A stretch of 64,000 nucleotides of DNA. Origin: Cymbidium sinense. Lineage: Eukaryota; Streptophyta; Magnoliopsida; Asparagales; Orchidaceae. The stretch spans positions 84,168,945-84,232,944 of the forward strand of contig CM038216.1 of the NCBI GenBank assembly GCA_021442155.1, given 5' to 3'. Shown here piece after piece: positions 1 to 64,000 of this stretch. Numbering within the stretch: position 1 is the first letter of the stretch; every line of letters starts with the position of its first letter. Below the pieces are notes generated by a model. It was given only the letters and a program-made list of their open reading frames with translations. It was not told the DNA's origin and ran no database searches. A program made the translations under genes and the position numbers.

Positions 1-3000
1 AAATTTTATTTTATTATATTTTTGGTTTAGGTTTTATTTATTATTAGGTTTAGGTTTAGGTTTTTTATTTGATTTTAAAGTTTAGGTTTTAAGTTATTAT
101 TTATTTTAGGTTTTAGTTTTATTTTATGCTTAAGTTTATTTTTAGTTAATTTTTTTATTTAGTTTAGGTTTAGGTTTAGGATTAGTTTATTTTATTTTAG
201 GTTTAGTTTTATTTATTAGTTTTAATTTTAGTTTAGGTTTATTTTATTTTATTTCTTTATTTTATTTTATTTTAGTGTAGTTTTTTTTTTAGTTTAGGTG
301 TGTTATTTTTATTTATTTTAGGTTTTATTTTTTTCAGCCATGATTATTAATTTATTATTTTATTTTATCTTAGGATTATTTTAATTTTATTTTAGGTTTA
401 ATATTAATTTTATTTATGTTTTTTATTTTTAGGTTAATTTTAAATTTTTTTTGGTTTAGGTTTTAATTTATTTTATTTTAATTTAAATTTTTTCTATTTT
501 ATTTTATTTTAAGTTTTAAGTCTAGGTTTAGGTTTAGGTTTAGGTATTATTTTAGGTTTTTTGTTTATTATATTATATATTTTTATTTACCTTTAGGTTT
601 TAGGGTTTAGGGTTTGGTGGTTTAGTTTTTATGGTTTAGGGTTTTTTTGGTTTGGGTTTACAATTTGCCTAGTGGTAGTTTAGGGTTTGGTTTTAGTTTA
701 ATGATTTAGGGTTTAGAGTTTGGTTTAATTTTAGGTGGGTTGGGAGGGTTTAGGGTTTAGGGTAGGGTTAGGGTTTAGGTTAAGGTTTTATGGATTGAGG
801 TTTAGGATTTTTTTATTGTTTTTATTATTTTATTTTTTAAATTAAGTAAATGGTAGGTTTAAGTTTATGTATTTTATTTTATTTTATTTTATTAAGTTTG
901 TTTATTTTAGTTTAGATTTTATTTTAGTTTTTTAGGTTTAAGTTTAGGTTTAGATTTTTTTAGTTTAGTTTTATATACTTTAGGTTTATATTTTTTTTTA
1001 GGATTAGGTTTTAGGTTTTATTTTAGGTTTATTTTTAGGTTTTATTTTGTAGTTTAGGGTTTTTTTTGAAAATTAGTAATTAAGTAAAAACATTTATGTT
1101 TATTTAGTTTATTTATAATTTTTTTATTATATTTTTTATTTATGTTTATTTTTATTTTTATTCAATTTAATTTATTTATATTAAGTTTATATTTTAGTTT
1201 AGATTTTTTTATTTTGGTTTATTTTTTAAGTTTAGGTTTATTTTTTTAGTTTAGTTTTATTTTATTTTATTTTTTTAGGTTAAGTTTTATTTTTATTATT
1301 AGTTTTAGGTTTAGGTTTTATTATATTTTTTTTTTAGGTTTAAGGTTTTTTTTAGTTTTATTTTTAGTTTAGCTTAGGTTTATTTTATTTTATTTTTTAG
1401 GTTTAGGTTTAGTTTATTTATTTGGTTTAGGTTTGGTTTATTTATTTTATTTTATAGTTTATTTAATTTTGTTTATTTAGTTATTTATTTTAAGTTTAGG
1501 TTTTTTTTTACTTTAGTGTGTTATTATTTATTTATTTTAAGTTTATTTTTGTGATTATTTTTTTATTTATTTTTATTTTATTTTATCTTATTTATTTTAT
1601 TTTTATTTTAGTCCATTTTTTTTATTTAGGTTTTTATTTAGGTTTATTTTATCTCTATTTATTTAGGTATTTATTTATTTTATTTAGTTTAGTTTTATTT
1701 ATTTTATTTTATTTTTAGTGGTCAGTTTAGTTTAGTGAGGTTTAGTTTAGGTTTTTTAATTTTATTTATTTATTTAGAGTGGGTAGAGTTTAGTTCTTGG
1801 GTGTTTCTGTGTTTAGTGGTTTAGATTTTAGGTTTAGATTTAGGTTTAGTGAGAGTTTAGTTTAGTTTAGGCCCAGAGTGGTTTAATCAGGGTTTAGGTT
1901 TTTAAGAGTCAGTGGTCAGGAGTGGTTTAGGGTGGCCTGGGGTTGAGTTTAGGTCAGTTTAGTTAGGGTTTAGGGGGTAGTTTAAGGTCTGGTAGTGGTT
2001 TAAGGTTTAGGGTGGGTAGTGGTTTAGGGTTTAGGGTTTAGTGGTTGTTTTTTATATTTTTTCTTTATTTTAGTTTTTTATTTTTTAATTTTATTTCATA
2101 TTTTTATTTTTACTTAGTCTAGTTTATTTATTTTACTTTCCATTTTTTATTTTAGTTTATTTTTTTGGTTTAGGTTTAGTTTATGTTTTTTAGTTTAGTG
2201 TTCTTTTATTTTATTTTTTAGGTTTAAATTTATATTTTTTATTTTTTTTAGATTTAGGTTTACATTTTATTTTTTTATTTTTAGGTTCAAGTTTTAGGTT
2301 TTATTTTAGGTTTATTTTAAGTTATATTTTTTTTATTTAGTTTAAGATTTTTTTAAATTAAGTAACCCGGTAGTTTAGTTTATTTTAGTTTATTTCATTT
2401 GCATTTTTATTTAGGTTTATTTTTTTATTTTATTTAGTTTAGTTTATTTATATTTTCATTATTTATTTTAGTTTAGGTTTTTTTTGTTTTAGGTTTAGGT
2501 TTATTTTTTAGTTAAATTTTATTTATATTTTATTTTTTGGTTTAGGTTTTATTTTTATTAGGTTTACATTTAGGTTTTATTTTATTTTTTTAAGCTCAGT
2601 TTTGTGATGTTATTTTAGGTTTCTTCAGTCACATTTTAGCTTTAGATCATTTTTTATCTTTATTTAGCTTCAGTTTAGTCGAGGCTTATTTTATTTTTTA
2701 GTTTAGGTTTGTCATTTATCTTTAGTTTAGCCAGGTTTATTTTATTTTATCGACCTTTATTTTTATTTTAAGCTTAGTTTTTTTAGTTTAGTGGTTTATG
2801 TGTTATTTTATCCATTTGTAAGTTTTAATTTTAGGATTATTTTTTAGCTTTATTTTAGTTTTTTATTTTATATTTTATCCAGTTTATTTTATTTCATTTT
2901 AGGTTTAGTTTTATTTTATTTTTTTTAGGTTTATTTTATTTTTTGATTTAGTTTAGATTTATTTATTTTATTTTGTTTAGTTTTATTTCATTATTTTATT

Positions 3001-4238
3001 TTTTTCTGTTTAGGCTTTTAGGCTTTAGTTTTTTTTATTATTTTTTATCTTTATTTATGTTTAGGTTTTAGGCTTGGTTGGCCTAATGTCCATGGCTTCA
3101 TGGTCTTATTAGGCTTAGGCTCAGTTTAGGCTCAGTGGTTTCTGTTTTAGGGTTTTGTGGTTTTCAGGGCTCGGCCTCAGGGTTTAACATTTTAACCCAG
3201 CCTTGTGGCTCAGTGGCTCAGGGTTTGTGGTCTAGAGCTTTAGCCTTGTGGCCTAAGTTTTGGCTCAGGCTAGGGCTTAGGGCTTGGCCTGGGCTCAGAG
3301 GTTTAGTAGGGTTGGTTTTATCTTTTATTTTCCAAAGCCAAGCAAAATGGTGTTTAAGTCATTTAGTTTATTTATATTTATCTTATTTATCTTTATTTTT
3401 TTATTTTATTTAGGTTTATTTTATTTCTTTATTTTAGTTTTAGGTTTTATCTTAGTTTAATTTATGTTTAGTTTAGGATTAGGTTTATTTTTTTAGTTTA
3501 GTTTGATTTTTTTTTTTATTTTAGGTTTAGTTTATTTTTTATTTTTAGGTTTAGTTTAGTTTTTATTTTATTTTAGGTTTTGTGTTTTATTTAGATTTTT
3601 ATGTTTTAAATTTTAGTTTTAGGTTTAAGTTTATTTTATTTATTTTATTTATATTATTTAGTTTAGGTTTAAGTTTTTAGGTTTATGTTTTATTTATTTT
3701 AGTTTAGTTTATTTTAGTTTAGGTTTAGGTTTATTTTATTTTTATTTTATGTTTAGTTTTTTTAGTTTAGATTTAGGTTTTATTTTTTTATTTATTTTAG
3801 GTTTATTTTTTTAGGTTTAGGTTCATTTAGTTTTATTTTATCTTTTAGGTTTATTTTATTTTATTTTGGTTTAGTTTTATTTTATTTAGGTTTTTTATTT
3901 TAGTTTATAGGTTTTTTATTTATCTTTGAAGTTTAGTTTTATTTTTATTTATTATTTTTTTAGTTTAGGTTTGTTTAGTTTATGTTTTTTTATTTTATTT
4001 TATCTTTTATTTTCTTTGGTTTAGGTTTTTTTTCATTATTATTTTTATGTTTTATTTAGTAGTTTAGGTTTTCTGCCTTTTTGGGGTTAGGGTTTAGTTT
4101 AGTTTAGGTTTGTGGATTAGGATTAGGGTTTGGGGTTTATCGACAGGTTTAGGGTTTAGGTTTAGGGTTTAAGTTTAAGGGTTTAGGGTTTAAGGTTTAT
4201 GGTTCAAGTTTTAGTTTAGGGTTTACGATTTTTGATTT
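1..4238 (+). repeat. Degenerate telomere-like matrix, left block
   Basis: The + strand is nearly free of C and is built from TTTAGG, TTTAGGG and TTTATTTT words. TTTAGGG-dense stretches lie near 590-790, 1,900-2,040 and 4,080-4,230. The rest is TTTATTTTAGG-type AT-rich repeat. AAATTAAG-type boxes occur near 838, 1,080 and 2,352. Near 2,590-2,790 and 3,060-3,310 the words shift to CTCAGG/GGCTTAGG, so C reappears locally. The only open frames are low-complexity L/F/I/Y strings produced by T-rich DNA, and I do not call genes here. Confidence 0.85.
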
Positions 4239-4609
4239 CTTTTAATAGAGAGCAAATTCAGATTCAACATTTCTTATTTTTGAATTCATCTACCATGTAA
4301 CACACTAAGTTTTCTTAAACACAAGTGACGACATAGATAAAAAATGAGTACGCATAGAGAAAAATAAAACCCTAGATAACTATAAATCTCTACTATTAAG
4401 AAACTGTTCCATAAGTAGTAGATTGGATCATTTTTTCGCTTTCTCAGTCCAATCAAAACCACCTCAGACTCTCGAGTAGCGTGATCCACCATCATATCCC
4501 CATTCTCTCCCTCCGCCATCACCATGGTTATAACCTCCGTCGCTCCTCCCTCCTCCACCGCCCAACCACCACCTCCATATCCTCACCTCAAGATCCCCAC
4601 CACCACTAT
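4239..4609 (-). pseudogene. GRP retrocopy 1, 3' part, cut by a LINE
   Basis: This is the 3' end of a GRP7/GRP8-type glycine-rich RNA-binding protein mRNA, antisense to +. The family are small plant RNA-binding proteins with an N-terminal RRM and a C-terminal glycine-rich region. Reading leftward from 4,609 there is a Gly/Tyr/Ser-rich stretch, then DGGSRYSR, then an in-frame stop where other copies read GRGG. The 3' UTR follows and ends in a short poly-A (T run near 4,239). The RRM and the NGQNLDGRNIT segment are missing because a LINE starts after 4,609. A 5-base remnant of the distal end (ccatt) remains at 5,886-5,890 next to cttaggg. Confidence 0.85.
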
Positions 4610-5885
4610 TTTTTAAATCAAAAGTGGGAGAATTTTATTGCCAAAAAGAAAGGGATACAAGGTCCTTAAAGGGGATAAATCTCTAAACCATCGCTCAAAG
4701 AGCTACAATTAGCCTAAAGAGATAAATTCCTTTTATTACAAGAAAACCAAAGCAAAAGAAAGAAATAACAATAACTAAGAAAGAAACATCACTGAATTCC
4801 AAGAAGGGCTGCCAAAGCCATCTATTTCTCGAAATCTTCTAACATATGCAAAAGCCACCTACAGCCCCAAAACCTACCACAAACCTGCAAAGAACTTAAG
4901 ATAGAGATAAGCATCTATAAATAAGGACAAGCTAAGTACATAAAAGGAACAAAATGGTAAAAATCTTAGATAAGGCTCAGGCTCAGTCACATTCATCTCA
5001 AGGAGCAACAGGATATATGAGCATCCAAACTTCAGAAGAAGGGTTACAATCACATATGGTGCTACCAGCCAAAAGGATAATAAGGGAAACATCCCAACCA
5101 TCATAGCCAACTTACCTCGATTAAACCAAATAGCTAACAGTCAAGAGCTAGCCAAGTTCCAGTATCTATCATCATGATTAAAAAGGCAACTAACCAGTAA
5201 AACATCTAGCCATGCCAGAGCAAAGGAACTAACCAAAAAAAGCAGCAGCCAAGAAATAACCACCATCAAAGCAACGCAAAATAAACAAAGACCAAAGGTA
5301 AAAAACAAAAAATTCATGCAAATCCACCAACCAACAATATAGCTGCAACTAGGCATCAAGGCCACCCAGCTAAACATAGAAACAGGAATCTACATATATA
5401 GCAATAGAGCCAAGAACAACCAAAACCATAAACAAGTTCATCCCACAAAAGAAAGAAATGGCAAGCTAATGGGCCATCCAGACAACAGGAAAACACCAAC
5501 AAAAAAACTTCAAGAAAACCACTAGAAAAGGGGAACGAAAACTAGATAGCATGTAATAGCTCTAGAGAGAGTAACTCAGCCCAGGAAGGAACAAAGCCCA
5601 CAATGCTCAAACAATAATCATGACACCAGATAGCCAAAATCATAAGCAAAAGGCTGGAAAATATGACAGCCATCAAGCAACCACCAGCCAAAAAACCCTC
5701 ACAGGGAAAAAAAGAGTTCAGGGAAAAAGGCAAACAAGTAAGCTCCAAAGCCTGCCAATCACTAGGCCATCCTAAAACCAACACAACAGGAGATTAACAA
5801 GAGCAGAGAGCCACCAAAAATAGAGGGCAACCGAAGCTTAGTAGTACCAACCAGAAATAATCTAGACCTTAATCAAAAGGAGATA
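4610..5885 (-). mobile_element. 5'-truncated LINE 3' end inserted in GRP copy 1
   Basis: Read on the minus strand, this segment ends with a GGCAATAAAATTC stretch (AATAAA polyadenylation signal near 4,633) followed by a short A tail at 4,610-4,615. That is the usual layout of a plant L1-like LINE 3' end. Upstream, the minus-strand frames are hydrophobic, Leu/Trp/Ser-rich and repeatedly stopped, so they are probably 3' untranslated sequence. Their composition resembles the 3' half of the LINE at 54.6 kb. No endonuclease or reverse transcriptase motif is present, so this is a severely 5'-truncated insertion of about 1.28 kb. Base composition (A/C-rich on +, no TTTAGG words) differs sharply from the flanks. 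It interrupts the GRP module and about 95 bases of target are missing. Confidence 0.7.
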
Positions 5886-7232
5886 CCATTCTTAGGGTGT
5901 GTTTAGGTTTATTATGTTTTAGGGTTTAAGTTTATTTTTTTAATTTATTTAGTTACTTTATGCTTAGGTTTAGGTTTATTTATTTGGGGTTTAGGGTTTA
6001 GGGTTTATGATTTAAGTTTTGGGCTTAAAGTTTAGCATTTTAAGGTTTATATGATTTTAGGGTTTAGGTTTGGGTTTGGTTTAGGGTTTAGGTTTAGGGT
6101 TGTAGGTTCAGGGTTTAGGCCTGGGCTTAGTGTTTAGGTTTGTAGGATTTAGACATGGTTTTTTTATAAGAAAATAAGCAAACCGAGTTTTAGGTTTATT
6201 TAGTTTATTTTATTTTATTTATTTTATTTAAGTAATTTTATTTATTTAGTTTTTTTTTATTTTAATTTTAGTTTTATATTAGTTTATTTTTTAGGTTTAG
6301 TTTAGCTCAGGTTAATTTTTTATAGAGTTATTTTTTGTTTAGGTTTAATTTTTTTATTTCAGTTTAGGTAGGTTTTATTTTATTTATTTTAGGTTTATTT
6401 AATTAGTTTTAGGTTTTTTTTTATTTTAGTTTATTTTTAGGTTTAGGTTTAGGTTTAGGTTTATTTTCATTTTTTTATTTAGGTTTAGTTTTATTTTATT
6501 TTAGGTAGGTTTAGGTTTTATTTTATTTTTTAGTTTATATTTTTAGGTTTATTTTTAGGTTTTATTTTTGTTTAGGTTTAAGTTTATTTTAGTTTTATTT
6601 TATTTTATTTAGTTTAGGTTTGGTTTATTTATTTTAGTTTAGCATATTTAGTTTAGTTTAGTTTATTTTATATTTATTTTATTTTTATTTTTGGTTTAGG
6701 TTTTTTAGTTTAGGGTTTAGGTTTTATTTTAAGGTTTATTTTTCAGGTTTAGGTTTTTAATTTATTTTATTTTAAGTTTATTTTATTTTTATCTTATGTT
6801 TATTTTTTTATTTATTTAGGTTTTTTATTCTAAGGTTTATTTTATTTTTTTAGTTTAGTTTAGGTTTTTATTTATTTTATTTTAGTTTATTATCATTAGT
6901 TTATTTTATTTTATTTTTAAGTTTAGGTTTTAGGTTTTAGTTTAAGTTTTTATTTTATTTTATTTTTTAATTTAATTTAGGTTTAGGTTTTTTATTTATA
7001 TTACTTATAGGTTTTATTTAGTTTAGGTTTAGGTTTTTAAGTTTTTAGGGTTTAAGGTTTAAGGTTTAGGGTTTAGGGTTTAGAGTTTAGGGTTTAAGAT
7101 TGTTGGTTTTAGAGTTTAGTGTTTAGGGTTAAGGTTTTAGTGTTTAGGGTTTAGGGTTTAGGGGTTTTAGGGTTTAGCATTTACATTTTAGGTTTAGGGT
7201 TCAGGTTCTAGTTAAGGGTTTTGGGTTTTTGG
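5886..7232 (+). repeat. Telomere-like matrix
   Basis: It begins with the standard right flank of GRP units (cattcttaggg, then TTTAGGTTTATTATG-like words and AATTTATTTAGTTACTTTA), which shows that the LINE at 4.6-5.9 kb sits inside a GRP unit. TTTAGGG-rich DNA runs to about 6,160. A box AAAATAAGCAAACC-like sequence lies near 6,172-6,185, followed by TTTATTTTAGG AT-rich repeat to about 7,040. TTTAGGG-rich DNA then leads into copy 2. No genes seen. Confidence 0.85.
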
Positions 7233-7650
7233 TTTTTTTTAATAGAGAACAAATTCATATTCAACATTTCTTCTTTTCGATTTCATCAACCAAGTAACAT
7301 ACCAAGTTTCTAAGACACAAGACAAAAAAAATAAAAAAAATGGCACTCATAGAGAAAATCAAAACATTAGATAACTAGAACCGCCTCATCTCAGTAAAGA
7401 CACAGTTCTTCAATTTCTCCGTTACCATCAAAACCACCGACTCAGTGGCGGATACACCATCATATCCTCGATTTCTCCCTCCGCCATCACCATGGCTGTA
7501 ACCTTCATCACTCCTCCTGCCTCCATAACCACCACTACTCTGACTGCCACCTCCATATCCACCAGCACCTCCATATCCCCCACCACCACAGCCAGATATA
7601 GACTGAACCTGGTTGATGGTGATGTTCTCGTCCTCAAGGTTCTACCCATT
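7233..7650 (-). pseudogene. GRP retrocopy 2
   Basis: This is an antisense copy of the 3' part of a GRP7/8-like mRNA. From the truncation point at 7,650 the minus strand reads NG, a stop, NLEDENITINQVQS, then a glycine-rich stretch with GGYGG repeats and a GYSHGDGGG segment. The frame stays open until a shift near GYDG replaces the family C terminus (GGSDGNWRN) with unrelated residues. A 3' UTR ending at an 8-T run (7,233-7,240) follows. The RRM is absent, so no functional RNA-binding protein is encoded. Both edges abut telomere-like repeat. Confidence 0.88.
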
Positions 7651-10056
7651 TTTAGGGTTTAGGTTTTGGTTTATTAGGCTTTAAGGTTTAGGTTTAGGTT
7701 TAGGTTTATTAGGTTTACTTATTAATTTATTTAGTTACTTTAGGTTTAGGGTTTAGGGTTTAGGGTTTAGGGTTTAGGGTTAGGGTTTAGGTTTAGGGTT
7801 TAGGGTTTAGGATTTAGGATTTAGGGTTAGGGTTTAGGGTTTAGGGTTTAGGGTTTAGAGTTTAGGGTACATGGTTGTAGATTTAGGGTTTAGGGTTTAG
7901 GGTTTAGGGTTTAGGGTTTAGGATTTAGGGTTAGGGTTTAGGGTTTAGGGTTTAGAGTTTAGGGTATATGGTTGTAGATTTAGAGTTTAGGGTTTAGGGT
8001 TTAGGATTTAGGGTTTTAGGGTTTATGATTTTTTAATTAAGCAAACCGATAGTTTTAGGTTTATTTAGTTTACTTTCTATTTATTTTAATTTATTATATT
8101 TTTTATTTTTATTTTGATTTATTTTTTATTTTTATTTATTTTAGTTTATTTATTTTATGTTTCTTTATTTTAGTTTAAGTTTTTTTATTTTGTTTATTTT
8201 TTATGTTTAGGTTTAGGTTTAGGTTTATTGTTTTAGTTTAGTTGGATTTTTATTTTATTTTTTAGGTTTAGTTTTTTATTTTATTTTTATGTTTAGGTTA
8301 ACGTTTCTTTATTTTTATTTAACATTTGGTTTAGTTTTAGTTTATTTTAGTTTTAGGTTTAGGTTTTACTTATTTTAGCTTAGGTTTAGGCTTATTTTAT
8401 TTTCATTTTAGGTTTACATTTTTTTTAGTTTAGGGTTTAGATTTTATTTTTTATTTATTTTTATGTTTTATTTTTGTGTTTTTTAGGTTTGGTTTTATTT
8501 AGTTTTTATTTTATTTTTTATATGTTTATTTTTTTATGTTAGGTTTAGTTTATATTTTATTTAGATTTTTTATTCTTTTAGCTTTATTTAGGTTTTTATT
8601 TATTTTATTTTAGTTTAGGTTTTTTATTTAATTTTCTTTTTATATTTAAGTTTAGGTTTTAGTTTATGTTTTTATTTTATTTTATTTTTATTTTATTTTA
8701 TTTTAGTTTAGGTTTTTTTTTATTCTTAAGTTTTATTTAGTTTAGGTTTAGGTTTTTAGCTTTTTAGGGTTTAGGGATTTGGGTTTTGGGTTGTAGGTTT
8801 TAGGGTTTAGGGCTTAGGGTTTAGGGTTTAGGGTTCAGGGTTTAGAGTTTAGAGTTTAGGGTTAACATTTTTTTTCTGTATTTTTTAGTTATTTTTCAAT
8901 TTTTTTTAGGTTTAGGTTTTTATTTTGTTTTTATTTTATTTTATTTTATGTTTATTTCATTTTTATTTTAGGTTTAGTTTTTATATTATTTAGGTTTTTT
9001 ATTTTTAGTTTAGGTTTTTGTTTATTTTATTTTAGTTTAGTTTTTATTTTCTTTTGGGTTTAGGTTTTTAGGTTTATGTTGTATTTATGTTTTTATTTTA
9101 TTTTGTATTTTCATTTTATTTAGGTTTAGGTTTTCTTATTTATTTTTTTTTAGGTTTTATTTAGTTTAGGTTTTAGGTTTTTATTTTAATTTTATTTTTA
9201 GGTTTTAGTTTTTTACTTTAAGTTTAGGTTTATTTTTATTTTATTCTATTTAGTTTAGGGTTTTGGTTTAGTTTATTTTAGGTTTAGGTATATGTTTTAT
9301 TTATTTTAGTTTAGTTTATTTTAGTTTAGGTTTAGGTTTATTTTATTTTTATTTTACGTTTAGGTTTTTTTTTGCTTAAGGTTTAGGTTTTATTATTTAT
9401 TTATTTTTAGGTTTATTTTTTAGGTTTATATTTTATTTAGTTTTAATTTATTTTATTTTAGGTTTATTTTATGTTTTTTACTCTACTTTTTGTTTTTATT
9501 TTATTTATATTTTTGTTCTTAGATTTATTTTATCTTATTTAGTTTAGTTTAAGTTTTAATTTATTTTATTTTAATTTATTTTATTTTATTTTTGGGTTTG
9601 GGTTTAGGGTTTTTTTATTTTAATTTTAGGTTTTATTTAGTTTAGGTTTAGGTTTTTTATTTTTTAGGATTTTGGTTTTAGGGTTATTTGGTTAGGGTTT
9701 AGGTTAGTTAGTTAGAGAGAGGAAGTATAAGTTTAGTGAGGGTTTAAGATTTAGGGGAGGGTTTTAGATTTAGGGTTGGGTATGGTGGCGGGGTGGTAGG
9801 TTTAGGATTTGTGGTTTGGAGGGTAGTTAGTTAGTTTAGGGAGGGTGGGTTAGAGGAGATTAGGGTTTAGTGTTTAGGGTTTAGGATTTAGTGTTTAAGA
9901 TTTAGGGTTGTAGGTTTATGGTTTATGGTTTAGGTTTTATGGTTTAGGGTTGAGGGTTTAGGGTTTTATGGTTTATGGTTTAGGGTTTATGGTTTAGGGT
10001 TTTGGTTTTTCAGGTTTAGGGTTTAGGGTTTAGGGTTTTTATTATTATTATTATTA
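7651..10056 (+). repeat. Telomere-like matrix with near-perfect TTTAGGG runs
   Basis: This stretch holds some of the least degenerate telomere repeats in the window, at 7,741-7,990, including a repeated block with an 'atggttgtaga' variant at about 7,868 and 7,968. A box AATTAAGCAAACCG lies at 8,034-8,049. The AT-rich TTTATTTTAGG block runs to 8,760 and again from 8,870 to 9,660. TTTAGGG variants fill 9,660-10,040. A short (ATT)n run at 10,040-10,056 sits directly before the oligo-T of GRP copy 3. No genes seen. Confidence 0.85.
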
Positions 10057-10521
10057 TTTTTAATAGAGAACAAATTTATATTCAACATTTCTTCTTTGTG
10101 ATTTCGTCAAACGTTTTCTAAGATATAAGCAATGATGTAGATAAACAGTGAGCACGCATAGAGGAAATCAAAAACCCTATATAACTAGAACCATCTCTAC
10201 TGTAAAGACATAGCTCAAAAGCGTAACTGATTGAGTTCTTCAATTTCTCCAATTCCCATCAGAACCACCCCAGCCTCTCAATTAGTGGGATCGACCATCA
10301 TATCCCCAATCTCTCCCTCTGCCACCACCACAGCTATAACCTCCATCGCTCCTCCTGCCACCTTAACCACTGCTACTCTGACCACCACCTCCATATCCAC
10401 CAACACATCCAGATCCCCCACCACCACTGTAATAACTGCCGCCTCCACCTTCGCCTCTACTGTCGGATCTAGACTGAGCCTAGTTGAGGGTGATGTTCTT
10501 GCCACCAAGTTTCTGCCCATT
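10057..10521 (-). pseudogene. GRP retrocopy 3, nearly full C-terminal frame
   Basis: This copy keeps most of the glycine-rich C-terminal region of a GRP7/8-type protein in one minus-strand frame. It begins MNGQKLGGKNITLN, runs through a GGGGSGCVGGYGGGG stretch, and ends GGSDGNWRN plus the native-type TGA stop, as in plant GRPs. Three in-frame stops interrupt it: after ITLN, in the middle of the Gly tract, and near the RYSR position. The 3' UTR ends at a T run at 10,057-10,061. The 5' truncation falls just before NGQ of the RRM end; the ATG seen here differs by one base from the AAG of most copies and need not be the original Met. The forward-strand open frame over the same bases is a shadow. 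Confidence 0.9.
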
Positions 10522-12799
10522 CATAGGGTTTAGGTTTTAGTTTAGCTTTATTAGTTTTTGAGGCTTCAGATTATTTTTTTAATTTATTTAGTTACTTTAG
10601 GTTAGGTTTATGGTTTAGGGTTTTGGATTTAGGGTTTATGGTTTAGGGTTGAGGGTTTAGGGTTTTAAAAACAAAAAAAATTAAGGAAACTGGGAGGTTT
10701 ATGTTTATTTAGTTTATTTTTTATTTTTTTATTTTTAGTAATGTTTAATTTTGATTTTATTTAAGTTTTTATTTTTAAGTTTATTTTTTTAGTTTAGTTT
10801 AGGTTTTTATTTATTTTAATTTAGTTTAGTTTTGATTTTTTATTTTATTTTATTTTTAGTTTTAGGTTTAGGTTTAGGTTATAGTTTAAGTTTTTATTTT
10901 ATTTTATTTTATTTAGGTTTAGGTTTTATTTATTTATTTTATGTTTAGGTTTTATTTAGTTTAGGTTTAAGTTTCTAGGTTCCAAGGTTTTGGGTTTAGT
11001 GTTTATTGGAGTTTTGGTTTGGTGGTAGGGTTGGGTAGAGTATAGGTTTAGTGTAGGGTTTTAGGGTTTAGGATTTAATGTTAGGTTAGGGTAGATTTAG
11101 GTTAATTTATGGTTTAGAGTTTAGGTTAGAATTATTATTATTTTATTTAGGGTTTAGGGATTAAGGTGGGTTTAGTTAGGGTTTTAGCATTATTATTTAG
11201 GATTTAGGGTTAGTTTTAGTGTGTTAGTTTAGGGAGGTTTAGGTTTTTAAGTTTTTTTAAAAAAAAATGGTAGTCTTGGTTTATTTAGTTTATTTGAATT
11301 TTAATTTTATTTAGGTTTATTTTTTATTTATTTAGTTTAGTTTTTATTTTAGTTTATTTTTTAGGTTTAGGTTTATGTTTATGATTATTTTTTAGTTTTT
11401 ATTATCATTTATTTTTTTTTAGGTTTAGGTTTTATTTTTATTTTTATGATTATGTTTAGATTTTATTTCATTTTTTTATGTTTAGGTTTTAGGTTTTTAT
11501 TTTAGGTTTATTTTTTAGTGTTATTTTTTAGTTTAGTTTTACTTTCATTTTATTTTTTTAAGTTTAGGTTTTTTTTTATTTTTAGGTTTATGTTTAGTTT
11601 TTATTTCATTTTTTTATGTTTAGGTTTTAGGTTTTTATTTTAGGTTTATTTTTTGGTGTTATTATTTAGCTTAGGTTTAGGTTTATTTTCAGTTTATTTT
11701 ATTTTATTTAGTTTAGGTAGGTTTTGGCTATTTTAGGTTTAGGTTTTATTTAATTTATTTTAGTTTATTTTAGTTTAGGTTTAAGTTTATTTTCTTTTAT
11801 TTATTTTAGGTTTAGGATTTTATTTAATTTTCTTATTTTATTTTAGTTTTATTTTATTCTTATTTCAGGTTTAATTTTTATTTTATTAGGTTTCTTAATT
11901 TTAGGTTTATTTTGTTTTTTTAGCATAGTTTAGGTTTTTAATTATTTTATTTTAGTATAGTTTTTATTTTTTTATATATATTTTTTTTTTTAGGTTTAGG
12001 TTTAGGTTTAGGTTTTAGTTTACATTTTATTTTATTTTATTATTTTATTTTATTTTAGAATATTTATTTTGTTTTTAGTTATATTTAATTTAGGTTTTGT
12101 TTTTTAAGTTTCTCGGGTTTAGGCTTTAGTGTTGTAGGTTTTAGTGTTTAGGGTTTAATGTTTTAAGGTTTAAGGTTTAGGGTTTAGGGTTTAGGGTTTT
12201 ACTGTTTAGAGTTTAGTGTTTAGTGTTGTAGGTTTAGGGCTAGTTTTAGGGTTTAGGGTTAAGTCTTTTTTATTATTTTTATTTTTTTAAAATTAAGTAA
12301 ACTAGTAGGTTTAGGTTTATTTAGTTTATTTTTTATTTATTTTACTTTATTTTATTTTTTATTATAATTAGTTTTATTTTTATTTCCATTTTTAATTAGT
12401 TTTTATTTATTTTTATTTTATTTTAGTTTAGGTTTATTTTATTTTTATTTTAGGTTTAATTCTTATTTTATTTAGGTTTATTATTTTTAGTTTAGTTTAG
12501 GTTTTTATTTATTTTATTTTAGTTATTTATTATTTTTCTTAATTTTAGGATTATGTTTAGGTTTAGGTTTTTAGCTTTTTAGGGTTTAGGGTTTACGATT
12601 TAGGGTTTAGGGTTTGGGGTTTAAGGTTTAGGGTTTAGGGTTTACAGATTAGTGTTTTTGTTTTAGCATTTAAGGTTTAGGGTTTAGTGTTTTAGGGTTT
12701 AGGGATTAGGTTTAGGGTTTAGGGTTTTTATGGTTTAGGGTTTAGGGTTTCGGTTTTAAGTTTATAGTTCAAATTTTTGTTTAGGGTTTAGGATTTATG
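10522..12799 (+). repeat. Telomere-like matrix
   Basis: The standard GRP right flank runs to about 10,660, and a variant box (AAATTAAGGAAACTGG) lies at about 10,676-10,692. AT-rich TTTATTTTAGG repeat alternates with TTTAGGG-like blocks at 10,980-11,250, 12,120-12,270 and 12,580-12,800. Further boxes lie near 11,262 (degenerate) and 12,291 (AAATTAAGTAAACTAG). A 135-bp stretch is locally repeated: the words from 'aggttta.gtttttatttcatttttttatg' near 11,455 recur near 11,590. No genes seen. Confidence 0.83.
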
Positions 12800-13253
12800 T
12801 TTTTTTTAGGAGAGAACAAATTTAGATTAAACATTTTTTATTTTTCATTTGATCAACCAAGTAACACACCAAGTTTTCTAGGACATTAGTGACGACATAG
12901 ATCAAAAATTGGCATGCATAAAGCAAATCAAAAACCCTAGATAACTAAAACCGTCTCTACTGTAGAAAGACAGTTCCATAAGCGGCAGATTGACGTTCTT
13001 CAATTTCTCCAGTTCCCATCAAAACACCTCGACCTCTCTAGCAGCGGTATCCACCATCATATCCTCGATCTCTCCCTCCACCAATACCACGGATGTAACC
13101 TCCATCGCTCTTCTCGCCTCCATAATGACAAATACTCTGACCACCACTTCCATGTCCACCAATACCTTCAGACCCACCACTAGCACTACGATAATCAGAT
13201 CTAGACTGAACCAGTTGACGGTGATGTTCCTACCATCAATGTTCTATACATTC
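12800..13253 (-). pseudogene. GRP retrocopy 4
   Basis: This antisense GRP 3' fragment is recognised by alignment with the other copies: the 3' UTR words, the Gly-rich tract and the distal NITVN-like segment (damaged here) occur in the same order. Several small deletions shift the frame in the Gly tract. The forward Ser/Thr-rich open frame of about 100 codons over the same bases is a complement of GGN-type codons and not a gene. The module starts at a T run (12,800-12,807) and ends at 'ttcttatgg'. Confidence 0.85.
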
Positions 13254-15389
13254 TTATGGTATTGGTTTAGGTTTAGGTTTATTAGGTTTTAGGGTTTAGG
13301 TTTTTTATTTATTTTAGTTAGTTTAGGTTTAGGGTTGGGGTTTAGGGGTTTGGAGTTTAGTGTTAGGGTTTGGGTTTAGTGTTTGGGGTTTATTTTTAGG
13401 GTTTATGCTTTTTAGGGTTTAGGGTTTAGGGTTTATGGTTTTTTAGGGTTTAGGATTTAGGGTTTAGGTTTAGGGTTGTAAGTTTATGGCTTAGGGCTGG
13501 GTTTAGGGTTTAGGGTTTAAGATTTAAGGTTTAAGGTTTTTTTAGTTTATTTTTTATTTAATTTAGTTTATTTTATTTTATTTTTATTTATGTTTATTTT
13601 TTATTTTTTATTTTGTTTATTTACTTTAGGTTTATTTATTTTAGTTTTTTTATTTTAGTTTATTAGAGGTCAGGTTTAGGTTTACATTGTAGGTTTAGTT
13701 TAGGTTGTATGTTTAGTTTAGTGTTTGGTTTAGAGATTTAGAGAGAGCACAGATTAGTTTAGGTTTAGAGGGGTAGGATTTAGGATGGGGGTAGGAGTGG
13801 TTTAGGGTTTGAGGTTTAGGGAGGATATGGACATGGTGGGGAAGGTTGGATTTAAGTGGTGGTTAGGTTTAGTTTTAGGTTTAGGTTTAGGGTTGGTGGA
13901 GGGTAGGGTTTTAGGGAGGAGGGTTTATGGTTTATGTTAATTTAGGTTAGGGTTTAGTTTTAGGATTTATTGTTTAGGGTTGAGGGATTAGGGTTTAGGG
14001 TTTATTTTAATTAAAGAAACTAGTACATTTTGGTTTATTTAGATTAATTATTTTATTTTATATTTTTATTTAGTTTATTTTTAATTTTTATTTAGTTTAG
14101 TTTATTTATTTTTTATTTATTTAATTTAGTTTAAGTTTTTTATTTTAGTTTATTTTGGAGGTTTATGATTAGGTTTATGTTTATTTTCTTAATTTAGTTT
14201 TATTTTTATTTTATTTTTTAGGTTTAAGATTTATTTTTTTATTTTTAGGTCTAGGTTCAGGTTTTTATTTTACTTTTTTTAGATTTAGATTTTAGGTTTT
14301 TATTTTAGGTTTATTTTTAGGTTTTCTTTTTTAGTTTAGATTTTGGTTTATTTTCAATTTGTTTTATTTTATTTAGTTTATGTTTAGGTTTAGGTTTAGT
14401 TTATTTTAGGTTTAGTTTAGTTTATTTTTGTTTAAGTTTAGGTTTATTTTATTTCTATTTTAAGTTTAGGTTTTTTTTTAATTTAGGGTATAGGCTTTAT
14501 TTTTTATTTATTTTTAAGTTATATTTTATGGTTTATTGTTGAGGTTTAGGTTTTTATTTAATTTTTATTTTATTTTTTTGGTTTATTTTATGTTTTTTTA
14601 AATTTAGGCTTTATTTTTAGGTTTATTTTATTTTCTTAGTTTAGTTTAGTTTTTTATTTCGTTTATTTTATTTAAATTTTATAATTTTATTTTATTATAT
14701 TTTGAGGTTTAGGTTTTTATTTTATTTTTTTAAGTTTATATTTTAGTTTTTTATTTAAGGTTTATTTTTAGGTTTTCTTTTTTAGTTTAGGTTTAGATTT
14801 ATTTTTAGTTTATTTCATTTTATTTAGTTTAGGTTTAGGTTTAGGTTTTATTTATTTTAATTTAGTTTATTTTAGTTTAGGTTTAGGTTTATTTTATATT
14901 GTTTATTTTATTTTTATTTTTGGTGTAGGCTTTTTTTGGTTTAGGGTTTAATTATTATTTTTTAGGTTTAGGTTTTTATTTTATTTTATATAAAGGTTTA
15001 TTTTATTTATTTTACATTTAGTTTTTATTTTATTTAAGTTTTTTATTCTTAGGTTTAATTTTTTAGTTTAGTTTAGGTTTTTATTTATTTTCTTTAATTT
15101 TATTTTTGGTAGTTAATTTTATTTTATTTTTAGGTTTAGGATTAGGTTTTTATTTTATTTTATTTTATTTAGGTTAAAGTTTTTTATTTATTTTATTTTT
15201 AGGTTTTATTTTGTTTAGGTTTAGGTTTTTAGGTTTTTATAGCTTAGGGTTGTAGATTTTAGGGTTTAGGGTTTAGTGTTTAGGGTTTAGGTTTTAGGGT
15301 ATAGGGTTTAGGGTTTAGGGGTTTTAAGGTTTAGCATTTAAGTTTTAGGTTTAGGGTTCAAGTTTTAGTTTAGGGTATTGGGTTTTTGG
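13254..15389 (+). repeat. Telomere-like matrix
   Basis: TTTAGGG variants run from 13,254 to 13,540. A G-rich GGTTTAGGGAGG-type stretch lies at 13,670-13,990. A box AATTAAAGAAACTAG lies near 14,009. The AT-rich repeat from 14,030 to 15,230 contains the conserved block order shared with other units (around 15,000-15,210). TTTAGGG variants fill 15,240-15,390. No genes seen. Confidence 0.85.
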
Positions 15390-15850
15390 TTTTTTTTAAT
15401 AATGAACAAATTCATATTCAACATTTCTTCTTTTTGATTTCATCAACCAAGTAACACACCAAGTTTTTTAAGACACAAGTGAAGACATAAATAAAAAATG
15501 AGCACTCATAGAGAAAATCAAAAACCCTAAATAACTAGACTCATCTCTACTATAAAGACACAATTCCATAAGAAATAGATTGAATCGATCATTCTTCAAT
15601 TTCTCCCATCACAACCACCCCAACCTCTCGAGTAGCGGGATCCACCATCACATCCCCAATCTCTCTCTCCATCACCACCACGGCTGTAACCTTCGTCGCT
15701 CCTCCCGCTTCCATAACCACCATTGCTCTGACCACCACCTCCATATCGCCCACCACTACTACGATAATGGCCCCATCCGCCTTTGCCTCCATTACCAGAT
15801 CTAGATTGAGCTTGGTTGATGATGTTCCTGCCATCAAGGTTCTGCTAATT
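15390..15850 (-). pseudogene. GRP retrocopy 5, uninterrupted C-terminal frame
   Basis: This minus-strand copy has an open frame of 83 codons from 15,844 to the stop at 15,596-15,598. It begins QNLDGRNIINQAQSRSG, passes through glycine-rich repeats with GGYGSGRSDEGYSRGG and GGSRYSRGWGG segments, and ends DGRN-stop. One codon of NITVN has been lost in frame. An in-frame TAG lies just upstream (at the GGG of NGQ), and there is no start codon and no RRM, so I call it a pseudogene despite the open frame. It has the same 3' UTR as the others, ending in a T run at 15,390-15,397. The forward His-rich frame is its shadow. Confidence 0.9.
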
Positions 15851-18103
15851 TTTAGGGTTTAGGTTTAGGTTTAGTTTTATTAGGTTTTAGGGTTTAGGTT
15901 TAGGTTTAGGTTTATTAGGTTTTAGGATTTAGGTTTACTTTTTAATTTATTTACTTTAGGTTTAGGTTTAACATTGGGAGTTTAGGGCTTAAGGTTTAGG
16001 GTTTAGGGTTTATGGCTAGTGTTTAAGGTTTAGGGTTTAGGGTTTATGGTTTAGGGTTTAGGGTTGAGGGTTTAGGGTTTTAGGGTTTAAGGTTTAGGGT
16101 TAGGGTTTACTATTTAGGGTTAAGGGTTTTTTAGGGTTTAGGGTATAGGGTTGTAGGTTTAGTTTAGGGTTTAGGTTTTTTTTTTTAAATTAAGTAAACT
16201 AGTAGGTTTAGGATTATTTTGTTTATTTAATTTATTTTTATTTATTTTTTTATTTTATTATTTATTTTTATTTAGTTTAGTTTATTTATTTTATGTTTAT
16301 TTATTTTAGTTTAGATTTTTTATTTTTGTTTATTTTTTAGGTTTAGGTTTATATTTAAGTTTATTTTTTAGTTTAGTTTTATTTTTATTTTATTTTTTAG
16401 GTTTAAGTTTTATTTTTTATTTTTTAGGTTTATGTTTAGGTTTTTGTTTTATTTTTTTAGGTTTAGGCTTTAGGTTTTTTTTTTAGATTATTTTTTTAGT
16501 TTTATTTTTTAATTTCTTTTTTTTATTTTATTTATTTATTTAGTTTTTTGGTTGGTTATTTTTAGGTCAGTTTTATTTAGTTTAGGTTTAGGTTTATTTT
16601 AATTTTATTTTAGGTTTAGGTTTTTTTTAGTTTAGGGTTTAGGTTTTATTTTATATTTATTTTTAGGCTTTATTTTTAGGTTTTTATTTATTTTTGTTTG
16701 TCTTATTTTTATTTATGTTTAGTTTTTATTTTTTTTAGTTTTTTTTATTTTTTTTTTTTAGTTTAGTTTTTTTTATTTATTTTATTTTTAGTTTAGTTTA
16801 TTTTATTTTCTTTCTCTATGTTTTAGTTTAGGTTCTAGTTTATGTTTTATTTTATTTTATTTTTTTATTTTATTGTGGTTTAGGTTTTTAATTTTATGGT
16901 TTAGCTTTATATTTATTTATTCTAGGTTTTATTTAGTTTAGGTTTAGGTTTTTAGCTTTTTAGGGTTTAGGGTTAGTTTAGGGTTTAAGGTTTGGAGTTT
17001 AAGGTTTAGGGTTAGGGTTTTTTCTTTATTTATTTATTATTTATTATTATATTTATTTTTTAGGTTTATGGTTTTTATTTTGTTTAGGTTTATTTTAATA
17101 TTATTTAGGTATTTTATTTTTAGTTTAGTTTAGGTTTTTATTTATTTTATTTTAGTTTAGTTCTTTTTCTTTTTGGGTTTAGGCTTAGGTTTAGACTATA
17201 GTTTATGTTTTCATTTTATTTTATATTTTTATTTTATTTAGGTTTAGGTTTTCTTATTTATTTTATATTTAGGTTTTAAGTTTTTATTTTTTAGTTTAGG
17301 TTTAGGTTTATTTTTAATTTATTTTCTTTTACTTAGGTTAGGGTTTAGGTTAAGTTTATTTTAGGTTTAGGTATATGTTTTATTTATTTTAATTTAGTTT
17401 ATTTTATTTTAGGTTTAAATTAATTTTATTTTGTTTATTTTATTTTTATTTTAGGTTTAGGTTTTTTTTACTTTAGGGTTTAGGTTTTATTTTTTATTAA
17501 TTTTTAGGTTTTATTTTTAGGTTTATTTTTTAGGCTTAGGTACTTATTTAGTTTTTATTATATTTAATTTTAGGTTTATTTTAAGTTTATTTTATTTTTA
17601 TTTTACATTTAGTTTTTATTTTATTTAGGTTTTTTATTCTTTGGTTTATTTTTGTTTTTAGTTTAGTTTAATTTTTTATATATTTTATTTTAATTTATTT
17701 TTATTAGTTTATTTTATTTTATTTTTAGGTTTAGGTTTATGTTTTTTACTTATTTTTATTTTAGGTTTTAAGGTTTAGGTTTAGGTTTAGTTTAGGTTTA
17801 GATGGTTTAGTTTAGGGTTTTAGTGTTTAGTAGGATTTAGTGTTTAGGGTTTAGGTTTAGTGGTTTATGGGGGGGAGTGGTTAGTTTAAGTGGTGGGTTT
17901 GGTTTGGTTTTAGGGTTTGGTAGGGTGGGTTTAGGTAGTTTTAGGAGGGTGGGAGGGTTTAGGGGGAGGGAGTGGTTTAGGGTTTAGGGTTTGGGGTTAG
18001 GTTGGAGGGTTTAGGGTTAGGATGATGGTTTGTGGTAGTTGGTTTTATGATGGTTTGCCTATGGTTTTAGATTTTAGGTTTGGGTAGGGTTTTATTATTA
18101 TTA
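15851..18103 (+). repeat. Telomere-like matrix
   Basis: The GRP right flank (AATTTATTTACTTTAGG) is followed by TTTAGGG variants to 16,170 and a box AAATTAAGTAAACTAG at 16,186-16,201. The AT-rich TTTATTTTAGG repeat runs to 16,950 and 17,040-17,760, holding the conserved TTTACATTTAGTTTTT block near 17,610. TTTAGGG and GGTTTAGGGAGGG variants run from 17,780 to 18,095. No genes seen. Confidence 0.85.
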
Positions 18104-18508
18104 TTTTTTAACCAGAGAACAAATTTTTCAACATTTCTTCAGATTTCAACCAAGTAACACACCAAGTTTTCTAAGGCAATGTGATATAAAATAAAAAACC
18201 CTAGATTAGAATCGCCTCTACTATAGACATAGTTCCATAAGCAGAAAAGATCGCTCTTCGCTTTTCCAGCTCCCATCGTAACCACCCCGCTTCTAGTACT
18301 GGGGATCCACCTCATAAAGATCTCTCGCCCCACCACCGCCTAACCTCTGTTCCTCCTACCACCATAACCTCCACTGCTGCGACCATGACCTCCATATCCA
18401 CTAGCACCTCTAGATACCCCACTACCACTGTGATAACTGCCATCTCCACCTTCTCCTCCATCGTGATCTAGATCAATGGGACGCTTGTATGCCGCCATCA
18501 AGGTTCTT
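18104..18508 (-). pseudogene. GRP retrocopy 6, eroded
   Basis: This shorter copy has many small deletions in the 3' UTR and Gly tract. The distal end is altered: where other copies read ...GRNITV, this one has a GGCATACAAGCGTCCC variant on the minus strand. The order of words, the orientation and the left T run (near 18,104-18,109) match the other copies. The reading frame is destroyed. Confidence 0.8.
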
Positions 18509-19430
18509 GTTTGTTAGTTGGTTTATCGTGATTAGGTGGTTTAAGGTGGTTAAGGGGTTTCAGGGTTTGTGTTTAAGAGTTTTGGGTTTGGGGTTTGGGG
18601 TTTAGATTAGGTTTAGTTTTTAGGGTTTAGGGTTTTTAGGTAGTTGTGGATTTAGGAGTTTGGGGTTTAGTGTTTAGGGTTTAAAATTAAAGAAACCCAG
18701 GTTTAGTTTATTTAGTTTATTATTTTTTATTTAGGTTTATTTTTTTATTTTTAGTTTAATTAATTTATTTTATTTTATTTATTTTAGTTTTATTTTATTT
18801 ATTTTTGGTTTAGTTTTATTTTATTTTAGGTTTAGGTTTTGGTTTTATTTATTATTTTATTTTGGTTTTAGTTTATTTTAGGTTTTTTAGGTTTTATTTT
18901 TATTTTAGCTATTTATTTTAAGTTTATTTTATTTATTTTAGGTTCATATTATTTAGTTTAGTTTATAGCTTCATTTATTTTACCTTATATTTTAGTTTAG
19001 TTTATTTATTTTATTTTTTAATCATTTTTTTTGGGTTTTTATATTTTATTTATATTTATGTTTTATATTTAGGTTATTTAGGTTTATTTATTTATTCTTT
19101 TATTTTATTTTATTTTCTTTATTTATTTATTTAGGTTTATTAGTTTTATATTTATTTATTTTTTAGTTTTATTTTATTTTATTTTATTTTTTTTGAGTTT
19201 AGTTTAGTTTATTTTATTTTATTTTATTTATTTTATATTTTTTATTTTAGTTTATTTTTTTTATTTTAGTTTTAGTCTAGTTGGTTTAAGGTTTTTGGGT
19301 TTAAGGTTTAGGGTTTAGGGTTTTTAGTCAGGTTTGGGGTTTAGGTTTTAGGGTTGGGTGGTTTAGGGTTTAGGTTTTAGGTTTAGGTTTAGGTTTTAGT
19401 TTAAGTTTTAGTTTAGTGTTTAGGTTTTGG
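18509..19430 (+). repeat. Telomere-like matrix
   Basis: A short unit: TTTAGGG and GTGGTTTAGG variants, a box AAATTAAAGAAACCC near 18,683, a reduced AT-rich block (18,700-19,270) and TTTAGGG variants into copy 7. The GRP-to-GRP distance here is only about 1.3 kb, the shortest spacing among the large copies of the left block. No genes seen. Confidence 0.83.
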
Positions 19431-19868
19431 TTTTTTTAAAAGAGAATAAATTGATTCAACATTTTTCATTTCTTTCATCAACCAAATAACACTCTAAGTT
19501 TTTAAGATGAAAGCATGATATAGAAAGTGGGCACGATAGAGAAATTAAACACCCTAGATAACTTGAATCATCTCAATAAAGGCATAGTTCTATAAGAAGC
19601 AGATCGGATCGATCTTTCAATTTTTTGAGATAACCACCCTGCCTCTCAAAATGAATCCACCATCATATCTCCTATCTCTCCTCTACCACAAAACCATTAT
19701 AACCTCCACCCTCCTCCTCCATAACAACCATATTACTCCCACACCACCTCTATATCCACCAAGCATTCTCTAAGTCCCCACCACCACGATAACGCCTCCT
19801 CCTTCAGCCAGATCTAGTCTGAGCCTGGTTGACGGTGATGTTCCTGCCATCAAGGTTCTGCCCATTCT
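19431..19868 (-). pseudogene. GRP retrocopy 7
   Basis: An antisense GRP 3' fragment. The distal 70 bases are well preserved (GQNLDGRNITVNQAQ on the minus strand near 19,800-19,868), while the Gly tract has several small deletions that break the frame. It starts at a 7-T run (19,431-19,437) and ends at 'cccattcttaggg', the consensus truncation junction. Confidence 0.87.
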
Positions 19869-21653
19869 TAGGGTTTAGGTTTAGGTTTATTATGTTTTAG
19901 GGTTTAGTTTATTTTTTAATTTATTTAGTTACTTTTTAGGTTTAAGTTTAGGTTTGGGGTTTAGGGGTTTGGTTTTGGTTGTGGTTTATTTTTTTAGGTT
20001 TAAGTTTATGGTTGGTTTATGCCTTTAAGGTTTAGAATTGGGTTTAACTATGGTTTGTTTTTTAGGGTTTAGGGTTTAGGGTTTAAGGTTTAGGATTTAA
20101 GATTTATGGTTTTTTAAAAAAAAATAAGTCAACCAAAGTTTAGTTTATTTTTTTTATTTTATTTTTAGTTTTATTTATTATTTTAGTTTAAGTTTTATAT
20201 TTATTTTTTTTAGGTTTAGGTTTTAGGTTTTTTAGACTTTTCTTTTATTTTATTTTATGTGTAAGTTTTATTATTTACCTTTAGGTTTAGGTTTTATTTT
20301 TAGGTTTATTAGGTTTTATTTTTTATTTTTATAATTTTAGTTTAGGTTTTAGTTTATTTTAGTATTAGTTTTTTTTTATTTATTTTAGTTTAGTTTATTT
20401 AGGTTTATGTATTTATTTTATCTTGTTTATTTTATTTTATTTCTAAGTTTAGTATTTATTTATTTTAGGTTTTATTTTAGAATAATTTTTTTAAATATAA
20501 GTTTTTTTTAGTTTATTTTATTTTTATTTTACTTTATCTAATTTAGGTATTTATTCTTTATATTTAATCTTTAGTTTAGTTTATGTTTTATTTATTTATA
20601 GTTTCTTTTAGTTTATTTTATTTTATTTATTTAGGTTTAGGGTTTTATTTATTTTAGGTTTTAGCTATATACAGTTTTATTTAGTTTAGCCAGGTTTAAG
20701 TAGGGTCAGGGTTGTGGCTTTAGGTCAGTGCCCAGGCTTTAGCTTATGTAGCCCAGCTCAGTGTTTAGGTCATGGGTTTAGTTTAGTGCTCAGGGCTCAG
20801 CCTGGGGGGTAGGCTATTTAGGTCTAGGGCAAGTTTTAGGATTAGTGTCAGGTTTCTTTAGGATCTTTAAAAAAATAAACCCATTTATTAAATATGATTT
20901 TTATTTATTTTAGTTTATTTTATTTATATTTTATTTTAGGTTTATTTTTTATTTAGTTTATTTTATTTATTTAGGTTTATATATTTTAGTTTATTTAGTT
21001 GTTAAGTTTTATTTTATTTATTTTATTTTATCTTTAGGTTTAGGTTTCTTTGATTTTTGATAGTATTTTTTATTTTTTTTTATTTAGTTTTAGGTTTTTA
21101 GTTTAGGTTTAGGTTTAATTAGTTTATTTTATTTTATTTAGTTTAGTTTTAATTTAATAGTTTAGTTTAGGTTTATTTATTGCCTTAATTTATTTTAGTT
21201 TATTTATGTTTATCTATTTTATTTGTATTAGGTTTAGGTTTTGTTAGTTTGGGTTTATGTTTTATTTTATTTATTTTTTATTTATTTATGTTTTATTTAG
21301 TTTAGGTTTTATTTTTATTTTATGTTTAGTTTTATTTTATTTTATTTATGTTTTTATTTTAGGTGTATTTTATTTTAGTTTAGTTTAGGTTTTATTTATT
21401 TTATTTTAGTTTAGTTTTATTTTTTATTTGATTTTCTTTTAGGTTTAGTTTAGGTTTTTTAGTTTAGGTTTTATTTTATTTTGTTTTGTATGTTATTTAT
21501 TTATTTATTTATTTTTTTAGATATAGTTTAGGTTTAGGTTTAGGTTTAGGGTTTAGTAGGGTTTATGGGGGTTTAGTTTTAGGTTTAGCATTAGGTTTTA
21601 GTTTAGGGTTTAGGGTTTTTTATTATTATTTTTTTATTTTTATATTTTAAATA
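19869..21653 (+). repeat. Telomere-like matrix with a C-containing island
   Basis: The standard GRP right flank is followed by degenerate boxes near 20,118 and 20,868 and AT-rich TTTATTTTAGG repeat. At about 20,690-20,860 the words change to GCTCAGG/CCCAGG forms, one of three places where C reappears on +. TTTAGGG variants from 21,530 lead into a truncated GRP copy. No genes seen. Confidence 0.82.
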
Positions 21654-21714
21654 GAGAACAAATCCAAATTCAACATTTCTTCATTTTGATTTCATCAACC
21701 AAGTAACATACTAA
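21654..21714 (-). pseudogene. GRP retrocopy 8, remnant of the 3' UTR
   Basis: Only the last ~60 bases of the GRP 3' UTR remain (words matching 'atagagaaca', 'caacatttcttc', 'atcaaccaagtaaca'). The match stops at 'catactaag' (21,714), and the composite retrotransposon island begins in the next base. The continuation (ttttctaagacac...) is not found at the right edge of the island, so part of the unit was lost. Confidence 0.8.
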
Positions 21715-22199
21715 GGAAGTGAGGTAATGAAATGACCCCCTTGGGGCTAAAGCCTCGTTCCTGGATGTCCACTATATTCCCATTAGCATTCAATCTTGTA
21801 TAAATCAGCATATGAATAGAGGAAAGAGAACTCAACATTCATACACTTAAGCTATAAGCACATGCATTTCTTATGTATTTATAGCTAGCATCATAACACA
21901 TATTATTATTCATTTATAAGTTTTTGAAAAATACATTTGGATTTAATAGTGATAATAGCCACTCATATATTAAATTAAATCAACACATGCAAGCTTACAT
22001 AAAAAAACAATCCATTTTATTTTACTTGATTTTCAAAAGGTGGATGCTTGAATTGAAATGACATACCAAATTTAACATGATTGGAAAGAGGACAATCAAA
22101 TATAAGCATGTGATTCATTCAACCAAACTAGTTCTTAAGGACAATCAAATCAAACAAGATTATTTAAAGCAAACCAAAGCTTCTTTATTAATTAAGTTT

Positions 22200-25100
22200 T
22201 GGATTTGATTTTATTTAAAGAGGAGAAGAGAAATCATCACTTGTTGTTTTAAACCCGTTCCCACATTAGTGATTTAATTTAATTTTAGGAAATTTAATTA
22301 AGTTGATTTTATGGGTTAATTAGATGAATAAATTACCCTTTCTTATGTCACCTTAAAGTAATTAACTAAATAACAATGAGTCAACATGATATGCATGGAA
22401 AATAAACTCGTAATGATCCTAGGAAATAAAAGAGGCCTAATGCAATTGCTCATGATTAATAGTTAATTAGATAGGGACTTAATTAATTACTCTTATGGTT
22501 TTCCCACACATGTGGACTAACCATAATTTCATTAAACTCATTTAAGTTATTAAACACTTAAAGATCTACCCCATGATTTAATTAAGGGTATGTGATTATG
22601 ATTTCAATTTGATTAAGTGATTTAATTAATTAGTTAAATATTAATTAATTTCATTTTCAAAAAGGCTGAAATGAACTTAGTGAAAGGGGTCCCAACCGTA
22701 TTCTTTAGTTCAGTTACTGTTGAACAATGATTAATAAACTTAATTAACCAATTTGTTATTGTTCATGGGATCAATTAATCATTAAAATTAAAAGAGTAGT
22801 TAATTAGTAAATTTTCCTAATTAAGTGAGCAATAAATCCCAAGAAAATCATGGGAGGCAGATGTCATCCCATTTAATTCACCCATAAAATTTGGATTAAT
22901 TGCTCAAGTAATTAAGAAGCAATTAAGCTAATTAATTTTGTAATTAAACCTTAATTACTATTCAAAATTAATTAAGAACATTTTTAAATAGTTTTCCTCT
23001 AAAATACCTTTAAACTGAGCATTTATTTGCATTTTTTTCTCTATGATTTTTATGATTTTAGAAGTTTTACCATTAAAATGATTAATTCCTAATTAAAGCT
23101 TAATCCTTATTGGCGTGGCGCCTTCCACATGGCTAACATGGTGTGCGCTTTCCAGTCCATGGATTGGCTACTTAAAACTTATCAGACTCAATGCCTACAT
23201 GGCGGCAGCAGAACCGCTTTCTCGTCCATTGGACGCGCTTTCTCATCTATCATCCGATTTAAGATCGAACAGCTATGATTAATCCCACAGCTCAATAGGA
23301 TTAAATTAGATCGATCTAGCTGATCTAATCACGACCGTCCATTTTGATCACGTGAAATGGATTGTACATGATCTAACATCACGCAAGTGAGGGAGAATGG
23401 AGTATGTCCACCATTGATCATTTTATTTGAGTTTGCTTGAGCTTAGATGAACTCCAAAAGGATTCCACACCTTCACGACATCAATCGGAGGGGATCCAAT
23501 GGTCAAGATCACATGAGATGCAAGTTTTCTTCAAAAAGCTCCAATCCATTTTTTCCTAAGGATCAGTTTTGGAAGCATACCTCACTGCAGCTCAAGAATG
23601 GCAGCTCGAATAATTAAGGAAGATTCATCTAGTGGATACGAAGCCTTGTTGAGCAGTAATTGGATCAATTTTGTTCAAAATGCCATGAACCGTTGATTTG
23701 GAGCTCAGCTTTGATCAAAGTCAAACCTCTGGTGCTCGGGAAGCTTGGGAGATGATTCGTTCTTGCTCGACAAGGCTTAAGGAAGGTGTGTGCAAAGTTA
23801 ATTTGATTTTGATGGAGAAATGGGAAAGTTAGGTCAAAATGGGAACGCCTTATTTGAACGAGAATACCTTTTTTTGATCGAGGAATGAGCTTGGGAGCTT
23901 AAGGAATGGCTCTGGGTTTGGCGAGGGAATTATTTTTGTGTGTTTGAGTGGAAATGAGTATACTTCATCTTGATTGAACGGTGGGATCAAGTTTGGCTTC
24001 TGGTCATCCATAATCTCGTGGAGTGGTGTAGGGTGGAGAGTTGTTGGAAGGGTTGTGGAGGTGGTCGCTAAGGAGGAATCATAGGTGTCCATGGGTTTCA
24101 AATGCCAATGGGGAGGGTGAGGTGATTTCACCTCCATGGGTCAACGACCACCCCTTGCCGCGTGTCCTGGACCATGGGAGACCAAGTGGCCAAAGAATGA
24201 AAATGACCACCAACATGGGTGATTTCTCTCATGTGATGCCCTTGACCCAAGGGTAGAATGATCATTTGGTATTTGATTTGGGCAGATTTGAAATGAGCCA
24301 GAAATGGGTTAGCCCAAATTTCAAGTCAAATGGAGTTTATTTGATTAGGTTTGGCTCAATTTGACTCATTTAGGTTAAATTAGGTTAGGTTGCGTCAAGT
24401 TGACCAATTGGTCAAATTGGGTCAAACCAAGGGCTGGGCCAAGTTCATATGATTATTTGGGATGTTTTGGTTCAATTGGTTTTTTAGTTTGGCTTAGATT
24501 TGATTTTGGCTCATTTGAATTCATTTGGGTCAAATGGTTGTTGACCAATTTGACCAAATTAGCCAAATTAGCATGGGGAGTTGGTTTAATTTGACCAATT
24601 GAAGATGATTGTAGGCTTTGGTTTCATTAATTTGGAGTTTTTTGATTTAGGCCAACTTGACCCTTTAGGTCAATTTGGGCTTAGGTCAATTGTTCAATTG
24701 GGTCCAATCATGACTTTGGTCAAGTTCAATTTGGAATGAACTTGAGCCATTGGTTTATATTGATTTGACCCAATTTGGTCTTTTAGGTCAATTGGGTCAA
24801 CTTGGGTCAAGAGGGCCAATTGGGTTTGGTTCAATCAAGGTCAAGTCATATTCAAATATTGATTTTGATTTGGTATGAATCATTAGTTTCAAGGATTTGT
24901 CTTAGATTGCAATTTGGCTAGTTTTGGGTTCATATAAGAGGGTTGACTTGGTCAAATGACCAAGTTGACTTGGTTTGACCTAATTTGTGACAATTGATCA
25001 ACCTAGGTTGATCAATAATCATGATGCAAGGTTTTGATGGGCTTGCTTCAATCTAATTTGGGTAAGATTAGAACTTGGCTCAAATAGGTCAAGTGGACCA

Positions 25101-25900
25101 ATTGGGTTTAATTAGCTCGATTTTGGGTTGAGTTTGATTTAGTTGAGTTTATATATGGATTTGGGATTGATATATAAATTCAATTGCAATTAGCTTTGGT
25201 TCATTTGAACATTTCAAGTCAAAAGGGTAAAGTTGGGTTTGACTTGGGTTGATTTTGTTTGGCTTGATGATTATAGATTTCATTTATATTTGTGAATATA
25301 ATGAAGGTATGATTGATTCATGAAAAATCAATTGAATTTGGGTTTTGGAATGAAGGAATTTGGCTAAGTCCATGGAGTTCATGGCCAAGTTTGGATTTTT
25401 TTGGTTTGATTTATTTTTGTTGATTTAAATGTATATTTCATTTAAATTTGTGAAGATAATTGAAATTATGATTGAATTGTGAGAAAATCAATTAATTTTG
25501 ACTTGATTTGGATTAATATTTGGCTAAGTCCATGGGATAGGTCATATGGCTTTGGAAGGGTTTTGATTTAATTTGATTAAGTTCAATTTAATTTTGGTCA
25601 TTTGAATGTATATTTGATTTATATTTAAGAAGATGATTGGAGATATAAATTGATTTTGGATTGATTTGGATTAAGATATGAAGTCCATGGATACATATGG
25701 CTGGAAGGGTTTCAAGTTTGATTTGATCATGGGCTTCAATCATTTGGTTTTGAATTTGGGTTTGGATTTATATTTGAATTTGATGTTTGAATTAAACTTG
25801 AGGTTTGGTTTGAGGTGAACATGATTTGTTGGCTTGGTGGATTATCCTAATCCTAAAGCATAACCTAATCTTATGATTAACCCTTCTAAGTCTTTAGACT
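22200..25900 (+). repeat. Non-coding block A of the retroelement island
   Basis: The block opens with TTAATTAA-rich DNA (22,250-23,100). A G+C-richer segment follows, with GGCGTGGCGCC, GACCGTCCAT and TCACGTGA (about 23,110-23,360), then a segment ending in a 'gtttggcttctggtcatccataatc' region (about 24,000). A long TTGACC/GGTCAA-rich tail comes last. Block B shows the same order of words. It is probably LTR or spacer sequence of a Tat-like element. A minus-strand open frame (23,850-24,137, 95 codons) lies inside; I do not recognise it. Confidence 0.55.
24270..25300. repeat. TTGACC/GGTCAA-rich degenerate minisatellite
   Basis: Words such as GGTCAATTGGGTCAA, TTGACCAATTTG and GGGTCAAGAGGG recur at irregular spacing across about 1 kb. 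Both orientations occur, so many copies form short inverted pairs (TTGACCAATTGGTCAA near 24,400). TTGACC contains the W-box core (TTGAC) bound by WRKY transcription factors; any regulatory role is inference. Confidence 0.7.
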
Positions 25901-26039
25901 TAGGTTAAGTTTTTACCTAATTGTTAGAAGTGTCTTTTGATTGGGGAAGTATTAGTGTCTAGAAGATTCCTAAGTCTAAGATGGGTAGATTGACCAAAGT
26001 GAGGTCAATGTGCCCAGCTCCATAGTGTTGCTTTTGGAG

Positions 26040-26215
26040 ATAGATGAGAAGATAGAAGCCAAGTTTCACATTATAATCATATACATCTTTCAACGCTTTC
26101 TTGGGAGACCATGGATACATAAGAATAACATAGTTCCATCCTTTACATCAGTATGAAGTTCGTGAGAGGTGGGATCGTCTATTATTTTAAAAAAGATCTC
26201 AAACGATTTATAATT
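26040..26215 (+). pseudogene. Retroelement protease C-terminal fragment
   Basis: The + frame at 26,100-26,120 reads LGRPWIH, followed by IVPS and, after a frameshift, HQ. The pattern LGRPWIH-x-VPS-x-LHQ marks the end of the aspartic protease region in plant Ty3/gypsy polyproteins. The catalytic DTG segment is not present upstream in this fragment. Stops and a frameshift make it non-functional. In an intact Tat element reverse transcriptase would follow soon after, but here it lies 6 kb downstream, so foreign or duplicated DNA separates them. Confidence 0.65.
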
Positions 26216-26296
26216 CATAAGATCGATATATGAGGATGTGGCTTACTACCTCCCTCAAAATCAATAAGTCTATTCTCATGAACTTGGTCAAAGTTT

Positions 26297-26408
26297 AAAA
26301 TAAAAAAGAAAAAAAAGAAAAAGAAAAAAATAGAGAAAAGGAAAAAAGAAAAGAACAGAGAAAATGAAAAAGAAAATAAAAGGGAGGGGAAATAGACTTG
26401 GAGGAGGA
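26297..26408 (+). repeat. Polypurine tract
   Basis: About 110 bases are almost entirely A and G on + (aaaagaaaaaaaagaaaaag-type words, then aggggaaatag). The minus-strand Phe/Ser/Leu-rich open frame over it is an artefact of this composition. It is far longer than a normal retroelement plus-strand priming tract. It could be a microsatellite-like expansion or a triplex-prone sequence. Confidence 0.75.
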
Positions 26409-27129
26409 AGCGAAGCCTGACATTAGATTTCACCCACAGTTCATTACTCTATTTGAACATATGGGTAGGACTACCTAACCTCCAACAGTGAGGAAGAGGC
26501 GCCGAGGTAGTCCCAAGGGTGGAAAACCTCATTATTGGCCACCACAATAAGATATGTCCTAACTACCGTGAGTACACCATATCCATATAGACTTAGAATC
26601 TTGTTCATAGGATGAGTCTTATATATTTAGCACAGCCAACTCTTCTCAAGTAGATTCCTTGAGGTGATAGTTATAGTGATGAAGATCAAGCTCCAAAGCA
26701 AAGCATAAGTGTATCCAAGTGTTTATGCTAAATAGTTAGGCATCAGTTGGGAACCTTAGTGTTGGTTCTCTTTTCTCTCTAGAATAGAGAAAATAAATGA
26801 CACCACATAGAGTTTAGAAATATTTTATTTAGATGATCAAATACAACATTAAGGAATAAACATATTATCTTGAAAGATAAACATGCTCTCCTATAATGGA
26901 TTCAATCATTTCAATAAAAGACTCCTAAGGCTAATGGGTCTTTCGTGTACTAGAGTATTTTCCCCTGAACTACATGGAAGAGTAGAACAGGGTCAATTTT
27001 ATTCTGGGATCATGGTTCCCTATAAAGGCAAGCCTTTATAGTTAATTACATCTTAGGAAGGATCTCTTCCTAAGAATACTCTCGATTAAAAAAATAAGTG
27101 GTTATTCCTAAAGACTACTAAGGTAGCTT

Positions 27130-27300
27130 TCAAAGGATTGATTTTGGAAATTCAATTGGGAGAGGTCCAAATTGGAGAGAGTTATTTTTTAAGAGTCAAA
27201 TGGAAAAGAGTAGAAATGCCTATTGATACCGGGATGCTAGTAGACATTTCTATCATATGATTAGGCTTCAAATTTGGGATTTAATATTAAAATTCAAGTT
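27130..27300 (+). pseudogene. Possible second protease trace
   Basis: The + frame near 27,210-27,235 reads VEMPIDTG, resembling the (V/I)-(L/M)-(V/I)-DTG catalytic core of retroelement aspartic proteases. It is preceded by an open stretch with RLILEIQLGEVQIG. No other conserved residues can be placed with confidence, and a stop follows. It lies downstream of the LGRPWIH motif, the wrong order for a single element, so it may belong to another copy. Confidence 0.35.
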
Positions 27301-28800
27301 ATCATTTTCTTAGAAATCTAGGGCTTAGATTCTAGCGGCACAATACTATAGAAATGCCTAGAGTTGAAGACTTATTCCTAAAAGGATGCTTTAGAACCTA
27401 GTCTACAGGTGCTTCTGACACATGTCAGATGCTCGACCTAATTCTATTCTTGGGAATCATTGGTCATTCTCTTCACTTGAAGGAACTAACCTATCCCTGA
27501 CTCTTCTGGACTTATAACCTACTTGGAGAAGGCTACTAACACTACCTAAGCACATTTTAAAACCATGAGGCTAAGTCATATGAATGCAAGATGGCGCAAG
27601 TTTTAGAAAGAAATCTATGAACCTAGACTTACTCCCTAACCCCTAAGATTATGTAGGGTATGAAGATGTACCTAACTAATGCACATTTTTAGATTTTATA
27701 ATTTTTTGACTCAATATTCATTTTAGGCCATAGAATACAATTTATGCCTAATGCATGTAATTAGAAAAAGATGATGGGCCAAATCGTAATAAGAAGGTGT
27801 ACTTCCACCATAGCTCAAAGGTCAAGCCCGTTCTCTAACAAGGATGGAAGTCCTTCATTAACCAAGAGTGAAACAATATGATTATGCATGATAAAAACAT
27901 CCAACTAAGGGTTGCTAGATATTTTATCTTGCTTTAATACCTAGGCTTTTGTATGAAGATTATGAGTTGTGTTTATTTTAAATTGATTTAGTTGGGTATA
28001 AAATTTAGTTTATCCTATGAGCCACATGTCAGGCATACATCACAAAGACAAACATAACACAAAAGAAACCTAAGAAAAGCATGCTATTTCTTTGCACCCA
28101 AAATAAATCAAGCCAAATTAAATTATATAAGAAAAGGCCAATGCATCCGCTATACTCCCTGAAGAAAGAAAATTGGCGCCAAGTTCCCCTTATACAACCT
28201 GGCCTAGAACTACAAGTTCAGATCTATGGGTCTTCTTTCCAAGAAAGTCTCCTTCTTCAGGGACATCCATCAAGTTCCACAGGGGACCACCGCACCATCT
28301 CCTGGTTGGGTCTGTTCCTACTAATCCTAGACCTCATAGATCCTAACCTAATTCTAAGCTCAAGTTTACATTGAAAATTCAAAGAAAATCCTAAGCCTCA
28401 AAAATAGATGTTAGAAATACACACATACAACACAAAGCGCTTTATATTTCACAAACATAGAACATTAGTTGCTTGCCAAGCCCACCTATCTTATGGACTA
28501 TGTTAAGGGATTTTTAGCACCTACAAGAAAACAATAATTTTATGATTTATTTATTACAGTGATCCCTTTAACACAGTCCCCTACAAAAATAATGTTAAAT
28601 CTAGGAAGAATGCCCTAACATCCGCCTAATAAATAAACACAAACCTAGGCATCCAAAGCAATACACCACAGACATGTGAAGCACATCACAACATATCATG
28701 TGAGATTAAAAAAAATCATAGAATGATCTAACCTAGATCTGTATGTGACCTAAGTAATCTAGTGTGTGTAGAAGTGGGTTTGTGTGGTAAGTCTTGCTAG
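27300..28800. other. Unassigned retroelement spacer
   Basis: No domain is recognised. A 97-codon forward frame at 28,081-28,374 has no family resemblance I can see. A word AATTGGCGCC followed by aagttcccc at about 28,170-28,188 resembles the start of primer binding sites used by plant Tat/Athila elements (TGGCGCC...), though only the first seven bases match well. If it is real, an LTR end should lie just to its left. Confidence 0.35.
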
Positions 28801-31800
28801 GCCTTTAAGTTTAAGTTTGAAGTTTGAAGTTTGAAATGGTTTAATTTTTTACCATTGGTTGGTTTCAATTCAAATGACTTAATGATTTAATTTCCACTTT
28901 TATGTTCATTTTATGTGGTTAAAGTTGTATAAGTTTTCAAGAATGAGAAATAGAATTTTTCATTTTTAGGTGAAACTCACTTTATTCCACATCCTAAATC
29001 CTAATGAGGTTTCCAAAGGCTAACTAAAATCCTTAAGTATTTTAATTAATCCTTTTGATTTTATTTATGTTTGATTTATGTTATTTCATTTGTTTGAATT
29101 GCTTTATTTGATTTAATTTGTTTGATTTAGTTTATTTTGAATTAAGTTATATGGATTTCATTTGATTTGGCTTATGTTAATTTAAAGAGTTTGATTTAAG
29201 TTTGATTTCATTCAATTTAACTTAAGATATTAAAACATGGATTTGTAAGCTTAAGGTTTAAATTTATTAATATGAATTAATACCTTAGGTTTGTTCATAG
29301 ATTATTCTTAACCCAAAGTACTTAGGTTAATTAATTTGATTTGATTAATCTAGGTTTTAAGTTCATTATTTAAATTCATGGATGAATGGTTTTATTAAAT
29401 TTAACTTAAGTTGTTTAATTATGTTTGAATTTCATTAAGTATTATTTTCTTAAAATTTTATTATTTGATTAAATTCTTTGACTTAGAAAGTTTTGATGAA
29501 TTACCCTAAGTATTTATGATGATTTCATTAGTTCAATTTATTTGTTGATTCGATGAATTAATGATTATTCTTAATTATTATTTAGTTCATATTGACATAG
29601 AGATTTGGAAAATCAAGAATTCCAAATTTATAGACCAATTGAGTTTGAGATAATTATGACAAGTGAAGTTACATTCCAATATTATGTTTCTAAAGTTTCA
29701 ACTTAATTAGAGATGTAATTAAGGTGTAATTAAGGTTCTAATTATTTTATTAAAACCTTAATTAAGCCTAATTTATTAAGATTCATTAAGAGATTTTATT
29801 CTTAACTTATTCTTCACTGAAATACCATTCCAATGAGGGTCTATTTATAATTTTTGGTTAACTGGTTGATTTATTATGATTTAATTAAGCTCAGGTCATT
29901 TAATTGAATTATTTAAATCTTTTAATTACCAAATTAAGTTAATTAGTGACCTATTACGTTCATATAGGTTTGATTAGGTTTAATTAATATTCTGATGTTC
30001 ATTATATTGATTTAAGATTATTAGATTAAAGTTTTCTAATTATTTTATTAAAGGGTAATTAATTTAATTAATTTAAAGGTTAATACAAATAAAATTACAA
30101 TTTCATTTGAATTTAGAGAATTAAATCCCCAAAAATTTATCTAAGGTATGTTTTATGCTTAATTTCATTTCCCCAAAGTTTCAAATTGATTGGATTATTA
30201 ATTTGAGATTAATTGGGTTTAATGTTTTTCAATTAAACCCAAATTAAGGGAAAAGTACCTAATACAAATTATGGATTTTAATTTTTATGGGTTTTTCTCT
30301 TCAAGACGAATCCATAGAGATTTTATTTGTATTTTGCTAATTTTTCTTTGATTTTATATGATTTTTTGAAGTTTTTAGGTTTTTAATTAATTAATTAAAA
30401 CCATTATTTAACTAATATTAACGGTTTTAATGGCTTTTAAGTGAGCCGGTCCCACGCAATTTCATTAAAATGATCAATTGACTGTCCATCAGATTGGACG
30501 GTCCTCTCCCATGGTTCTCAGATCAAGACATGACCGCCACGTCGCCACGTGGGTTGATCTCGTGGGACGATTCTAGGTTGTCCGATCATGGATCGGATGA
30601 TCTAGATCATTCTTATGATTCTTAAAGGATTTAATCAAATTATGTGACTAGATCTGGACCGTCCATTTCTTTTAAAAGAAATGACGGTCTCATTTTGTCT
30701 CCAACCGGAGCCGATCCATGGTTTTTGTTAATATCTTTTGATATAGGTAATGAAATTGCATGATTTAAAGTGCTACGATCATTGAAAGTCTTTTCAATCC
30801 ATACTTGATCTCACTGGAGGACAAGCTTATAGGAAAATTATCAAGGCAAAGCTTTGAAGAAAAGAGGGTCATCAATGACATACCTTGATTTAGAGAGTTT
30901 TGAGGTTGAAATCAATTCCAATAGCTTTTTTTCAAGAGAAAGCCTTGTGCCAAAGGAATTGAGCCAATTCCTTGTAGTTTGATCTCTAGACCAAGCCTTG
31001 GATTGGATTTTGGTTTGATGGTTCACAATGGTTGAGAGCACTTGGAGGGAGGGGAGATTTCATTTTGCTTGATTTGGATGTGAGGATGTATGTGGGCTTA
31101 ATTCTCCTTGGGGAAGTGTCTATGCTTGGTTTCCTATAAGGCCGAAGCTCTTATGCACTTTATTTCCTCTCCTTTGGTTTGCTTGAGGTATGGAGATAGC
31201 TTGGAATCTTGTTATCTCACTTTGTATTACATGTGTCCTTTGACTAAGAGGTGGGGAGGTGATGAGGGCAAAAGGAATTTTGCCTTCTTCCCTTTGACTT
31301 TGCATTTGGCTTCTTCCCTTTGGATCTTAGCATGAAGTAATTAAGGGGTTTTATTAGAGTTAATCAAGGTACCTAAAACATTTTAATTATTTCCCCATTA
31401 TTTTTTTTTTTTATGTAAAACACTTAACCCAATCTTGATTTCACATGGGTCAAATGACTTATTTGCCCAATTACATCTAATGGGAAATTGGGTTGTGTCC
31501 TATCATCATCTCCAAATGATTTAAGACAATCATCTTGGGTTTATTTTAATTTTCCTTAGGTTTGAGTTCAATGTAGCCTATTTAAGTCATTTTGATTTAA
31601 GGAATTTAATTTACTTAATCTAGCCTTAATAAACACAAATTTTTTTGTTATTATGATCAAATATTTATTTGATATTTTGGAATATTTTGGTGTTTTAATT
31701 TTGTCAAATTTTAGTGGGTTGATTTTTTTGATCAAGTGGCCCACTTAAGTCAACTATAGGTTGATTAGAGTTGACTTTATGTTTGACTTTGAATTTGGAA

Positions 31801-31960
31801 GTAGGAAATCCTCATGTGAACTTGATATCATTTTATTGCTAAAATGATGTCTTCTAAAATGAGGTCAAGCTTTTAACACACTTTCCTCTTAAAAGGTTGA
31901 GGGTTTGGTAGTTATTGAAGCCCCTAAGTCATCCACAGGTGTAAAGACTTAGAGCATAGG
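28800..31960 (+). repeat. Non-coding block B, diverged homologue of block A
   Basis: It has the same word order as block A: TTTGATTTAATT and TTAATTAA-rich DNA (28,850-30,420), a G+C-richer segment with GACCGTCCAT and CCACGTGG (about 30,440-30,730), a 'ttttggtttgatggttcacaatgg' segment (about 31,005-31,030), then a GGGTCAAATGAC/TTGACTT-containing tail (31,440-31,800). Similarity to block A is partial and old. Two open frames of 61-75 codons around 31,108-31,335 and a minus one at 30,841-31,041 show no recognisable domain. Confidence 0.5.
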
Positions 31961-32149
31961 TCGAACTACTTTGAATGAATATGGAAGAACAAATGCAAAA
32001 GCTCTTAATCAAGACCGACTAGAATTTCATACGTGGATCCCTATGATGATGATTACTACTTAATCATCACCAATCATTTGGAATCGATAGGTTCTTAAAA
32101 TCATATTAAGTCATATGAGGAGCTATGCTTAAAACTTTAGATGATCCGA

Positions 32150-32990
32150 TGATTTTGAAGTCAAAGATGCACGAGTTTGAAGAAGAGATCAAGTCAACCA
32201 TCGACGAGCTCAAGAAATCAACTTAGAGTCAAGAAGATCCACGACATACATCAATTCTTTGTTGAATGAATTAAAAATGACTTAGTTAGGCTATTAACTC
32301 AGTTTAAGGATAGCTTTGCATGGAGTTATTAAGAGATGCCTAGATTGGCTCCCACGTAATGATCCATAAACTAGTAATAGAGCCTACTACTAGCCCTATC
32401 ATGCAAGCTCCTAGATGTATGTGAGTAGATAAAATAATATGTTATTTATGAAGTCAAGAAACTGATTGATGTTGGCTTCATCTGGGAAGAAAAATACCCT
32501 ACCGTTATGATCATCAACCTAGTTAAGAAAATAATGGCCAAATTCATATAGCTAATTTTAGGGATTTAAATAAGGCATGTAAAAGATGAATTTCCACTAC
32601 CATCAAGCCGATGGTGGACATTACCTCATCTCACATAGTCTTTTCTTTTATGGATGGATTATCTAGATATAACCAAATAAAGATGGCCCCTGAAGAAGAA
32701 AGAAACACTACTTAGAACCCCATCAATCTACTATAAGGTCATGCCTCTCACTTAAAATGTCGATGCAAATGTCGCTATGTCATGAATCTTCAATGAACTC
32801 ATTCATCATCAAATCAAGTGCTATGTCGATGATCTCATGGTGAAAAGTAGAGAATAGGAAGAACATCTCTTTGACTTGAGAGTAGTTTTCAAATAGTTAA
32901 TATAATTTAACCTCAAAATGAACCCCCTAAAGTGTGCATTCGGAGTAGCTTCAGGGAAATTCCTTGGCTTTGTTGTCTGACACTAGAGAA
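32150..32990 (+). pseudogene. Tat-type reverse transcriptase, decayed
   Basis: Reverse transcriptase domain of a Ty3/gypsy Tat element, which copies element RNA into DNA. Landmarks in order on +, spread over shifting frames: the pol lead-in FKDSFAWSY with EMPRLAP near 32,305-32,355; the first catalytic region FMDGLSRYNQIKMAPEEE (Asp codon 32,653-32,655); then YYKVMPL; then the active-site box CYVDDLMVKS with YVDD at 32,822-32,833. The catalytic aspartates are still encoded, but at least six stops and several frameshifts interrupt the domain. RNase H follows directly. No expression is expected. Confidence 0.9.
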
Positions 32991-33076
32991 TCGAAACTAA
33001 TCCATAGAAGATTAAAGAGATAATAGAAATGCTACTACCTAAAAGTTTAGCTTAACTTTGATCATTCTAAGGGTGG

Positions 33077-33631
33077 TTGGTGTATCTAAGATGCTTTATA
33101 TCCAACCTATTGGGAAGATATCAGCCATTCTTAGCACTTATCAAAAAGGATGCCAAGTTCAAGTGGGATTACAAGTGTGAGCATGCCTTCAAAGACATCA
33201 AGCATTACCTGATGATGTCGTCGGTTCTAGCAGCCCCTATCCCGGACAACCCGCTCATACTTTACACTACTACGTTAGATGACTCCCTTGGTGCTTTGTT
33301 GTCCCAAGCCAATGATGAAGGGAAAGAAAATGCACTATACTACCTCAGCCTTCATCTAATCCCTGCTAAGGCTAATTATCCATTCATTGAGAAGCATTTC
33401 CTAGCTTTAATCTTTTCATTTCAAAAGCCACAACTCCACATGCTTCCTCATAAGGTGAATTTAATCTCTAGGATTAATCCACTACAGTATCTCATGACAC
33501 GACCGACATTGTCCGACGTTAGCATAGATGATCCATCCTATGAGCTTGACATTACCTTTGTACCCTTATGTGTAGTGAAAGGACAAGCCCTAATAGATTT
33601 CTTAGCGACACCCACTTCCTCGCTACTCTAA
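33077..33631 (+). pseudogene. RT connection and RNase H of a Tat element
   Basis: This is the longest intact fragment of the element, 184 codons open, stopped by TAA. It matches the region after the RT thumb and the first RNase H of plant Ty3/gypsy pol: ISNLLGRYQPFLALIKKDAK at the start, VLAAPIPDNPLILYTTTLDD (RNase H first Asp region), GALLSQANDEGKENALYYLS, then NYPFIEKHFLALIFSFQK (Glu-containing segment) and LISRINPLQYLMTRP. The end, VKGQALIDFLA, is the typical link to the second RNase H. The upstream RT is broken, so the Met at 33,077 is not a true start. Confidence 0.92.
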
Positions 33632-33860
33632 GCATCCGTAACATTAACATCTTCGTGGATTCTCGTAGTTATCAACCAAATTGTTGGGTCTTATAAGGTT
33701 ATAAAGCTTAAGCTCCATCACTACCATAAGTACACCATGGAGTTATTGGCTCAAATCCTAGAGGTTACCATTTATTCTCAGGTAGTAATCGAGGAGAGAA
33801 TGCCATAGCGTATGCTTTAGCCAAGCTTGCCAATGAGTTAGTATGTTCAAAAGATGAGTC
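33632..33860 (+). pseudogene. Archaeal-type second RNase H, decayed
   Basis: Directly after the first RNase H, the + frame from 33,665 reads VVINQIVGSYKVIKLKLHHY then HKYTMELLAQILEVTI. After frameshifts it reads ENAIAYALAKLAN near 33,795-33,835, corresponding to the conserved ADALA region. This second RNase H is characteristic of Tat-lineage elements and is the best evidence for lineage assignment. Stops before and inside make it non-functional. Confidence 0.82.
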
Positions 33861-34099
33861 CATATCAATAAAGGTCCAAAATTGATAAGTCTTATCCCTT
33901 ATTGATATTGAACTCAACAAAAAGTACTCTTTTGAAGGGGAGGTTGCCACCAAGAAAGACTTGGGATTGGAGGAAACCATTCATGGATTACCTAAATAAA
34001 AGAAAACTACCTCAAGAGAAGTCTCAAGCCCATCAGATGAAGTAGAAAGCACTTTCTTACGCTTATGTGGATGGTGTCTTGTACTGACGGTCTTTCGAT

Positions 34100-35110
34100 C
34101 ATATGTGATTTTTTTGTTTAGACAAGAATAAAGCCCATAAGATCGTAACTGAGGTACACTGAAGATTGTGTGGAGCCAACCAATCCAGTTCGAAGATGAA
34201 AGCCAAGATCAAGAGACTAGGATACTACTACCAATGATCAAAGATTATATGGATCAAAGCCTACCAATCTAAACACATGTGGTCCTACACTATCCACCCA
34301 ATATTCTACATCCTACATTGGCCTCATTGTTATTTAAGTGACATAGTGGGTTCGATTGATCCCTTTCTTTAAGGGTCATCGGTCATCATAGCCGCACTAA
34401 CATACTTTTCCAAATGGGTAAAAGGCAATTCCACTCAATGAGGTCACAAACAGCATGTGCTCTTATAGGAACCATATTGTATATAAGTTCGAGCTCATGA
34501 ATTATATCAAATAAAGTATTTAAGAGCAGAGATCAACAACTTTTCAAGACACAACATAGATTGGAGATATTCTATCAACTACCTAAGGGAAAATGGTTTA
34601 GAAGCCTTCAACAACACTCTCATCCAAATGTTGAAGAAGACACTGACAACAAGCATAGTGGCATGAGCAATTAGTTGAAGCTTTATGGGCCTATCACACC
34701 ATATAGAACTCCAGTACCTTTCACCCAGTGTATGGGTCCAAAGCCATTCTACCATTAGAAGCCCAACTCCCATCACTAAGGATAGCTATGGATAGCAAGA
34801 TGACAACAGAAAAATGCAAGTTACTTTAGAAGAGCTTAAAGGTTTGGAGGAGAGATGCCACGAGCATGCCAAAACCTGAGTTGTACAAAGCTAAAATGAT
34901 TCAAGCTCATAACAAGTTTGTCTATCTTAGAGTTTCCAAGTAGGAGAGCATTTAGTTCTAAGAGATCATTGTGCTCATAAGATGGGATGCAAGTTTGAAC
35001 TCACTAGGGAAGGCCCTTTATCAGAGAGAAAGAGTACCAAAGAGGATCTTATTAGTTTATTAATCATAATGAGTGCCCATTGCTTCCCATCAATGAGCTC
35101 TACTTAAAGA
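34100..35110 (+). pseudogene. Tat-type integrase, decayed
   Basis: The integrase would insert element DNA into the host genome. In one frame with stops, AHKIVTEVH, LCGANQ and KRLGYYY (34,130-34,245) correspond to the HHCC zinc-binding region; the second His is Asn and the CxxC pair is lost. DIVGSIDP (near 34,345) and YFSKWVKG (near 34,405) match the catalytic core around the first Asp. The ITDNG segment with the second Asp is destroyed near 34,505. GLEAFNNTL (Glu codon 34,601-34,603) preserves the third catalytic residue. A C-terminal stretch (ELYKAKMIQAHNK, then INELYLKKYY near 35,085-35,115) matches the end of Tat pol. Confidence 0.88.
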
Positions 35111-35114
35111 AATA

Positions 35115-37120
35115 TTATAAATCATATTGGAAAATAATTATCATTAATGAAAATCCTTTTTAAATCAATCTCTTCAAGTTGAAATTATTCTTGTTTGTGA
35201 ATCCTCCATGATGTGTTGGTTGGAAGGAAGGCAACATCCTATCCTTTATCGACACAACACAAACACAAACTACTCACAAACATATAAAACAAACACATAT
35301 CTTTTGTCTCGGGCTACTTTGAGTTGAGATAACACCTCAAATGGCACTCACTTATTAATTGCTCTAGGTTGATAGTTTTGCACCCTACTAGTGTGTCACC
35401 TAGTGGTCCTCTTACTTTGGAGGATGTAAGTCCGCTTTTTTACTTTCTGCTTACAACAAGGGCCTTGTTAGTTTGGTTTCATGTAGGTAAGCTATTCATG
35501 TTGGCTTCATTTAAGAGGATGTGAGTCTGATATGCATTCTTCTTGTATTAGCCTTTGTGCACTAACTAGGATGAGTATATTTGAGGTTTAGGATAAGTCC
35601 ACTAGCAGCTCCTTCCCTCCTAACTGTTTCAAGTTTGGGTCTAGTCCTTCCTCAGGGCTCCCCACTTAGTAGTCGTTCTAGGTTAGATAGCATCTATCCT
35701 GCGGATGACAAACTATCCCGATGAATAGTTCTGCTTGAAAAGTTGTAAGCTTAGACTCTTTCTTTCCAGATTGATCTTTCTACACTGGCGAACACCTTAG
35801 GCTAGTTGGTTCTCACTATGTTGATGAATACACCATATGGATACACCTTAGGTTATTGGTTCTTGCACCTTAGGATACACCACTCATGGAAGATGTAAGT
35901 GGTTTTTCTCCTTTAGTTGGCCACCACACTTATAAGCTTTCTTTTCCATGGCTCAAGATAATGCCCCTAGCAGCTCTTCCTGGCACTATATTTGGAACAC
36001 ATCCTTTGAACCCCATTTAACCTACGGGTTACTATCGATTGGACTATTCCCCTTCCTAGTAACCACCCTTTTGGAGAATTCATCTTATGGATGTATAGCT
36101 CCCTTGGTCTAGTAAATCGAGATGGTAAAGATGACATGACCCCTTCTGTGGTCCCTCATACACCACTCATGACTACTTTGAGTTGACATAAGTCCGATTC
36201 ACTCAATAGTCTCCATAGTCGTTCAATTTGATATCAAACATGTCACCCCAGTTGTTCCTCACTTTGAAGATGTAAGTCAGTCTGCTATGCCTTCTTCTTA
36301 GCATAACTATTGTACAATGAAAGGCAACCCCTTAGGTTGGCTAGCTCTACCCCGTAGCCTATAGACTATCCCTTTCGATTTGTAAACTTGATGTTGGTCA
36401 AAGATGATATAGCCCCTTCTGGTCCATCATACTAACATGATCCATACATTAACTTCATTAAATTAAACCCAATTTGATTTTCCTGAGTTAAAACACCCTT
36501 CTTCCTGGAGCCCCAAATCATATATAAACAAGTGAAACAAAGAAATCAAATTCAAAACCAACCTCCCCATTGGAGCCAAATTAAACCAACTTCCCTAGTA
36601 GAGTCTAAATTAAAGAAATCCAACCAAACTCTTATCCCTAATGGATACATCCCCAAAAAAATCTATGAAATCAAACTCAAATCCCAATCCCCAGTGGATA
36701 GCCCAACCTAGTTCCCTTGTGGAGGTACATATACCCAAACACTAGCACTGCCCATATCTCTAGTAGATATGCCTCCATATCAATTAAAACAAAACAAACT
36801 AAAGTTGATTCGATCTTAATCCCTGGTGGATTATGAATTCTTATCACCAATGGATCTTCTTTCCATAAATCATATAATCAAATCAAATTCAAACCTTATC
36901 CCCAATAGATTTTCTTCTTCTATGCCCTCGACATAGACCCATCACATGTCATGTTCAATGCATGTGTGATCCCTTAGTGGATTTCTCTCCATGTCCTTGA
37001 CATGGAATTCTCATCAAATCTTATTTCTTCTCTTATGCACACCTTTAATACTTCAACCAAAAGCCTTACAATGTATTCATTCAAATTACATTATCTTAAC
37101 ATTGTAATCAACATTTTATG
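35115..37120 (+). other. 3' region of the Tat element, non-coding
   Basis: This lies downstream of integrase. Stretches from 35,300 to 36,450 have repeated words about 'tttggaggatgtaagtc' (35,410, 35,510, 36,270) and 'ggttgatag/ggttagctag', suggesting old internal duplications. From 36,560 to 37,000 the motif CCCYARTGGAT and variants (near 36,632, 36,692, 36,823, 36,899, 36,973) recurs at irregular spacing. I see no coding domain. Confidence 0.6.
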
Positions 37121-37283
37121 ATTTTTGATGGTGCAAGCTCAAACTAACTATGCAATATCATGCTAAACATATTATAGTGTAAATTAACACACTATATTAT
37201 ATTATAATATATTATGTTATATTATAATTTTCATAATATAATATATTTTCTAAGCATTATTTTGGTGTTGCTTCTTTGTGTTG

Positions 37284-38480
37284 AATTTGGCCAAATTGTT
37301 CCATCTCAACCTTCAAGTTAACATTTTTGTGAGTTTTGACCCAATGTATTATAACAAAAGTAAGACATACTACAATTTATAATAACATTTAGTAACACAC
37401 CACCACATTCATGTATATGTGAGGTTTTATTGTTTTGTAAAATATATTTTAATATGCTTTTATATAATATATTATCTTACATTATACCTTAAAATGAATC
37501 ACTTTAAGAAAAAATTTATAAAATTTGGTTGAAAAATAAACATTAATTTTGATGCACAATTCCATTCTTTTGATTAAATGACACACCATAGTACACCCCC
37601 AATGATGTTCCCTAAAGCTTACTTTAAATTTGGCCAAATCCCATCATCTCAGCCTAAAAATCCATATTTTTATGAATTATACTAGTACAAACTCTACTAC
37701 ATCATATTACAACAAATAAAAATATGCTAAATAATAAGTAGTAATACATAATAATGTGTTATAATGCATGATGCTAGACTATGTTATGGCATCTTATATT
37801 ATAATACACTATAACAAATTAAATTATTCTATATTGCATATCACATCACAAGGGATTGCTTAAGATAAAAAAAATCATAAAATTAGTCTAAACAATAAAA
37901 ACTATATATTTTAGTCATATCACTTACATATTTTAAATTGAAATAATATATTATGATGCCATGCTCTACCTATTATGAATTTGGCCAAATTTCATCATTT
38001 TAAAGTCTAAATCAACATTTAATAAATAATGCTACTATAGGCTCGACTATATGATTATAAAATACTAAAAGAATTTAAAATGTGCAGAACAATATATTAT
38101 GATATATGATGCTATACTATGCTACAACATATAATATTTATTTTGAAAATAAAATCTGACATTTTAGACTGTAAGTGGTGTAGCACACCTTTGGTACTAC
38201 AACCTAATTCAGACTTCAAATTTAACAAACTTCATCATCTGATTTATTAAATCAATATTTTTATGATTTATATTAATATAGACTATAGGGAACAATACCA
38301 TAATATAATAAAACATTTCAAAACATCTTATAACATCCAAAACACATCACTACATGCTCAAATATATGATTCTACATTATACTATAATATATGGTATTAT
38401 AATATGATTAGGGTATTCAAATCTCTAATAATCAGGGAAAGTCTATTGAAGACATTTTATTTAGCTACCATAACTAAGTA
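37284..38480 (+). repeat. Four diverged tandem repeats of about 240-350 bp
   Basis: Each repeat begins with AATTTGGCCAAAT-like words (near 37,289, 37,629, 37,977; degenerate AATTTAACAAACTT near 38,218). A CATC-ATCT word follows, then a 'atatttttatga' word, then an AT-rich tail with many ATATTAT/TATAATAT words. Spacing is about 340, 350 and 240 bp. The TTTGGCCAAA core is palindromic. The array ends close to where the telomere-like matrix resumes (38,525). Confidence 0.7.
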
Positions 38481-38525
38481 GATTAGGTAATTCTTTAGAT
38501 CTACTCCAAAATGACATCTTTATTC

Positions 38526-38772
38526 AAGGTTTAGGGTTTTGGTTTAGGGTTTGGGGTTTAGGTAGAGGTTTAGGGTTGTAGGTTTTAGGGTTTAGGGTTT
38601 AGGGTTTTAGGGTTTAAGGTTTAGGATTTATAGTTTAGGGTTTGGGTAAGGGTTTAAGTTTTAGGGTTTAGGGCTTAGGGTTTAGGCTTTTTTGATTTTG
38701 GGTTTAGGTTTAGTTTTAAGTTTAGGTTTATGTTTTAGTTTAGGGTTTAGGTTTAGGGTTTAGAGTTTAAGA
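38526..38772 (+). repeat. Telomere-like matrix resumes
   Basis: TTTAGGG variants begin directly after 'atctttattcaagg'. The block leads into GRP copy 9 with the same left flank as the other copies (a TTTTAGTTTAGGGTTTAGG run). No gene seen. Confidence 0.85.
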
Positions 38773-39229
38773 TTTTTTTTAAATAGAATAAATTAAGATT
38801 CAACATTTCTTCTTTTTGATTTCATCAACCAAGTAGAACCCCAAGTTTTCTAAGACACAAGCGATGACATAGGTCAAAAATAAGCACCCATAGAGCAAAT
38901 CAAAAACCCTACATAAGTAGAACCGTCTCTACTATAAAGACATAGTTCCATAATGAGAGATCGTTATTTTTAGCTCCAGTTCCCATGAATCCACCCTACC
39001 TCTCAGTAGTGGATCGCCATCATATCCTTGATCTCTCCTCGCATCACCATAATAGCCTCCATCACTCCTCTCCCAGCCTCCATAATCACCACGCCCTCAA
39101 CACCACCTCCATATGAACCAGAACTCACCCCCACCACCACTCATGATGCAGCCTCAACCCCTCCACCTATAGATCTAGAGTAAGCCTAGTTGATAGTAAT
39201 GTTCCAATCATCATGGTTCTGCCCATTCT
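38773..39229 (-). pseudogene. GRP retrocopy 9
   Basis: An antisense GRP 3' fragment beginning at an 8-T run (38,773-38,780) and ending at the consensus junction 'gcccattcttaggg'. The 3' UTR is well preserved. The Gly tract has several deletions and the distal NITVN segment reads NITIN. Frames are broken in the Gly tract. It is the first copy to the right of the retrotransposon island and keeps the same orientation as the left copies, so the island did not invert the region. Confidence 0.86.
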
Positions 39230-42200
39230 TAGGGTTTAGGGTTTAGGGTTAGTTTAGGGTTTAGGATTTTGGCCCATGGTTTGGGGTTGGTATGGTTTAG
39301 AGTTTAGTTGGTTTAGGGTTTAGGGCTTTTTTTATGGTTGTTTGTGGTTTAAGCTTTGGGTTTAAGGTTAAGGGTTTATGGTTTTAGGGTTAGGGTTAGA
39401 GTTTATGGTAGGGTTCTGGTTTATGGTTTTCAGTTTTTTTAGAGTTTGGTTTAGGATTTTTTTAATTAAGTAAACTGCTAGGTTTAGGTTTATTTAGATT
39501 TTTTTTATTTGAGTTTATTTTTTATTTTATTTTAATTTTTATTTTATTTAATTTATTAATTTTAGGTTTATTTATTTTAGTTTAAGCATTTATTTAATTT
39601 ATTTTAAGTTTAGGTATTTTTAGTTGAGTTTTTTTTATTTTTTTTTATTTTAGGTTTAGGTTTTACTTTTTATTTTAGGTTTAGGTTTTATTTTAATATT
39701 TTAGGTTTGGGTTTTAGGTTTTATTTTGGGTTCATTTTTTAGGTTTTATTTTAGTTTAGGTGTTTATTTTAGTTTAATTTATTTTATTTAGTTGGTTTAG
39801 ATTTAGGTAATATTTATTTTAGTTTAATTTATTTTAGTTTAGTTTAGGTTTATTTTATTTTTTTTTATTTTATTTTATTTTATAGTTTTTTTTAGTTTAA
39901 GGTTTAGTTTTTTATTTATTTATTTTTAGGTTTATTTTATTTAGGTTTTATATTTAATTTTATTTTATTTTAGGTTTATTTTATTTTAATTTTATATTTA
40001 AAGTTTTTATTTTAGGTTTATTTTCTTTTAGTTTAGTTTAGGTTATTTTTATCTTATTTAGGTTTAGTTCTTTTATTTTATTTTATGAAGGTTATTTAGT
40101 TTAGAGGTTTAAGTTGGGTTTGTGGTTTGGTTTAAGGTTGTGATTTAGGGTTTATGGTTAGGGTTTAGGGTTTAATGTTTAGCTGTGGTTTAGGATTTGG
40201 ATAGCAGGCAGGGTTAGTTAGGGTTTAATGTTTAGGGTAAGTTAGTTTAGTGGAAGGAGTTTAGGCTATGGCTCAGGGGTGTGGCTCAGTAGGGTTTGGT
40301 TTAGGAGTTTAGGTGTGGTGGGTTTGGGTTTATGGTTAGGGTGGGAGGGTAAGTTTAGGGTGTAGCTAGGGATGATAGGGTTGGAGGGAAGGTTTTTTTT
40401 TAAATTAAGCAAACCCAGTAGGTCAGTTAATTTAGTTATTTAATTTTATTTATTTATTTTAAATTTTAATAGGTTTATTTTTTTTATTTATTTTATTTTA
40501 TTTTTATTATTTTATTTATATTTATTTTTAGGTTTAGGTTTAGGTTTACACTTATTTTAGTTTAGTTTATTTGTATTTTATTTTAGGTTTAGGTTTCAAT
40601 TTTATTTTTAGGTTTAGGTTTAGGTTTTATTTTATTTTTAGGTTTAGGTTTAGGTTTTTATTTTATGTTTATTTTTAGGTTTTCTTATATTTTATGTTGT
40701 TTAGAGATTAAGTTTATTTTATTTTAGGTTTAGATATTTTTATTTTTAGCTTAAGTTTATTTTAGTTTAGGTTTTTTTTTTTAGTTTAGGGTTTAGGTTT
40801 ATATATTTATTTTAGGTTTTATTTTAGGTTTAGGTTTTATTTAGTTTTATTTATTTTATTTTTGTTTTATTTTATTTTTTTATTTTACTTAGTTTTTATT
40901 TATGTTTTTTATTTTTAGGGTTATTTTATTTTTTTTAGTTTAGTTTATGTTTTTATTTATTTTATTTTATTTTATTTTATTTTTTACATTTAAGTTTAAG
41001 TTTAAGTTAAGGTTTAGATTTAGGTCTTAGTTTAAGTTTTTATTCTATTTTATTTTATATTTTATTTAGGTTTAGGTTTATTTATTTATTTATTTTTAGT
41101 TTTATTTAGTTTAGTTTAGGTTTTAGGTTTTTAGGGTATAGGTTTAGTGTTTAGGGTTTCTGGGTTTAGGGTTTTAGGGTTGGGTTGGGTTTGGGGTTTA
41201 GTGGTTTTAGGGTTTTTTTTGTTTACTTGATTTGGGATTAGGGTTGGGGTTTAGGGTTTGTTTAGGGTTTAGGTTTTTCAGGTAGGGTTTAGGGTTAGAT
41301 TTGGTTTAAGGTTTAGGTTATGGTTTTTTTAAATTAAGTAAACCCAGTGTAGTTTAATTAGTTTAGTTTATTTTATTTATTTTACTTTATTTTATTTTTT
41401 TAGTTTTATTTTGGATTATTTTTATTTTTATTCAATTTAGTTTATTTATTTTAGGTTTATTTATTTTAATTAAGTTTTTGTTTTAGTTTAGTTTTTAGGT
41501 TTAAGTTTAGGTTATGTTTATTTTTTTAGTTTAGTTTTATTTTTATTTTATTTTAGGTTTAGGTTGTATTTTTATTTTATTTAGGTTTAGTTTTTTTTTA
41601 TTTTATTTTTTTTTCCTTGTTTAGGTTTTAGATTTTTATTTTAGATTTATTTCTATGTTTTATTTTTTAGTTTATGTTTAGATTTATTTTTAATTTGTTT
41701 ATTTTTTTTAGTGTTTAAGTTTAGGTTTTATTTATTTTAGTTTAGGTTTAAGCTTATTTTATTTTTATTTTAGGTTTAGGTTTTTTTTATAGTTTAGGGT
41801 TTAGGTCTTAATTTTTATTTATTTTAGGTTTTATTTCTGGTTTATTTCTTAAGTTTAGGTTTTTAGTTTTATTTTATTTTAGGTTTATTTTATCTTTATT
41901 TTAGGTTTAGTTTTATTTAGGTTTTTTATATATTTTGTTTAGTTTAGGTTTTATTCATTTTATTTTAGTAGTTTTTTTTTTTTTATTTTTTATTTTTTAG
42001 GTTTAGGTTTAGATTTATGTCTAGGTTTATGTAGTTTAGGTTTTAATTTTAATTTTTATTATTTTATGTTGGTTTAGGTTTTTTTTTTTTATTTTATTTA
42101 GTTTTAGGTTTTAGCATTTTATGGTTTAGGGTTTAGGGTTACTTGAGGGTTTAGGATTTAGGATTTGTGATTTAGGGTTTAGGGTTTAGGGTTTTGGGTT

Positions 42201-42295
42201 TAGGGTTTAGGGTTTTTAGGGTTTAAGGTTTAGGTTTTAGGGTTTAGGTTTTAGGTCTAGGGTTCAAGTTTTAGTTTAGGGTTTAGGGTTTCTGG
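39230..42295 (+). repeat. Telomere-like matrix, long GRP-free stretch
   Basis: About 3 kb with three boxes: AATTAAGTAAACTG near 39,461, AAATTAAGCAAACCC near 40,402 and AAATTAAGTAAACCC near 41,331. Their spacing is about 0.93-0.94 kb, and each is followed by the AT-rich block. This suggests a short unit without GRP was duplicated here. G-rich GTTTAGGG variants separate the blocks (40,080-40,390; 41,110-41,320). No genes seen. Confidence 0.83.
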
Positions 42296-42749
42296 TTTTT
42301 TTTTTAATAGAGAACAAATTCAGACTCAACATTTCTTCTTTTTAGATTCACCAACCAAGTAACACACTAAGTTTTCTAAGACACAAGTGATGACATAGAT
42401 AAAAAATGAGTATGCATAGAGTAAATCAAATACTTTAGATAACTAGAATGATCTCTACTATAAGATAGTTCCATAAGTAGCAGATCGGATCAGCCATTCT
42501 TTAGTTTCTCAAGTTCCCATCAAAACCACCCCGGCCTCTCGAGTAGTGGGATCCACCATCATATCCCTCCGCCACCACCACTGTTGTAACCTCCTTCGCT
42601 CCTCCTACCCCGATAACCACCACTTCTCACCACCCTCCATATCCAAGACCTCTGATCCCCACCACCACTATGATAATGTCACACGCTTCTTGCCTTGCCA
42701 CATCTTGTGAGCACATGGTGACATTCTCGCCATCAAGGTTTTGCATTCG
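42296..42749 (-). pseudogene. GRP retrocopy 10
   Basis: An antisense GRP 3' fragment starting at a T run (42,296-42,305). The 3' UTR and the DGGSHYSRG-like segment are recognisable. The distal part from 42,640 on is scrambled by small indels, and the NGQ end is shortened (ttgcattcg). No intact frame. Confidence 0.85.
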
Positions 42750-44038
42750 TAGGTTTAGGTTTATTAAGTTTTAGGTTTAAGTTTATTTTTTAATTTATTT
42801 AATTACTTTAGGTTAAGGTTTATGGTTTGTGGTTAGGTTTAGGTTTAAGATTTTAGGGTTTATTCTTTTAGGGTTATGGTTGTGGATCTGGTTTGGGTTT
42901 AGGGCTTAGGCTTTAGTTTGTGGGTTTAGGGTTTAGGGTTAGGGTTGGTATGGTTTAGTTTAGGCTTTAGGCTTTAGGGTTTTGAGGTTTATGGTTTAGT
43001 TTAGGTTGATGATTTAGGATTAGTTTAGGTGTGGTTTGGTTTAGGCAGGGTAGTGGGTTAGGGTTGGTAGATTTAGGAGTTTAGGTTTAGGGTTAGTTTT
43101 AGGGTAGATTTATGAGTGATTGTTTGTTTAGTGGTTTAGTAGTTTAGGGTTTAGGTTATTTAGAGCCAGTTTAGGGTTTAGGATTTTATTAAATTAAGAA
43201 AACCGAGGTTTAGTTTTATTTTATCTTTTATTTATTTATAGTTTATTTTATTTATTTTATTTTAGTTTTTTTTAGGTTAGCTTTAGGTTTATGTTTATTT
43301 TTATTTATTTTATTTTATTTTTAGGTTTAGGTTTTAGGTATTTATTTTTTAGATTTATTTTTGGTTTATTTTTCAGTTTAGGTTAATTTTAGTTTATTTT
43401 ATTTTATTAAGTTTAGGGTTTAGGATTAGTTTATTTAGGTTTATGTTTAGGTTTTATTTATTTTATTAGTTTACTTTTGCTTAGGTTTAGGTTTATTTTA
43501 TTTTATTTTTTTAAGTTTAAGTTCTTTTTTTAGTTTAGGGCTTAGGTTTTATTTTTTATTTTAGATTTTATTTTAAGCTTTATTTTTTTATTTTTTTTAT
43601 ATTAGTTATTATTTTATTTTATTTTGGTTTATTTTATTTTTATTTTACGTTTAGTTTTTATTTTATTTAAGTTTTTAATTTTTTAGTTTATTTACGATTT
43701 TTATTTATTTTAATTTAGTTTAGTTTTTATATTTATATTTTATTTTCTTTTTGGGTTTAGGTTTAGGTTTAAGTTTAGGTGTTAGTTTAGGTTTATTTTA
43801 TTACTTTATTTTGGTTTAGTTTTATTTATTATTATTTTATTTATAATTTTTATTTAATTTTGGTATTTTAACTTTAGGGTTTTGGGTTTTAGGGTTTGGG
43901 TTGGGGTTTTTGGTAGGTGGGTTTAGTTTTGGGTTTTAGGTTTAAGGTTTAGAGTTTATGGTGGGGTTTAGGGTTTAGAGTTTAGGGTTTAGGTTTGGTA
44001 GTCAGAAATTTTAGTTTAGGGTTTAGGTTTTAGTTTAT
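42750..44038 (+). repeat. Telomere-like matrix
   Basis: The GRP right flank (AATTTATTTAATTACTTTAGG) is followed by TTTAGGG variants, a box AAATTAAGAAAACCG near 43,192, and the AT-rich block with the conserved TTTACGTTTAGTTTTT word near 43,645. TTTAGGG variants run to 44,038. No genes seen. Confidence 0.84.
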
Positions 44039-44160
44039 CTTTTAATAAAACAAATCCTTCAACATTTCTTCTTTAGTTTCATTTAGGGTTTATTTGGTTA
44101 TTTTAGATAACAAGATTCATTCTTCTTTTCAATTTTAGTTTAGATCTTCCCACCCATTCT
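44039..44160 (-). pseudogene. GRP retrocopy 11, collapsed to ~120 bp
   Basis: Only islands of the module remain, in the correct order: the 3' UTR end (tttaataaaacaaat, caacatttcttctt), then 'agataacaagattcattcttc' words from the middle UTR and stop region, then the distal 'cccattcttagg' junction. Nearly the whole Gly tract and much of the UTR are deleted, partly replaced by GTTTATTTGG words. Both outer junctions are conserved, so it decayed in place. Confidence 0.7.
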
Positions 44161-46463
44161 TAGGTTTAGGTTTATTAGGTTTTATGGTTTAGGTTAATTT
44201 TTAATTATTTAGTTACTTTAGGTTAGGTTGGGTTTAGGGTTTAGAGTTTAAGATTTAGATGGGGTTTATGGTTGGGTTTAGGGTGTAAAGTTTAGGGTTT
44301 AGGTTTAGGGCTAAGGTTTATGCTTTTAGAGGTTAGTTTTAAGATTAGGGTTTAGGGTTTAGGTTTAGGGTTTAGGTATGGTTTAGGTTTGGGGTTTAGA
44401 GTTTATGCTTTAGGGTTTATTTTAGGGTTATGGGTTTAGAATTTATGATTTAGGGTTTAGGTTTAGGTTTTAGGGTTTGGTTTTTTTTATTTAAGTAAAC
44501 TTTAAGTTTATTTAGTTTATTTTTTTTATTTATTTTAGTTTATTTTATTTATTTTATTTAGGTTTATTTTTTATTTTTATTTAGTTTTGTTTATTTATTT
44601 TAGTTTAGGTTTTTATATTAGTTTATTTTTAGGTTTAGATTTAGGTTTAGGTTTATTTTTAGTTATTTTTATTTTATTTAATTTAGGTTTAGGTTTAAAA
44701 TTAGTTTATTTTAGGTTTAAATTATTTTAGTTTAGTTTATTTTAGTTTAGGTTTATGTTTATTTTATTTTATTTTATTTTTATTTTAGGTTTATGTTTTT
44801 AGTTTAGGGTTTAGGTTTTATTTTATTTTATTTATTTGTTTAATTTTAGGATTATTTTAGTTTTTTTTTTTTTAATTTTATTTTATTTTATTATAAGTTT
44901 ATTTTATTTTTATTTTATTTTAGTTTTAATTTATTAAGGTTTTATTTCTTAGGGTTATTATATTTTAGTTTAGTTTATTGTTATTTTATTTTAGTTTAAT
45001 TTTATTTTATTTTATTTTATTAAGGTTTAGGTTTAATGTATTTTTTATCATTTTTTATTTTTATTTTATTTAGGTTTTTTATTTATTTTATAGGTTTTAT
45101 TTAGTCAGGTTTTAGGTTTAGTGTTAGGGTTTAGGGTTTAGGGTTTTAGGTTTTAGGGTTTAGGGTCCAGGGTCGTTATGGTGGGTTAGGTTTTAGGGCC
45201 AGGTGTTTTTAGGGTTTGGTTTAGTAGCCTGTGAGTTTAGGGTTTTAGGGTTTAGGGCTTAGAGCCTGGGTTGTGGTTTAGTGCAGTAGGTTTTAGGTTT
45301 AGGGTTTTAGGGTCAGGGCTTTAGCAGGTTTACTGTTTAGGCTTGGCCTAGTTTAGGTTTTAGGCTTTGTGTTTAGGTCAGTTTAAGGCCCAGGGTTAAA
45401 TATGGTTTGGGTCTTTTAGGTTTAGGTTTAGGGTTTAGGATTTGGTATAGGGTTTAGGGAATTAAGGTTTAGTTTTTTATTGTATTTATTTATTTTCTTT
45501 TATTTATTATTTCTTTTTTTTGTTATTTTAGGGAGTTCATTTTATGTATTTTAGGTTTATTTATTTTGGCTTTTCATTTTAGTTTATTTTATGTTTAGGT
45601 TTAGGTTTATGTTTATTAGTTTAGTTTTATACTATTTAGGTTTATTTTATTTCTTTTAGGTTTAGGTTTTCATTTTATTTTTAGGTTTTATTTTAGGTAT
45701 TTTAGGTTTTAGTTTTTAGTTTAGGTTTATTTTTTTAGTTTATTTTATTTTATTTAGTTTAGTGTATAGGTTTAAATTTATTTTAGTTTAGGTTTTATTT
45801 ATTTTAGTTTATTTTAGTTTATTTATTTTATTTTGTTGATTTTATTTTTATTTTAGGTCTTTTAATTTAGGGTTTAGGCTTTATTTTCATTTATTTTAGT
45901 TTATTTTTAGGTTTAGGTATTTATTTCATTATTTTATTTTATTTATTTTATTTTATTTTACATTTAATTTAATTTTATTTAGGTTTTTTATTCTTAGGTT
46001 TACTTTATTTTTTTAGTTTAGTTTATGTTTTTATTTATTTTATTTTATATTGGTTTTATATTTTTATTTTATTTTATTTTTGGGTTTAGGTTTATTTTTT
46101 GTTTTAGGTTTTTATTTTATTTTATTTATGTTTAGTTTTATTTAATTTATTTTTAGGTTTAGGTTATTACATTTTTAGGGTTTAGATTTTAGGGCTTATG
46201 GTTTAGGGTTTTAGGGTTTAGGGATTTAGGGTTTGTGGGATTTTTGTGGTTTTGGGTTTGGGTTTTAGGTTAGGGTTTTATGGTTTAGGGCTTAGGATTT
46301 AGGGTTTAGGTTTAGGTTTTAGGTTTAGTGTGGTTTAGGGTTTTAGGTTTAGGGTTTAGGGTTGGGTTTTTTATTTCTTATTTTTTATTTTTTATTATTA
46401 GGGTATAGGGTTTAGGTTTTAGTTTTAAGGTTTAGGTTTTAGTTTAGGGTTTAGGATTTTTAG
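44161..46463 (+). repeat. Telomere-like matrix with a C-containing island
   Basis: TTTAGGG variants lead to a box ATTTAAGTAAACTT near 44,488 and then an AT-rich block. At 45,120-45,460 the repeat takes CAGGTTT, GGCCTAG and GCCCAGGG forms. A second AT-rich block from 45,480 holds the conserved TTTACATTTAATT/TTTTTATTCTTAGG words near 45,960-46,000. TTTAGGG variants run to 46,463. No genes seen. Confidence 0.84.
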
Positions 46464-46940
46464 TTTTTTTAATAGAAAAAAAACTTCATATTCAACATTT
46501 TTTTCTTTTCGATTTCATCAACCAAGTAACACATCAAGTTTTCTAGGACGCAAGCGACGACACAGATAAAAGATGAGCACACATTGAGGAAATCAAAAAC
46601 CCTAGATAATTAGAACCACTCTCTCTAAAGACATAGTTCCATGTAGATCGATCGGCCTTTCTTCTTTCTAGTTCCCATCAGAAGAACCTCGGCCTTTCGA
46701 GTAGCAGGATCCACCATCATATCCTCGATCTCTCCCTCCGCCACCACCACGGCTATAACCTCCGTCATTCTTCTTGCCTCCATAATGACCATTACTCCAA
46801 CCACCACCTCCATGTCCACCCGGGTTTCCACATCCCCCACGACCACTACGATAATCGCCGCCTCCAACCTTGCCTACATCGCTAGAACTAGACTGAGCCT
46901 GGTTAATGGTGATGTTCCTACCATGAAAGTTTGGCCCGTT
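46464..46940 (-). pseudogene. GRP retrocopy 12, uninterrupted C-terminal frame
   Basis: The minus strand is open for 91 codons from 46,940 to a TAG at 46,668-46,670. It begins NGPNFHGRNITINQAQSSS, continues through a Gly-rich tract with GGDYRSGRGG and GGHGGGGWSNGHYGG segments, then GGYSRGGGGGRDRGYDGG, and ends SSDGN-stop; the family's final WRN is lost because the Trp codon became TAG. No RRM and no start codon remain, so it is classed as a pseudogene. The absence of earlier stops or frameshifts makes it one of the two best-preserved copies. The 3' UTR ends in a T run at 46,464-46,470. Confidence 0.9.
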
Positions 46941-47365
46941 CTTAGGGTTTTAGTTTAGGTATAGGTTTATTAGGTTTTAGGGTTTAGGTTTATTTTATAA
47001 TTTATTTAGTTACTTTAGGTTTAGGTTGATTTTATAATTATTTAGTTACTTTTGGTATAGAGTTTTGGGTTTTGGGTTTAGGGAATAGAGTTTAGGGTTA
47101 CGATTTAGGGTTTAGGGTTTTAGGGTTTAGGGTTTAGGGTTTAGGGTTTAGGATTTTGGGTTTATGGTTTAGGGTTTTAGGGTTTAGGGTTTAGGGTTTA
47201 GGGTTTATGGTTGTAGGTTTAGGGTTTAGGGTTAGTTTTAAGGATTACAGTTTAAGGTTAGCATTTTTTATTTTTTTTTATTTTTATTTATTTTATTTTT
47301 TAGGGTTTAGGTTTAGGATTTAGGCTAGGTTAAGGTTGTTTTAGTTTAGGGTTTAGGGTTTTTGG
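46941..47365 (+). repeat. Short telomere-like spacer
   Basis: About 425 bp of GRP right flank and TTTAGGG variants (near-perfect run at about 47,125-47,155) separates copies 12 and 13, with no AAATTAAG box and no AT-rich core. Copies 12 and 13 are therefore the closest pair, about 0.9 kb apart start to start. Confidence 0.86.
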
Positions 47366-47842
47366 TTTTTTTTAACATAGAACAAATTTATATTCAACAT
47401 TTCTTCTTTTGGATTTCATCAACCAAGTAACACACCAAGTTTTCTAAGACACAAGCGACGACTTCGATAAAAAATGAGCACACATAGAGCAAATCAAAAG
47501 CCCTAGATAAATAGAATCATCTCAAATGTAAAGACACAATTCCATAAGCAACAGATCGGATCGGCCCTTCTTTAGTTTCTCCAGTTCCCATCAAAACCAC
47601 CCCAGCCTCTCGAGTAGCGGGATCCATCATTATATCCCTGATCTCTCCCTCCGCCACCACCATGGTTGTAACCTCCATCGCTCCTCCCGCCTCCATAACC
47701 ACTATTATTCTGACCACCACCTCCATCCACCAGCACCTCCAGATCCCCACCACCACTATGATAACTGCCACCGCCTCCACCACTAGATATAGACTGAGCT
47801 TAGTTGATGGTGATTTTCCTGCCGTCAAGGTTCTACCCATTC
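47366..47842 (-). pseudogene. GRP retrocopy 13
   Basis: A well-preserved antisense GRP 3' fragment. On the minus strand: NG, stop, NLDGRKITIN, stop, AQSISS, then an open Gly-rich frame with GGGRSDGGYNHGGGGGRDQGY and SRYSRGWGGFDGNWRN, ending in TAA at the family's normal C terminus. Two stops lie in the distal segment. It starts at a T run (47,366-47,373) and ends at 'acccattcttaggg'. It is followed 165 bp later by a P0 retrocopy in the same orientation. Confidence 0.9.
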
Positions 47843-48007
47843 TTAGGGTTTAGGTTTAGGTTTAGGTTTATTATGTTTTATGGTTTAGGTTTATTGTTTA
47901 ATTTATTTAGTTACTTTAGGTTTAGATTTAGTGTTTGGGGTTTGGGGTTTAGGGTTTAGGGTTCAGAGTTAGGGTTTAAGGTTTAAGGTTTATAGTTAGG
48001 GTTTAGG

Positions 48008-48860
48008 TTTTTTTAACTCAAATGATTTCATAACAAATAAGAAATTACCAAATCTAACAAGACATTATCTTCTAACAACTAATAAAATAGGATATAATAA
48101 AATGCAATTCAAAAATTCACAAAACAATATTTTACAAAATGATTTAACTCTGAGGGACAATAAAATTTAATTATCTAGAAGTCCAACAAAGCTTAGTCAA
48201 ACAAGTTGAAACCCATATCATCATCGATTCTCAAGCACTTCCTTCATCTCTTCCACGCAAAGCAATGGGAAAGGTAAGCATCAGGAAGTACCACATCTAT
48301 TTTAGTAGGATCATTCAAACACTTTAACCTTCTTGGCCCAAGTATGTGTAATCAATCATGGTGGCAAGGACATTCTTGTAAGTGTTGATAAACATGTGTA
48401 GCGCTACAACAAGGGTGTGATAATAGAGGGCCAACAAGAGAGAAGTGATCATTGAGAGGCCTGCCGAAAACTTCTCGATGAGATCATCTTCAGTGAGGTC
48501 AAGCAACTCAGGACTGAATACCGAACCTTCATCATACATAGACGGGACGATAAGGCCATTAGAGAATGGCCTAATCCCTAGCTTTGTGAGGAGAGCAACC
48601 TCTGAGGATTCCAACTTATCACCTATTTTAACCAGCTCAACCGGGGTGATAGTTTCAATAGTACCCTTATTTATCTTAGTTGGGATGTTGAGAAGCTGAA
48701 AGAATGAAGTCTGTGAAGAATCAAAACCAGTGTTCCCTGGAGGAACCATTTTATCAATAGGTGCAACAAAACCACCACAGACAGGAGCACCAATATTGTA
48801 TTTCCCAACTTCTTCACTGACTTCTTTAAGATCACCTATTGTAAAAATTAGCTTAACCGG
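48008..48860 (-). pseudogene. RPP0: 60S ribosomal stalk protein P0 retrocopy 1, 5'-truncated
   Basis: P0 anchors the acidic stalk of the large ribosomal subunit in the cytosol. The minus strand is open for 178 codons from the truncation at 48,860 to a stop at 48,324. It reads [19 protein letters not shown], then [53 protein letters not shown] and [12 protein letters not shown], the middle and C-terminal domain of eukaryotic P0. After that stop a frameshift hides the acidic tail, but its end DDDMGFNLFD-stop is visible at 48,193-48,225. A 3' UTR ends in a T run (48,008-48,014). Roughly the first third of the protein, including the rRNA-binding region, is missing. No intron-like insertion interrupts the frame, consistent with an mRNA origin. 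Confidence 0.93.
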
Positions 48861-50150
48861 GGTTTAGTGCTTAGGATTTAGGGTTTAGTAGTTTAGGGGT
48901 TTAGGGTTTATACTTTTAGGGTTTAGGGTTGAGGGTTAGGGTTTAGGGTTTAGGGTTTAAGGTTTAGGGTTTTGTTTTTAATATTTAGAGTTTAGGGTTT
49001 AAGGTTTAGGATTTAGGGTTTAGAGTTTTTTTTAGTGTTTAATTGTAGGTTTAGTGTTTAGATTTTAGGTTTGGGAGGATTAGTATTATTTTTTAGTGTT
49101 TAGGGTTTAGGGTTTAAGACTTAGGGTTTGTGGTTTTATATATCTTTAAATTAAGTAAACCACTGGCTTAGGTTTATTTTAGTTTATTTTATTTATTTTA
49201 GTTTATTTTATTTTTTTTTTAATTTTTTACTTTATTTTTATATTAGTTTAGTTAATTTATTTTAGTTTTATTTATTTTAGTTTAGGTTTTTTATTTTAGT
49301 TTATTTTTGGTTCAGTGTTTAGGTTTATTTTTAGTTGAGTTTTATTTTTATTTTACTTTTTAGGTTTAGGTTTATTTTATTTTTTTATTTAGGTTTAGGT
49401 TTTATTTTATTTTTAGGTTTAGGTTTTAAGTTTTATTTTAGGTTTATGTTAGGTTTTATTTTTAGTTTAGGTTTAGGTTTATTTTTAGTTTATTTTATTT
49501 TATTTAGTTTAGGTTTAGGTTTAGATTTAGGTTTGGGTTTTATTTATTTTAGTTTTGGTTTAGGTTTATTTTATTTTATTTATTGTATTTTTATTTTAGT
49601 TTTAGGTTATTTTTCTTAGTTTATAGTTTAGATTTTATTTTTAATTTATTTTAGGTTATTTTTTAGGTTCATTTAGGTTTAGGTTTTATTTAGTTTTATT
49701 TTATTTTATTTTAGGTTTATTTTATTTTATTTAACATGTAGTTTTTTATTTTATTTAGGTTTTTTATTTTATTTAGGTTTTAGTTTAGTTTAGGTTTTAT
49801 TTGTTTTATTTTAGTTTATTTTATTTTATTTTATTTTAGGTTTAGGTTTATGTTTTAGTTTAGGTTTTATTTTATTTTAGGTTTAGTTTTTATTTATTTT
49901 ATTTTTTGGTTTTATTTAGTTTAGGTTTAGGTTTTTTTTTATGGTTTAGGGTTTAGGGATTAGAGTTTTAGGTTTAGTTTAGGGTTTAGGTTTAAGGTTA
50001 GTACGATTTAGGGTTAGTTTTAGTGTTCATGATTTAGGTTATGGATTTTTTATTTTTTTACTAATTTTAATTTTTGGGATTTAGTGTTTAGGGTCTAGGT
50101 TTTAGGTTCAGGGTTCAAGTTTTAGTTTAGGGTTTAGGCTTTTCGGTTTC
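48861..50150 (+). repeat. Telomere-like matrix
   Basis: The P0 truncation point reads aaccggggtttag, passing directly into TTTAGGG variants (to 49,135). A box AAATTAAGTAAACCACTGG lies near 49,147 and an AT-rich block runs to 49,930 with the conserved TTTTATTTAGG order. TTTAGGG variants lead to copy 14. A 94-codon forward frame at 49,335-49,619 is F/L/G low-complexity from repeat DNA and is not a gene. Confidence 0.85.
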
Positions 50151-50585
50151 TTTTTAAATAGAGAATAGATTTAGATTTGACATTTCTTCTTTTCGAGTTC
50201 ATCAACTAAGTAACACACCAAGTTTTCTACGACACAAGTGATGACATAGATAAAAAAATGAGCATGAGAGCAAATCAAAACCTTAGATAATTAGAACCAT
50301 CTTTACTAAAGACATAGTTCCATAAGCGAGATCGGATCGCATTCTTCTTCTTTCTCCACCCAGAACTACCTCGCCTCTCTCAAGTAGCGATCCACCATCA
50401 TATCCTCTCCTCCGCCACCACCGCCATAACTCTCTTGTCCCACCTCCATAACCACCACACCAACCACCTCCATATCCACCAACACCTCCAGATCCCCACC
50501 ACCACTATGATAACTACTTCGCCTCCCACCTCCAGATCTAGACCGAGGCTGACTGGTGATATTCTCTCTGTGGTTTTGCCCATTC
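50151..50585 (-). pseudogene. GRP retrocopy 14
   Basis: An antisense GRP 3' fragment. The UTR is good, the Gly tract carries several deletions, and the distal NITVN segment is mostly deleted (reads as 'gatattctctctgtgg' on +). It lacks a neighbouring P0 copy, unlike copies 13 and 15, so it marks a different unit type in the local alternation. Confidence 0.85.
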
Positions 50586-51975
50586 TTAGGGTTTTGGTTT
50601 AGTTTATTTTATTTAGGGTTTAGGTTTAATTTTTAATTTATTTAGCTACTTCAAGTTTAGGTTTAAGGTTTGGGGTTTAGGGGGTTTAAAGTTTATGCTT
50701 TGAGGGTTTAGGTTTTATGGTTAGGGTTTAGGGTTTAGGGTTTAGTGTTTTAGGGTTTAAGGTTTAGGTTTATGGTTTAGTGTAGGTTTAGTATTGTAGG
50801 TTTGGGTTTTTTAGGGGGTTTGGGTTTAGGATTTAGAGTTTAGTTTTTTTTAAATTAAGCAAAACAAGTAGGTTTAGGTTAATTTTTTATTTATTTTAGT
50901 TTATTTTATTTTATATTTTTATTTAGGTTTATTTTTATTTTCATTTAGTGTAGTTTAATTATTTTAGGTTTATTTATTTTAGGTTTGGTTTTTTATTTTA
51001 GTTTATTTTTTAAGGTTTAGGTTTATGTTTAGATTTATTTTTTAGTTGAGTTTTATTTTTTCTATTTTTTTATAGGTTTAGGTTTTATTTTATATTTTTT
51101 CATTTAGGTTTAGGTTTTTATTTTATTTTTATAGGTTTAGGTTTTAGGTTTTATTTTATTTTATTTTAAGTTTTATTTTTATGTTTAGGTTTAGGTTTAT
51201 TTTTAGTTTATTTTATTTTATTTAGTTTAAGTTTACATTTAGATTTTGGTTTCATTTATTTTAGGTTCAGGTTTTGGTTTTATTTATTCCAATTTTTATT
51301 TTGGTTTATTTTATTTTGTTTATTTGATTTTTATTATAGGTTTTTTTTAGTTTAGGGTTTAGGTTTTATTTTTTATTAGGTTTATTTTTGAGGTTTAGGT
51401 TTCTATTTAGTTTTTATTTTATTTTATGCTAAGTTTTTATTTTAATAATTTTTTTTTCTTAGGTTTATTTTATTTTTTAGTTTAGTTTGTATTTTTATTT
51501 ATTTTATTTTAGTTTATTTTATTTTTTTTATTTTATTTTATTTTAAGTTTAAGTTTATTTTTTAGGTTTTAATTTAATTTAATTTTATTTTATTAAGGTT
51601 TATGTTTTATTTATTTATTTTATTTTTTAAGTTTATTTATTTTTTTTTAGGTTTTTAGGTTTTAGGGTTAGGGGTTTAAGTTTAGGGTTTAGGGTTAGGG
51701 TTTAGGGTTTAGGGTTAGGGTTTAGGGTTTAGGTTTAGGGTTTAGGTTTTAAGGTTTAGGGTTTAAGGTTTAGGGTTTAGGATTTAGGGTTTAGAGTTTA
51801 TGGTTTTGGGTTTGGGGTTTAGGGTTTTAGGGTTTATGGTTTATGGTTTAAGGTTGTAGGTTTAGGGTTTAGGGTTTAGGGTTAGGGTCTTTTAATTTAT
51901 TTTATTTTATTTTTTGCTTTAGGGTTTAGGATTTAGGTTTAGGGTTCAGTTTTGGTTTAGGGATTAGGGTTTTGA
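50586..51975 (+). repeat. Telomere-like matrix
   Basis: The GRP right flank, TTTAGGG variants, a box AAATTAAGCAAAACAAG near 50,852 and an AT-rich block to 51,650 precede a clean TTTAGGG/TTAGGG stretch (51,670-51,900). No genes seen. Confidence 0.85.
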
Positions 51976-52400
51976 TTTTTTTTTTAGAGAACAAATCAGA
52001 TTCAACATTTCTTCTTTTGATTTGATCAACCAAGTAACCAAGTTTTCTAAGACACAAGCAATGACATAGATAAAAATGAGCATGCATAGATAACTAGACC
52101 GTCTCTATTATAAAGACAAGTTCCCATAAGCAAATGACTGATCTCTTTCGCTTTCTCAGCTTCCCATCAAAACCACCTCCCTCTCGAGCAGGATCCACCA
52201 TCATATTCTCGATATCCATTCGCCACCACCATGGATGTAACCTCCGCCCCTCCTCTGCCTCCATAACCACCAGCCCACCACCACCTCCATATCACCAAGA
52301 CCTCAGATCCAACCACCACCTCCATAATCCGCCCTTCGCTTCCACCACCGATCTAGATCGAGGTTGATGATGTTCCTACCATCAAGGTTCTACCCCATTC
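51976..52400 (-). pseudogene. GRP retrocopy 15
   Basis: An antisense GRP 3' fragment starting at a T run (51,976-51,985) and ending at 'cccattcttaggg'. Many small deletions in the Gly tract and UTR shorten it to about 425 bp. It is followed 160 bp later by P0 copy 2, the same arrangement as copy 13 with P0 copy 1. Confidence 0.85.
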
Positions 52401-52560
52401 TTAGGGTTTAGGTTTAGGTTTAGGTTTATTATGTTTTAGGGTTTAGGTTTATTTTTCTAATTGATTTACTTACTTTAGGTTTAAGTTTAGGGTTTGGGGT
52501 TTAGGGTTTAGGGTTTTTGGTTAGATTTTAAGGTTTAGGGTTTAAGGTTTTATTTTTTAT

Positions 52561-53416
52561 TTTTTTTAAACTCAAATGATTCCATAATAAACAAGAAATT
52601 ACCAAATCAAACAAGACATTATCCTCTAACAATTAATAAAATAGAATAAAATAAAATGCAATTCAAAAAATTCACAAAAATATTATTTCACAAAATGATT
52701 TAACTCTAGAGATAATAAAATTTTATTTTATAGAAGGCCAACAAAGCTTAGTCGAATAAGATCAAACCCATATCATCATCAGATTCCTCAATAAGCTCTT
52801 CGACTATAGCAACAAGAGCAAGAGAAAGAAGAGGAGTAGTAAGCATCAAGCAGAGCTACCAAAAATTTTTAGGATCCTTCAAATACTCCTTAACCTTTAT
52901 CTCTTGCGGGTATGTGTAATCAGTGGCAATTTTGATGGAGAGGACATTCTTGTAAGCGTTGATGAACATGTGGGGCTTTGTAGCAAGGTGGGATAAGAGA
53001 GGGATTGTGAGAGAGAAGTGATCATTGAAAGGCTTGCCAAAAACTTCTCGAGATCATCTTCGTGAGGTCAACTGACCAACATCAACCATCATCATACAGA
53101 TGACGACAAGGCCATAAGAGAATGGCCTAATCCCTAGCTTAGCAAGGAGAGCATCCTCTAAGGTTCCCACCTTATCTCCTTTTTTAATCAACTCAATTGG
53201 GGTGATAATTTCAACAGTACCCTTGTTAATCTTAATTGAGATGTTTAGAAACTAGAAGAAAGAAGTCTATGAAGGATCCAAACTAGTGTTTCTTGGAGGA
53301 ACCACAACATCAATAGGTACAACAAGACCAACATGGGCAGGAGCACCAACTTTGTATTTCACAACATCTTTGCAGACTTCTTTAAGATCACCTTTCATAA
53401 AAATCAGCCCAGCCGG
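52561..53416 (-). pseudogene. RPP0: 60S ribosomal stalk protein P0 retrocopy 2, 5'-truncated
   Basis: This has the same span as copy 1. From the truncation at 53,416 the minus strand reads [32 protein letters not shown], then a region matching NTS-FF and [20 protein letters not shown], with frameshifts and deletions in the LTEDD segment. The acidic C-terminal end is preserved as DDDMGLILFD-stop (52,748-52,780). The 3' UTR ends in a T run (52,561-52,567). Both copies are truncated at the same residue and run into the same ccggggttta junction, so they came from one founding insertion duplicated with its GRP neighbour. Confidence 0.9.
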
Positions 53417-54565
53417 GGTTTAAGGTTTATGATTTAGGGTTTTAGGGTTTATGCTTTTAGGATTTAGGGTTTAGGTTAGGGTTTAGGGTTTAGGGCTTAG
53501 GGTTTAGGATTTAGAGTTCATGGTTTAAGGTTTAGGGTTGTAGGTTTAGTGTTGTAGGATAAGGGTTTAGGGTTTATGTTTTCTTTTTTTTTTTAAATTA
53601 CGTAAACTAGTTGGTTTAGGTTTATTTAGTTTATTTTTTATTTATGAAGTTTATAATATTTTTTAATTTTATTTAGTTTTATTTTTTATTTTTATTTTTA
53701 TTTAGTTTAGTTTATTTATTTTTAGTTTAGGGTTTTTATTTTAGTTTTTTTTAGGTTTAGGTTTATTTTTTTAGTTTAGTTTTATTTTTTATTTATTTTT
53801 GGGTTTAGGTTTTATTTTTAATTTTAGGTTTAAGTTTAGGTTTTATTTTATTTTTAGGTTTAGGTTTTAGGTTTATAATTAGGTTTATTTTTAGATTTTG
53901 TTTTTAGTTTAAGTTTAGGTTTATTTTTAGTTTTTATTTTTTTTTTTTAGGTTTTGGTTTAGTTTATTTTAGGTTTAGCATTTTATTTATTTTAGTTTAG
54001 GTTTATGTTTATTTTATTTTGTTTATTTTATTTTATTTTAGGTTTAATTTTTTTTTTAGGGTTTAGGTTTCATTTTTTATTTATTTTTAGGTTTATTTTT
54101 TAGATTTAGGTTTTTATTTAGTTTTGATTTTATTTTAATTTTATTTTTCATTTAATTTCTATTTTATTTGGGTATTTTATTCTTAGCTTAATTTTATTTT
54201 TTTTAATTTAGTTTAGGCTTTTATTTATTTATTTTAAGTTTATTTTTATTTTTTGTTTAATTTTTTTTAGTTATAGGTTTAGGTTTTAGTTTAGGTTTTC
54301 AATTAATTTTTATTTTATTTTATTTAAGTTTAGGTTTTCTTATTTATTTTATTTTTAGGTTTTATTTAGTTTATGTTTAGGTTTTTAGTTTTTAAGGTTT
54401 AGGGTTTAGGGTTTAGGGTTTTAGGGTTTATGATTTTAGGGTTTAAGGTTTAGGGATTTAGGGTTTAGGGTTTAGGGTTTAGTGTTTAGGCTTTAGGGTT
54501 TAGGTTTTTACATTTTAGGGTTTAGGGTTTAGGGTTTAAGGTTTAGGGTTTTAGGTTTAGGATTT
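53417..54565 (+). repeat. Telomere-like matrix
   Basis: TTTAGGG variants, a box AAATTACGTAAACTAG near 53,595, an AT-rich block to 54,380 and TTTAGGG variants (54,395-54,560) run straight into the T run of the LINE at 54.57 kb. No genes seen. Confidence 0.86.
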
Positions 54566-55348
54566 TTTTTTTTAACTAAAAGGAAATAATTGCTCAAAAA
54601 AATAGGTACAAGAAGACCATATTAGAGACTAAACTCAAAAAAAAAACTAGTGCTCAAATGAGCTACAGCAGAATCCTAAAGAGTTTAGTCTCTAAACTAA
54701 TACATCAAAGAGCAATAAAAAAAAAAGCAAAGACAAAACTAAAAAAGCCAAGCAAAAGAGAACAAAGGGGAAGAATCCATGGAGCTAAAAAGAACCTCCA
54801 AAGAGATGAAGATCCATAAGAAAAGGAAACTTGCAACCCGCAAATCAAGACAACTCTAGCCATCTAAAAAAAAAGAGACCGTAAGACTCTAGCTCCAAGA
54901 AGAAGAAGAGAATCAAAAGAGAACCTCAACCTACAAGAAATCTCAGACTAAGATCAAAATACATAAAGAGAAAAACAATCAGGCGATTTGAGGAAAGAAG
55001 GATAATCACAATAATGAGGGGCATCAAATCCTAAGTGTATCCAACTTCAAAGAAGGGTTACAAATAGGAAAAGTCACCAGCAAGAAAAATATCAAGGAAA
55101 AAATCCATCATATCATCATAGCCATCCCAACCAAAGAAAAATACAGACCTATCATAATATCTACCCAACCAAAGAAAAAGTGAAGCTAAAGAAATAGAAA
55201 GAGAGAGGAGAGCAACATATAAACCTAACATAAGGCAATCCCAACAAAACCAAATATGAACACCTCTTAAAAAAGAGGGAGAAAAGAAGCTCACAAAAGA
55301 AAAGAAAAGATCCTCAAAGACAAAGCAAATAGAGCCCAAACAACACCA

Positions 55349-55420
55349 ATCCAAAGCCACCAAGGCACCATGCCAACAGAGCCCACAACAACACTAATCC
55401 AAAGCCACCAAGGCACCAAC
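55349..55420 (-). repeat. 48-bp spaced direct repeat within the LINE
   Basis: The word aatccaaagccaccaagg followed by caccA occurs at about 55,349 and again at about 55,396, separated by an intervening block of gcccacaacaacact-type sequence. On the minus strand this gives a repeated WWLWI-V segment. It is a small tandem duplication inside the 3' half of the LINE. Confidence 0.75.
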
Positions 55421-56759
55421 CAAAGGAAAGGAAACAACCACACAATAGAGCACCCAAGAAAAATAGCCCATGAAAGAGCAATAGAACCAAACCAACCAAC
55501 ATAAAAAAAGAAGAAGGCCAACAAAAGCTAAATTAAATAGCTAGAGAAATAGCCAACCAATGGACAAACCACATGCTAAGGACAAAAATTCCAACCTACC
55601 ACCAACAAAGAGAGCAAAAGCACCAACCAAAGAAAGGCAAGCCAACAGGAACAAAGACAACAGCACAAAACCAACCACTCAAAGGGCTCCAAAAAAAAAC
55701 CCAGCAAACAAGAAGCCAGAAACACCAAGCTAGAAAGAGGAAAATTAGCCAAGAAGCCAATACTCCAGCTAGCAAGAAAACACACAACAAAAGCTCAACC
55801 AATAGGAAAAAACCAACCAAAAGCAAAACCTCTCAAGGAGAGAGATTTCCAAGAAGCTTTGGAACAAGTAACCCTCGATGTGAGGAGGAACATAAATCTT
55901 TTTTTTTTCTTTTCTTCTTGTAAACAATTTTATAACCATGCCCTTTCTCCAAAAACTCTCCATCCAAAATGAATCAAGTATAATTATAAAGACAGGGATC
56001 AAAAGCTATTAGCTATCAATTTCAAAGAAGAGCATTCAATCATCCATAGCATTGACAAAGGAAAATTAGAGTATGTTCAAAATCGAGTGTAAAAAAGGAG
56101 AAATAACTTTATTAAGAAGATAATTATCAATATTTTCACCTTCCAACAAAATCTAAAGAGAATCCTCGATGTCTTCATTCATAAAGAAGGAAGAGAATCT
56201 AGATTTTAGTACAATCTTCATGTAAGGGATTAAAATAAGATTCAAATCCTTAGAAACAAATAGCATATTACCAAAATTTTGAACATAATTACCAACCATA
56301 AAAAACCATCATTTTGAACCAAATAGAACTATTCACAATGAGAGAATTATCATGTATCTAAATATTATTTTTAAAAGAAGGATCCAATATATAACAAGGA
56401 CTAGAAGTTAAAATATCAAAATAAGAACATTCTTTTCACCACCATTCTCAATAGAAGAAGGCAAAGAAATAGTCTCTTTTCCATAATCCAAAGTAGACAT
56501 AGGAGAAAGAGAAACAACATCCAATTGATTGGAAGAAATGGTGTTAGCATCAACAATATTCAAACCATCATCATGACTTATGAACAAACATCCAAACCAT
56601 TATCATTAACCACTAGCCTCTAAAGTCTTCCCTTTAGCGTAATCAAAAGAAACACATTAGATGATTATTAGTTTATTCATTAATAGAAAATCATTTAGAA
56701 CTTGAAAGATCATTTTTTTACCTTTTATATTTTCTTCCTAAGAGGTATGAGCAATAAAG

Positions 56760-57534
56760 CATAAATTTCATGTCCATGAATCTTACAATGATTACAAAAA
56801 TTGCAAAATTTCTCAAAATTAACTTTCTAAAAATAATCACATTTTTTTCTAACCCAACCAAATTTCTTTTAGGTATTTTTTAGTAATATCAATCTCTACA
56901 AGAATTCTAGCATACATAGAAGAAGAAGTAATTATTGCTTGATCAACTTGCAAAGGTTGACCAAAAATCAACCCAATATCATAAAGAATCTGATGATTAA
57001 ATAGATGAACCCACAAGTTAGGTATGGAAATCCAAATGGGAACAATAGGAGACTCTTCATTAACATCAAACATAGGCGTCCACTTCAGAATACACATTTG
57101 ACAAATAAAAACATAGTAAGAATGCCTAGAAAAAATGTTTCATAATCAAGGTCATTAGAAAGTTTAATGAAACATGCCTTGGAACAATCAACCCAATAGA
57201 AAAAGAACCAGAAAAATTTAAGCTATGAATACAAGAATGATTATCTTTCTTCTTTGGCCATTTAAATGAAAACTTTCCAATCAAAGAAAAAGCAAAAGGC
57301 TCAGCTAATCTTTCAATATCCTCATCTGAAATCATAATTGTCGGCGTACCTTTAAAAGTCGTATGAAGCAAATTCAAAGGAGGCGCGGTGGAGGAATTCT
57401 TACCAGCTAAACACTCTTTGAAAAATTTAGTAACGAGGTAATTTAGAGGTAGGATTACCCAAAAAATTTGATGCCTTAGCGGGATCCATCAGCACATGGG
57501 ATTTACGCCATGGATTTGAAGAAGCTGATGCCAT
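56760..57534 (-). pseudogene. LINE ORF1 with DUF4283 and zinc knuckle, broken
   Basis: ORF1 proteins of plant L1 LINEs bind element RNA. The likely start is the ATG at 57,532-57,534 (MASASSNPWRKSHVLMDPAK). After a stop and frameshift, 57,126-57,377 reads FKGTPTIMISDEDIERLAEPFAF then LIGKFSFKWPKK, the start of DUF4283. 56,849-57,097 continues with ILKWTPMFDVNEESPIVPIW, ISIPNLWVHLF, IGLIFGQPLQVD and ARILVEIDI...IWLG. Past another stop, VNFEKFCNFCNHCKIHGHE (about 56,770-56,835) is a CCHC zinc knuckle whose last Cys is missing. It has at least three disruptions and is not functional. Confidence 0.88.
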
Positions 57535-57656
57535 GAGCCATGGCGTCGTGACAAGAATAGGTTGAGATCGGCCCAAGTCGACAATCTATAGAGAATCTAA
57601 GAGAGAAAGCACTCAGAAACTCACCAAGAATGTGAGGGATCCCAAAATCACCCAAG

Positions 57657-59139
57657 TAATAGGTTTAGTTTTAGGGTTTAGGTTTTAGGTTTAGTGTTTA
57701 TTAGTTATTATTAGGTCTTATTAGTTTTAAGTTATTATTAGTTTATTATTAGTTTTATGTTTAGTTTAGTTAGTTTAGTTTTAGTTGGGTTATTAGTTTA
57801 GTTTTATAGTTTTCATTTTAGTTATTATTATTTTAGGTTAGTTTAGAGGGGTTTAGGTTTAGTTTATTAGTTTATTTAGTTTGTTTATTGGGGTTTAGTT
57901 TTAGTTTATTTATTAGTTATTATTAATTAGTTTAGTTATTATTAGTTAGTTAGTTATTTATTTAGTTTAGTTTATTATTATTATATGGTTTTATTATTAT
58001 TTAGGTTTTAATTATTTTAGTTAGTGGTTTAATTTTATTAGTTTAGTTTTGTTAGTTTAATAATTTTATTTAATTAGTTTCTTAATTTTATTAATTTATT
58101 TATGGGTTTAGGTTTATTAGTTTATTATTATTATTTTTTAGTTTAGTTTATGGTTTAGTTTTTTATTAGTTATTATTAGTTATTTATTGTTTATTATTAT
58201 TATTAGTTTAGTTAGTTGGTTTATTATTAGTTCCATTTTAGTTTTGTTTTTTATCTATGGTTTTTAATTATTATTAGTTTATGTTTATTATTATTAGTTT
58301 TATTATTATTATATAGTTTATTTATTTAGTTAGGGTTTAGGTTTTAGTTATTTAGTTTTTTATTAGTTAGTATTTATTTATTAGTTTTAGTTAGTTTAGT
58401 TAGTTATTATTACAATTATTAGTTTTATTAGTTTAATTATTATTAGTTAGTTTTATTATTATTATTATTAGTTTTCTTATTAGGTTTATTAGTTTAGTTA
58501 TTTAGTTTAGTTATTTAGTTAATTTTGTTTTATTTTATTATTAGTTTATTATTAATTAGTTATTATTAATTTTGAGTTAGGTGTTTTATTATTAGTTATT
58601 AGTTAGTTTATTAGGTTGTTATTATGTTTTATTTATTAGTTAGTTTTTATGGTTTATTAGTTTAGGTTAGGGTTTAGTTTTAGTTAGTTATTTAATTATT
58701 TATTATTAGTTATTATATTTAATTATTATTAGTTATTATTATTAGTTTATTAGTTTAGTTTTAGTGTTTATTATTTATTAGATTTTAGGTTTATTTATTA
58801 ATTAGTTTAGTTTTTTTAGTTAGTTTGTTAGTTGTTAAGTTTATTAGTTATCTATTACTAGTTTTATTTAGTTTATTATTAGTTTTAGTTTTTTATTAGT
58901 TATTATTAGATTTTTAGTTTATTATTTATTAGTTTATTAGGTTCTATTAGCTCGTTATTTGATAGTTTTAGTTTTTATTTTATTTATTAGTTTTTTTTTT
59001 TTTAATTATTTAGTTATTATTATTAGTTGAATTAGTTTACTTATTCATTATTTTACTTTAGTTTAGTTTGTTATTATTAGTTTTATTATTATTAGTTTAA
59101 TTAATTTAGGTTTAGGGGTTTAATGTTTAGTTTATTTAG

Positions 59140-59170
<31 letters not shown>

Positions 59171-60290
59171 GTTTTAGTTAATATTATTATTAGTTTATTA
59201 GTTATAGTTAGTTTAGTTACTATTAGTTTTATTAGTTAATTTTTATTTAGTTTATTATTATTTATTAGTTTAGTTAGTTTAATGTTTAGTTTACTTTAGT
59301 TTTAGTTATTTATTATTTAGTTTATTATTATTATTAGTTTAGTTTAGTTAGTTTCTATGTTATTAATTTTTATTATTATTTAGTGTCATTTTAATTATTA
59401 TTAATTTTTAGTTTATTTTATTTTTTTTATTATTAGTTATTATTTTATCAGTTTAGTCTTTTTTATTAGTTTTTTTATTATTAGTTAGTTAGTTTATTAG
59501 GTTTAGTTTATTTATTTAGGTTTTATTTATTATTTAGTTTATTATTAGTTTATTTTATTATTATTATTATTTGTTTAGTTATTTGTTTTATTTAGTTTAA
59601 TTTATTATTAGTTTTTTAGTTTAGTGTTATTTGTTATTAGTTATTAAGTTTTAGTTTATTAGTTTTATTTAATTTTTTTATTACTTTTAGTTATTATTTA
59701 GTTAGTTTATTACTTGGTTTAATTATTTTTAATAGTTTATTAGTTTAGTTTAGTTATTAGTTTTAGTTATTAGTTAGTTATTATTATTAGTTATTTATTA
59801 GTTTTAGTTTTTTATTATTAGTTTTAGTTTAGTTAGTTTAGTTATTGGGTTTAGTTTTATTATTAGTTAGTTTTTTATTAGGTTATTTATGTTTAAGCTT
59901 TACATTTATTAGTTAGTTGTTATTATTAGTTAGTTATTTATTATGGTTTAGTTTAGTTAGTTTATTAGTTTAGTTTTAGTTATTAGTTTAGGTTTAATTG
60001 AGTTTTTATTAGTTTTATTAGTTTAGTTTATTTTTAGTTAGTTTATTAGTGGGGTTTTTTTGTATATGTTTAATTTAGTTATTAGTTTGTTTAATAGTTT
60101 ATTTAGTTTTTGTTATTATTAGTTTATTATTTTTTAGTTATTATTTAGTTAGTTTAGTTTAGTTAATTTTATTATTTTTTATTATAGTTTGTTATTAATT
60201 TATTAGTTTTAGTTTATTATTTATTAGTTTTTGTTTATTATTTATTTGAATTTTTAGTTAGTTTAGTTTAGTGTTTTTAATTTCTTATTG
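57657..60290 (+). repeat. TTATTAG/TTTAGTTA satellite
   Basis: About 2.6 kb of words such as TTATTATTAGTTTA, TAGTTAGTTTAG and TTATTTAGTT, again nearly without C on + but poor in GGG. A perfect (ATT)n run lies at 59,140-59,170. The texture differs clearly from the TTTATTTTAGG blocks elsewhere. It starts at the LINE 5' edge and ends where TTTAGGG variants resume at 60,290. No genes seen. Confidence 0.85.
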
Positions 60291-60490
60291 GGGTTTAGGG
60301 TTTTTAGGGTTTAGGGTTGGGGTTTTATAGGGTTTAGGGTTTAGGGTTTAGAGTTTAGGGTTAGTTTTAGGGTTTTGCATTTAGGTTAGGGTTATATATA
60401 TATATATATATTTATATTTAATTGTTAGGGTTTAGGGTTAAGGTTTTTGGTTTAAGGTTCAAGTTTTACTTTATGGTTTAGAGTTTTTAG
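60291..60490 (+). repeat. Telomere-like spacer with a (TA)n run
   Basis: TTTAGGG variants contain a TA dinucleotide run at about 60,393-60,410. The right end carries the conserved left flank of GRP units ('aggttcaagttttac'). Confidence 0.85.
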
Positions 60491-60953
60491 TTTTTTTTAA
60501 TAGAGAACAAATTCAAATTCAACATTTTATCTTTTTATTTCATTAACCAATTAACACACCAAGTTCTCAATGACACAAGTGACAACATAGATAAAAAATG
60601 TGTACACATAGAGCAAATAAAAAACCATAGATAACTAGAACCATCTCTATTATAAAGACATAGTTCCATAAGCAGCAGATCAGATAAGCCGTTCTTTAGT
60701 TTCTCCAATTCCCATTAGAACCACCCCGACCTCTCGAGTAGTGGGATCCACCATCATATCCCTTATCTCTCCTCCCACCATGTCAGAACCTTCGTGCTCC
60801 CCTAGCACCATAACCACCACTACCATCACCTCCATATCCACCGACCTTAAGATCCCCACCACTACGATAACCTCCTCTCGCTTCGCCTCCACTTGAGATC
60901 TAGATTGAGCCTGGTTGATGGTGATGTTCCTTTCGTCAAGGTTTTGCCCATTC
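60491..60953 (-). pseudogene. GRP retrocopy 16
   Basis: An antisense GRP 3' fragment. The distal end is clean: NGQNLDERNITINQAQSRS on the minus strand from 60,953. A frameshift follows and the Gly tract is read out of frame (a 70-codon Met/Val/Glu frame at 60,680-60,892 is this shifted reading). The 3' UTR ends at an 8-T run (60,491-60,498) and the truncation junction is 'gcccattcttaggg'. Confidence 0.88.
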
Positions 60954-61885
60954 TTAGGGTTTTAGTTTAGGTTTAAGTTTATTATGTTTTAGGGTTTAGG
61001 TTTACTTTTTAATTTATTTAGTTACTTCAGGTTTAGTTTTAGGGTTTTGGGTTTAGGGTTTTGGGTTTGGGGTTTAGGGTTGTGGTTTAGGCTTTAGGGT
61101 TTCAGTTTAGCATTTAGGGTTTAGAGTTTAGGGTTTATGGTTAGGGGGTTTTGCTTTTAAGTTTAGGGTTTAGGGTTAGGGTTAGGGTTAAGCTTTAGAG
61201 TTTAGGGTTTAAGGTTTAGGGTTTAGGGTTTAGGGTTTAGGGTTTAGAGTTTAGGGTTTATGGTTTTTTAGGGGTTTGGTTGTAGGTTTAGTGCTATAGG
61301 TTTAGGGTTTAGGGCTCTTTAAAAAAATTAAGTAAATCAGTAGGTTAAGATTTATTTAATTTATTTTAGTTTATTTTAATTATTTTAATTTATTTTTTTT
61401 TTTTATTTTATTTAGTTTAATTTATTTTAATTTAGGTTTTATTTTAGTTTATTTTAGGTTTAGGTTTACCTTAAGGTTTATTTTTTTAGTTTAGTTTTAT
61501 TTTCATGTTATTTTTAGGTTTAGGTTTTTTTTCTTTTTAAGGTTTAGGTTTAGGTTTTTATTTTGTGTTTTTAGGTTTAAGATTTAGTTTTTTATTTGAG
61601 GTTTTTTTTAGGTTTTATTTTCTAGTTTAGGTTTAGGTTTATTTTTATTTTATTTTCTAGGTTTAGGTTTTATTTTTTTATTTTTAGGTTTATGTTTAGG
61701 TTTTTATTTTATTTTTTTATGTTTAGGTTTCTAGTTTTTTTAGGTTTATTTTTAGGTTTTATTTTTTAGTTTAGGTTTAGGTTTATTTTTAGTTTATTTT
61801 AATTTTATTTTAGTTTAGGTTTAGGGTTTCCATTTATTTTTTTATTTTATTTTATTTAGGTTTAGTTTTATTTTATTATTATCTA
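60954..61885 (+). repeat. Telomere-like matrix up to the assembly gap
   Basis: The GRP right flank, TTTAGGG runs (about 61,180-61,260), a box AAATTAAGTAAATCAG near 61,325, then an AT-rich block. A local duplication is visible: the words from 'tttttaggtttagg' to 'ttagtttattttaattt' near 61,500-61,650 recur near 61,660-61,830. The block is cut by Ns. Confidence 0.85.
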
Positions 61886-61985
61886 NNNNNNNNNNNNNNN
61901 NNNNNNNNNNNNNNNNNNNNNNNNNNNNNNNNNNNNNNNNNNNNNNNNNNNNNNNNNNNNNNNNNNNNNNNNNNNNNNNNNNNNN
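61886..61985. other. Assembly gap, 100 N
   Basis: Exactly 100 N bases, a usual placeholder for a gap of unknown size. It falls inside the AT-rich repeat, where assembly is expected to fail. The real distance and copy number here are unknown. Confidence 0.98.
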
Positions 61986-64000
61986 GTTTATTTAGTTAGG
62001 TTTAAGTTTTATGTTTTAGGTTTTAGGGTTTAGGGTTTAAGTTTTAAGTTTAGTGTTTTAGGGTTTAGGAGTTTAGGGTTAGGGTTTTAGGTTTAGGGTT
62101 TAGGGTTTAGTGTTTAGGCTTTAGGGTTTAGGGTTTTGAGGGTTTAGGGATAGGGTTTAGGGTTTTTTAAGATTTAGTTTTTAGGGTTTAGGATTTAGGG
62201 TTCTAGATTTAAGGTTTAGGGTTAATTTTAGGATTTAAGGTTTAGGGTATATGGTTTAGGATTTAGGGCTTAAGGTTTAGGGTTTAGAGTTTACGATTTA
62301 GGGTTTAGGGTTTAGGGTTTAGGATTTAGGTTTTAGAATTTTTTAGGGTTTAGGGTTTAGAGTTATAGGTTTAGGGTTTAGAGATTAGAGTAAGTTTTAG
62401 GGTTTAGGGTTTAGGGTTTATTATTTCAGATTTCGGGTTTAGGATTTTTTTTTAAAATTAAGTAAACCAATATGTTTAGGTTTATTTAGTTTATTTTTTA
62501 TTTATTTTAGTTTTTTTTTTTTTAGGTTTATTTTTTATTTTTATTTTGTTTAGTTTATTTATATTATTTTAGGTTTTTTTATTTTAGTTAATTTTTTAGG
62601 TTTAGGTTTAGGTTTACTTTTTTAGTTGAGTTTTATTTTTATTTTGTTTTAGGTTTAAGTTTTTTTTAGGTTTATTATTAGGTTTTTATTTCATTTTTGT
62701 AGGTTTAGGTTTTAGGTTTTTATTTTAGGTTTATTTTTAGGTTTTATTTTTTAGTTTAGGTTTAGGTTTATTTTTAGTTTATTTTAATTTATTTAGGGTT
62801 TAGGTTTAGGTTTAGGTTTAGTTTAATTAAGGTTTAGGTTTGGGTTTATTTATATTAGTTTATTTTATTTTTAGGATTATTTATTTTAGTTTATATTATT
62901 TTATTTAGTTTAGATTTAGATTTTTTTTTAGTTTAGGGTTTTGATTTTATTTTTTATATTTTAGGTTTAGCTTTTTATTTAGTTTTTATTTTATTTTTTA
63001 ATGTTTATTTTATTTTTATTTTATGTTTAGTTTTTATTTTATTAAGTTTTATTATTCTTAGGTTTATTTTATTTTTTAGTTTAGTTTGTGTTTTTCTTTA
63101 TTTTATTTTAGTTTATTTTTTTTATTTATTTTATTTTATTTTTTAGTTTAGGTTTATGTTTTAGTTTAACTTTTTATTTTATTTTATCTTTATTTATTTA
63201 TTTTATTTATTTAGTTTATTTTATATTTTATTTAGTTTAGGTTTAGATTTGTAAGTTTTTTAGGGTTTAGGGTTTTTTTAAGGTTTAGTGTTTAGGGTTA
63301 GGGTTTTAAGATTTAGGTTTAGGGTTAGGGTTTAGGGTTTAGTTTAAACTTTAGGTTTATAGTTTATTAACTTTAGGGTTTAGGGTTTTTTAGGTTTAGG
63401 GTTTAGAGTTAACAGGGTTTAGGGGTTTAGTTTAGGTTAGGATAGGGTTTAGTGTTTTAGTTTAGGGTTTAAATTTAGGTTAGATTTAGTTTAGTTTAGG
63501 TTTAAAGTTTTATTATTTAGGTTTTAGGTTTTAGGTTTAGGTTTAGGTTTAAGTTTAGTTTAGGTTGAGTTTAGTTTAGTTTAAGGTTAGTTTAGTTTAG
63601 TTTAGAGTGTGTTTAAAACTTAGTGTTTAGGGTTTAGGGTTTAGGGTTTAGGGTTTAGGGTTTAGGGTTTATGATTTAGGGTTTAGGGTTTAGGTTTAGG
63701 GTTTAGGGTTTAGGGTTTAGGGTTTAGAATTTTTGGGTTTAGGGTTTAGGGTTTAGTGTTGTAGGTTTAGGGTTTAGGGTTTAGGGTTTAGGGTTTAGGG
63801 TTTAGGGTTTAAAGTTTAGCATTTTTTTAGAAAATTAAGTAAACCGGTAGGATTAGGTTTAGTGGTTAGGTTTTTATTTAGTTTTTATTTTATTTTATTT
63901 TTGGTTTATTTTATTTTTAATTTATGTTTAGGTTTTATTTTATTTAGGTTTTTTATTCTTAGGTTTATTTTATTTTTTAGTTTAGTTTAGGTTATTATTT
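61986..64000 (+). repeat. Telomere-like matrix, right end
   Basis: TTTAGGG variants (62,010-62,440), a box AAATTAAGTAAACCAAT near 62,457, an AT-rich block with the conserved order (62,480-63,240), then TTTAGGG variants with long near-perfect runs at 63,624-63,726 and 63,733-63,808. A box AAATTAAGTAAACCGG lies near 63,833, with the next AT-rich block entering the window edge. No GRP copy lies between the two boxes. No genes seen. Confidence 0.86.

Follow-up and report, generated by a model that had tools for sequence, protein, structure and literature searches.

In Cymbidium sinense, apparent copies of gene messages are built into a degenerate satellite related to the plant telomere repeat, and we consider with good confidence that they are best explained by L1-type LINE insertion into satellite DNA that was already internal, followed by amplification and dispersal of a unit bearing one of the copies, the GRP fragment. 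The initial annotation had proposed growth at a chromosome end in the manner of HeT-A, with healing by telomerase. This telomere-maintenance reading is not supported, and the retrocopies probably reveal no new way of maintaining chromosome ends. The window, meaning the whole stretch of 64,000 nucleotides that was analyzed, lies at 84.17-84.23 Mb (~84.2 Mb) in a contig of 223 Mb, an interior position.

Within the window, the satellite comprises 19 segments that sum to 34,988 bases; the first of them, a degenerate telomere-like tract in G-strand orientation, occupies 1..4243 on the + strand. The strands are highly unequal, with 466 TTTAGGG heptamers on the + strand of the window versus 3 CCCTAAA. 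The repeat around the retrocopies is degenerate, a correction to the initial annotation: the consensus of the left flank of GRP holds exact heptamers at 4 of 10 positions (33 copies; oligo-T included in the span), and that of the right, truncated-side flank holds 3 of at most 14 possible (22 copies). The arrays are tandem, telomere-derived, non-terminal and present at many sites, as is characteristic of interstitial telomeric-like satellites, and a crude extrapolation gives them 265 Mb of a 3526-Mb genome, perhaps ~7%.

Fifteen GRP 3' mRNA-like fragments were found in the window, all of them antisense on the + strand and each beginning with oligo-T on the G-strand. Copies 1 to 5 lie on the - strand at 4244..4609, 7241..7648, 10062..10523, 12808..13253 and 15398..15848, and are followed on the same strand by copy 6, which is decayed and has no 5' junction (18110..18501), copy 7 (19438..19867) and copy 8, a stub interrupted by a Ty3-type element (21649..21715). 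Copies 9 to 15, also on the - strand, lie at 38781..39228, 42306..42736, 46471..46941, 47374..47842, 50156..50585, 51986..52400 and 60499..60953. The order on the + strand for GRP, P0 and the LINE pieces is G-strand tract, oligo-T, antisense cDNA, truncation point and telomere-like repeat, and the junction order and single polarity that the initial annotation had described for GRP, P0 and the 54.6-kb LINE are confirmed in the window. The 3' junction is identical in 15 of 15 GRP copies, and the 5' truncation point is common to 12 of the 14 uncut by the Ty3-type element; of the two exceptions, copy 10 (42306) carries a variant of the common junction. A non-telomeric box, SP (TAATTTATTTAGTTACTTTAGG), stands 50 bp after copy 1 (5941..5962, + strand), as it does with other copies. 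In a search allowing at most 3 mismatches of 22, 10 of 13 box matches fell 49-75 bp past a GRP end, a zone that covers 5.2% of the satellite. The window copies look like a single insertion multiplied by amplification, which leaves about four independent RNAs of one orientation in the window (GRP, P0 and two LINEs). As to what was copied, the fragment has no match in Pfam, NCBIfam or solved structures, and the GRP label therefore rests on motifs (NGQNLDGRNIT, NQAQS and Gly-Tyr repeats). Its derivation from an mRNA is suggested by the shared oligo-T junction.

The same junction recurs throughout the genome. Exact matches to the GRP 3' junction behind TTTAGGG total 5660, occupying both chromosome strands (3272 and 2388, overlapping starts included), versus 0 and 0 behind CCCTAAA. 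Polarity was likewise uniform in 39 of 39 GRP matches from the window and 11 of 12 other loci, where pieces of a single copy are counted separately, the loci are not a random sample but were kept or picked for telomere-like or GRP content, and the twelfth (L045) holds a stub only, without a match. Similar GRP junctions occur on contigs C1 and C7. A tree of 33 GRP copies is star-like, good support being confined to 2 of 30 inner branches and the median end branch measuring 0.17, and fits a burst from a single ancestor. The window copies fall into more than one group in it (8 changes versus a shuffled mean of 10.8; 33 of 500 shuffles were as low). Flank likeness on the oligo-T side was 0.61, as compared with 0.42 for random satellite (500 controls, maximum 0.49). 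On the truncated side it was 0.49, versus 0.69 for a phase-matched control and 0.42 for random satellite, with at least 4 of the 20 anchors not being GRP ends; that comparison was set aside for this reason, and the SP-box test stands in its place.

Two 3' mRNA-like fragments of P0 (uL10) lie inside GRP units. Copy 1 (48015..48858, - strand) is placed between an SP box (47899..47920, + strand) and a second box, BOX2 (49148..49167, + strand; 5 of 20 mismatches), and copy 2 (52568..53414, - strand) between an SP box (52458..52479, + strand) and BOX2 (53595..53614, + strand; 6 of 20 mismatches). BOX2 was accepted with at most 6 mismatches of 20, and is absent before the next GRP in 2 of 10 units inspected. 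The two P0 copies are 78.7% identical. With P0 removed, the SP-BOX2 gaps are 405 and 290, versus 98-400 in six units that lack P0; given this normal spacing, P0 most likely inserted into an array that was internal.

The LINE pieces have the same polarity. A LINE-type 3' end (4610..5884, - strand), with oligo-T at its left end, is nested in GRP copy 1, whose 5' side it replaces save for a few bases at 5885-5891; it matches a LINE 3' end in another locus (L025) at 68%. A second LINE, with an ORF1-like DUF4283 piece, spans 54574..57659 on the - strand, its left-end oligo-T joined to the G-strand tract, and to its right lies a low-complexity block of TTATTATTAG type (57660..60280, + strand; limits set by eye). 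At a locus on C1 (L050), a LINE is found within the tract after a GRP end. Genome-wide, 373 + 177 = 550 matches to LINE 3' ends behind TTTAGGG were obtained (overlaps included; this sole polarity counted). At least 76 of the junctions are distinct by a hand count of the first 100 among the matches listed. At least two 3'-end types are present among the matches listed, many of them, as judged by eye, directly behind TTTAGGGTTTT.

That the GRP fragments were captured at the DNA level, by a transposon or by recombination taking a gene piece, seems very improbable. The fragment could fit one exon, and the array is joined, through shared junctions, to a decayed element (21716..38527, + strand) that contains a Ty3-type RNase H piece (33071-33628). 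Both junctions of this element recur on C1 and C3, indicating that whole blocks have been copied. However, oligo-T stands exactly at the 3' end of both GRP and P0 and both are 5'-truncated, as in the LINE ends, and in P0 copy 2 a single stretch runs collinearly with residues 90-319 of a solved chain of P0. Both traits, the terminal oligo(A) and the truncated 5' side, are features of L1-type retrocopies.

The polarity is also an exact fit to HeT-A-like capture, in which an mRNA would be reverse transcribed from a 3' G-overhang, telomerase would re-extend the end, and the arrays would later become internal. The HeT-A/TART-like arrangement, in which the priming G-strand adjoins the oligo(A) end, is indeed present, with LINEs counted in that polarity only. 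Telomere-like arrays reach 3 of 24 contig ends (C1 left, C7 right and C9 left), two of the three in telomere orientation. Against this, the window lies at 84.2 of 223 Mb rather than at an end, and no array was seen at 21 of 24 contig ends within the 2-10 kb inspected per end. At the C9 left end TTTAGGG reads inward, the reverse of telomere orientation, as it also does in the four-unit runs on C1 (the first 100 among the matches listed, from 90 kb to 1.38 Mb); two GRP junctions within that C1 stretch are on the other strand. P0 and the LINEs are flanked by parts of GRP units, so one-sided addition does not fit the two P0 copies or the nested LINE, the insertions on which this test bears. Nor is the truncated-side flank, with its 3 of 14 exact heptamers, a pure telomerase product. 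The genome-wide GRP junction matches, too, fall on both strands of the chromosomes, a further point against this model. The interior window and the nested insertions speak against terminal growth, and we regard capture at an overhang as highly unlikely.

The initial annotation had further argued that three unrelated RNAs in one orientation speak against random insertion. This argument is weak, since the T-rich strand holds nearly all L1-type nick sites, and even four independent events would agree by chance with a probability of 1/8. In the window, TTTTA occurs 1788 times on the + strand versus 12 on the - strand (~150:1), and TTTTAA 153 times versus 10; ordinary target-primed reverse transcription alone could therefore force the polarity. 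TTTT/A-like sites are almost wholly on the priming strand, where single nick sites are not readable, and by eye no TTTT/A target is seen for the LINE inside GRP copy 1. Target-site duplications at P0, LINE-A and the GRP consensus were not distinguishable from chance within the repeats: the best prefix matches were 8 and 13 bases (P0), 9 (LINE-A) and 15 (GRP consensus), and random tract pairs reach these lengths in 40% and 9%, 28% and 5% of cases, respectively.

As its alternative, the initial annotation had offered a LINE with TRAS/SART-like specificity for telomere repeats acting in trans on host mRNAs. Action of a LINE in trans inside telomere-like repeats is retained in our reading, and the specificity, though not required, may exist. 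A plant LINE lineage truly specific for such repeats could account for the 550 LINE-TTTAGGG junction matches (overlaps included) and the two or more 3'-end types listed, but with a satellite of perhaps 7% of the genome many LINE matches there are expected anyway, and a plain TTTT/A preference could suffice; we think it unlikely. Slightly less doubtful, and still improbable, is the idea that a G-strand-priming LINE lineage aimed at TTTAGGG-derived DNA made the GRP and P0 messages satellite building blocks in trans. Such a lineage would, on the same tentative footing, correspond in plants to TRAS/SART, with the capture of mRNAs in addition.

In the L1-type insertion that we favor, the templates would be polyadenylated GRP and P0 mRNAs together with LINE RNAs, presumably reverse transcribed by the L1-type LINE machinery. 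Priming would take place where the T-rich (G-) strand was nicked, in a TTTAGGG-derived satellite that was internal and had already degenerated, and a TTTT/A-type nick would be the cause of the polarity. Amplification of the unit bearing GRP, possibly by unequal exchange or as circular DNA, and its spread across the genome probably followed.

These events suggest a route by which copies of gene messages are incorporated into a high-copy telomere-like satellite. Strict polarity in telomere-like arrays does not prove that they grew at an end. A strand-asymmetric array also offers a natural test of which strand a plant LINE nicks, with hundreds of junctions to count. Our literature search found no description of a telomere-like satellite combined with copies of gene messages.

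HeT-A, TART and TAHRE form telomere arrays in Drosophila (PMC2881922). They resemble the Cymbidium copies in that the cDNA is joined to the priming strand by its oligo(A) end, always in a single direction. The Cymbidium arrays, in contrast, are interior, their flanks are degenerate TTTAGGG-like repeats, and insertions lie inside units of the same repeat. In the silkworm, the LINEs TRAS and SART reside within telomeric repeats and are defined by a sequence-specific endonuclease; the Cymbidium LINEs likewise lie inside telomere-type repeats, and endonuclease specificity is for them only a candidate trait. L1-mediated processed pseudogenes are cDNA copies, truncated at the 5' side and ending in oligo(A), that derive from highly expressed mRNAs; in Cymbidium, two copies of this kind were apparently multiplied within a satellite unit. 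Plant interstitial telomeric-like repeats are also non-terminal TTTAGGG-derived arrays, for which satellite-like amplification, for example through circular DNA, has been suggested; the review's treatment of them is cytogenetic, and the Cymbidium unit differs in carrying retrocopies (PMC8621592). In Cuscuta europaea, arrays of the satellite CUS-TR24 are interrupted by L1-CS LINEs in a preferred orientation, the entry sites resemble the mammalian L1 site TTTTAA, and the arrays were later reshaped through segmental duplication and inversion (PMC8091179). This is a likeness in kind, a plant satellite entered by LINEs in one preferred orientation, although the published account of the arrays does not describe CUS-TR24 as telomere-derived and its passages on the insertions do not mention copies of host mRNAs (PMC8091179). 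In the Cymbidium array, by comparison, sites are available all along the T-rich strand, and copies of gene messages have joined the unit.

The recurring 3' mRNA-like fragment that we take, from its motifs, to be GRP found no match in library searches and occurs in the window as 15 pieces. Alignment showed that a single 3' junction (oligo-T, AATAGAGAAC or a closely similar sequence) is common to all 15, and that 12 of 14, the piece cut by a decayed Ty3-type element of 17 kb being omitted, share one truncation point: CCCATTC, or a sequence close to it, followed by TTAGGG. The piece at 18110 is decayed, and that at 42306 appears to have a variant form of the common truncation junction; copy 1 keeps a few GRP bases at the truncation point, right of a LINE. 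A non-telomeric box of the satellite unit, the SP box TAATTTATTTAGTTACTTTAGG, was matched 13 times with up to 3 mismatches, and 10 of these matches lie 49-75 bp past a GRP end, a zone that makes up 5.2% of the satellite; one more, at 44201, follows an apparent decayed GRP end. Similar GRP junctions were found on contigs C1 and C7. Since independent reverse transcription would yield differing truncation points and flanks, the GRP copies look like one event. The tree of 33 copies had a star-like shape, with good support for 2 of its 30 inner branches and a median of 0.17 for the end branches; a burst followed by decay would look like this. The window copies did not form a single group and were somewhat clustered (8 changes versus a shuffled mean of 10.8, with 8 or fewer in 33 of 500 shuffles).

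The 17-kb element (21716-38527), which contains a Ty3-type RNase H piece, interrupts GRP copy 8. The boundaries between this element and the array, at the GRP stub on the left and again on the right, are both repeated on C1, and therefore large blocks have been copied; the element joins the array at these same boundaries on C3 and C1 (window, L017, L045, and L046). Of 15 other 10-kb loci, taken from contig starts or picked arbitrarily and omitting five array loci, 7 contained related sequence. For plants, a review raises circular-DNA amplification of such repeats as a possibility (PMC8621592), and the present satellite may have been amplified in this way.

In the window, TTTAGGG occurs 466 times on the + strand and CCCTAAA 3 times. 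A composition model assigned 19 segments (34,988 bases) to the satellite, omitting two AT-rich stretches within the 17-kb element, and GRP, P0, and LINE pieces are interspersed among them. Crude extrapolation from 14 four-unit TTTAGGG matches in the window gives a satellite total of about 265 Mb in the plant assembly of 3.53 Gb (2174 contigs). The array contains an assembly gap of 100 N (61886-61985), and a 2.6-kb TTATTATTAG-type block right of the LINE at 54574-57659 (57660-60280) differs from the TTTTATTTTAGG blocks elsewhere. GC-rich CAGGGCC/CTCAGGG-like stretches in other arrays (L009, 607-1206; L023, 1392-1794; L024, 2097-2216; L046, 6050-6323 and 6920-7267) appear to be another version of the telomere-like repeat. 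In L048 (C1:7,750,000-7,757,999), the array switches between C-strand and G-strand inside 8 kb. The left end of C1 (L009) is C-strand, yet the four-unit runs from 90 kb onward are, among the matches listed, G-strand.

Copy 2 of the P0 (uL10) piece, read with X at stops, matched Pfam RL10P_insert (54.6 bits) and Ribosomal_60s (29.8 bits), and it aligns collinearly with a solved P0 chain over residues 90-319. Both copies lie behind a GRP piece and are flanked by the SP box and a second box, BOX2 (accepted at up to 6 mismatches in 20). With P0 taken out, the gap between the boxes is 405 and 290 bases, compared with 98-400 in six P0-less units having both boxes, and therefore the tract was most likely present on both sides ahead of P0 entry; two further units have no BOX2 ahead of the next GRP. 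One LINE piece of the window lies inside GRP copy 1, a LINE at L050 (C1) lies in the tract past a GRP end, and L048 repeats the window order GRP-P0-GRP. P0 and the LINEs most likely inserted into units already there.

For the GRP junction, the single polarity noted in the initial annotation held genome-wide. Exact matches of the GRP 3' junction with a telomere heptamer up to 30 bases ahead numbered 3272 forward and 2388 reverse behind TTTAGGG, counts inflated by overlapping starts, whereas none was found on either strand behind CCCTAAA. Because one-way polarity is expected of a single amplified insertion, these counts say nothing on independent events. Better evidence on that point comes from the LINE 3' end, found behind TTTAGGG, the polarity counted, in 373 + 177 matches, overlaps included. 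Among the 100 matches listed, a hand count gave at least 76 distinct junctions, all on C1 (0.3-208 Mb); they vary in the length of the oligo-T and include two or more types of LINE 3' end, although some may be copies of one another. TTTTA sites in the satellite number 1788 on the + strand and 12 on the - strand, and TTTTAA sites 153 and 10. An L1-type endonuclease nicking at TTTT/A would thus prime nearly always on the T-rich strand, which would give the G-strand order oligo-T, then antisense cDNA. A precedent is the Cuscuta europaea satellite CUS-TR24, whose arrays are interrupted by L1-CS LINEs that insert with an orientation preference at sites resembling TTTTAA, the mammalian L1 target (PMC8091179). 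Target-site duplications were sought, and the candidates were not clearly above chance.

The proposal that mRNA was captured at a G-strand overhang and the end re-extended by telomerase, in the manner of HeT-A, fared less well. The window (84,168,945-84,232,944) is interior, since C3 spans 223,176,143 bases, and its context is two-sided. Exact TTTAGGG made up 3 of at most 14 heptamers in the 101-base consensus of the truncated-side flank (22 copies) and 4 of 10 in the 70-base oligo-T-side consensus (33 copies), oligo-T counted in. These impure flanks count against a telomerase origin because a telomerase-made flank should be pure; decay ahead of amplification is a possible alternative source of the impurity. 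GRP junctions were also found on both chromosome strands. The satellite was present at three of 24 contig ends, for which the first 10 kb and last 2 kb of C1-C8 and the first 2 kb of C9-C16 were read; it has telomere orientation at C1 left and C7 right and the opposite orientation at C9 left. HeT-A itself, together with TART and TAHRE, is described in PMC2881922 as an endonuclease-independent end element.
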